Origin: a virus
Reading direction: 5' to 3' (one strand)
DNA length: 31,422 bases
Virus record (IMG/VR): IMGVR_UViG_3300045136_000065
Location: 1 to 31,422 of that record
This document shows, one piece after another, positions 1 through 31,422 of this stretch; position 1 is the first letter of the stretch, and each line of letters starts with the position of its first letter. The notes below the pieces were generated by a model. That model was given only the letters and a program-made list of their open reading frames with translations, was not told the origin of the DNA and did no database searches. A program made the position numbers and the translations under genes.

Positions 1-613
1 AAGGGCTTTTAGGTAAATCAGATTTTTCAAGAGCTTGAGTAATTTGCATATCAAGCTCAGCTACAGCTTCTTCCTCAAGCTTAGCTAATTCAGCTTGCCG
101 TCTTTCTTCTTCTAATTTTTTTTCATATTCTTCTTTTTCTTTTAGTTTTTTTTCTAGTTCTTCTATGCGCTTTTGCTCAGGACTTTTTTCTAACTCTTCC
201 ATTTCTTTGGCTAATACTTGGGTAGCTAAAGCCTTAACGTCTACGCCAATATCGGGGTGAGTTAAAATAGCTAATGGATTGGTTTTAATTTGTTCAATAA
301 GTGCGGCAAACCCTTTTTTAATGTTAGCTGCTTCTTGAAACTTTTCATCAGCGGCTAAAGCTTTTTGAAGATATTTTTGAATTTCAGCATCATTGCTTAA
401 ATCCAATTCAACATCTTTAACTTTATTGTTTACTTTAAGTGAATATTTTTTTCTTAAAGCTTGTTCGGCCTTTTTTTCAGCCTCTTCTTTCTGTTTTTCC
501 GCCTCTTGGGCACTTTCTTGTTGTTCTTGAGAGCCTTCTTGTTGTTCTTCTAGTTGCCCTTGTGATTCAAGAGCTTCTGATGGCATAGCATCAGACATCA
601 TTTCTTGTGACAT
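1..613 (-). CDS. Scaffold / capsid-assembly-like protein, C-terminus cut by window edge
   Basis: I translated this by eye from the ATG at 613-611; it stays open to base 1, so the C-terminus is missing. The visible 204 or so residues are very rich in Glu, Gln, Lys and Ala, without Trp and with long predicted coiled coils near residues 40-60 and 125-190. An N-terminal E/Q/S-rich low-complexity stretch is followed by a short ordered segment near residues 65-120. That composition is typical of phage internal scaffolding proteins, which shape the procapsid and then leave. It is the last visible late minus-strand gene, where scaffold and then major capsid would be expected further left. The start is supported by the leader AGAAAGGAGAC. 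A tail or internal virion coiled-coil protein is the alternative. Confidence 0.6.
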   Translation of the reverse strand, partial: MSQEMMSDAMPSEALESQGQLEEQQEGSQEQQESAQEAEKQKEEAEKKAEQALRKKYSLKVNNKVKDVELDLSNDAEIQKYLQKALAADEKFQEAANIKKGFAALIEQIKTNPLAILTHPDIGVDVKALATQVLAKEMEELEKSPEQKRIEELEKKLKEKEEYEKKLEEERRQAELAKLEEEAVAELDMQITQALEKSDLPKSP

Positions 614-693
614 ATAATGTCTCCTTTCTGTTTAGTTGGATGTACCTTCAGTACGTACCGTCGTCGCTTGCTTAATTGCAAGTAGACCCTACT

Positions 694-707
694 ACATTAT
701 ATGTTAT
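694..707 (-). promoter_or_regulatory. Late-type promoter motif before the scaffold-like gene
   Basis: Read on the minus strand this is ATAACATATAATGT followed by AGTAGG, sharing AACATATAATGTAG with the copy at 12294-12310. It overlaps the stop codon of the upstream gene and lies about 80 bases before the scaffold-like start. The remaining leader holds a small inverted repeat (CTTGC...GCAAG) near 667-681. Assignment as a promoter is inference from recurrence and position. Confidence 0.5.
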
Positions 708-1357
708 TTTTTTTGTTCTTTTTTATTCATTTCATCAACCATAAATTTAAGGAAACTTCTATCTTGCGCTTGTATGGATTTAAGTTTTCTTATTTGTGCC
801 ATTTTTTTTAAAAATTTAGCTAATAATTCTTTTTTAATATTTTCATCAGATATATTAAGGTTATTAACTATTTCTCTTATTTTGTCTTCAGATAATTTTT
901 CTAATTCATCTGGAGATATTATTTTATCAGGCTCAACAAGAATTTTTGTTTCTAATCCAGTAGGCTCTTTTTCAAAAGGAACGGCAACAGGCATCCCATA
1001 TTGACCCTTTTTACTTATTTCTTTTGTAAAAGGTTCGTATTTTACAGTCTGGTCTCCTAGGCTTACAAAACCTCTTGGAGCATCGGGATTTTGTATTTCA
1101 TATTGTTGCCTTTTAATTTGTTGAGAAGGCGTAATTTCTTTAGAATCCATGTACTCTTTTAATTTTTGTAAATTATTATCGGCGTATTTACCCGCACTTG
1201 TTGTTAAATTTTCATACCCTTCACGTAAACTTTGCGTAGCGCTGTCTAATGTATCTTGTATGGATTTTACAGCTCCTTTAGTCGGTTTTATAAAAAAACG
1301 ATAATAAGGCGAATCTACCGGAAAACCATCATCAATTTTTTTTGAATCTTTGTCCAT
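704..1357 (-). CDS. Unknown late virion-associated protein (217 aa)
   Basis: I do not recognise the family. The protein is hydrophilic, Lys/Glu-rich and without a membrane segment; residues 30-75 and 140-210 look helical. Near residues 39-46 it carries SATQSLRE, resembling the DPATQSLR motif near the N-terminus of the virion protein at 7140-8036. The ATG directly follows the stop codon of the transglycosylase gene (TAA then ATG), with GAGGG just upstream, so the two are translationally coupled. Position between the wall-degrading enzyme and the scaffold-like gene suggests an internal or tail-associated virion protein; that is inference from context only. Confidence 0.75.
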   Translation of the reverse strand: MDKDSKKIDDGFPVDSPYYRFFIKPTKGAVKSIQDTLDSATQSLREGYENLTTSAGKYADNNLQKLKEYMDSKEITPSQQIKRQQYEIQNPDAPRGFVSLGDQTVKYEPFTKEISKKGQYGMPVAVPFEKEPTGLETKILVEPDKIISPDELEKLSEDKIREIVNNLNISDENIKKELLAKFLKKMAQIRKLKSIQAQDRSFLKFMVDEMNKKEQKK

Positions 1358-2086
1358 TTAAGTACCCTCGTTTTCTTTTTTTATTTTTCTGTAAACAATA
1401 TTTTTGGGGTCAATTAGCTTATTTTTAATTCTTCTAAATTTAGAAGATAAATTTATTGAATCTTCTTCCTCTTGCGGCTCTTCATCAGCAATAAACTCTC
1501 CAGAAGGAGATAAAAACACCATACCTTTTGGAATTTCTACATTATTGTTAGTCGCATAATTTGGCACTAAATTATTTACAATAGATTCAATTTTTTTCTC
1601 AGATTCACTTGGTACATCATTAATTTTTGACGCAGCTTTTTCTATTCTCGAAAGATATTCTGCTTGTAATTTAGTTTTTGGATTTATTAATCTATCCATT
1701 AAAACTTTGGGATCTGAATAATGTCCCTGATTCCACGCAAAAGCTGCTAATCTTTCATCTCCGTACCGTTTAAGAACGTGATCTACTAATGTATCGACAT
1801 ATTTTTCATAAATATCAGGGTTTTGTTTTATAATTTCAGGTATTTGCTTTTTTGCGTCTTCTAAAGACATTTTTGCAATTTTTTTATCTAATTCGTCGCC
1901 AATACCTCGATTAATCCGCATTTTAGCGGCATCTTGAATAGTTAATGGCATTAACCCATATTCACCTATAGCCCTATCTCCAGCATGGATTCCAGTTTTA
2001 ATCATTTTATGATTAAGATTTTTTCCGCCACTAGATTCTAGATGGCTAATAATTCTTTTAAAACGTTCTTGTTTTAATTCATCCAT
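1358..2086 (-). CDS. Lytic transglycosylase (SLT/lysozyme-like), virion-associated
   Basis: A 242-residue protein that should cleave the glycan strands of peptidoglycan. Residues 14-20 read SHLESSG, the ES-type motif whose Glu17 would be the catalytic acid. Residues 41-47 (GEYGLMP) match the GLMQ-type motif, and residues 115-122 (AFAWNQGH) correspond to the AYNAG-type motif of SLT domains. The domain fills roughly residues 8-160; the C-terminal 80 residues are charged and of unknown role. I chose the ATG at 2086 rather than the GTG at 2143, because the longer reading frame would run through the late promoter motif at 2109-2118. No signal peptide is seen. Location among structural genes favours a virion-borne enzyme that locally opens the wall during DNA entry over a lysis endolysin. 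Confidence 0.75.
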   Translation of the reverse strand: MDELKQERFKRIISHLESSGGKNLNHKMIKTGIHAGDRAIGEYGLMPLTIQDAAKMRINRGIGDELDKKIAKMSLEDAKKQIPEIIKQNPDIYEKYVDTLVDHVLKRYGDERLAAFAWNQGHYSDPKVLMDRLINPKTKLQAEYLSRIEKAASKINDVPSESEKKIESIVNNLVPNYATNNNVEIPKGMVFLSPSGEFIADEEPQEEEDSINLSSKFRRIKNKLIDPKNIVYRKIKKENEGT

Positions 2087-2108
2087 AGCCAGATTTCTCT
2101 TATAACAA

Positions 2109-2118
2109 TATATGTTAA
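2109..2118 (-). promoter_or_regulatory. Late-type promoter motif before the transglycosylase
   Basis: Minus-strand TTAACATATA followed by TTGTTATAAG, 23 bases upstream of the chosen ATG at 2086. It matches the repeated motif found before terL, the portal gene and the leftmost late gene. The 120-base gap 2087-2206 that contains it is otherwise non-coding. Confidence 0.5.
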
Positions 2119-2206
2119 TAGGGTAATTGAAATATAAAACCACCTTCCGTGGACAACACTAACCAATAGACGGTTTTTAAAATTATCTTTTTTTGCCGGC
2201 GTCGGT

Positions 2207-2698
2207 TTAAATATTATTTTTGCCACAAAGCTCCTTTAAAATTGCTACTGGAGGTTTCATATCGTAATTAGAATTAAGCATATATCCCATAACTTCTGAA
2301 CAAAAATATCTATTTGGGTTTTCCCAAGCATTATTTTCAGGTATTTTAACATTAAATAGTTTAGAAAAAATCACCCATAACCCTAAATAAAAGGCCCCTA
2401 TCCAATCATATTTTTTACCCTTTATACTTCTAAATAAATTTTTTATATCTTCGTATTCCCATTCAACAGAAGAAGGTATTTTAGCAACTTCATAATTTAA
2501 TTCTAGCCATTTTTCATAAGACATAACTCTAACGCCATTTTCTAATGTAGATTCATGCACCCAACGATTATTTACTAAAATAGCAACATGGCTTGGAGTA
2601 TTTTTAAATTCGGGATATAGATGTTTAGTACCCCAAGAAATTAATTTTGAGCCAATTAAATCTCTTTTAGAAAAAAGATAATAAACACTTACCTTCAT
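2207..2698 (-). CDS. Permuted NlpC/P60-like (YiiX/LRAT-type) cysteine hydrolase
   Basis: A 163-residue protein with the motif order of circularly permuted NlpC/P60 papain-like enzymes: His first (PSHVAI, His37), a Glu in VHES (Glu49) and the nucleophile Cys late (YFCSE, Cys133). Members act as amidases or endopeptidases on peptidoglycan peptides, or as acyl hydrolases; the substrate here cannot be read from sequence. Residues 100-113 are hydrophobic but lie inside the fold. I start at the ATG at 2698, which overlaps the upstream stop (ATGA) and has GAGGG seven bases before it; a GTG at 2704 is also in frame. Next to the transglycosylase it could form a two-enzyme wall-breaching module in the particle. 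Confidence 0.7.
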   Translation of the reverse strand: MKVSVYYLFSKRDLIGSKLISWGTKHLYPEFKNTPSHVAILVNNRWVHESTLENGVRVMSYEKWLELNYEVAKIPSSVEWEYEDIKNLFRSIKGKKYDWIGAFYLGLWVIFSKLFNVKIPENNAWENPNRYFCSEVMGYMLNSNYDMKPPVAILKELCGKNNI

Positions 2699-3159
2699 TC
2701 CCACCCTCTACTTTGCAAAAACTGAGTTATTTCATTTATGCCAAAGTTAATTATATCTGCGTAAGCAGGGTAGTTATTAGCACAATTTTGCATAAATCCC
2801 CTAGCTGTTTTTAAAGCGCCAGTATCTAACAACATTTTAACTACTCCCATTCCGTTAAGAAGTTGAACTATATTAACTTCAGCTCCAGTTTGAGCTAAGA
2901 TAAAATTTCTTTCACCCAACTTATCAACCAGTTTGTCAGATAACTCTCTTCCAAAAATTCTTTGTTGTCTTTGCTGATCTAAAGGGGGTACCGGCATCAA
3001 AACATTATTTACAAGTATCCAACCAACCTGGGGTTGAGGTGACATTCCTTCTATGTCTATGATAGCATCCCAATCTCTTATATGGTTTTGATACTCACTT
3101 GGCTCGATCTGGTCTATTAAATGAACTACATTATTTCTTATAAAGGCGTAAGTTTTCAT
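2695..3159 (-). CDS. Unknown late protein (154 aa)
   Basis: Not recognised. The first 55 residues are beta-rich and include IEPSEYQNHIRDWDAII and a PQPQVGWILVNN segment, the kind of short insertion seen in tail-accessory proteins. Residues 60-154 look helical and Gln/Leu-rich. No signal peptide or membrane segment. The ATG has AAGGATG upstream; the stop overlaps the next gene's start by four bases (ATGA), and the gene starts two bases after the stop of its upstream neighbour, so it belongs to one compact operon with the fibre-type proteins. Confidence 0.75.
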   Translation of the reverse strand: MKTYAFIRNNVVHLIDQIEPSEYQNHIRDWDAIIDIEGMSPQPQVGWILVNNVLMPVPPLDQQRQQRIFGRELSDKLVDKLGERNFILAQTGAEVNIVQLLNGMGVVKMLLDTGALKTARGFMQNCANNYPAYADIINFGINEITQFLQSRGWE

Positions 3160-3161
3160 TT

Positions 3162-3707
3162 TTACTCATCCTTTTTAGTTACTTCTAAGAATTCCACATC
3201 ACCTCTTAATCTGGTGACGTTATCAAAAATACCTAGGTGGTTAACATAAATTCGTTCTCTATAGGTAATTCCAAGTCTTACTATTGTTGCTTGGATCATC
3301 AGAGTATCGCCGCCAAAGAAATCCAAGCTTCCAAGAGAAGCTAAGGTTGGGTTGGCATACCAATAAGAGTTGGTAAGTTGCGTGCCACTGATACTTGATA
3401 AAAAGGTTTCTGTCCAATTAGGAGGAGAAACCGAGTATATGTCAAATTGGCAACTAGTGGCATTTGCTATTGAATTAGTCTTTGGATCATATAAATAAGC
3501 AGCTATCTGGATGTTATTAAAAGTATCTTCATTAAACTTTGCAGCAAGCTTAACTACTTGAGAAGAGTTGCTCAGACTACTGTCAGGTCCAAACAAAAAT
3601 TGCCACTCTTCGTTGTGGTTTTCGATGTAGCGGCTTGAGTGGTCAATTTTTAACCACTGAGCATCTTGAGTATGGTCATGGGCTACAAGTTTTTTAGATA
3701 CTGGCAT
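3162..3707 (-). CDS. Unknown beta-rich virion protein (181 aa)
   Basis: Not recognised. The sequence is Ser/Asn/aromatic-rich and beta-dominated, with an N-terminal segment (residues 8-40, HDHTQDAQWLKID...) and a likely jelly-roll or Ig-like body, as expected for a fibre, spike or decoration protein. There is no signal peptide. Its ATG overlaps the stop of the FN3-containing gene in a TAATG arrangement, so the two are translationally coupled and may form one tail or surface structure. Confidence 0.7.
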   Translation of the reverse strand: MPVSKKLVAHDHTQDAQWLKIDHSSRYIENHNEEWQFLFGPDSSLSNSSQVVKLAAKFNEDTFNNIQIAAYLYDPKTNSIANATSCQFDIYSVSPPNWTETFLSSISGTQLTNSYWYANPTLASLGSLDFFGGDTLMIQATIVRLGITYRERIYVNHLGIFDNVTRLRGDVEFLEVTKKDE

Positions 3708-5053
3708 TATGTCCCCAATAGCGTAAATGCTCTAGTTGATACCCTGTTTTGCCCTGCTACCGAGATTGTAATTTTAGCTGTATAATGGGTTAAGTCAGTA
3801 AGTGGTCCTGCTGATACAGGAGTTATGTGAAAATATCCATTAGCGTCAGCAGTGATGCCAGATTGAGTTAACCCAGCTACAGGGTTTCCACCTGCATCGT
3901 ATATCTGATAGCTTGCAGTGCCCAAGATAGAGCCACTAAGCAGTTGGTTGTTTTTTGTAGCCCAGAAAGTGGCTCTTAGTTGGTTAGAAGCATTTATCGA
4001 GAATACGGCTTTATTTTCAAAAACTTCAGGCTCGTTTCCAATTACTATATCTTCGGTAATCGGTGTTCCGTCCGCAGTAATAGTAACCTTAGCTACATAC
4101 GCTTTTGTTGCATCGTAACCTGTAAACGCTGTAGGAGTTATGACAAAAAACCCATTTGAGTCGGCAGAAATATTAGATTGCGAGATAGACAATAAGTTTC
4201 CTTGAGCATCATAAAGTGTATATGAGCAAGTTCCTAAGCTTGTAGTCATCAAATTACCTTTTCTGGTAATCCAAAAAGAACCTGTTATCTGGTTAGAGTT
4301 ATTTACATCGATAGCGCCGTTAATCTTATAAATTTTCTCTAAAGCTGGTACTGGAATAAAATTAACTCGATTTTCGCCATCGATACTGATAGTTATTTTA
4401 ATACTATAAGTGTTGTTAATCCTATCTAAAAGGTTAGGTACAGCAGGAAATACATACTCACCTTGAGAATTTGGCGCAGGATTATTACCGCTCATACCAA
4501 CTACAGCGTTACCAGCACTATCATAAACTTGGTAGCTTGCAGCTCCCATAACAGCGCCAGGAGAGATTGCCAAGCTTCCGTTTTTGTTTCCCCATGCCTT
4601 TAATATAAACTGGTTACTTCCATTTACGGCAAAAGAACCTTCTACGGTATAGGTATCGATAGACGTAAGGATACCTGTAGAGATAACGCTTAAGCTTACC
4701 GTGTTGTTATCCCTGTTATTAACGCCGTCTATAGCTCTAACACCTACATGATAGGTAGTTCCGTTCTGTAAAAAGGAGCCGTCAGGCAAAGTAAAGATAT
4801 CGTATTGAAGTTTGTCTGTTATAGCTATAATGTTTGCTGTGTTAAATAAGTTCGTGTTGTTATTTGCTTTTATGTACACTTCGTATCTAATTGGCGGAGT
4901 CGGATCTGTCGCTGCCGGCCAACCTACTCGGATTTGACCTCTTGACTCTACGTCTATAAAGTTGATTCCAGCAAAAGTTGGCGGTATAAGATCAGTTATA
5001 CACGCCTGACTTGTGCCTTGGTAAAAATTATTCTCAACTAAAAAATTAGGCAT
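3707..5053 (-). CDS. Tail/surface protein: FN3 domain plus three Ig-like repeats
   Basis: A 448-residue all-beta protein. Residues 24-126 resemble a fibronectin type III domain (IRYEVYIKANN..., GTTYHVGVRAIDGV...NN). Then come three homologous units of about 100 residues, near 136-235, 242-338 and 345-446. Each has a start like FxVNxSNQ, a WxxKxG or equivalent, SYQ/TxYDxxGN, a central ADxNGxF and a closing strand like KITI. The units are divergent, so duplication is old. Such FN3/Ig repeats decorate tails and capsids and often bind host glycans. Context (between the 684-residue tail candidate and coupled small virion genes) supports a fibre or adsorption-accessory role; the exact location in the particle is unknown. 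Confidence 0.75.
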   Translation of the reverse strand: MPNFLVENNFYQGTSQACITDLIPPTFAGINFIDVESRGQIRVGWPAATDPTPPIRYEVYIKANNNTNLFNTANIIAITDKLQYDIFTLPDGSFLQNGTTYHVGVRAIDGVNNRDNNTVSLSVISTGILTSIDTYTVEGSFAVNGSNQFILKAWGNKNGSLAISPGAVMGAASYQVYDSAGNAVVGMSGNNPAPNSQGEYVFPAVPNLLDRINNTYSIKITISIDGENRVNFIPVPALEKIYKINGAIDVNNSNQITGSFWITRKGNLMTTSLGTCSYTLYDAQGNLLSISQSNISADSNGFFVITPTAFTGYDATKAYVAKVTITADGTPITEDIVIGNEPEVFENKAVFSINASNQLRATFWATKNNQLLSGSILGTASYQIYDAGGNPVAGLTQSGITADANGYFHITPVSAGPLTDLTHYTAKITISVAGQNRVSTRAFTLLGT

Positions 5054-5075
5054 TTAAATCTCCAAATTCAATATA

Positions 5076-7130
5076 TCAGTTTTCACGGAGGGATGGGCGC
5101 ACATCCACGCCAGGAGGGCTTGTAAACGTATACCTAACCAATGTTCCAACAGTGTTAGGGATCGTACCCAATGCTAACCAAGTTGTTCCGTTATTTGTTG
5201 AGTATTGGAAATTTGATGCGTTTGCTACGGTGTTGTGGTTTACTAATAAAGTGCCGTTTAGATCGTACGCTCTATAGTAAAGAGTAGGCACTGGTCCAAC
5301 ATATGCCTTTTTAAGCCTAAATGCTGTTCTAGACGGTACATTGTTATCTGAAAAATCATCAGAAAATTCCCAATTATCTGAAATTTCGTTGTTAGATTGG
5401 ATACCTAAGAAAAATTCAGTTAACTGAGCTGGAATTGCAGTTCCAATTTTTAAAGTATCAAACAATATCTTAAATTGAACTTGCGAACCAGTAGTAAAAG
5501 ATGTTATATCTTCTGCAAAAGGAATAAGCTGCCAGCCGCCCGTTATAGTGTTAAAACCTGATGTACGATAGTACACTTTTAAGGCATTGGTATCTTTATA
5601 AAGCTTATTTGTACTTGCTAGATATTTATAAACTGCATCTGGCGTGTCTAATACTTTTGTTACGATATAACTATAGTCGAAAAAAGCATCTGATCTAACA
5701 TCAGCGATAATAGTGCCTCTTTGGCCGACAGGAGCGTTGCTGGTGACGGCCAGCCAACCATTTCTCAAATCCAAAGAAGATACACCCGAAAATCTAAGAT
5801 CAACAACCTCACTGCTCGTAGTTTCTCTGTATTTGTTTGAGTTTCCACCAAAAATTTTATCGATGTTGTTATTAACTACCTGTTTCATAACAAGTAGGTT
5901 TGTGTTGGTTAAATAAACAGCTCTATCTAGGGCGTTAGACCATGCGGCGTTTGCCAAGGTCGGGGCTGTAATCTCGTTTGCCGCACCAAGTAAGTTAGAT
6001 GTAACTAGTGACGGCCAAGTTGTAGCACCTGAAGTAAGCTCTGATAGCCTACCTAGATACAAGTTGGTGGATGTTGCAAAAAAGGCGCAGTCGAATCCAG
6101 CGTTTGATGTGTGTTGAGGTGTCGCAAAATACTCCGAATTTAACGCTACAAGGGTTCCTGATAAGGCAGGTAAGTTTCCTGTTTTATGAACAAAAGCATC
6201 TCCTGTTGTACCAAAAGCTCTGCAAACATCAACGGTACCGCTCGTTGTTATGTTTATGACGGCTCCACCTGGAGTAGTGGATAACTGATAATCGTTTGCT
6301 GTGGGGTTTCTTACAAAATAAACCGTGTTGTTGGTTAGCCCAGCACCGCCTGATAAGTTTGTAAGGAAAATAGGATCGTTGTTGTTATATCCGTGTCCGT
6401 TTTGAGTTATCCTATCTGTTACGTCGTTGATGGTGTTTCCTGCCGTTATAGGACAGTTTAACGTTGCGTTGGTGGAGTAAACGTAATATTGATGCGTAGC
6501 TGCAACACCATTATGAACATAAACTCTGTTGTTAGCTGCGTCAATAATTGTTCCTGTTGCAGCGGTATTTAATTGGTTTGCCCCTATGTTGTTTGGGTCT
6601 TGTAAAAAATATGTAGCTTTTTGGTTTGAACCTGTTGCAAAAGGAAATAGCGTACCGGGAGCTAAAGGGGTGAAATCGGCCAAATCTACGTTGTTAACAC
6701 AATACAATCCACCATTTACCAATACTGAACCAGTAACCGCTACATAAATCTTAAAACCAGTGTTACCGTTATCTATTACCTTAAACCCTCTGTAAACAGC
6801 GGTGGTTCCAGGCGTATCAGCAAGTTGCATCCTTATCATACCGACGTATGAAATATCTCCATTGTTGAGGTTAACCGTATGACAGGTTATGGTAGCTATA
6901 GAACCAACCTTTGCTGCGATATGGTAAAGTCTACCGTTAGGAGACAAAAAAGCCATTACTGGGGTAACCCCCGCCGTGTCTGTAAAAACATCCACGAATT
7001 TATTTAAAGAGGGACCTAAAGCCGTACTACCATCTACTATACGGTTTAATACTCGACCTTGTATCGTTGTTTTTGTTTGGTCATATGTACCGACAACTTG
7101 CGCTAAAAGATCCGCTTTTATAGACTTCAT
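5076..7130 (-). CDS. Large virion protein, tail/fibre candidate (684 aa)
   Basis: Not assigned to a family. The protein is Asn/Thr/Gly/Val-rich, with repeated short beta segments (FLSPNGRLYHIAAK, RMQLADTPGTTAVYRG, TNLYLGRLSEL, NALDRAVYLTNTNLLVMK) that recall a beta-propeller or beta-sandwich body in residues 50-450. A C-terminal beta-rich module lies near residues 480-684 (DDFSDNNVPSRTAFRLKKAYV). Length, composition and position two genes after the portal fit a tail fibre, tail spike or adsorption protein. The ATG at 7130 has GGAGAC immediately upstream. A late-type motif lies 63 bases before the start, inside the end of the upstream gene, so this gene may also have its own late transcript. 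Confidence 0.65.
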   Translation of the reverse strand: MKSIKADLLAQVVGTYDQTKTTIQGRVLNRIVDGSTALGPSLNKFVDVFTDTAGVTPVMAFLSPNGRLYHIAAKVGSIATITCHTVNLNNGDISYVGMIRMQLADTPGTTAVYRGFKVIDNGNTGFKIYVAVTGSVLVNGGLYCVNNVDLADFTPLAPGTLFPFATGSNQKATYFLQDPNNIGANQLNTAATGTIIDAANNRVYVHNGVAATHQYYVYSTNATLNCPITAGNTINDVTDRITQNGHGYNNNDPIFLTNLSGGAGLTNNTVYFVRNPTANDYQLSTTPGGAVINITTSGTVDVCRAFGTTGDAFVHKTGNLPALSGTLVALNSEYFATPQHTSNAGFDCAFFATSTNLYLGRLSELTSGATTWPSLVTSNLLGAANEITAPTLANAAWSNALDRAVYLTNTNLLVMKQVVNNNIDKIFGGNSNKYRETTSSEVVDLRFSGVSSLDLRNGWLAVTSNAPVGQRGTIIADVRSDAFFDYSYIVTKVLDTPDAVYKYLASTNKLYKDTNALKVYYRTSGFNTITGGWQLIPFAEDITSFTTGSQVQFKILFDTLKIGTAIPAQLTEFFLGIQSNNEISDNWEFSDDFSDNNVPSRTAFRLKKAYVGPVPTLYYRAYDLNGTLLVNHNTVANASNFQYSTNNGTTWLALGTIPNTVGTLVRYTFTSPPGVDVRPSLREN

Positions 7131-7139
7131 ACAGTCTCC

Positions 7140-8036
7140 TTAAATAACAACCCAATTGACATTATCTCTGCGGTATTTATTTCCTACTAATGTATATGTT
7201 AATTGCTTAACCACAGATACGCCAGGGAAAGAAGGGCTTGTATACGTTATCGAAGTTATTCTTTGATTTTTATTACCGAAATCTGCGTAAGTTATAGTGG
7301 AGTTTCTATCTTTTGCATCTAATATAGCTTGGCGTATTGTATACACTACACCAAATTTATTACCAGTTGCTGTACCATCTTCACTACCCACTAATTGCAC
7401 TGAATCCGGAGAAGAAGTAAAGGCATTTAAGTTTACTGTTAAGGGGTTTGATAAAGAGTTTTGTATATTTGTCAAAGTAGTGTTTGCGTTAGTAAGTAGT
7501 GTATTTGTTGTAGCTAATTGAGGCACACTAACACTATCTTGCGTACTATTTAAATCTCTTATGTTTTGAGCTTCTGTTAAATCAGCTTTTAATTGTAGTT
7601 CAGTAAGTAAATTATCTAACTTGGTCTCTACGTTTGGTGCGGCCACACTATCTGTTGTGACACTTAATTGTCTTATGTTTTGTGCTTCGTTTAAATCTGC
7701 TTTTAATTGTAATTCTGTTAATAAATTATCTAATTTTGTTTCTACGTTTGGAGCAGCTACACTATCTGTCAATACATTTAGAGGTCTTATGTTAGTTAAC
7801 GCAGCAGAGTTTACTATATTTACATCTAACCCCTGTTTGCCAGAAACATTAGTGGACGTAATTAAATTAACTCCATCACCTAATCTTATGCTGTCATTTG
7901 TATGACTTATAGCTACTTCTAAACCGCCAGGCACTACTATAGTGGCCTGCGCATTTGTACGTAAACTTTGCGTGGCGGGGTCATGCACATCTCTTAAAAT
8001 ATTTTCCTGACTTAAATTACTAGTAGGAAATGGCAT
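7140..8036 (-). CDS. Virion protein with internal 38-residue duplication
   Basis: A 298-residue protein. Residues 18-26 (HDPATQSLR) match a short motif seen near the N-terminus of many phage tail and baseplate accessory proteins, though I cannot name the family. Residues 82-119 and 120-157 are near-identical 38-residue units (core DSVAAPNVETKLDNLLTELQ), followed by a decayed third unit at 158-172. These heptad-like segments probably form a trimeric coiled-coil stalk. Residues 215-298 form a beta-rich head ending RRDNVNWVVI. This stalk-plus-head layout suits a fibre or tail-neck attachment protein. It lies ten bases downstream of the portal gene in the same transcript. Confidence 0.65.
   Translation of the reverse strand: MPFPTSNLSQENILRDVHDPATQSLRTNAQATIVVPGGLEVAISHTNDSIRLGDGVNLITSTNVSGKQGLDVNIVNSAALTNIRPLNVLTDSVAAPNVETKLDNLLTELQLKADLNEAQNIRQLSVTTDSVAAPNVETKLDNLLTELQLKADLTEAQNIRDLNSTQDSVSVPQLATTNTLLTNANTTLTNIQNSLSNPLTVNLNAFTSSPDSVQLVGSEDGTATGNKFGVVYTIRQAILDAKDRNSTITYADFGNKNQRITSITYTSPSFPGVSVVKQLTYTLVGNKYRRDNVNWVVI
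7193..7202 (-). promoter_or_regulatory. Late-type motif inside the end of the repeat-protein gene
   Basis: Minus-strand TTAACATATA followed by CATTAGTAGG, resembling the AATGTAGTAGGG that follows the copy at 694-707. It lies in coding sequence, 63 bases upstream of the 684-residue gene. It could be an internal late promoter or a chance match constrained by codons. Confidence 0.35.
7521..7793 (-). repeat. Tandem 114-base coding repeat, two full units and a partial
   Basis: Units at 7680-7793 and 7566-7679, then a degenerate piece at 7521-7565, inside the gene at 7140-8036. The protein copies are almost identical while the DNA copies differ at many silent positions, so the duplication is not recent. 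Confidence 0.85.
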
Positions 8037-8045
8037 ATACTCCCT

Positions 8046-10040
8046 TTATCCTTGCGGTATTGGTGAGTTAACTTGCATTGCTCCTTCAGGAAGTTCTGGC
8101 ATATTAGGCATTTGTGGTTGACCTGGCTGCATAACATTAGGATCTACAACACCGCCTTCCGGAACAGCGCTCATATTAGGGTCCATCATTGTGTTTTCCG
8201 GATTAGGAGGCGTTCCATTAGCGGGCCCTAATGGCTGCTCTTGCATAATAGATAATAGTCCAGGATCTGTAGTGCGCAGCATTTCAACGTGCTCTAAAAT
8301 ATGATTAAGCACCATTTGAACTGCGGGGCTATTTGGGTCTCGCATATCAGGGTCATCCAATATAGCCTTATGCTTTCTAATGTGGTACATATGGCTGTCA
8401 GTAGCTAACACTGGTACATATTCACCACGAAGCATTTTTTCATTTTCACGTTTAACAAAATTATTTTGTCTTTGACTGTCCTCAATAAAACTAGAAAATT
8501 GACCAGTATTTAACACTGTAAAATAATCTTCTGGAGTTTTAATAATACCATATTGTAGTAATTCTGAGGCCATTTGCATTTTACCTGCCGTAGTCACGGC
8601 TATAGGATTGCCAATATCAACAATAACACGATCAATAGAAGCTAAATCATCGCCAGTAAATTCTGTTCTGACGTAAGAAAGGTTGCTTTCTCCCGCAATT
8701 AGTGCAATGCGGGGGACATCCGCAAAATCTCGTAGCAATTCAATAATACCCATTCCAATATCTTCTACCATAAACACATATTGGGTTTGCAACCCTGAAA
8801 TAAATTGCAAAGCCATTGATTGCACTAAAGCCATAGCACTGCCAGACTTAATTGAAGCCTCTGGGTCCCCTCTTACTACAGAGTTCATTCCAGAAATAGT
8901 TTCCATTTTCTTTTCAATCATTTGAATAAAATTAAACACTTCGGCGGGGGTTTGTGTAAAATTAATTGGTTCTGGTTTTCCTTGGCCAGAATTTCCTTCA
9001 ATAATATTTAATCCACCTTCTAATGCTTTAAGCTGTATATCAGCTCCTCTAGGTACATAAATATTTTGTACGCCAAATGTATGTTGGTTAGTGAGCACTG
9101 TGCTATAAAGAGCATTTAAAGCATCTTGTAGCGGCAGTAGGTCAAACATAGGGGTGTAACCAAAAGATGTGCCTAAAATATCACTAGGACTAATTCTATA
9201 AACAGGAAGCCTTCTATAAGGCATTGGCATATCTACAAGAATAATATCGGTGCTTAAAAATAGTAAATACCGCCCCTCTGGCATAGCCTCTGTTTTTTTA
9301 TGAAAAAATTCGTATACTGGCACTTCATCAGACTCATGTTTAGACAACATATCGCCCATAGATCTATAATCTAAAAAATCTGTTTTTGTGGCCAGTTTTT
9401 CAATTTTTTCTTTATATTCTGGGTACTTAGCAGCTAAATCGTATTTATTTTTAAAAGAACGACAAAGCACCCATTCATGAGAATGGCTGCTTGATTTATT
9501 GGGATCAAACATTACATCAAAAGGTTCAAGATTTGAAAACTCAATATCCCCCTCATAAATTGGGGCTCCCGTCTCTGGGTGGTAGTCGTAAATATCCCCA
9601 CTTGTAGCATTCCATTCCATTTTGACATAGCCAGTAGCTAATACCACAGCTTGTTTTACGGCATCATGAATATATTTTTCTACACGCTTCTGTCTTACAT
9701 AATAATCCAATAATCCGTTAGCTAGATCTGTTTGTATAATAGATTTACTGTCGGAGTTAGATGCTCTAGCTCTAAAATTAAGTCTTACGTTTGTTATCAT
9801 TGTGCACATTAGATCGGCAATGTTTCTATAATGGTTTACTGCCATTTGGGAAAATTCGCCCTGCTCACCGCCAAATGTAATAGTATGCCCCTCCCCATAA
9901 TAAGCACCATGATAAGCCATCCAACTAGCTCTAATTTTATCATAATACCCATTGGTGTATAAATGCTTAAACCACATTTCAGATCTATTTAAAAGAATAG
10001 AAGCTGTTTCTTGTGCTGGCTTTGCCGCAAAATAATTCAT
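8046..10040 (-). CDS. Portal protein
   Basis: A 664-residue portal, the dodecameric ring at one capsid vertex through which DNA is packaged and ejected. Supporting features are the N-terminal helical region with WMAYHGAYYGEG, a beta wing with GYVKMEWNATSGDIYDY, PFDVMFDPN and SHEWVLCRSF (about residues 155-205), then HKKTEAMPEGRYLLF and the clip/stem segments RISPSDILGTSFGYTPM and DLLPLQDALN. The crown-side helices contain NSVVRGDPEA and SGSAMAL. The C-terminal 70 residues are Pro/Met/Asn-rich and probably disordered. The gene sits 27 bases after terL, the usual packaging order. AGAGG precedes the ATG, directly next to a late-type motif. The length is closer to large podovirus-type portals than to siphovirus ones. 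Confidence 0.85.
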   Translation of the reverse strand: MNYFAAKPAQETASILLNRSEMWFKHLYTNGYYDKIRASWMAYHGAYYGEGHTITFGGEQGEFSQMAVNHYRNIADLMCTMITNVRLNFRARASNSDSKSIIQTDLANGLLDYYVRQKRVEKYIHDAVKQAVVLATGYVKMEWNATSGDIYDYHPETGAPIYEGDIEFSNLEPFDVMFDPNKSSSHSHEWVLCRSFKNKYDLAAKYPEYKEKIEKLATKTDFLDYRSMGDMLSKHESDEVPVYEFFHKKTEAMPEGRYLLFLSTDIILVDMPMPYRRLPVYRISPSDILGTSFGYTPMFDLLPLQDALNALYSTVLTNQHTFGVQNIYVPRGADIQLKALEGGLNIIEGNSGQGKPEPINFTQTPAEVFNFIQMIEKKMETISGMNSVVRGDPEASIKSGSAMALVQSMALQFISGLQTQYVFMVEDIGMGIIELLRDFADVPRIALIAGESNLSYVRTEFTGDDLASIDRVIVDIGNPIAVTTAGKMQMASELLQYGIIKTPEDYFTVLNTGQFSSFIEDSQRQNNFVKRENEKMLRGEYVPVLATDSHMYHIRKHKAILDDPDMRDPNSPAVQMVLNHILEHVEMLRTTDPGLLSIMQEQPLGPANGTPPNPENTMMDPNMSAVPEGGVVDPNVMQPGQPQMPNMPELPEGAMQVNSPIPQG

Positions 10041-10057
10041 GGTATTTACCTCTAAAA

Positions 10058-10067
10058 TATATGTTAA
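10058..10067 (-). promoter_or_regulatory. Late-type promoter motif before the portal gene
   Basis: Minus-strand TTAACATATA followed by TTTTAGAGG, filling the short terL-portal gap. The motif ends 17 bases before the portal ATG, so a transcript starting just downstream would have a very short leader that keeps AGAGG as ribosome-binding site. Confidence 0.45.
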
Positions 10068-11495
10068 TTATCTTCTTCTAAAAGGATTAGTACGCCTTAT
10101 CCTTTGAACTAAAGCGTGTTCAAACGGTGTTGTAGGTTGTTGGTAATTATGCTTAATTATCATATAATCACTAGATGAAAAATTATGATTTTCGGGGTAC
10201 GGATTTTTGTTCATGTTAACATTTCTTACGAAGTATACTAAAGCATCTAGTGCATCATAATGCCCTTTATCAGGACTTTTTGAATAGCTAGTACGTTGTT
10301 TATTCCATGTAGCCCCTCTTAAATGCGAAATTAATGTCCTACATTTAGGATTAATTAGTATTTTTTTCCGCTTAAGTAGAATGCGCATATTATTAAGTTG
10401 AGCTAATTTATCATCTTTCATTGTAGGAGTAAAATGTAAGCCATGTTTTGCAGATAAATCATTTAATAAAATAATGTTATTATTATCTGCCACTCTTAAT
10501 AATGGAGCTTTATACCCCCATAATTCTAACTCCTTATTTTGAATAGCGGAAGCTATTTCATCCGTCAACACTTTTCGATTAAATGCCAATTCATCTTGTA
10601 TTACAATTGTAGCCGACATAAAATCGTAAAATCCAAATAATATTACAGTTAAATCATTACCACCTATATCCATAGAAACATAAGTATCAACTAATTCAGG
10701 GCGTATTACTTCTTTGACTATCTCACTTTCTAATTCACGAGTAAATTCAGGCACTACAGAATCTTCTTCAGATACTACAAGTTCAGCTAAATATTCACGT
10801 TTAAAATCTACTGTATCAAATCCACCTACTGATTCGGCAATATCATCTATTTCTTCTTTTGTTAGACGGGGGTTGTCAAAAATTGTTTTGCGAATATATG
10901 CGCCCGCTTCTTCAGCTCGTTTAATAAACCCAATAAATGGATGATCCATGCTTTTAGGCGGTGTAGACGCCATTATTATCTTACCCTTAGTCATTGTTGT
11001 AGTGGGCAGTAAAACTGAATTTACAACGTAATCTAAATCATCAATAAATCCAACTTCATCCAAGATACATAAATGAGCATTACCGCCCCGTATTCTATCA
11101 GCATTGCCATTATCTGTACCAGCTAATTGTATCTCACTACCGTTGTAAAATTTATATACATTTTCTTTAGTTTTGTATGTGGGGAGTACATCTTTAGGAC
11201 AATCTACAGTTATTTCGTAAAATAACGGCCTAATATACGATGTCACCATCTGTCTGGTAGGCGCTACAAATTTAACAATACTATTTGGGTTTTTTAGACA
11301 AAATTCAATGGCGTATGTTAACAAAAAATATGACTTACCAATACGGCGGCTACTGCCTATAACAATTGTCTTTTCTTGTGTTTTATTTACAAAATTATAT
11401 ATTTCTAATTGATTTTTATCTAATTTCCAGCGTAGATTGCCTTGTCTCCATAGCAGGTTTATAGCCTGTCGTTTATCGACTTTAATATTTGCCAT
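10068..11495 (-). CDS. terL: Terminase large subunit
   Basis: A 475-residue packaging motor that drives DNA into the procapsid with its N-terminal ATPase and cuts it with its C-terminal RNase H-like nuclease. Walker A is GSSRRIGKS at residues 47-55. Walker B is HLCILDE at 141-147, with catalytic Glu147. A coupling motif is visible as MASTPP near 175-180. The nuclease begins at about residue 270, with a first acidic residue in VSMDIGGND (Asp276) and a later acidic cluster in GHYDALDALVYF. The length is within the usual 450-600 range. It follows a coiled-coil gene in the small-terminase position and precedes the portal. A late-type motif immediately precedes the ATG. Confidence 0.95.
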   Translation of the reverse strand: MANIKVDKRQAINLLWRQGNLRWKLDKNQLEIYNFVNKTQEKTIVIGSSRRIGKSYFLLTYAIEFCLKNPNSIVKFVAPTRQMVTSYIRPLFYEITVDCPKDVLPTYKTKENVYKFYNGSEIQLAGTDNGNADRIRGGNAHLCILDEVGFIDDLDYVVNSVLLPTTTMTKGKIIMASTPPKSMDHPFIGFIKRAEEAGAYIRKTIFDNPRLTKEEIDDIAESVGGFDTVDFKREYLAELVVSEEDSVVPEFTRELESEIVKEVIRPELVDTYVSMDIGGNDLTVILFGFYDFMSATIVIQDELAFNRKVLTDEIASAIQNKELELWGYKAPLLRVADNNNIILLNDLSAKHGLHFTPTMKDDKLAQLNNMRILLKRKKILINPKCRTLISHLRGATWNKQRTSYSKSPDKGHYDALDALVYFVRNVNMNKNPYPENHNFSSSDYMIIKHNYQQPTTPFEHALVQRIRRTNPFRRR

Positions 11496-11501
11496 ACACT
11501 T

Positions 11502-11511
11502 TATATGTTAA
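11502..11511 (-). promoter_or_regulatory. Late-type promoter motif before terL
   Basis: Minus-strand TTAACATATA followed by AAGTGT and the terL ATG. It is so close to the start codon (six bases) that a transcript beginning 7-10 bases downstream would be leaderless or nearly so. Either terL has very weak translation from this promoter, or the motif here acts in another way. Confidence 0.4.
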
Positions 11512-11539
11512 GCATATTGTGTAGCAAAAATAAGGCCAA

Positions 11540-11929
11540 CTATTCGGATTGAGCAATATTTTCTAATTCTTCCTGAGATAAGGTTTGATAATCTACTGTA
11601 TCAATTACTTGTGTAGCCTGCTCTCTAGCCAGTCGTAGATTTTTTACAAATAAATCTAATTTTTTAGCTTCTTCTAAAGTAAGTTCACGCCCCAAAGATT
11701 TAGAGCGTAATAATTCAATTTGCTCAATACAAATTAATTCTTCCGTTGACACTCTACCGTTAACTTTAGCTAATTTATTTTGCTGCAAAGCCGCTAATTG
11801 TGCTTTTAATTCCTCATTTTCCGCTTTTAATTTTTCTATAATACGGTTTTGTGTTTCGGCTACTTCTTTTACTTCCCTAACTTTTAAAGCTTTTTTGTAG
11901 GCTTTTTTAATTTCAGCTACGCCATCCAT
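11540..11929 (-). CDS. Coiled-coil protein in small-terminase position
   Basis: A 129-residue protein with a long coiled coil (about residues 20-50, with EKLKAENEELKAQLAALQQ) and a second helical part at 60-105 (IELLRSKSLGRELTLEEAKKLDLFVKNL). Its position directly upstream of terL is where the small terminase subunit usually lies, and oligomerising coiled coils are common in small terminases. I see no clear N-terminal helix-turn-helix, so the assignment rests mainly on context. The ATG overlaps the stop of the upstream membrane-protein gene (TAATG). Confidence 0.6.
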   Translation of the reverse strand: MDGVAEIKKAYKKALKVREVKEVAETQNRIIEKLKAENEELKAQLAALQQNKLAKVNGRVSTEELICIEQIELLRSKSLGRELTLEEAKKLDLFVKNLRLAREQATQVIDTVDYQTLSQEELENIAQSE

Positions 11930-12198
11930 TAGAAAAACCTTTTTCCTTCAATGCCATTTTTAGCAGCATTTTTAACAGCAAGTCCAGAAACAACGTTTTT
12001 AATTTTTTCTAGTTCTTTCATCACTTCTTCAGATACGTCTGGTTTGGATTGCATATCCAACCATTTTTTATATCCTAAATATACAGAAAAAGCGACAAAC
12101 ACAACTGATTGCGCTATTTCCATTGAATGCAATGATCGAAGGGCTAATACCATTAAAATAGCCGTTAGCCAATCAATATTGGAAATCCATTTCTTCAT
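11929..12198 (-). CDS. Small two-helix membrane protein, holin candidate
   Basis: An 89-residue protein with hydrophobic segments near residues 10-24 (LTAILMVLALRSL) and 28-44 (IAQSVVFVAFSVYLGY), then a charged, helical C-terminus ending KRFF. Two transmembrane segments with a charged tail fit a class II holin topology, and it is the first gene of the late transcript from the promoter near 12300. GGAG precedes the ATG. No endolysin adjoins it, so holin is inference; a membrane-bound packaging or assembly factor is also possible. Confidence 0.65.
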   Translation of the reverse strand: MKKWISNIDWLTAILMVLALRSLHSMEIAQSVVFVAFSVYLGYKKWLDMQSKPDVSEEVMKELEKIKNVVSGLAVKNAAKNGIEGKRFF

Positions 12199-12293
12199 AA
12201 ATTCTCCATATCTTTGTTAGGTGTTTTATTTTGCGTGAAGACCTTTATTTTAATTATTGGGGCACACAGCCCATAGTCCATTGCTTTTATTCA

Positions 12294-12310
12294 CCTACAT
12301 TATATGTTAA
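12294..12310 (-). promoter_or_regulatory. Major late-type promoter, leftward arm of divergent control region
   Basis: Minus-strand TTAACATATAATGTAGG, the most complete copy of the recurring motif, about 96 bases upstream of the first late gene. It is almost back-to-back with a rightward sigma-70-like promoter starting four bases away. The layout makes this the natural start of the late operon. Confidence 0.6.
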
Positions 12311-12313
12311 ATG

Positions 12314-12343
12314 TTGCCTAAAATATTTTTTGTGTAGTATAAC
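12314..12343 (+). promoter_or_regulatory. Sigma-70-like early promoter, rightward arm
   Basis: TTGCCT (12314-12319), an 18-base spacer and TATAAC (12338-12343), then AGAAAAGGAG before the ATG at 12366. It should drive the envelope-protein operon. Because it nearly abuts the late-type motif on the other strand, polymerases on the two promoters would compete. Confidence 0.55.
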
Positions 12344-12365
12344 AAAATATAGAAAAGGAGAAAAA

Positions 12366-13151
12366 ATGCTTAAAAAAACATTAAATTTAATAAGTGGAGT
12401 ATTATTGGGGGCTGTTATTGTGGTCGTTGCATTTAGTTTAAAAAATAAAACACCAAATGAAGAGATTATTAATACCCCTACAGTAAAAGAATTTGCGCAA
12501 AATAATACCCCACCTTCTTTAAACAAATTAGAAGTAAAGCGAATTGAACTTGATCCAAATCAAGTAATTATGTTTAATACTCAAGTAGATTATCAATCTG
12601 TGTCTTTAACAATTTCTAGATTAGATGAACTTACAGCTCAGGGGTATAATCATGTATACATTGTTTTAGATAGTCCTGGAGGTAGCGTTATAGACGGGGC
12701 AAATTTAATTGCTTACATGAAGGCATCTAAAATTCGTATTGACACAGTGTGCCAAGGAATTTGCGCTTCTATGGCTGCTCAAATTCACCAAGCTGGAAAA
12801 AAACGTTATATGACGGATAAATCTATTTTAATGTTCCACCCTGCGGCATTAAGAATTGGCGGAAAAGTAGAAGAAATGCTTAATCAAATTCTTACAATTA
12901 AAAAATACGTCGATAGATTGGACGCAGAAGTGGCTGCAAGAGCTGGTATTAAATATGAAGTTTTTAAACAAATGATAGTGTCTGAATTGTGGGTAGAAAG
13001 TGTTGATGCAGTTGAAATGGGATTTGCTGATAAAATTGTCTATCTATTTAATAAACCAAACACTAAACCTTTAACTTTTAGCTTTAATCTTAAAAAAGCC
13101 ACTAATTCAAATAAAATAAATAATGTAAATGGATTAAGAGATTTGCGATAA
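12366..13151 (+). CDS. Membrane-anchored ClpP/SppA-like serine protease
   Basis: A 261-residue protein. Residues 8-24 form a hydrophobic signal anchor, followed by a Pro/Asn-rich linker to about 55 and a ClpP-fold domain at 60-230. SPGGSV (103-108) is the oxyanion/strand motif, ASMAAQ (134-139) holds the nucleophile Ser135, and LMFHPA (155-160) holds His158. The position of the ClpP catalytic Asp seems to be occupied by Glu207, so activity is plausible but unproven. Unlike ClpP it has a membrane anchor, and no ATPase partner is seen nearby. The domain probably faces the periplasm and would cut membrane or periplasmic proteins. I start at the ATG at 12366 with AAAGGAG, not the longer TTG frame. 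It is the first gene of the early operon. Confidence 0.8.
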   Translation: MLKKTLNLISGVLLGAVIVVVAFSLKNKTPNEEIINTPTVKEFAQNNTPPSLNKLEVKRIELDPNQVIMFNTQVDYQSVSLTISRLDELTAQGYNHVYIVLDSPGGSVIDGANLIAYMKASKIRIDTVCQGICASMAAQIHQAGKKRYMTDKSILMFHPAALRIGGKVEEMLNQILTIKKYVDRLDAEVAARAGIKYEVFKQMIVSELWVESVDAVEMGFADKIVYLFNKPNTKPLTFSFNLKKATNSNKINNVNGLRDLR

Positions 13152-13402
13152 TGCGAAAATTACTAATTTTTTGTATAATTTTATTAAACATGGAAGTAAG
13201 CGCTGAAACAAAGGAGGCCGCGGCTGCTAGGACGGCAGTCGAGGCCGCCATTAGACAATTAGGATTGGACAGACAAGTAGAGGAAAAATTAATCAATCCT
13301 ATTAAAAAAGAATTAGAGCCTTATGTTGGAAAATATGTACCTTTACTAACTATTGGAAAAATTATAGTAGAGCAAAAAGTGGAGGTAAAATGGGAATTTT
13401 AA
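13151..13402 (+). CDS. Small exported protein with signal peptide (83 aa)
   Basis: Residues 1-18 (MRKLLIFCIILLNMEVSA) form a signal peptide with likely cleavage after VSA. The mature part is about 65 residues, Ala/Glu/Lys-rich and helical, with no cysteines. No family is recognised. The ATG overlaps the protease stop (TAATG), so the two are translationally coupled. A periplasmic helper, substrate or regulator of the upstream membrane protease is a reasonable guess from coupling only. Confidence 0.75.
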   Translation: MRKLLIFCIILLNMEVSAETKEAAAARTAVEAAIRQLGLDRQVEEKLINPIKKELEPYVGKYVPLLTIGKIIVEQKVEVKWEF

Positions 13403-13644
13403 AAGAAACGTTTTATCAAAAGGCTAAAGAATTAGCATTAGTACGTGAAGAATTAGAATATCGCCCTATGGATGAAAATTTAATTAATAAAGAAAAAAGT
13501 CTTGTTTTAGAGGTGAGTAAATTATACATGGATTATTTAAAACAGCTGTCTTCTATTAAAGATGTAGTGGGTAGAAAAGAATATAAAAAATTATTAAATG
13601 AGGCTTATAATATAGCTACAAAAGGAGTGGAGTATGTTAATTAA
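13390..13644 (+). CDS. Small charged helical protein, cytoplasmic (84 aa)
   Basis: Unrecognised. The sequence is Lys/Glu/Leu-rich, apparently all helical, with likely helices at residues 3-23 and 30-60 and no signal peptide. GGAGG precedes the ATG, and the gene overlaps its upstream neighbour by 13 bases and its downstream one by 11, in keeping with a compact operon. It may be a soluble partner of the membrane proteins around it. Confidence 0.75.
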   Translation: MGILKETFYQKAKELALVREELEYRPMDENLINKEKSLVLEVSKLYMDYLKQLSSIKDVVGRKEYKKLLNEAYNIATKGVEYVN

Positions 13645-13882
13645 AGCAGCAGCAATTTTATTAGGATTAGCTGTAGCAGTAATGGTGGCTAAAATTGCAT
13701 CACTGCCTACTGCTGATGTTGTGGCAGTGGCTGCATTTGCTATTTCTGTTTATTTATGGATAAATTTTTTATTATTAAAAGTAGTAGTGTTAAATGTTTT
13801 TCAATTTTTAATTAAAAAATACGGAAAAGAAAAAATTAGGGAGGTATTAAATGACCAAACAAGAAATGTTAGACAAGATTAA
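13634..13882 (+). CDS. Two-helix membrane protein (82 aa)
   Basis: Two hydrophobic helices near residues 4-22 (KAAAILLGLAVAVMVAKIA) and 28-58 (VVAVAAFAISVYLWINFLLL), then a basic amphipathic tail (KKYGKEKIREV). This small membrane-protein topology could be holin-like, but early-operon placement argues against a lysis role. AAAGGAGTGG lies before the ATG. The reading frame overlaps the next gene by 32 bases, and the last ten codons contain that gene's ribosome-binding site. Confidence 0.7.
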   Translation: MLIKAAAILLGLAVAVMVAKIASLPTADVVAVAAFAISVYLWINFLLLKVVVLNVFQFLIKKYGKEKIREVLNDQTRNVRQD

Positions 13883-14315
13883 TAAATTTATTTCAGATAA
13901 ATATTCTAAACAAATATCCGAATTAAATAAATCTGTAGTAATTACAGAAGTAGTAGACAATAAAATATTAGCACCAGGATTTAAAATTACTTCTGGTGGT
14001 GGAGCTAAAATTGTAGGCGGTAAAGGCGAGCTTTCCCCACCGGCAAAATTAGAAGTTGGGATGGAATATCGAGACGCTATTAAACCAGTGTATAGAATAA
14101 TTTTACCATTTGAAGAAATGGAAGTAGCTTGTAAAAATGAAAATTATTTAGCTCAATTAATAAATTTTACTTTAACTCAAGCTATTTCAAACTACGTTTA
14201 TACTTTTGGACCGACAGATAAAATAAGATATGGGGAGGCCTATTTAAAACTTCCTTTTGTTGAAGACTATCAAGACGATTTTCTTTTAACATTGACAGGG
14301 GAATATGTAGAATGA
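13851..14315 (+). CDS. Unknown early protein (154 aa)
   Basis: Not recognised. The N-terminal helix (MTKQEMLDKINKFISD) is followed by a beta-rich, Gly-rich stretch (ITSGGGAKIVGGKGE, residues 44-58) and mixed alpha/beta sequence to the C-terminus. No signal peptide. The opening (KQEML) resembles that of the unknown protein at 17693-18172, but I see no similarity beyond it. GGAGG precedes the ATG. Confidence 0.75.
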   Translation: MTKQEMLDKINKFISDKYSKQISELNKSVVITEVVDNKILAPGFKITSGGGAKIVGGKGELSPPAKLEVGMEYRDAIKPVYRIILPFEEMEVACKNENYLAQLINFTLTQAISNYVYTFGPTDKIRYGEAYLKLPFVEDYQDDFLLTLTGEYVE

Positions 14316-14629
14316 GTGGCGGAATAAAACATGATAATGGCAAACCTAGAATTTCTTTAATACCTAGAGAAGCTTTAGAAGGGGCGGCAAAGGCTTTAAC
14401 TTTTGGAGCTAACAAATACAACGCACACAATTTTAAAAAAGGTATTGAATATTCTAGACTTGTAGATGCTGTCATGAGACATCTTATTGCGTGGGTAGAT
14501 GGGGAAGACAATGATCTTGAAAGTGGGCTATCTCATCTAGACCGCGCATTAGCAAGTTTATCTATGTTAAAATATATGGAAGTAAACAAAACAGAAATGG
14601 ATGATAGGTATAAAAAGGAGATTAAATGA
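14312..14629 (+). CDS. Putative dATP/dGTP diphosphohydrolase (DUF5664-type)
   Basis: A 105-residue protein that matches the phage family once called DUF5664: KHDNGKPRISLIP (6-18), ALEGAAKALTFGANKYN (21-37) and RHLIAWVDGEDNDLESGLSHLDRAL (63-87). It is an all-helical fold related to MazG-type all-alpha NTP pyrophosphohydrolases, with conserved His, Glu and Asp residues as metal ligands. Members are described as dATP/dGTP diphosphohydrolases, and a relative acts in the Z-genome pathway of some phages. I see no purZ or datZ companion here, so base replacement is not supported. Likely role: adjusting dNTP pools with the MazG protein and ribonucleotide reductase. The gene overlaps both neighbours by four bases (ATGA). 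Confidence 0.75.
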   Translation: MSGGIKHDNGKPRISLIPREALEGAAKALTFGANKYNAHNFKKGIEYSRLVDAVMRHLIAWVDGEDNDLESGLSHLDRALASLSMLKYMEVNKTEMDDRYKKEIK

Positions 14630-14865
14630 AAGAGAAACTTAAATCATTTTTTTTAGGAGTTGTTTTTGGAATTGTTGGATTGTTTCTATTTTTTAAGTAT
14701 AATAAATCACAGATAGCAAAAAAAGCATTAGAGGAAGAAAAAGAAATAAAAGATCAAGTTAATAAAATTAAAACTGAAATAAAAAATGTTGACAATGAGA
14801 TAAAAAAAGTGGACAATAAATTAAAAAATATATCGGAGGATGAATTATGGCATTTAAAGCGGTAA
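14626..14865 (+). CDS. Membrane-anchored coiled-coil protein (79 aa)
   Basis: One transmembrane helix near residues 6-23 (KSFFLGVVFGIVGLFLFF) is followed by a Lys/Glu-rich coiled coil over residues 30-72, with heptads of the form IxxVDxxIKKVDxKL. The architecture equals an inner-membrane spanin (i-spanin), a lysis protein, and the next gene encodes a signal-peptide coiled-coil protein. Early-operon placement and lack of an obvious o-spanin lipobox make spanin identity uncertain. GGAG precedes the ATG within a four-base overlap. Confidence 0.65.
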   Translation: MKEKLKSFFLGVVFGIVGLFLFFKYNKSQIAKKALEEEKEIKDQVNKIKTEIKNVDNEIKKVDNKLKNISEDELWHLKR

Positions 14866-15227
14866 TCATTTTTGCGCTATTACTTGCAAACGCAGCTAAT
14901 GCTTGCGACTGGAAAACAATTACAAGAAATGAGGATGGAAGTTATCGCTATTCTATGCGTTGCCACATTGAAGTGGGTAAAAGTTTACAACGTTTAGAAT
15001 TAACTGAAACAAAATTATCTCTTACTGAAAAGAAATTAGAGTATACTTTTGAGCAACTTAATTTAGAAACAAAAAGAGCAGATATGTTAAGTGACACTGT
15101 AAAACAATTAGACAGACGTGTCTCCTTTTTAGAGAAGGAGAAATATTTTTGGGCGGCAGGGGGTGTGCTTGCAACATTGCTTTTTGTTTATTTAGGTGGA
15201 AAGCTAAATGAAAATCAAAACAAATAA
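14847..15227 (+). CDS. Exported coiled-coil protein with C-terminal membrane anchor
   Basis: A 126-residue protein. Residues 1-19 form a signal peptide ending ANA, with Cys20 next; the lipobox is poor, so cleavage by signal peptidase I is likely. Two cysteines (CDWK and RCHIE) in the mature N-terminus could form a disulfide. Residues 45-98 are a strong coiled coil, and a transmembrane segment follows near 102-117 (WAAGGVLATLLFVYLGG). The protein would span the periplasm from its own C-terminal anchor. GGAGG precedes the ATG. Overlap with the previous coiled-coil membrane gene suggests the two products interact. Confidence 0.7.
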   Translation: MAFKAVIIFALLLANAANACDWKTITRNEDGSYRYSMRCHIEVGKSLQRLELTETKLSLTEKKLEYTFEQLNLETKRADMLSDTVKQLDRRVSFLEKEKYFWAAGGVLATLLFVYLGGKLNENQNK

Positions 15228-15250
15228 ATCTGTTGATAAAGGAGGAGCAA

Positions 15251-15523
15251 ATGCTAAAATTACAATTTAAAAAGCTAACCTTAATATGCTATTTACTTTT
15301 ATTGTCACAAACTTATTGTTTTGCAAATGACTACAACATTGACTTTATTGGATCTAATGTTATTATTACTAGCAATAATTTAGATAAACCTATTGTGGTA
15401 AATGTAGACCATCTTCTTTTAAAGAACGGTGAGTTTGATGTAAATTTAGTTGTTCAAGAAGTGATGAACAGTTATAAGAGGGAGAAAAAGGATGCTACTA
15501 AAAGTAGAGACAACAATTTATAA
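15251..15523 (+). CDS. Small exported protein with signal peptide (90 aa)
   Basis: Start chosen at the ATG at 15251, after GGAGGAG. Residues 1-25 form a signal peptide (KKLTLICYLLLLSQTYCFA), with likely cleavage after CFA. The mature 65 residues have a beta-rich first half (YNIDFIGSNVIITSN) and a charged helical end. No family recognised. It overlaps the deformylase-like gene by 32 bases. Confidence 0.7.
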   Translation: MLKLQFKKLTLICYLLLLSQTYCFANDYNIDFIGSNVIITSNNLDKPIVVNVDHLLLKNGEFDVNLVVQEVMNSYKREKKDATKSRDNNL

Positions 15524-16016
15524 AGGCGGGTCCTACCAATTAGTAGAAAATTTAGAGCCTTGTAAATTTAAAATATCTACAAATCAAACTAAAGCTAGTC
15601 TTAATCATTTTACTCAAGCGCTTTTTAGAACAGCTAAAAACTACAACCTACCTTTTGTCACAGCAAACATGGTGGGCAAACCCTTTTTTATCGTAACATT
15701 TAGGACCTTAGGGCTGCTCGATGGTCAAACAAGGGCTATGATTAATCCCCAACTTATTTGGTGCTCTGATGAAGGTCAATATGTTGAAGAGTGTTTTTAT
15801 TTAAACGGAGAAGAAACCGTTATTAAAAATAGACCAAAAACAATAAAATTAACTTATATGAATAAATATCATAAAATAGGCACATATGAATTTTCAGGAC
15901 GCTTTGCCGCCTATGTTATACAAGCTATTGAAGTAATGTATGGACTACCTCTTAACTATATTCCTCCTACCCCGTCAGAGGTGGCCGCCCGACTTAAAAA
16001 AATACACGGAGGATAA
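15492..16016 (+). CDS. Peptide-deformylase-like protein lacking the HExxH metal site
   Basis: A 174-residue protein that keeps the deformylase outline. FRTAKNYNLPFVTANMVGKP (45-64) aligns with the GIGLAANQIG region, INPQL (85-89) with the INPEI segment, EECFYL (99-104) with EEGCLSL, and VIQAIEVMYGLPL (142-154) with the FQHEMEHLEG helix. Cys101 remains, but both His and the catalytic Glu of HExxH are gone (QAIEV), and the GxGLAA motif is degenerate. It should not bind the catalytic metal. It may bind nascent chains, ribosomes or host deformylase without deformylating. A true deformylase is encoded at 30232-30714. Homology is by visual alignment and needs structure-level confirmation. Confidence 0.6.
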   Translation: MLLKVETTIYKGGSYQLVENLEPCKFKISTNQTKASLNHFTQALFRTAKNYNLPFVTANMVGKPFFIVTFRTLGLLDGQTRAMINPQLIWCSDEGQYVEECFYLNGEETVIKNRPKTIKLTYMNKYHKIGTYEFSGRFAAYVIQAIEVMYGLPLNYIPPTPSEVAARLKKIHGG

Positions 16017-16017
16017 T

Positions 16018-16227
16018 ATGCGTGTTAAGGCTTTGTTAAAAAAAGACAACACTCCAGTGGAAGGATATTGGATTAACCATTTTGACGAGTGGGCTATTCT
16101 CACTGACCAAAAAGAAGTCATCTTAATTGATGACCTTAAGGATTACGACTGCTATCCATGGCTACCACATGACCACTTTTGCCAACCAAAAAACTTACCA
16201 AAAAATCTAGAAAATGTCATTTTTTGA
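16018..16227 (+). CDS. Unknown small acidic protein (69 aa)
   Basis: The start is the ATG at 16018 with GGAGG upstream, one base after the previous stop; the longer frame begins inside that gene and lacks a binding site. Beta-rich N-terminus (VKALLKKDNTPVEGYWINHFDEWAIL) with an SH3- or Sm-like look, then an acidic and aromatic tail. No family recognised. Part of the same early operon. Confidence 0.7.
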   Translation: MRVKALLKKDNTPVEGYWINHFDEWAILTDQKEVILIDDLKDYDCYPWLPHDHFCQPKNLPKNLENVIF

Positions 16228-16233
16228 AAATCG

Positions 16234-16317
16234 ATGAAAAAAGATTACTACGAACCTCACACATTACAAAGCATAGAGCCTTTTCCTTTTATAGAAAAAT
16301 TAACAACAGGAGGATGA
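16234..16317 (+). CDS. Possible 27-residue peptide
   Basis: A short frame filling the 91-base gap between two early genes: ATG at 16234, stop TGA at 16315-16317, two bases from the next ATG. The codons before its stop (ACA GGA GGA) supply the next gene's ribosome-binding site. It has no clear binding site of its own, so it may be a translational-coupling leader or simply spacer. Confidence 0.3.
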   Translation: MKKDYYEPHTLQSIEPFPFIEKLTTGG

Positions 16318-16318
16318 C

Positions 16319-16669
16319 ATGAACAAACTATGCCCAGTTATTAAGGACAAAGAGACCGGTAAGGAATATGCCCTAGTGAACGGTAGGCTTTTAACGCAAC
16401 AGGAGGCCTTAGAACAAAAGATTTATTTTGGCTATATAGATGTAGCCCCCCTTCCTGAAAAATCAATTATAAAAGAAATGTGTGTTGTATATGAGCACTC
16501 TAAATTAGAGCCCACAGGAGATATGACCACTGTATTTGTTATAGAAGAAGAAAAGCCGGAGATGCCCCCGCAAGAGCTAATGGAGAAAGCATTAAATGCG
16601 GCTGTAGAGTCGTCTAAACAATTTATTTTGACTATAAACGGGAAAGAAAGAGGAGAGAAGGATGAATAA
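16319..16669 (+). CDS. Unknown early protein (116 aa)
   Basis: Not recognised. The N-terminal 70 residues are mixed alpha/beta, with ETGKEYALVNGRLLTQQEALEQ. An acidic, Pro-rich linker (IEEEKPEMPPQEL, 75-87) leads to a helical C-terminus ending GKERGEKDE. AGGAGG precedes the ATG. It overlaps the next gene by eight bases. Confidence 0.75.
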   Translation: MNKLCPVIKDKETGKEYALVNGRLLTQQEALEQKIYFGYIDVAPLPEKSIIKEMCVVYEHSKLEPTGDMTTVFVIEEEKPEMPPQELMEKALNAAVESSKQFILTINGKERGEKDE

Positions 16670-16934
16670 GAAGTTAGAGAAGAAATTAAAGGATAGGCAG
16701 CCTACGTTTTTAGAAGAGGTGGCGGGACTTAATGTGCAACAGCTAGAAGAGAGGCTTTTAAACCTCGCTAAAGGCCGCCAGGACATCATAAATGCCCAAG
16801 AGGCGGATGAGGTATTGGCTGAGGCAAAAAACGCTGTAAAAGAGCTTTTAGCGCCTTATAGAGAGAGTTTGTCTCTTACCGATTTAAAAATGCGCTATTT
16901 GGCGGAGCTGATAAAGGAAAAGGGTGGTTATTAA
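16662..16934 (+). CDS. Unknown helical protein, last gene of the early operon (90 aa)
   Basis: A Lys/Glu/Leu-rich, apparently all-helical protein: a basic start (NKKLEKKLKDRQ), then amphipathic helices at 18-37, 43-62 and 68-88. No signal peptide. It resembles small phage accessory proteins, but I cannot name a family. GAGGAG overlaps the end of the previous gene. The 346-base non-coding junction follows. Confidence 0.7.
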   Translation: MNKKLEKKLKDRQPTFLEEVAGLNVQQLEERLLNLAKGRQDIINAQEADEVLAEAKNAVKELLAPYRESLSLTDLKMRYLAELIKEKGGY

Positions 16935-16949
16935 GTGTTTTTAAAAAGA

Positions 16950-16999
16950 GGGGTGTGATTATGTAATGTCATCCATCTCCATAAAAAAAATCATACCCC
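16950..16999 (+). terminator. Possible terminator / long-loop inverted repeat
   Basis: GGGGTGTGAT at 16950-16959 pairs with ATCATACCCC at 16990-16999 (ten pairs, one G-T wobble) around a 30-base loop. A C-run and then TTCTTTTTCTT follow. It comes 16 bases after the last gene of the early operon, so a termination role is plausible; the long loop and the C-run make it atypical for an intrinsic terminator. Confidence 0.4.
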
Positions 17000-17198
17000 C
17001 CCCTTCTTTTTCTTCCACTCTCCCCGCTCTCCCCCACTGCCGACACTTTTGACATTGCCAATAATCTTTACAAACTCCCCTAATTTACTTTTTTATCGAG
17101 CAATTTTAATTATTTACACTCACACCTCTACTCTTTTTTTATTTCTGCTAGCCAGTTTTTTGACACCTACATAGGTTTAAATCGAATTTAAGGGGGGC

Positions 17199-17226
17199 TT
17201 AAGCTTGGCGTGGCTTTGGCTATATA
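17199..17226 (+). promoter_or_regulatory. Possible sigma-70-like promoter of the small-gene island
   Basis: TTAAGC (17199-17204), 16-base spacer, TATATA (17221-17226). The -35 is imperfect. The gene at 17281 with GAAAGGAGG follows at a suitable distance, leaving a leader of about 50 bases. Confidence 0.4.
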
Positions 17227-17280
17227 GTTTTGTGTCGGGTCGATAAAGACAGACACAAACAAATTGAAAGGAGGACCGCT

Positions 17281-17634
17281 ATGAAAACTCTATATTTCAG
17301 CGCCATTCGACACGCCGAGGGGATCACGCTGATCCTAGAGGCCAGACCAGGGGCTAAGACCAGGTCAATACCGCTTGGGACCTTTAAAGACCTCGATCAC
17401 GTCGATGAGGCTTGTAACAAATTTAAGATCATTATGTGGGGTATCGACACTCGCCACCCAGGTGATCTTAAATTCACCAGCCAGGATATCGATTTGGACC
17501 ATCTACTGGTGTCGGATGCGGTTCGATACGACATTAAGGGAGCCTTTAAAGTCTATAAGAGGACCGACAACGGCTTAGTCTTAAAGGGCCAATTTGAGAC
17601 AGAAGACGATGCCCAAGCCGCTATGGCGGCCTAG
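17281..17634 (+). CDS. Unknown small protein, first gene of the island (117 aa)
   Basis: Start chosen at the ATG at 17281 behind GAAAGGAGG; the longer frame from 17230 begins near the putative promoter. Beta-rich and alpha/beta sequence with a repeated-strand look (TLYFSAIRHAEGITLILEARPG; IKGAFKVYKRTDNGLVLKGQFE), ending in a helix. No family recognised. Codons use far more G and C at third positions than the neighbouring operons. Confidence 0.75.
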   Translation: MKTLYFSAIRHAEGITLILEARPGAKTRSIPLGTFKDLDHVDEACNKFKIIMWGIDTRHPGDLKFTSQDIDLDHLLVSDAVRYDIKGAFKVYKRTDNGLVLKGQFETEDDAQAAMAA

Positions 17635-17692
17635 GTATACATATCGCCAAACCTACAGATAAAATAAAAACAACAAGAAAGGAGACACACAC

Positions 17693-18172
17693 ATGAAAAA
17701 ACAAGAAATGTTACAAAAACTAGACAAAGAGTTGAAAAGACTATACCATAACGCCACACTACACGGGAAGCTTACTGTTGAGTCAGACTATGAGCGGGAT
17801 CTATTTGACGAGACGTTCCAACTCGAATGTGAAGCGGCTATTGACTTTCTTAACGACGATTTGACTATACGCTACCCTATGCTGTCTGCTTACGGTCCCG
17901 TATGTCAATTTGGGCGTGGGGGACGGACACTAGCTTTTGAGGGTTTAGTGGGCAGTGACGGCTATCCCTTAGATGTAAGAATGTTATTTCATGATCGCTC
18001 AATTGCAGAGCTAGAGCAAATACTGACTGAACTAGCCCGCTTTAATCAAGAGGTGCGGGACTGGTGCCAAACTGCCCCTGACGCAATCCTATTATCACTT
18101 AGAAAAAAGTATAGGGACGAACTGGCACAAAATAAAGGCAAGAAACGCACCACTATTACAGTGTACCAATAG
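17693..18172 (+). CDS. Unknown island protein (159 aa)
   Basis: An acidic, helical N-terminus (residues 1-55, KKQEMLQKLDKELKRLYHNA, then many Asp/Glu), a middle beta segment (GPVCQFGRGGRTLAFEGLVG, 69-88) and a helical end. Not recognised. A first-class leader (AGAAAGGAGAC, seven bases before ATG) suggests high expression. No signal peptide. Confidence 0.75.
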   Translation: MKKQEMLQKLDKELKRLYHNATLHGKLTVESDYERDLFDETFQLECEAAIDFLNDDLTIRYPMLSAYGPVCQFGRGGRTLAFEGLVGSDGYPLDVRMLFHDRSIAELEQILTELARFNQEVRDWCQTAPDAILLSLRKKYRDELAQNKGKKRTTITVYQ

Positions 18173-18185
18173 AAAGGAGACAGTC

Positions 18186-18443
18186 ATGAACACATTCAAT
18201 AACTTAAAGAGTAACCTATCAGATCAAGACATAGACGAGTTGGTGTCTATTATAGGACACCGCTGCCGTGAAAAGACTAGACGCCGTATCAGGGGCGCTC
18301 TTAAATACGGCGCATCTAGGATACCTATGGCTGGCATACTAGATAGGCTGACAAAGGAGCCATACGGCTGGCAATACTTTGCCGGACAGTCTTATCCGGA
18401 TGAGATACGAGTAGTAAGACAGCTGATTCTTAATAAAAAATAA
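18186..18443 (+). CDS. Basic small protein, tandem paralogue A (85 aa)
   Basis: A basic, helical protein that aligns end to end with the next gene product: LKxxLxxQDxxEL at the start, RCxxxTRxRI in the middle, GWxYxA then SYxDExRxxRxLILN at the end. The many Arg residues and predicted helices suggest nucleic-acid or ribosome binding, but no family is recognised. The leader AGAAAGGAGAC is shared with neighbours, and its first codons (MNTFN) equal those of the gene at 18970. Confidence 0.75.
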   Translation: MNTFNNLKSNLSDQDIDELVSIIGHRCREKTRRRIRGALKYGASRIPMAGILDRLTKEPYGWQYFAGQSYPDEIRVVRQLILNKK

Positions 18444-18464
18444 ACAGTAACAAAGGAGAGATAT

Positions 18465-18734
18465 ATGCCCACACTTAACACTTTAAAAACACGACTGACA
18501 CTGCAAGATGTCACAGAACTGACAAACATCTTGACATACCGATGCAGCCTATTGACTAGGCTTAGGATATGGGCTGTCCTTAGACATAAAGCGTCAAGAC
18601 TGCCTAGCTCAAATATCTTCAACCGTCTTAAAAAGACACGTACTGGCTGGAGATATTATGCTAAACGATCATATCGGGATGAACTAAGACAATTAAGAAA
18701 ACTTATCTTAAACATAAGAAAGGAGACAATATGA
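18465..18734 (+). CDS. Basic small protein, tandem paralogue B (89 aa)
   Basis: Diverged copy of the preceding gene, about 40 per cent identical by eye with all conserved Trp, Tyr, Arg and Cys positions kept (Cys24, the GWRYYA motif and SYRDELRQLRKLILN). It is even more basic (many Arg and Lys), again fitting nucleic-acid binding. AAAGGAGAG precedes the ATG. The stop overlaps the next start (ATGA). Two retained copies suggest either a heterodimer or functional splitting. Confidence 0.75.
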   Translation: MPTLNTLKTRLTLQDVTELTNILTYRCSLLTRLRIWAVLRHKASRLPSSNIFNRLKKTRTGWRYYAKRSYRDELRQLRKLILNIRKETI

Positions 18735-18955
18735 ACGGGCTAAAAAAGCTGGCCTTGTTTGCACAAGGCTTTACAGATGATCCGACATATCTAGAGTGTG
18801 AACTAGACCTAGTAATAGGCGGGGACACATATAGGACTTATGCTATGACAGTGACAAATAGCCGTGTCATATTCCACTGTCCTGAAGTGACTATTGAATA
18901 CGGGATAGAGTTTCAGGAAGACGGACCTGTAGCCAAGCTATATAATGTAACATAA
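18731..18955 (+). CDS. Unknown acidic small protein (74 aa)
   Basis: Acidic, beta-rich protein (ELDLVIGGDTYRTYAMTVTNSRVIFHCPEVTIEYGIEF split by turns) with no signal peptide. Not recognised. Its leader is AACATAAGAAAGGAGAC, the same 17-base string that precedes the gene at 18970. Pairing of an acidic product with the basic paralogues upstream could indicate complex formation, as inference. Confidence 0.7.
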   Translation: MNGLKKLALFAQGFTDDPTYLECELDLVIGGDTYRTYAMTVTNSRVIFHCPEVTIEYGIEFQEDGPVAKLYNVT

Positions 18956-18969
18956 GAAAGGAGACTAAT

Positions 18970-19110
18970 ATGAACACATTTAACGAACTAGTATCTGTCG
19001 CCCCTAGAGAGCTGTTATTTTATTGTGACGGGGCTACAGTGTCGTATGTTATAGACACATACGATGATAAGTCTGTATCCGTATTAAATGACGTAAACAT
19101 AGACGAGTAG
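18970..19110 (+). CDS. Unknown 46-residue protein
   Basis: Short acidic frame, MNTFNELVSVAPRELLFYCD then a beta-strand-rich end with VSYVIDTYDDKSVSVLND. It is preceded by AGAAAGGAGAC and begins with the same first five residues as the gene at 18186, so leader and initiation region look duplicated. No family recognised. Confidence 0.65.
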   Translation: MNTFNELVSVAPRELLFYCDGATVSYVIDTYDDKSVSVLNDVNIDE

Positions 19111-19118
19111 GAGTGTAT

Positions 19119-19247
19119 ATGTACACGGGCGGAGACTATCTAGAATACGTCAAGAAAGAATGTGAACGAAGAGAGATAGCGTTTAGAACACGAGTGTTTG
19201 TGGTTTTAGTACTGATAGTGGGGGTGTTTTTATGGGTGATAGGGTGA
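19119..19247 (+). CDS. Single-pass membrane peptide (42 aa)
   Basis: Starts at the ATG at 19119, eight bases after the previous stop, with TAGGAGTG upstream. A charged N-terminal 25 residues (with KKECERRE) is followed by a transmembrane helix at about 26-42 (RVFVVLVLIVGVFLWVIG) ending at the C-terminus, typical of a tail-anchored peptide. Phage peptides of this sort often target membrane proteins; the target is unknown. Confidence 0.6.
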   Translation: MYTGGDYLEYVKKECERREIAFRTRVFVVLVLIVGVFLWVIG

Positions 19248-19252
19248 TCGGC

Positions 19253-19290
19253 GCTGGGGGCTGTACCCTTCGCCCTTCAACTCCCCCAGC
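19253..19290 (+). other. Strong G+C-rich hairpin in a gene gap
   Basis: GCTGGGGG (19253-19260) pairs perfectly with CCCCCAGC (19283-19290), with a 22-base loop. It lies six bases after a stop codon. No T-run follows, so it may be an RNA-stability or processing element rather than an intrinsic terminator. The rest of the gap to 19360 shows nothing else. Confidence 0.5.
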
Positions 19291-19360
19291 TTCCCATCCT
19301 GATTCCCTACTTAATAACCGCCACTTAAAACAGTATAACAACAAAAACAGGAGGCAAACT

Positions 19361-19522
19361 ATGTATTTACTACGAATTAAAACTATCACTTACACATTCG
19401 AACAAATCTTTAAAACACGTAAAGAGGCTGAAAACATGGCTAAGACTATCTTATCACGGGATAAAGCTGTCGAATTCACTTTAAAAAGAATTGACGGGGG
19501 CTTTAGCCCCCTTCCCGTGTAA
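19361..19522 (+). CDS. Unknown basic 53-residue protein
   Basis: Start at the ATG at 19361 behind CAGGAGGC. Basic protein with an alpha/beta look: a strand (YLLRIKTITYTF), a helix (TRKEAENMAKTILSRDKAV) and a strand ending near GGFSPLPV. The longer frame from 19232 would cross the hairpin and has no binding site. Its last codons form a hairpin (19496-19511). No family recognised. Confidence 0.6.
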   Translation: MYLLRIKTITYTFEQIFKTRKEAENMAKTILSRDKAVEFTLKRIDGGFSPLPV

Positions 19523-19549
19523 GACAGTCGGACGCCGCAAGCGGCTTAC
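19496..19549 (+). terminator. Stacked hairpins after the small-gene island, possible terminator
   Basis: GGGGGC-TTTA-GCCCCC at 19496-19511 is a perfect stem formed by the last codons of a gene. It is followed by GTAAG (19519-19523) pairing with CTTAC (19545-19549) around a nested GCCGCAAGCGGC hairpin (19534-19545). There is no U-run, so intrinsic termination is doubtful. A structured 3' end or small RNA is an alternative. Confidence 0.45.
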
Positions 19550-19606
19550 GTAATAAGCATATGTGTTTAAGTAATAGACGGCCATTAGGTGCTTTTAAGG
19601 AGAGTC

Positions 19607-19822
19607 ATGGGTAGTGATCCAGTATCCGCCACGCTGGGGCGTGGTACAAGCAAGGTTAGCTCCCGAAAAACAGAGCAGCAAGGATGTGCTTCTTTCTTGG
19701 CCTCGCTTGTCCGGATGGCTGCCTTGATATGGGCCGAACTATTACAGGCATCCGTTCACTATTATATGTTAACGAGTAAGAGTTTTGTCAACAAAAAATT
19801 TGACAAGACGATAAATTTATGA
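19607..19822 (+). CDS. Doubtful 71-residue protein, or structured RNA
   Basis: The frame has AAGGAGAG five bases before the ATG, and no other reading frame explains this stretch. The product begins MGSDPVSATLGRG and has a hydrophobic amphipathic middle (ASFLASLVRMAALIWAELLQ), with no recognised family. Its DNA also forms a strong hairpin, GCCACGC...GCGTGGT at 19628-19645, and carries a late-type motif on the other strand near its end. The coding call is weak for these reasons. Confidence 0.4.
   Translation: MGSDPVSATLGRGTSKVSSRKTEQQGCASFLASLVRMAALIWAELLQASVHYYMLTSKSFVNKKFDKTINL
19763..19772 (-). promoter_or_regulatory. Isolated late-type motif facing the plus-strand early region
   Basis: Minus-strand TTAACATATA followed by ATAGTGAACGG. 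It is the only copy outside the late block. Transcription from it would run antisense through the small-gene island. It sits next to the change from G+C-richer to AT-rich sequence. Confidence 0.35.
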
Positions 19823-19836
19823 AAAGATAGGTTGAT

Positions 19837-20106
19837 ATGGACAAAATAACCACCGTAACAATACAATTTAAAGGCAAGAAAAAAGGGGATAAAGATATAG
19901 GACTCTATAGCGAGCTTATTGAGCAGATTTTTGATAAAGATTACAAGCTGATTACTCCTGAAAACAGTAAAGAATACGAGCACAAAGCATGGAATATCAT
20001 TGACAGTCTCGGATATACGGACGTATCTACTGGGACAATAAATGTCAGTCACGGCAGTGAGCCCTATCCTAAACAAAAACAATTTATTATGAGGAGTATT
20101 TTATGA
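19837..20106 (+). CDS. Unknown acidic protein (89 aa)
   Basis: Alpha/beta sequence: a first strand VTIQFKGKKKGDKDIG, a helix LYSELIEQIFD, a middle EYEHKAWNIIDSLGY and a strand TGTINVSHGS. No family recognised. The ribosome site is weak (AGG nine bases before the ATG). The stop overlaps the start of the leucine-rich-repeat gene (ATGA), so the two are translated together. Confidence 0.7.
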   Translation: MDKITTVTIQFKGKKKGDKDIGLYSELIEQIFDKDYKLITPENSKEYEHKAWNIIDSLGYTDVSTGTINVSHGSEPYPKQKQFIMRSIL

Positions 20107-20639
20107 GCGCATTAAAAATAGCTAGAACATGGGAAGTAAAGGAACAAGGAGACAAACGTAGCATCCAATTATACGATATAGACGGCCTTCCTTTAAAGGG
20201 TGAGGACTCTGTATGGGAAGGAGATTTTGATTGCTCTAAAAGGCAACTGACGTCTTTAAACGGGTGTCCAGCAGTGGTGACGGGAAGCTTTATCTGTTAC
20301 AAAAATAAGCTCACTTCCCTAGAAGGAGCTCCTAAAGAAGTAGGGGATGACTTTTATTGTTACATGAATAATTTAGTCTCCCTTAAAGGATCGCCCCAGA
20401 CGATAGTGGGAGCATTCGACTGTTCTTACAATTTTCTTAAGTCCCTTGAAGGCGGGCCTAAAAAAGTAGGCCTAAGTTTTTATTGTTACAACAATAAACT
20501 TACTTCTTTAATCGGAGCTCCTGAATGGGTAGGTGAGATATTTGATTGCTCTTTTAATGAGCTTACTTCCCTTAAAGGCATTCCTAAACTAGTAGAAAAC
20601 TATTGTTTTTATCACAACAATAAGCTAAACTCTTTTTAA
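20103..20639 (+). CDS. Phage-type leucine-rich-repeat protein (178 aa)
   Basis: After a 40-residue beta N-terminus come six complete and one partial 21-residue repeat of the form FxCxxNxLxSLxGxPxxVxxx, at about residues 44-178. The second position of the units alternates D/Y/I, with FDCS and FYCY taking turns. This Cys-containing LRR type is scattered through phages and their hosts and forms a solenoid for protein binding; functions are mostly unknown. The last repeat ends HNNKLNSF without a capping domain. GAGGAG precedes the ATG, which overlaps the upstream stop. Confidence 0.8.
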   Translation: MSALKIARTWEVKEQGDKRSIQLYDIDGLPLKGEDSVWEGDFDCSKRQLTSLNGCPAVVTGSFICYKNKLTSLEGAPKEVGDDFYCYMNNLVSLKGSPQTIVGAFDCSYNFLKSLEGGPKKVGLSFYCYNNKLTSLIGAPEWVGEIFDCSFNELTSLKGIPKLVENYCFYHNNKLNSF

Positions 20640-20664
20640 AATAAGGTGATTATTGTGATATAAT
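20636..20664 (+). promoter_or_regulatory. Extended -10 promoter
   Basis: TTAAAA (20636-20641), 17 bases, TATAAT (20659-20664) with TGA directly before it (TGATATAAT), an extended -10. It overlaps the stop of the LRR gene. Predicted start near 20671, just ahead of AGAAAGGG and the ATG at 20686. Confidence 0.65.
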
Positions 20665-20685
20665 ATGATAGTAGAAAGGGATAAA

Positions 20686-20898
20686 ATGAAAAATAATGTT
20701 TATATTTACAAACAAAACAGGTTTAAAGCAAATGTAATAGATGCTAAAACAATAATTAATAATTATGATAAAGATTATTTAAATAATCTTAGGCATTGCA
20801 CTCCTGAAGAAATATTTAAAAAGTTTAGGGAATTAAATAGGGAACTAGAACAAATAATAAATAAATTTGAAGATTCAAAATATTGGGGGCTAAAATGA
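20686..20898 (+). CDS. Unknown small basic protein (70 aa)
   Basis: I start at the ATG at 20686 with AGAAAGGG six bases upstream; an in-frame ATG at 20665 lies inside the promoter. Contains YIYKQNRFKANVIDAKTI then charged helices (PEEIFKKFRELNRELEQII). No family recognised. First gene of the transcript that leads to the subtilase; its stop overlaps the next start. Confidence 0.65.
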   Translation: MKNNVYIYKQNRFKANVIDAKTIINNYDKDYLNNLRHCTPEEIFKKFRELNRELEQIINKFEDSKYWGLK

Positions 20899-21119
20899 AT
20901 AAAGCAGATTTTTTTAAAATGCTAGAGAGCATGGACTGGTATTATCACTACAGCGACGATATGAAAGTGTGGGATGCGGGAAGAAATGCCGAAAGCCGGA
21001 TTAAAAAAATTGCCAGCGAAAATCCTATTTTAGCCAATATGTATAACGATTATGTTAACTATATTTTTAATAACGGAATTAAACCTGAAATTAGCAATTA
21101 TGAAAACAAAAATAAATAA
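20895..21119 (+). CDS. Unknown small acidic protein (74 aa)
   Basis: Starts at the ATG at 20895 (ATGA overlap, TTGGGGGC upstream). Mostly helical with aromatic residues (ESMDWYYHYSDDMKVWD) and no signal peptide. Not recognised. It lies 21 bases before the subtilase gene in the same transcript and could be a chaperone, inhibitor or substrate of it, as inference from pairing only. Confidence 0.65.
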   Translation: MNKADFFKMLESMDWYYHYSDDMKVWDAGRNAESRIKKIASENPILANMYNDYVNYIFNNGIKPEISNYENKNK

Positions 21120-21140
21120 ATATTTAAAAGGAGTAATTTA

Positions 21141-21746
21141 ATGACAACACCATTTTTTTTATTATCTTTTGTTATTCCAGTTATGGTGATTGATACAGGA
21201 TACAATCCTAGCATTGATACCAAGCATAAAATAATGTACGAAAAAACCGATCTTTATAATCACGGAACATTTGTAGTAAATACAATGCTTGAAGATGTGT
21301 GCTCTAACGTGGTAGTATATATGTGCGGGTATACACTAAATCTTACAGAAGATATAATGCTAGACTGCCTAAATAAAGCAGATCGTTGGGGAGTAAAGTA
21401 CATTAATATATCTTATAGCGGGGTTACGAAACCTTCAGAAAAAGAAAAAAAATTGATTAAAAAGTTAGTTAACAAAGGTGTTAAGTTTACTATAGCGTCA
21501 GGCAATAATGGAATTGATTTAGATAAACAGCCTAAATATCCTCAAAATTATGCCAAAGAATTTAAAAACATTTATGTTGTTGGGGATAAAAACTTTAAAG
21601 CAGCAAATAGGGGAAGTTTTGTAATAGATAATTTGCCCGCCGTTTCTATCAAGTATAAAGGACGAGCTAAAGTAGGCACTTCATTTTCAGCCCCTAGATA
21701 TATGAATAAACTATTAAAACAAGAATGTAATAATAATGGCGGTTAA
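21141..21746 (+). CDS. Minimal subtilisin-like serine protease (S8 family)
   Basis: A 201-residue protein with all the S8 signature positions in order: catalytic Asp18 in VMVIDTGYN, catalytic His41 in NHGTF, the oxyanion Asn in ASGNNG (Asn122 or 123), and nucleophile Ser181 in GTSFSAP. The helix-and-strand spacing between them fits a shortened subtilisin core; typical catalytic domains have 270-350 residues. There is no pro-domain, since Asp18 follows the start almost directly, and the hydrophobic residues 5-17 form the strand before it. It is probably active in the cytoplasm without zymogen maturation, or kept in check by a partner. GGAG precedes the ATG. Substrate unknown: host-defence proteins, sigma factors or capsid proteins are possible. 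Confidence 0.85.
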   Translation: MTTPFFLLSFVIPVMVIDTGYNPSIDTKHKIMYEKTDLYNHGTFVVNTMLEDVCSNVVVYMCGYTLNLTEDIMLDCLNKADRWGVKYINISYSGVTKPSEKEKKLIKKLVNKGVKFTIASGNNGIDLDKQPKYPQNYAKEFKNIYVVGDKNFKAANRGSFVIDNLPAVSIKYKGRAKVGTSFSAPRYMNKLLKQECNNNGG

Positions 21747-21747
21747 T

Positions 21748-21843
21748 ATGAAAAAAAAGATTGAAATAATTTTATGGTTAATGCAATTTATAATAGTCGG
21801 CATTTTATTATTAAACCGAACTTTTGTAGTCACAAAGGAGTAA
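21748..21843 (+). CDS. Single-pass membrane peptide (31 aa)
   Basis: ATG at 21748, one base after the subtilase stop, with GGCGG upstream. The peptide has a basic start (MKKKIE) and then a transmembrane helix (IILWLMQFIIVGILLL). Its final codons (ACA AAG GAG) form the binding site of the next gene. Tight packing supports translation. Confidence 0.55.
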   Translation: MKKKIEIILWLMQFIIVGILLLNRTFVVTKE

Positions 21844-21846
21844 TTT

Positions 21847-22053
21847 ATGTATAGGTATTTAATTCCTTTATATTTATTTGCTTACTATTTATGCTTAGAT
21901 AGAGTAGGCTTTATTTTTAAAGCATTATTTGTAATAGCCCTGGTTTGGTATGCTTTGGCAGTAATAAATTTTTTAAAGCTTGTTTTAATTAAAAAATATC
22001 CGCTAGAAAAAGCTTTTGCTCATACATATTGGAATTGCTATGGAAAATTCTAA
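21847..22053 (+). CDS. Two-helix membrane protein (68 aa)
   Basis: Hydrophobic segments near residues 4-16 and 21-48 (IFKALFVIALVWYALAVINF), then a basic stretch. AAAGGAG precedes the ATG at 21847. With the peptide before it, it forms a small membrane-protein pair directly behind the subtilase, perhaps to localise or regulate it. No family recognised. Confidence 0.65.
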   Translation: MYRYLIPLYLFAYYLCLDRVGFIFKALFVIALVWYALAVINFLKLVLIKKYPLEKAFAHTYWNCYGKF

Positions 22054-22300
22054 TTATAAAATAGCAGAGTTTTTAGCATATAATCATGAAGTGCTAAAAA
22101 CAAAGCCAGAATTAGTGCTAGCTTATAGTAGAGCATTAATTTTAAATAAAGAAAAAGCTAAAGAGTTTATTTTAGAATCTCTAGAATATGTTCTTAGTCA
22201 ATATTTTGATCCTATTGAAGTACGAAAAGCTTTTAAAAGCGACGAAGTACAAATTATAATACACAAATATTTTACAAAGGAGTGGGATTATGAGCACTAG
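22040..22300 (+). CDS. Unknown helical protein (86 aa)
   Basis: Start taken as the ATG at 22040, overlapping the membrane-protein gene by 14 bases; the longer frame begins with TTG. The product is all helical and acidic-basic mixed (KIAEFLAYNHEVLKTKPELVLAY...). No family recognised. Confidence 0.6.
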   Translation: MENSNYKIAEFLAYNHEVLKTKPELVLAYSRALILNKEKAKEFILESLEYVLSQYFDPIEVRKAFKSDEVQIIIHKYFTKEWDYEH

Positions 22301-22553
22301 AATAAGATACATTAAACACGGGGAAGGGGGTTTTGTTTCACTAAGAACATTTAAGGATAAGGATGGGGCCGATCTTCAAACTAGAATATACGCAGATGGC
22401 AAAAGCGGGTGTGTGATGTTTGCCCAAAGTGAAGTGCCAATATTTGAAGTAAAGGCTAGCAGTCCGCATAAAATGAAAATTAAATTAAAAAAGGTATTAG
22501 AAATATTAGGCGTAAATTTCGAACCTGAAAAAAGAAATAAAAATAATAATTAA
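22290..22553 (+). CDS. Unknown basic protein (87 aa)
   Basis: Beta-rich N-terminal 55 residues with a barrel-like pattern (RIRYIKHGEGGFVSLRTF, DLQTRIYADGKSGCVMF, VPIFEVKASS), then a basic helical tail (KMKIKLKKVLEILG) ending in a Lys/Asn-rich stretch. It might bind nucleic acid, but no family is recognised. AAAGGAGTGGG precedes the ATG. Confidence 0.65.
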   Translation: MSTRIRYIKHGEGGFVSLRTFKDKDGADLQTRIYADGKSGCVMFAQSEVPIFEVKASSPHKMKIKLKKVLEILGVNFEPEKRNKNNN

Positions 22554-22564
22554 AGAGACGTTTT

Positions 22565-23065
22565 ATGACAATAAGCCAAGAACAAAAAAATAAAGTGTTT
22601 ATGAAGCATTATAGCGCAATGTTAAAATTTTTAAAAAAAGCAAGTTTAAGTTGGGCAGTGTATGGTAATAATGAAGATGTGCTCCATTCATTTTTTTTAC
22701 ATTGGAGTAGGCAAAATATAACATTGATTGAAAATAAACAATTAGACGGTTTGTTATGGACGGCTTTAATTAATTATGCTAAAACAGTAAGAACACAATA
22801 TTATAGAAGACTAAATTTAGAGTCTAAAATATATATGGAAAATTTATTTTACGAAGATTTAATTCAAGATTATGATATTAGATTGTTATTAGAAGATCTT
22901 TATAATGGCTTAAATAAAAAACATAAAAAACTATTTTTGCTTCTTTTAAATACAGAGTGGAATATAAAGGAAGCTTGCGAAGGTACGGGCATAAAATATA
23001 AAGCTTTTGCTGAAAGAATTAGAAGGGGCTTAATTCCTAAACTTAGGGAAATTGCGGGAGAATAG
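22565..23065 (+). CDS. Divergent sigma-factor-like protein (sigma-70/ECF type) A
   Basis: A 166-residue helical protein with ECF sigma layout. Residues 8-82 resemble region 2 (NEDVLHSFFLHWSRQNITLIE, LLWTALINYAKTVRTQYYRR). An acidic linker spans about 85-110, and residues 112-163 resemble region 4, with a helix-turn-helix in NIKEACEGTGIKYKAFAERIRR. No region 1 or 3. If real it would direct host RNA polymerase to phage promoters, and the recurring TTAACATATA motif is the obvious candidate. Similarity is by pattern, not by a tight motif. A DNA-binding repressor is the alternative. Confidence 0.5.
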   Translation: MTISQEQKNKVFMKHYSAMLKFLKKASLSWAVYGNNEDVLHSFFLHWSRQNITLIENKQLDGLLWTALINYAKTVRTQYYRRLNLESKIYMENLFYEDLIQDYDIRLLLEDLYNGLNKKHKKLFLLLLNTEWNIKEACEGTGIKYKAFAERIRRGLIPKLREIAGE

Positions 23066-23070
23066 CCCCG

Positions 23071-23394
23071 ATGATAGAATTTAAATTTGTAGAAACTTAT
23101 AAAGGTTATGGAGTAGAATATAAAGGTGAAATAATTTATGACTGTAAAAACAAAACAAAAGGGTACGCTTGGGACGAAGCAGTGTCATATTGCTCAAGTT
23201 ATTTAGGGAGTACGTTGACAGATTGCACATATAGAAAAATAAAAAATGTGAAATACAAAACAACGGCACCAACAAAAATAGATGCTTTAAAAGAATTAGA
23301 AGAAGCCTATCCCACGTTTGAAATTAGAATAAAAAATATAATTTTTTATTTAGACTGCACCGTCTATGAAATAGAATTATGGGGGAAGAAATGA
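23071..23394 (+). CDS. Unknown protein (107 aa)
   Basis: Lys/Tyr/Glu-rich alpha/beta protein with five Cys residues, opening KFVETYKGYGVEYKGEIIYDC and then a helical WDEAVSYCSSYLG. It ends in a beta-rich segment (IIFYLDCTVYEIELWG). No signal peptide. GGGAG sits in the end of the sigma-like gene. The stop overlaps the next gene. Confidence 0.65.
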   Translation: MIEFKFVETYKGYGVEYKGEIIYDCKNKTKGYAWDEAVSYCSSYLGSTLTDCTYRKIKNVKYKTTAPTKIDALKELEEAYPTFEIRIKNIIFYLDCTVYEIELWGKK

Positions 23395-23723
23395 AAGCTA
23401 TAAAAATTACAAAAAATATGCTAAAAAATCCAGCAATTCTTTTAAAAAAAGCAGGTGCTGTTTATGAAAATCATGCTTTTCCAAGTTTTGTTTATATGAA
23501 TAAAAGCGACTATTTGGAACTTAAAAAAAATTTAATTAAAGCTTTTAAAAAAGAATGTCCTTATACAATTAAAAGAAAAATTCAAGCTTCGGTAGAAATA
23601 ATATTACTAAATCTTGGTCCTGTAAATCTTAAAAAAGGTATTGAAAAAGGATATCTTTTAGTTGATGATAAAGCTATTAATAATCAAATAGAATTTTTAA
23701 AGTTTAAACAAGAGTTGAAATAA
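23391..23723 (+). CDS. Unknown basic protein (110 aa)
   Basis: I start at the ATG at 23391 (ATGA overlap with the previous stop, GGGGGAAG upstream). Lys/Ile/Leu-rich, mainly helical protein with KITKNMLKNPAILLKKAG and KKECPYTIKRKIQAS. No family recognised. It is the last gene before the promoter-bearing gap at 23724-23867. Confidence 0.65.
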   Translation: MKAIKITKNMLKNPAILLKKAGAVYENHAFPSFVYMNKSDYLELKKNLIKAFKKECPYTIKRKIQASVEIILLNLGPVNLKKGIEKGYLLVDDKAINNQIEFLKFKQELK

Positions 23724-23821
23724 TATTTTAATCCAGTAGATAAAGCTTTACCTCATCCGCCTTGAATTAATATGATTTTATTAGCGCAGCAAAAAAGCTT
23801 AATATAATTTTTATATACGCA

Positions 23822-23850
23822 TTGACATATTTGACTTTTCATATTATGTT
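23822..23850 (+). promoter_or_regulatory. Sigma-70-like promoter before the second sigma-like gene pair
   Basis: TTGACA (23822-23827), 17 bases, TATGTT (23845-23850), then GGAGG before the ATG at 23868. A weaker TATAAT lies at 23803-23808 in the same AT-rich gap. The gap also shows AAAGCTTTA near 23742. This promoter could set the timing of the second sigma-like protein and the nrd genes. Confidence 0.6.
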
Positions 23851-23867
23851 AATTTTGGAGGTCGCAC

Positions 23868-24179
23868 ATGAAACTTTTTTATCTTTTAAGACATGAAGAT
23901 GTCCATAACAATTCTGGAACAGGAGTGGTAGCTGAAGGAGTTATTTTTGATAACGGTCAAGCCGCCATGACTTGGCTAACAGATATAAGTACTGTTACTA
24001 TTTTTTCTAAAATAGGGGATGTTAAAAAACTACATGGACACGAAGGCCGCACCGAAATTATAATTGAAAATGTTTGCAAAGACCGAAAAAAGTTTGAGAT
24101 GTGTAGGGAGATGGCAAAGCTAAAAAAAGATATTAAAGATCATAAAAAAGAGGTCAATAATGGAAGAAGAAAAAAGTAA
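23868..24179 (+). CDS. Conserved small phage protein with GHEGRT motif (103 aa)
   Basis: Residues 1-68 match a small domain that I know only as a recurring uncharacterised family in phages and bacteria: FYLLRHEDVHNNSGTGVVAEG, then NGQAAMTWL, then LHGHEGRTEIII. The His and Glu residues, with the GTG and GHxGRT motifs, hint at metal or nucleotide binding, but no function is established. The C-terminal 30 residues are a Lys-rich helix. GGAGG precedes the ATG. Confidence 0.7.
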   Translation: MKLFYLLRHEDVHNNSGTGVVAEGVIFDNGQAAMTWLTDISTVTIFSKIGDVKKLHGHEGRTEIIIENVCKDRKKFEMCREMAKLKKDIKDHKKEVNNGRRKK

Positions 24180-24648
24180 CAAGTTGTTAAATTATATGCT
24201 ACAAAATAAAAAAACATTAATAAATTATGCAATGAAGTTTGGTGCTAACGGTTGCGCAGCGAGGGCTGAAGATATTTATCAAGAAAGTTTAAGGTTTGTA
24301 ACTACCATGATAAGTAATAACAAAGCTGACCCATCACCCGCAAGTCTTAAAACATACGCCATACAAATTGTAAAACATCGTGGCATGAATATGCATCGTA
24401 CCGAAAAAAGATACGAATATGGAGATAATGATGATTATGATTTTAGTAATTTTGAATCGCTCGATTTTTTAGATATGGATAACAAAATAGATTTTAAAAA
24501 AATAATGAGTGTTGCAGGAAAAATACTATCTGAAAAGCAGTTTCAAGCTTTACTTATAACTATGGATAAAAAAGATAGACTGCCGGAAAAAATAAAAGCA
24601 AATAAAAGACACGCTATAATTAGGCTTAAGCAGTATTTTAGCAAATAA
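24160..24648 (+). CDS. Divergent sigma-factor-like protein B
   Basis: A 162-residue protein with ECF-like order. Region-2-like residues 12-84 include AEDIYQESLRFVTTM and SLKTYAIQIVKHRGMNMHRTEKR, the usual core-binding helix plus -10-recognition helices. A very acidic linker follows (GDNDDYDFSNFESLDFLDMD, 88-107). Residues 115-162 resemble region 4 (LSEKQFQALLITMDK...NKRHAIIRLKQYF). It is somewhat closer to the ECF pattern than the protein at 22565. AGAGGT precedes the ATG, which overlaps the previous gene by 20 bases. With factor A it could control the late block; alternatively it may act as an anti-sigma or DNA-binding factor. Confidence 0.5.
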   Translation: MEEEKSNKLLNYMLQNKKTLINYAMKFGANGCAARAEDIYQESLRFVTTMISNNKADPSPASLKTYAIQIVKHRGMNMHRTEKRYEYGDNDDYDFSNFESLDFLDMDNKIDFKKIMSVAGKILSEKQFQALLITMDKKDRLPEKIKANKRHAIIRLKQYFSK

Positions 24649-24699
24649 ATTTTTGACTTAGTGACAATCTTAATAGTAGATTATACTAAAGGAGGTCAA

Positions 24700-26619
24700 G
24701 TGAGTATTCTAGATTATAGAATTCCTTATAAACCATTTGAATATCCTAAAGCTTACGAATATATGAAATTACAACAAAATAATTTTTGGTTACCGTCAGA
24801 AGTAAATATGTCTAAAGACATAGAAGATTGGAATAGAAATTTAACAGAAAGTGAAAGACTTATTATAGGGCAAATACTTAAATCTTTTGTTCAGTCTGAA
24901 ACACATATATCGGATTATTGGAGTGGTAATGTAGCTAAATGGTTTCCAAAGCATGAGATAGTAGGGATGGCTCAAACTTTTGGAGCATTTGAATGTTTTG
25001 ACGAAGAGACAGAATTACTAACATCTACAGGTTGGGTAAATGTTAAAAATATTACGGAAGATATGTTGTTAGCAAATTACGACATTACTACTAGAAAAAT
25101 AACATTTGAAAAACCTATTAAAATTCATAAGTATAAATACAGTGGTAATATGCACCATTACCAATCTAAAAATACAGATATTATGGTAACCCCTAATCAT
25201 AACTTAATTACTATACATCTGCAATCAAGAAAGGTGACAAAAAGAAAATCAGAGAAATCGAAACTGGGCAAAAATTATTTATACCCCGTGTCTGGAGTCG
25301 TAGAGGGTAATGAAACAATATCATTTATGGACAGGTTAATTATAGCTTTGCAAGCTGACGGTAGTATATTCGATGCTTGCCCCTCTTCCGTTAATTACAA
25401 AAGGAATGATTGTTGCGTCAATTTTAAAAAACAGAAAAAAATTGAAAGAATGGATTGGATTCTTTCTAACATAAAAGATATTAAATATAAAAGAAAAATG
25501 GAGAATGGGTACGTTAAATATAATATCCATTTACCAGAATATATTGATGTTGATTCTATTAAAAATTTGGATTATTTTGACATAACAAAAATAAACTCTA
25601 CCCAAGCGCAAGAAATTTTAAAAGAAATATTGTTTTGGGACGGTTCCAAATGCACATATTACAACACTAATAAAAAAGCTATTGACAAAATACAAGCAAT
25701 AGGTGTACTGTCGGGTAATATGTCAACACAAATAGGAATAAATAGAAAAGAAAATGAATTAGTTGGTAAAAAAAGACCGCAAGGAGGTGTGTTTACTAAA
25801 TCAAAAACTTGTTACACACTAAACGTATCCAATTATCCATACACAACATACCCTTATCGAAAAGAAGTAGCTTATGATGGGTATGTATATTGCGTGTCGG
25901 TACCTTCTCAAAATGTAGTAAGCAGGAGAAACGGTAAGGTAGCTTTTACAGGAAATTCCATCCATGCTGAGGGGTATGACTATTTAAATGTCGAGCTAGG
26001 TCTAGAGGATTATGAAGCATTTTTAAAAGATGAAACTGCCATGGCAAAACTTGAAAGATTAAAAGAAATAAAAGGAGATTCTTTACAAGATAAAGCTAGA
26101 TCATTAGCTATTTTTTCTGCTTGTACTGAAGGTACTTCTCTTTTTAGCTCATTTGTTATATTAGCAAACATGAGTAGGTTTGGATATATGAGAGGTGTGA
26201 AAAACATTATTGAGTGGTCACAGCGTGACGAAATGTTACACGCAGTGGCAGGGGCTTGGCTTTTTAGAACACTTGCTCAAGAATTCCCTAAAGTGATGAC
26301 AAAAGAATTTAAAAAAGATATTTACGAAGCTATGAGGCTTACTGTAGAACTTGAAGATAATTTTATCGATAAGGCCTTTTCATTAGGGGAAATGAGGGGA
26401 CTAGATCCTAAAGACATAAAAACTTTCATTAGACAAAGAGCTAACGAAATGCTTTTAGAATTAGGATTAAAAATAAATTGGAAAAATTTAGATCAAGAAT
26501 CTTTGGAAAGAATGTCTTGGTTTTCCCAAATTAGCTATGGGATAAACAACACAGACTTCTTTTCAGCACGTGTAACAGATTATGCAAAAGTAAATTGGAA
26601 AATGGAGGATTTATTCTAA
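24700..26619 (+). CDS. nrdB: Ribonucleotide reductase class I small subunit with intein
   Basis: Supplies the tyrosyl radical for ribonucleotide reduction. The 639-residue precursor has a 321-residue intein (residues 99-419), leaving a 318-residue mature R2. In the extein, SETHISDYW is near the first metal-ligand helix, and joining E98 to SIHAEGY restores the ExxH ligands with the radical Tyr four residues after His. ACTEGTS and RDEMLH provide the second Glu and ExxH pair. The C-terminal NWKMEDLF resembles R2 tails that bind R1. I start at GTG 24700, preceded by AAAGGAGGT; an upstream in-frame GTG at 24661 lacks a site. The stop overlaps the nrdA start (TAATG). All iron ligands appear intact after splicing. 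Confidence 0.92.
   Translation: MSILDYRIPYKPFEYPKAYEYMKLQQNNFWLPSEVNMSKDIEDWNRNLTESERLIIGQILKSFVQSETHISDYWSGNVAKWFPKHEIVGMAQTFGAFECFDEETELLTSTGWVNVKNITEDMLLANYDITTRKITFEKPIKIHKYKYSGNMHHYQSKNTDIMVTPNHNLITIHLQSRKVTKRKSEKSKLGKNYLYPVSGVVEGNETISFMDRLIIALQADGSIFDACPSSVNYKRNDCCVNFKKQKKIERMDWILSNIKDIKYKRKMENGYVKYNIHLPEYIDVDSIKNLDYFDITKINSTQAQEILKEILFWDGSKCTYYNTNKKAIDKIQAIGVLSGNMSTQIGINRKENELVGKKRPQGGVFTKSKTCYTLNVSNYPYTTYPYRKEVAYDGYVYCVSVPSQNVVSRRNGKVAFTGNSIHAEGYDYLNVELGLEDYEAFLKDETAMAKLERLKEIKGDSLQDKARSLAIFSACTEGTSLFSSFVILANMSRFGYMRGVKNIIEWSQRDEMLHAVAGAWLFRTLAQEFPKVMTKEFKKDIYEAMRLTVELEDNFIDKAFSLGEMRGLDPKDIKTFIRQRANEMLLELGLKINWKNLDQESLERMSWFSQISYGINNTDFFSARVTDYAKVNWKMEDLF
24994..25956 (+). mobile_element. 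Intein with LAGLIDADG-type homing endonuclease in nrdB
   Basis: A 321-residue in-frame insertion. It begins with Cys1 (CFDEETELLT, block A) and has VTPNHN at 65-70 (block B, Thr66 and His69). It continues with two degenerate LAGLIDADG helices at 114-123 (RLIIALQADG) and 207-217 (EILKEILFWDG), with acidic residues Asp122 and Asp216. Block F is VYCVSVPSQNVV, and the element ends FTGN with extein Ser next. The usual penultimate His is Gly320, a known but less common variant, so Asn cyclisation may be slower. Both endonuclease acids are kept, so homing may still be active. Splicing should rejoin GAFE to SIHAEG. Confidence 0.92.
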
Positions 26620-28337
26620 TGGAACTAGAACAATTAAAAGCACACAATGAAGCACCTAAATTCTTAACAAAAGAAGGATTGCAAATTTTAAAATCAGGAT
26701 ATTTATTAGACAGCGAAACTCCTAGACAAGCGTACGAACGTGTAGCAAAAGCAATAGTATATTACGGAGGGTACAGTCAAGATATTTATGAAGATATTAT
26801 GTTTGTCACTTACGAAAATCCTTGGCTTGGTTACTCTACACCCGTACTATCCAACTGCGGCACAGATAGAGGACTCCCAATATCTTGTTATATTATAGAT
26901 GTGCAAGATAGTTTAAAAGGTATTATGGAAGAAGGTATTGGGGAAATGGCCGCCCTTTCAAAGGTTGGTGGTGGGGTTGGAGTAAATTTTAATAAAATAA
27001 GACCAAGAGGTAGCTTAATTCGTAATGGTGCAGGTGGAGTGAGTGAGGGTGTAGTACCTTTTGCTAAAGCGTATGATAGTGCTATTATGGCGGCAAAGCA
27101 GCCTAAAGTAAGACGTGGCAGTGCTTCCCTTAATCTTGATATCGAGCACACTGACTATTTAGAATTTGTAGACATCCGTCGTCCTGAAGGTGACGTTAAT
27201 AGGCAATGTCTTACTATCAACCATAACGTTTCTATCTCCGATGAATTTATGAAGAAAGTAATAGCTGGGGATGAGGAAGCTCGTTATAAATGGTTTAAAC
27301 TTATGAAAGCTCGAATCGAAGTAGGGGAGCCCTACATACTATTTACCGATGCAGTGAATAGAGCTAACCCTGAAGGGTATAAAAAGAGAGGCTTTAACAA
27401 CATTAACTATTCAAATATCTGCCAAGAAATTGTGCAATATGCAGATGAGAATCACACAGTTACTTGTTGCCTGTCATCTTTAAACCTTGAAAAATATGAT
27501 GAATGGAAAAATTGGAGATCCCCCCGCACAGGACTTAGCCTTCCTGAATTGGGTATTTACATTCTTGATGCTGTCATGGAAGAGTTTATTCAAAACGCAG
27601 ATAAGTTTGATGGGATAAGAAAAGCAAAGAATGGGGCTATTAAAGGTCGATCATTGGGGTTAGGAGTCATGGGCTATCACGCTTACTTACAAAGCAAGAT
27701 GCTCCCTTTTGATTCTTTTGAATCTTACAGAATAAATAATGAAATGTTTAAATTTATTAAAGAAGAAGCAGATAAAGCTTCAATGTGCTTAGCTAAGGAA
27801 AAAGGAGAGCCGGAGTGGTGCGAAGGCACAGGGTTTAGAAATGCCCATAGAATTGCTTTAGCCCCTACAAAAAGCAATTCGGTTATTTGTTCTGATACTT
27901 CTGCTTCTATTGAACCTTACACCGCAAACGCTTTTACGGAAAATTCAGCTAAAGGGACATTCATTAGAAAAAATAAATTTCTAAAACCAATTTTAGAAAA
28001 CTTAGGATTAGATTTATATAAAGTGTGGGATAAGATTATAAGACAATATGATGGCAGTGTCCAATGGATTAAAGAGTTAAACGAGGATACAAAAAAAGTT
28101 TTTCTTACTGCTTATGAAATAAATCAAGAAGCCTTAGTAAGACAAGCTGCACAAAGACAAAAATATGTTTGCCAATCTCAAAGTTTAAATTTGTTTTTCC
28201 CACATACAGTAAATCCTAAATATTTTAGTAATGTGCATATTTTAGCATGGGAATTAGGATTAAAGACATTGTATTACTGTAAATCCACTAAAGCTAAAAT
28301 TGAAACCTATGCAGATTGTGAGGCTTGTCACGGTTAA
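26619..28337 (+). CDS. nrdA: Ribonucleotide reductase class I large subunit, short form
   Basis: A 572-residue R1, well short of the roughly 750 residues of E. coli and T4 NrdA. It reduces ribonucleotides together with the NrdB radical. Active-site Cys90 (PISCY), the N-x-C-x-E triad Asn266/Cys268/Glu270 (SNICQE) and partner Cys283 or 284 (TVTCCLSS) are present. The radical-transfer Tyr552-Tyr553 (LYYCKS) and a C-terminal redox CEAC (567-570) complete the set. There is no N-terminal ATP-cone domain, so overall activity should not be shut off by dATP, which suits a phage wanting maximal dNTP. The start at 26619 overlaps the nrdB stop; GGAGGA lies upstream. Confidence 0.92.
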   Translation: MELEQLKAHNEAPKFLTKEGLQILKSGYLLDSETPRQAYERVAKAIVYYGGYSQDIYEDIMFVTYENPWLGYSTPVLSNCGTDRGLPISCYIIDVQDSLKGIMEEGIGEMAALSKVGGGVGVNFNKIRPRGSLIRNGAGGVSEGVVPFAKAYDSAIMAAKQPKVRRGSASLNLDIEHTDYLEFVDIRRPEGDVNRQCLTINHNVSISDEFMKKVIAGDEEARYKWFKLMKARIEVGEPYILFTDAVNRANPEGYKKRGFNNINYSNICQEIVQYADENHTVTCCLSSLNLEKYDEWKNWRSPRTGLSLPELGIYILDAVMEEFIQNADKFDGIRKAKNGAIKGRSLGLGVMGYHAYLQSKMLPFDSFESYRINNEMFKFIKEEADKASMCLAKEKGEPEWCEGTGFRNAHRIALAPTKSNSVICSDTSASIEPYTANAFTENSAKGTFIRKNKFLKPILENLGLDLYKVWDKIIRQYDGSVQWIKELNEDTKKVFLTAYEINQEALVRQAAQRQKYVCQSQSLNLFFPHTVNPKYFSNVHILAWELGLKTLYYCKSTKAKIETYADCEACHG

Positions 28338-28365
28338 TTCTTCAAATGATACATTGTAAAAAAAC

Positions 28366-28394
28366 TTGAAAAAATTATGAAATGGTGTTTTAAT
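28366..28394 (+). promoter_or_regulatory. Sigma-70-like promoter after nrdA
   Basis: TTGAAA (28366-28371), 17 bases, TTTAAT (28389-28394), then GGAGG before the ATG at 28414. It lies in the 76-base gap following nrdA and probably opens a new transcript for the lipoprotein candidate. Confidence 0.5.
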
Positions 28395-28413
28395 GTATGT
28401 ATAGGAGGTAATT

Positions 28414-28845
28414 ATGAAAAATTTTAAAAAATTATTGTCAATTATAACTACCGCAATAGCAGGACTAGCTATTCCAATTTTATATCTATTTTCTAGCGGA
28501 TGTTCTTCTGGCAAAAACGAAAATTTTCCACAACCATGTGCTAACTCTAAACTTGCAAAAGATTGGTTACCCCCTAGCGAAGACTATAGTACGGCTTTTT
28601 TTAGGCCGGATTGCACTTTTACTGTAGTTGGAAAATATAACCAAACAAATTCTGTTGTTAAAATAAATGGAACTTACGCGGATTTGACTCCCGGCGCGAT
28701 TCAAGGAGAAGTTGTACTCACTATTATAACAGCAGAAATAGAAAATGCAATTATACAATATAATCCACCCGAAAAACACCATTATAGATATTTAATTGAT
28801 AACAAAAAAAATGTTGTCTATTTTTACCATATAAAAAAACTATAA
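28414..28845 (+). CDS. Probable lipoprotein (143 aa)
   Basis: The N-terminus has a basic stretch, a hydrophobic core (TTAIAGLAIPILYLF) and FSSGC, a loose lipobox with Cys30 as the lipidation candidate. The mature part has two more Cys (CAN, DCT) and is beta-rich (CTFTVVGKYNQTNSVVKINGTY). Phage-encoded early lipoproteins often block receptors and cause superinfection exclusion; that role is possible here but not shown. A strong GGAGG precedes the ATG. The -3 lipobox residue is Ser rather than Leu, so plain signal-anchor export is an alternative. Confidence 0.65.
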   Translation: MKNFKKLLSIITTAIAGLAIPILYLFSSGCSSGKNENFPQPCANSKLAKDWLPPSEDYSTAFFRPDCTFTVVGKYNQTNSVVKINGTYADLTPGAIQGEVVLTIITAEIENAIIQYNPPEKHHYRYLIDNKKNVVYFYHIKKL

Positions 28846-28890
28846 TTATTATTTAATAAATTGAAACTTATATTAATTGAAGGATTTAAC

Positions 28891-29265
28891 ATGGCTAAAT
28901 TTAAAAAAGGCGATAGAGTTAAAAGAAAAAATACTAATACGAATCAAGAAGAAAGCGGGACTATACAAGATATAAACGCTAAATATTTTTTTTGGGGAGC
29001 TGATGAGGATTATGTTATACTTTGGGATAATGGTACAACCGAAGTAATTTTTGCTCCTTTTGGAGATATGTATTTAGATTTTGAGGAAGAAAATTTTGAG
29101 CAATTAAATCTATTTAATTTAGATGGATATAATTTACCAACTGGAATTAACAATGTTATAAAAAAATGTAACCATAAATGGAAAACTTATGTAGGATTTA
29201 CTGAGCAATATAAATATTGTGAATTATGTAATGAAATTAAAAAAAGTGTTGACTTCAAAATTTAA
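28891..29265 (+). CDS. SH3-like plus zinc-ribbon-like protein (124 aa)
   Basis: Start chosen at the ATG at 28891 with AAGGA upstream, dropping ten residues of the longer frame. Residues 1-60 look like a small SH3-like barrel (KKGDRVKRKN, ESGTIQDINA, DYVILWDNGTTE), and residues 90-124 carry CNHKW plus CELC, a Cys/His set that may bind zinc. No family recognised. This layout suggests a nucleic-acid- or ribosome-binding protein, as inference. Confidence 0.65.
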   Translation: MAKFKKGDRVKRKNTNTNQEESGTIQDINAKYFFWGADEDYVILWDNGTTEVIFAPFGDMYLDFEEENFEQLNLFNLDGYNLPTGINNVIKKCNHKWKTYVGFTEQYKYCELCNEIKKSVDFKI

Positions 29266-29297
29266 ATCCTATAAAATATAAATTATAGGAGGGGGCT

Positions 29298-29513
29298 ATG
29301 AAAAATAATCAAAAACAACAAAAAAATAAAATAATTAAAGCGCATGATAGGTTTGGTTTTAAGCATGATCCTGACGCATATATTATTAGCGTACATATCC
29401 AAAACATGATGGCAACTTTTGGAGAAGAGCGAACTTTGTTTATGATTAAGGAACTATTTTTTACAGATGCCCATAAAAATAACAATAAGAAAAAAGTATC
29501 CGGTTTAGAATAA
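29298..29513 (+). CDS. Unknown basic small protein (71 aa)
   Basis: Lys/Asn/Gln-rich N-terminus, a central segment DRFGFKHDPDAYIISVHIQNMMATFGEERTL split across two helices, and a basic tail. No family recognised. AGGAGGGGG precedes the ATG, a stronger-than-usual ribosome site. Confidence 0.65.
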   Translation: MKNNQKQQKNKIIKAHDRFGFKHDPDAYIISVHIQNMMATFGEERTLFMIKELFFTDAHKNNNKKKVSGLE

Positions 29514-29529
29514 TAAAATTTAAAAAACA

Positions 29530-29811
29530 ATGAAAACTAAATTAATTAAACAAAAAAATAATAGTTTAAAAATAAAAGAAGCTAAAAGAGCAGTAGATGA
29601 AATGAAGGAGCGATTTGTTTATGTTCCTTGGGAAGTTTATAGATTAATTGGAATTGACAAGAAAATTCAAATTTATGGCGATGAAGCCAGCTTATCTAAA
29701 AATTGTGATTTTGGAAATTTAGAAGAACTAAGATCAGCAATTCAATGGCTTGCCTATCAATTTGGCGGCAAAGTAAAGTGGGAAAATAAAAATAATAAGG
29801 AAGGTGTATAA
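29530..29811 (+). CDS. Unknown protein (93 aa)
   Basis: Basic N-terminal helix, then DEMKERFVYVPWEVYRLIG and a helical end (FGNLEELRSAIQWLAYQFG). No family recognised and no clear ribosome-binding site before the ATG at 29530. The final codons contain AAGGAAGG, the site for the MazG-like gene whose start it overlaps. Confidence 0.6.
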   Translation: MKTKLIKQKNNSLKIKEAKRAVDEMKERFVYVPWEVYRLIGIDKKIQIYGDEASLSKNCDFGNLEELRSAIQWLAYQFGGKVKWENKNNKEGV

Positions 29812-30179
29812 TGGATAGTAAAACATATAAAGAATGGGCTTTAACTAAAGATCGAAAAGACTACACCAAAGTAGCCGAAAGAATTAATACAGGCACAACA
29901 GGAAGCCTGCTGCATGGTGGGCTTGGAATTTCAGGCGAAGCGGGCGAATTACTCGATGCAATTAAAAAACACGTTATGTATGGAAAAGAACTTGATAAGG
30001 CAAACGTTTTAGAAGAGCTTGGGGATATCTGCTGGTATATGGCTATTGTTTTAGAAGCAGTCGGGTCTTCGTTTGAGGAAATTATGCAACTTAATAAAGA
30101 TAAATTAGAGCGACGTTACCCAGATGGGTTTACAGAAAATTTGGCAAAGTTAAGATTGGATAAACAAGAGAATAAATAA
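29811..30179 (+). CDS. MazG-like nucleoside triphosphate pyrophosphohydrolase
   Basis: A 122-residue all-alpha hydrolase converting NTPs or dNTPs to monophosphates and pyrophosphate. The metal site is complete: Glu43 and Glu46 (GEAGELLD), then Glu69 and Asp72 (EELGDICWY), the ExxE-ExxD pattern of the family. The length equals single-domain phage MazG proteins. In phages it may alter nucleotide pools or lower ppGpp. It overlaps its upstream neighbour in a TAATG arrangement. The predicted dATP/dGTP hydrolase at 14312 belongs to the same superfamily. Confidence 0.85.
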   Translation: MDSKTYKEWALTKDRKDYTKVAERINTGTTGSLLHGGLGISGEAGELLDAIKKHVMYGKELDKANVLEELGDICWYMAIVLEAVGSSFEEIMQLNKDKLERRYPDGFTENLAKLRLDKQENK

Positions 30180-30231
30180 ACTTAAAATATAAAGGCTGTT
30201 AAACTAAAACGTTAAAGAGAAGACGTAACAT

Positions 30232-30714
30232 ATGGGAGTTATGAGAATACTTAAACTTAACCACGAGGCACTTAAAACTAGATGCCTGCCAGTAACTAAG
30301 TTTAATGATTTGATTAAACTAAGGCTAGACATTATGTGGGAAACTATGGAAGAAAAAGGTGGTATTGGTTTAGCAGCCAATCAGATCGGTTTTTTTAACA
30401 AAATGTTTGTGATGAAAGGTAAGGACGGTAAACGCTACGACATTATAAATCCAGAAATTGTGACAAAAAGCGAAAACATTTTAAGAATTGAAGAAGGCTG
30501 CTTAAGCCTACCCATGGTCAGCATTGATACAGGTGTAAGAAGTCAGGAGATAGCGGTTAAGTTTTATGATAGAAATGGGAAGAAAATTTTTAAAGTTTTT
30601 ACAGACATCGACGCTGTTTGCTTTCAACATGAGATGGAGCATCTAGAAGGAAAAAACTTTTTGGACCATATTAATAGGGCTGAACGCCGTAAAATATTGA
30701 AGAAGTATGCCTGA
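30232..30714 (+). CDS. def: Peptide deformylase
   Basis: A 160-residue enzyme that removes the N-formyl group from nascent proteins at the ribosome exit. The three motifs are canonical: GIGLAANQIG (44-53), EEGCLSL (87-93, Cys90 ligand) and FQHEMEHLEG (131-140, His133, Glu134, His137). The length is in the short bacterial-phage range, without the C-terminal extension. An in-frame ATG at 30241 gives the more typical MRILKL start, but GGGAG is too close to it, so I keep 30232. Phage deformylases are known from marine cyanophages. All catalytic residues are intact, unlike the relative at 15492. Confidence 0.9.
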   Translation: MGVMRILKLNHEALKTRCLPVTKFNDLIKLRLDIMWETMEEKGGIGLAANQIGFFNKMFVMKGKDGKRYDIINPEIVTKSENILRIEEGCLSLPMVSIDTGVRSQEIAVKFYDRNGKKIFKVFTDIDAVCFQHEMEHLEGKNFLDHINRAERRKILKKYA

Positions 30715-30796
30715 CCTTTATAAAGATATTGTACAAAAAATTGTTGACAACACAATTAAACTGGAGGAAACTAAAATTGACATAAATTCTAACTAA
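30707..30796 (+). CDS. Possible 29-residue peptide
   Basis: ATG at 30707, stop at 30794-30796, overlapping the def end by eight bases; GAAGAAG precedes it. The peptide is an amphipathic acidic/basic helix (YKDIVQKIVDNTIKLEETK). It fills the short gap to the next gene. Evidence is limited to the packing. Confidence 0.4.
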   Translation: MPDLYKDIVQKIVDNTIKLEETKIDINSN

Positions 30797-30811
30797 AGAG
30801 GAGAAGAAAAA

Positions 30812-31422
30812 ATGATAGTAAAAAATTTTGAATTGCCGCAAAAAAGTAAAAAATACATATTGCAAATGATGGGACCTAAACCCGAACAGCACCATCATAA
30901 ATTTTTAAATTGGGTATTAAAAGCCCTTCCAAATAAAAACTGGCAAACTTGGGCAGCTAGACATTACAAGAATAAACCTGAAGATTTTACCCCAGAAGTT
31001 AAACAAGAATTAGAACACTTCGGTGGTTCTACCCATATTCCGGAAGTGGCAAAAGTAAGATTTGACAAACAGCATGACCTACATACTGGAATAAAAATGT
31101 TCCAACAAGCTTATGACCAATATAATAACAGAATTAAAAATAATAAAAATCTTGTTAAGCTTTCAAAGGAAATTACCAAGATAATCGAAGGAGCTAAGCC
31201 CAATAGACATTGGTTTGATTTGGGAGTTGGTGCTTGTGAAGACGAAGGCAAGGCAATGGGACATTGCGGGAACGTTCCGTCCAGAGTAGAGGGTGACAAG
31301 TTACTATCTCTTAGAACAAAACACAAAATTAAAAATCAAATTTACCATGAACCACATTTAACTTTTGTAGTTAATAACGGATTCTTGGGGGAAATGAAAG
31401 GAAGAGGAAATACCAAGCCTTC
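30812..31422 (+). CDS. PcfJ-like-motif protein, C-terminus cut by window edge
   Basis: The frame opens at the ATG at 30812 behind GAGGAG and stays open to the last base (about 203 residues seen). The N-terminal 130 residues are basic and helical (QTWAARHYKN..., KNLVKLSKEITKIIEG). Then come GHCGN (Cys and His), LLSLRTKH, HLTFVVNNGFLGEMKGRGN, a pattern recalling the HC...SLR...GkfN set of PcfJ-like proteins in mobile elements and phages. Function is not established. The C-terminus lies outside the window. Confidence 0.55.
   Translation, partial: MIVKNFELPQKSKKYILQMMGPKPEQHHHKFLNWVLKALPNKNWQTWAARHYKNKPEDFTPEVKQELEHFGGSTHIPEVAKVRFDKQHDLHTGIKMFQQAYDQYNNRIKNNKNLVKLSKEITKIIEGAKPNRHWFDLGVGACEDEGKAMGHCGNVPSRVEGDKLLSLRTKHKIKNQIYHEPHLTFVVNNGFLGEMKGRGNTKP

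Follow-up and report, generated by a model that had tools for sequence, protein, structure and literature searches.

A minus-strand nine-base motif recurs through a 31,422-base virus fragment (the window, meaning the whole stretch of DNA analysed here), which raises the question of whether these copies start late transcription and, if they do, what reads them. A first-pass annotation had counted seven exact copies of TAACATATA on the minus strand and none on the plus strand, and our count confirmed this. Dinucleotide shuffles of the window contained a mean of 0.78 copies over both strands, and none of 100 shuffles contained at least seven. TAACATATA is the top over-represented 9-mer of the window, level with ACAAAGGAG, and takes the form TTAACATATA in six of its seven copies. 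Five of the coordinates given earlier are correct; the other two were displaced by a few bases (694 becomes 698 and 12294 becomes 12301). The suffix ATGTAGTAGG, described as frequent, was overstated: it occurs exactly only once (at 706), and ATGTAG follows in 2 of 7 copies. When the seven window sites were aligned, the -35 region showed no conservation.

The virion genes of the window occupy the minus strand of bases 1-12,200, and nucleotide-metabolism genes together with small early-type genes lie on the plus strand from ~12,230. Six copies of TAACATATA, not five as first reported, stand ahead of minus-strand virion genes, with 6, 17, 22, 62, ~84 and 102 nt separating them from the respective start codons. 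The claim that they lie in gaps holds for five of these six, which are wholly or mostly intergenic in a region (bases 1-12400) where gaps make up 4.0% of the sequence. The copy at 698..706 (minus strand, ATAACATATA) precedes a scaffold-like gene (minus strand, ATG at 613, continuing beyond the window edge), with a predicted start near 692. The copy at 2109..2117 (minus strand), which is intergenic, is followed after 22 nt by a gene with its start at 2086. The exception, at 7193..7201 (minus strand), is within the 3' end of the gene at 7140-8036 and 62 nt upstream of a tail-fibre-like gene (5076-7130, minus strand, start at 7130). Next comes the copy at 10058..10066 (minus strand), 17 nt upstream of the gene for a P22-like portal protein (8046..10040, minus strand, assigned by profile matches); this slot is also filled in relatives. 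The element at 11502..11510 (minus strand) ends 6 nt upstream of the ATG start codon of the gene for the terminase large subunit (10068..11495, minus strand; PHROG 2, E=2e-35; Pfam Terminase_6N). At this short distance, and with no Shine-Dalgarno sequence seen at the site, the terminase mRNA is predicted to be leaderless. The copy at 12301..12309 (minus strand) occupies the divergent intergenic region where the late operon begins. The seventh, at 19763..19771 (minus strand), lies in the early region and is oriented against the early genes, with a non-coding RNA and no gene downstream.

Several other features of the early side were recorded. The first gene of the early cluster, also found in relatives, encodes a ClpP-like protease (12336-13151, plus strand) whose N terminus bears a signal or membrane segment. 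An intein-like segment (E=3e-4 to TIGR01445) splits the ribonucleotide reductase (RNR) beta subunit gene (24661-26619, plus strand). A peptide deformylase is encoded at 30232-30714 (plus strand; TIGR00079, E=2e-41), and at 15492-16016 (plus strand; Pfam, E=3e-7) lies a further gene whose product resembles deformylases more weakly. Between 16000 and 20000 the G+C content is 0.415, against ~0.31 on the flanks, and many small ORFs there have no family relatives.

A portal search recovered 56 related loci in uncultured phages. The nearest relative (G001, 54 kb) has a portal protein 77% and a TerL 56% identical to those of the window. It carries seven copies of TAACATATA, all but one of them on the portal strand. 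At three positions orthologous to those of the window, namely the portal gene, the head of the late operon (L068:9978) and the non-coding RNA, the motif is retained while its flanks have diverged; the genes flanking the shared positions are 37-77% identical at the protein level. In the same phage, an element at L066:15691-15704 (minus strand) ends just ahead of the ATG of a metalloprotease-like gene (4-6 nt over this and the terminase site), suggesting a leaderless mRNA there too, and a T5 A1-like 'DNA transfer protein' is encoded at L066:15752-17278 (minus strand; phrog_1745, E=1e-98).

Just upstream of the portal gene of many other relatives, TTAACAACTA replaces the window motif. Across 21 portal-related records, a largely non-redundant set whose members were recognised by their portal protein, TTAACAACTA favours the portal strand by 57:1, with 2.65 copies expected; over 30 records, with redundant ones kept, our own sum is 80:2 by strand. 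No conserved element was found upstream of TTAACAACTA in the 21 records. In these records a T and then a purine are favoured at +14/+15 counted from the TTAACAACTA start, that is, 6 nt beyond the motif end, and this preference suggests a start site at that distance past the element. Two more lineages use other sequences in the same slots, all on the late strand: TTAACAAATA (6:0) and CACCCTTAT within AACACCCTTATA (9:0). The records concerned are L090, L089 and L087 (G010) and L085 and L086 (G005), in which the lineage-specific CACCCTTAT (9:0) and a TTAACAAATATTAAATGA-like sequence (6:0) stand in for TTAACAACTA. Neither TAACAACTA nor TAACATATA occurs in the Silvanigrella phage that is the closest isolate, and a literature search on the motifs gave nothing relevant among the papers listed. 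As judged from sequence, the motif probably serves as a late promoter element across a whole family of uncultured phages.

Downstream of the seventh copy, at 19485..19757 (minus strand, 3' end uncertain), lies a predicted structured non-coding RNA consisting of a hairpin P1, then a helix P2 and further hairpins. P1, at ~19713-19754, has a near-invariant loop. The sequence downstream of this copy is conserved in G001 and also in G031, an otherwise largely unrelated phage, where TTAACAACTA lies ~75 nt upstream of the RNA core. In G024 a related RNA directly follows TTAACAACTATAATTGA. Since the RNA is found behind the same or a sister promoter in three relatives also, it supports promoter function independently. 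The core TAATAGTCTCGAAAACAAGG marks additional members at L143, L145 and L146, where there is no such promoter. In addition to the window RNA, mapped members are at L068:5223 (plus strand), L069:3977 (minus strand), L107:1119 (minus strand), L143:7897 (plus strand) and L146:9150 (plus strand). In this class the near-invariant hairpin loop reads either TAATAGTTCGrCmCATATCAAGG or TAATAGTCTCGAAAACAAGG. Its members also share a long helix that covaries, and most of them end with TAATGG on the 3' side. Compensatory changes were seen at 8 of the 9 pairs of P1 (five sequences from five phages). P2, with 8-11 pairs, is found again at the corresponding place in four sequences that are unrelated in this segment; the frequency of this recurrence is ~4e-7, a rough figure obtained as the product of four separate shuffle frequencies. 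Rfam 15 gave no match to the RNA, in the window or its relatives, at E up to 1. Because of the missing Rfam match, the compensatory changes and the recurring P2, the RNA appears by these searches to be a previously undescribed structured class, one lying outside Rfam and common to otherwise largely unrelated tailed phages. A relaxed search with the core over bacterial genomes and viral contigs returned one bacterial match and several viral ones; the bacterial match and three of the viral ones are without the context of the RNA and look like chance. A BLAST match to a Vibrio phage (E=0.2) shares 25 nt only and was not counted.

Taken together, strand bias, the position in gaps, the lack of a -35, conservation at orthologous positions and across the family, and the 57:1 bias of the sister motif support late-promoter function, as the first-pass annotation had proposed. 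The TTAACATATA element is very probably the late-gene start signal of this uncultured phage. What we infer from these patterns is that the element acts as a promoter, where transcription starts, that it is used late and what kind of factor reads it. TTAACATATA would be the core of a single-element late promoter, -10-like and with no -35. The phage would supply a specificity factor, most probably a small, early-made sigma-70-like protein, that redirects the host RNA polymerase; the polymerase would then melt the DNA at the element and begin at a purine ~6 nt downstream. Transcripts begun in this way would cover the packaging operon and the terminase, portal, tail-fibre, lysis-type and scaffold/capsid genes; the separate non-coding RNA would be begun from the same element type. 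We give this explanation as a whole, with a single-element late promoter, host polymerase plus phage specificity factor and a start ~6 nt downstream, a probability of about 0.75. It would allow late promoters to be read from sequence across a large group of uncultured phages.

That host polymerase together with a phage factor reads the element is likely, and a phage factor as such is a plausible reader; the window encodes two candidates. The first, at 24160..24648 (plus strand), is a sigma-70-like protein with region 2 (Pfam Sigma70_r2, E=8e-7, 29.1 bits against a cut-off of 24). TIGR02937 matched it at E=5e-6 over residues 13-91 only, and a profile search found no match to region 4. Its single-sequence structure model, of low confidence (pLDDT 59), best resembles sigma factors with weak E-values, and a weak fold match was to the phiEco32 gp36 structure 9m7y_F (E=0.53). 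The second and weaker candidate, at 22565..23065 (plus strand), matched PHROG 1740 at E=3e-4 over residues 7-156 and gave weak NCBIfam sigma matches; its structure model was of low confidence and uninformative. Viral contigs and isolate phages contained no close relative of either protein. We consider it somewhat less than an even bet that one of these two is the reader.

This leaves room for a late promoter whose reader is not a sigma-70 relative. It might be a phage activator, a T4 gp55-like factor that went unrecognised or an alternative sigma of the host, and the sigma-like genes of the window would then serve other promoters. G001 shares the motif, and no homologue of either sigma-like protein was found among its ORFs, in an early region that looks complete since late genes flank it at both contig ends. 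Either the reader has therefore diverged past detection or neither window protein is the reader. Likewise, profiles PF04542, phrog_1740, TIGR02937 and PF08281 gave weak matches and no convincing sigma in 18 related records; the two weak matches inspected were an HNH endonuclease and an exonuclease. However, such profiles recognise divergent phage sigmas poorly, and since experimentally validated gp36 itself scores below the Pfam cut-off (Sigma70_r2, 18.3 bits, against 29.1 for the window protein), the absence of a sigma from the relatives is not established. We give a non-sigma-70 reader clearly less than even odds. Conserved early proteins were also considered as readers, among them a 163-aa protein found in 10 of 15 records, and no informative function emerged. 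The 163-aa protein itself (L066:12788-13279, minus strand, and relatives) bears a DIDY...WLNSF signature and is conserved in those 10 of 15 family records.

A broader proposal, to which we give odds similar to those of a non-sigma-70 reader, is that in a large family of uncultured phages single-element late promoters have repeatedly switched consensus between lineages at the same gene slots (TTAACAACTA, TTAACATATA, TTAACAAATA, AACACCCTTATA), that they are read by a specificity factor not recognisable as sigma-70, and that several lineages also make the new-class structured RNA in late transcription. The sister motifs would provide, at orthologous sites, a natural set of shifts in promoter specificity, in which the co-change of reader protein and DNA element could be followed.

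Ordinary host sigma-70 promoters would require TATAAT-like -10 boxes that share the upstream TTAACA by chance. Three sites do read TAACATATAAT, which contains TATAAT, but the other four do not run on as TATAAT. No -35 hexamer was found ~17 bp upstream of the -10; the upstream sequence is unconserved in the window sites and in the 21 relatives. A TG extension is also missing, and the TTAACAACTA of most relatives offers no in-register -10 hexamer. A sigma-70 promoter scan of the window found no excess over shuffles, the density of sigma-70-like sites being the same in both. We regard host sigma-70 promoters as quite unlikely. A single-subunit, T7-like phage RNA polymerase, whose promoters could account for a short AT-rich element near the start site and for a strong strand bias, is less probable still. 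T7-like promoters are conserved over ~17-23 bp, whereas conservation here ends after 10 bp. RNA_pol (PF00940) had no matches in 19 records, a search in which the control genomes were silent too, and inspection of G024 and G019 (~80 kb, near-complete) found no large non-structural ORF that resembles a phage RNA polymerase; none was seen in the window either, which is a fragment. Chance, or a repeat with a role in packaging, recombination or translation rather than as a promoter, is the least probable reading: the motif is short and the genome AT-rich, but 0 of 100 shuffles reached the count, relatives show a 57:1 strand bias, and the motif sits just ahead of genes and of a non-coding RNA that needs no translation signal.

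Known systems offer several points of comparison. T4 late promoters (TATAAATA, read with gp55/gp33/gp45) likewise consist of a single -10-like element without a -35; the element here is instead TTAACATATA. Phage 7-11 has promoters for its sigma factor gp47 that are bipartite, GTAAtg-(16)-aCTA. It resembles the present family in having a phage sigma with its own late-promoter consensus and a comparable genome layout, and its aCTA recalls the end of TTAACAACTA; unlike in phage 7-11, the family here has no upstream element. The RNA resembles those in Rfam 15 in being a phage-encoded structured non-coding RNA, and differs in having no covariance-model match. The closest parallel is phiEco32, whose experimentally studied middle/late promoters have the consensus tAATGTAtA, start 6-8 bp downstream and no -35, and whose reader gp36 is an ECF-like sigma without region 4 (PMC8948821; PMC4331800). 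In the window and its family, as in phiEco32, one ~9-bp element of low copy number with no -35 lies ahead of late genes transcribed away from the early cluster, and small sigma-like proteins are encoded in the window; the start may likewise lie ~6 nt downstream, as the T-purine preference suggests. The two systems differ in that TAACATATA departs from tAATGTAtA at 2 of 9 positions and relatives have TTAACAACTA, and in that the protein at 24160-24648 matches Pfam better than gp36 does. The window sigma-like proteins have no BLASTP similarity to gp36, and a portal tblastn returned five phage records, none phiEco32-like. Overall, the predicted promoters of the window have the layout of those read by phiEco32 gp36, with no detectable relationship between the two and a different consensus.
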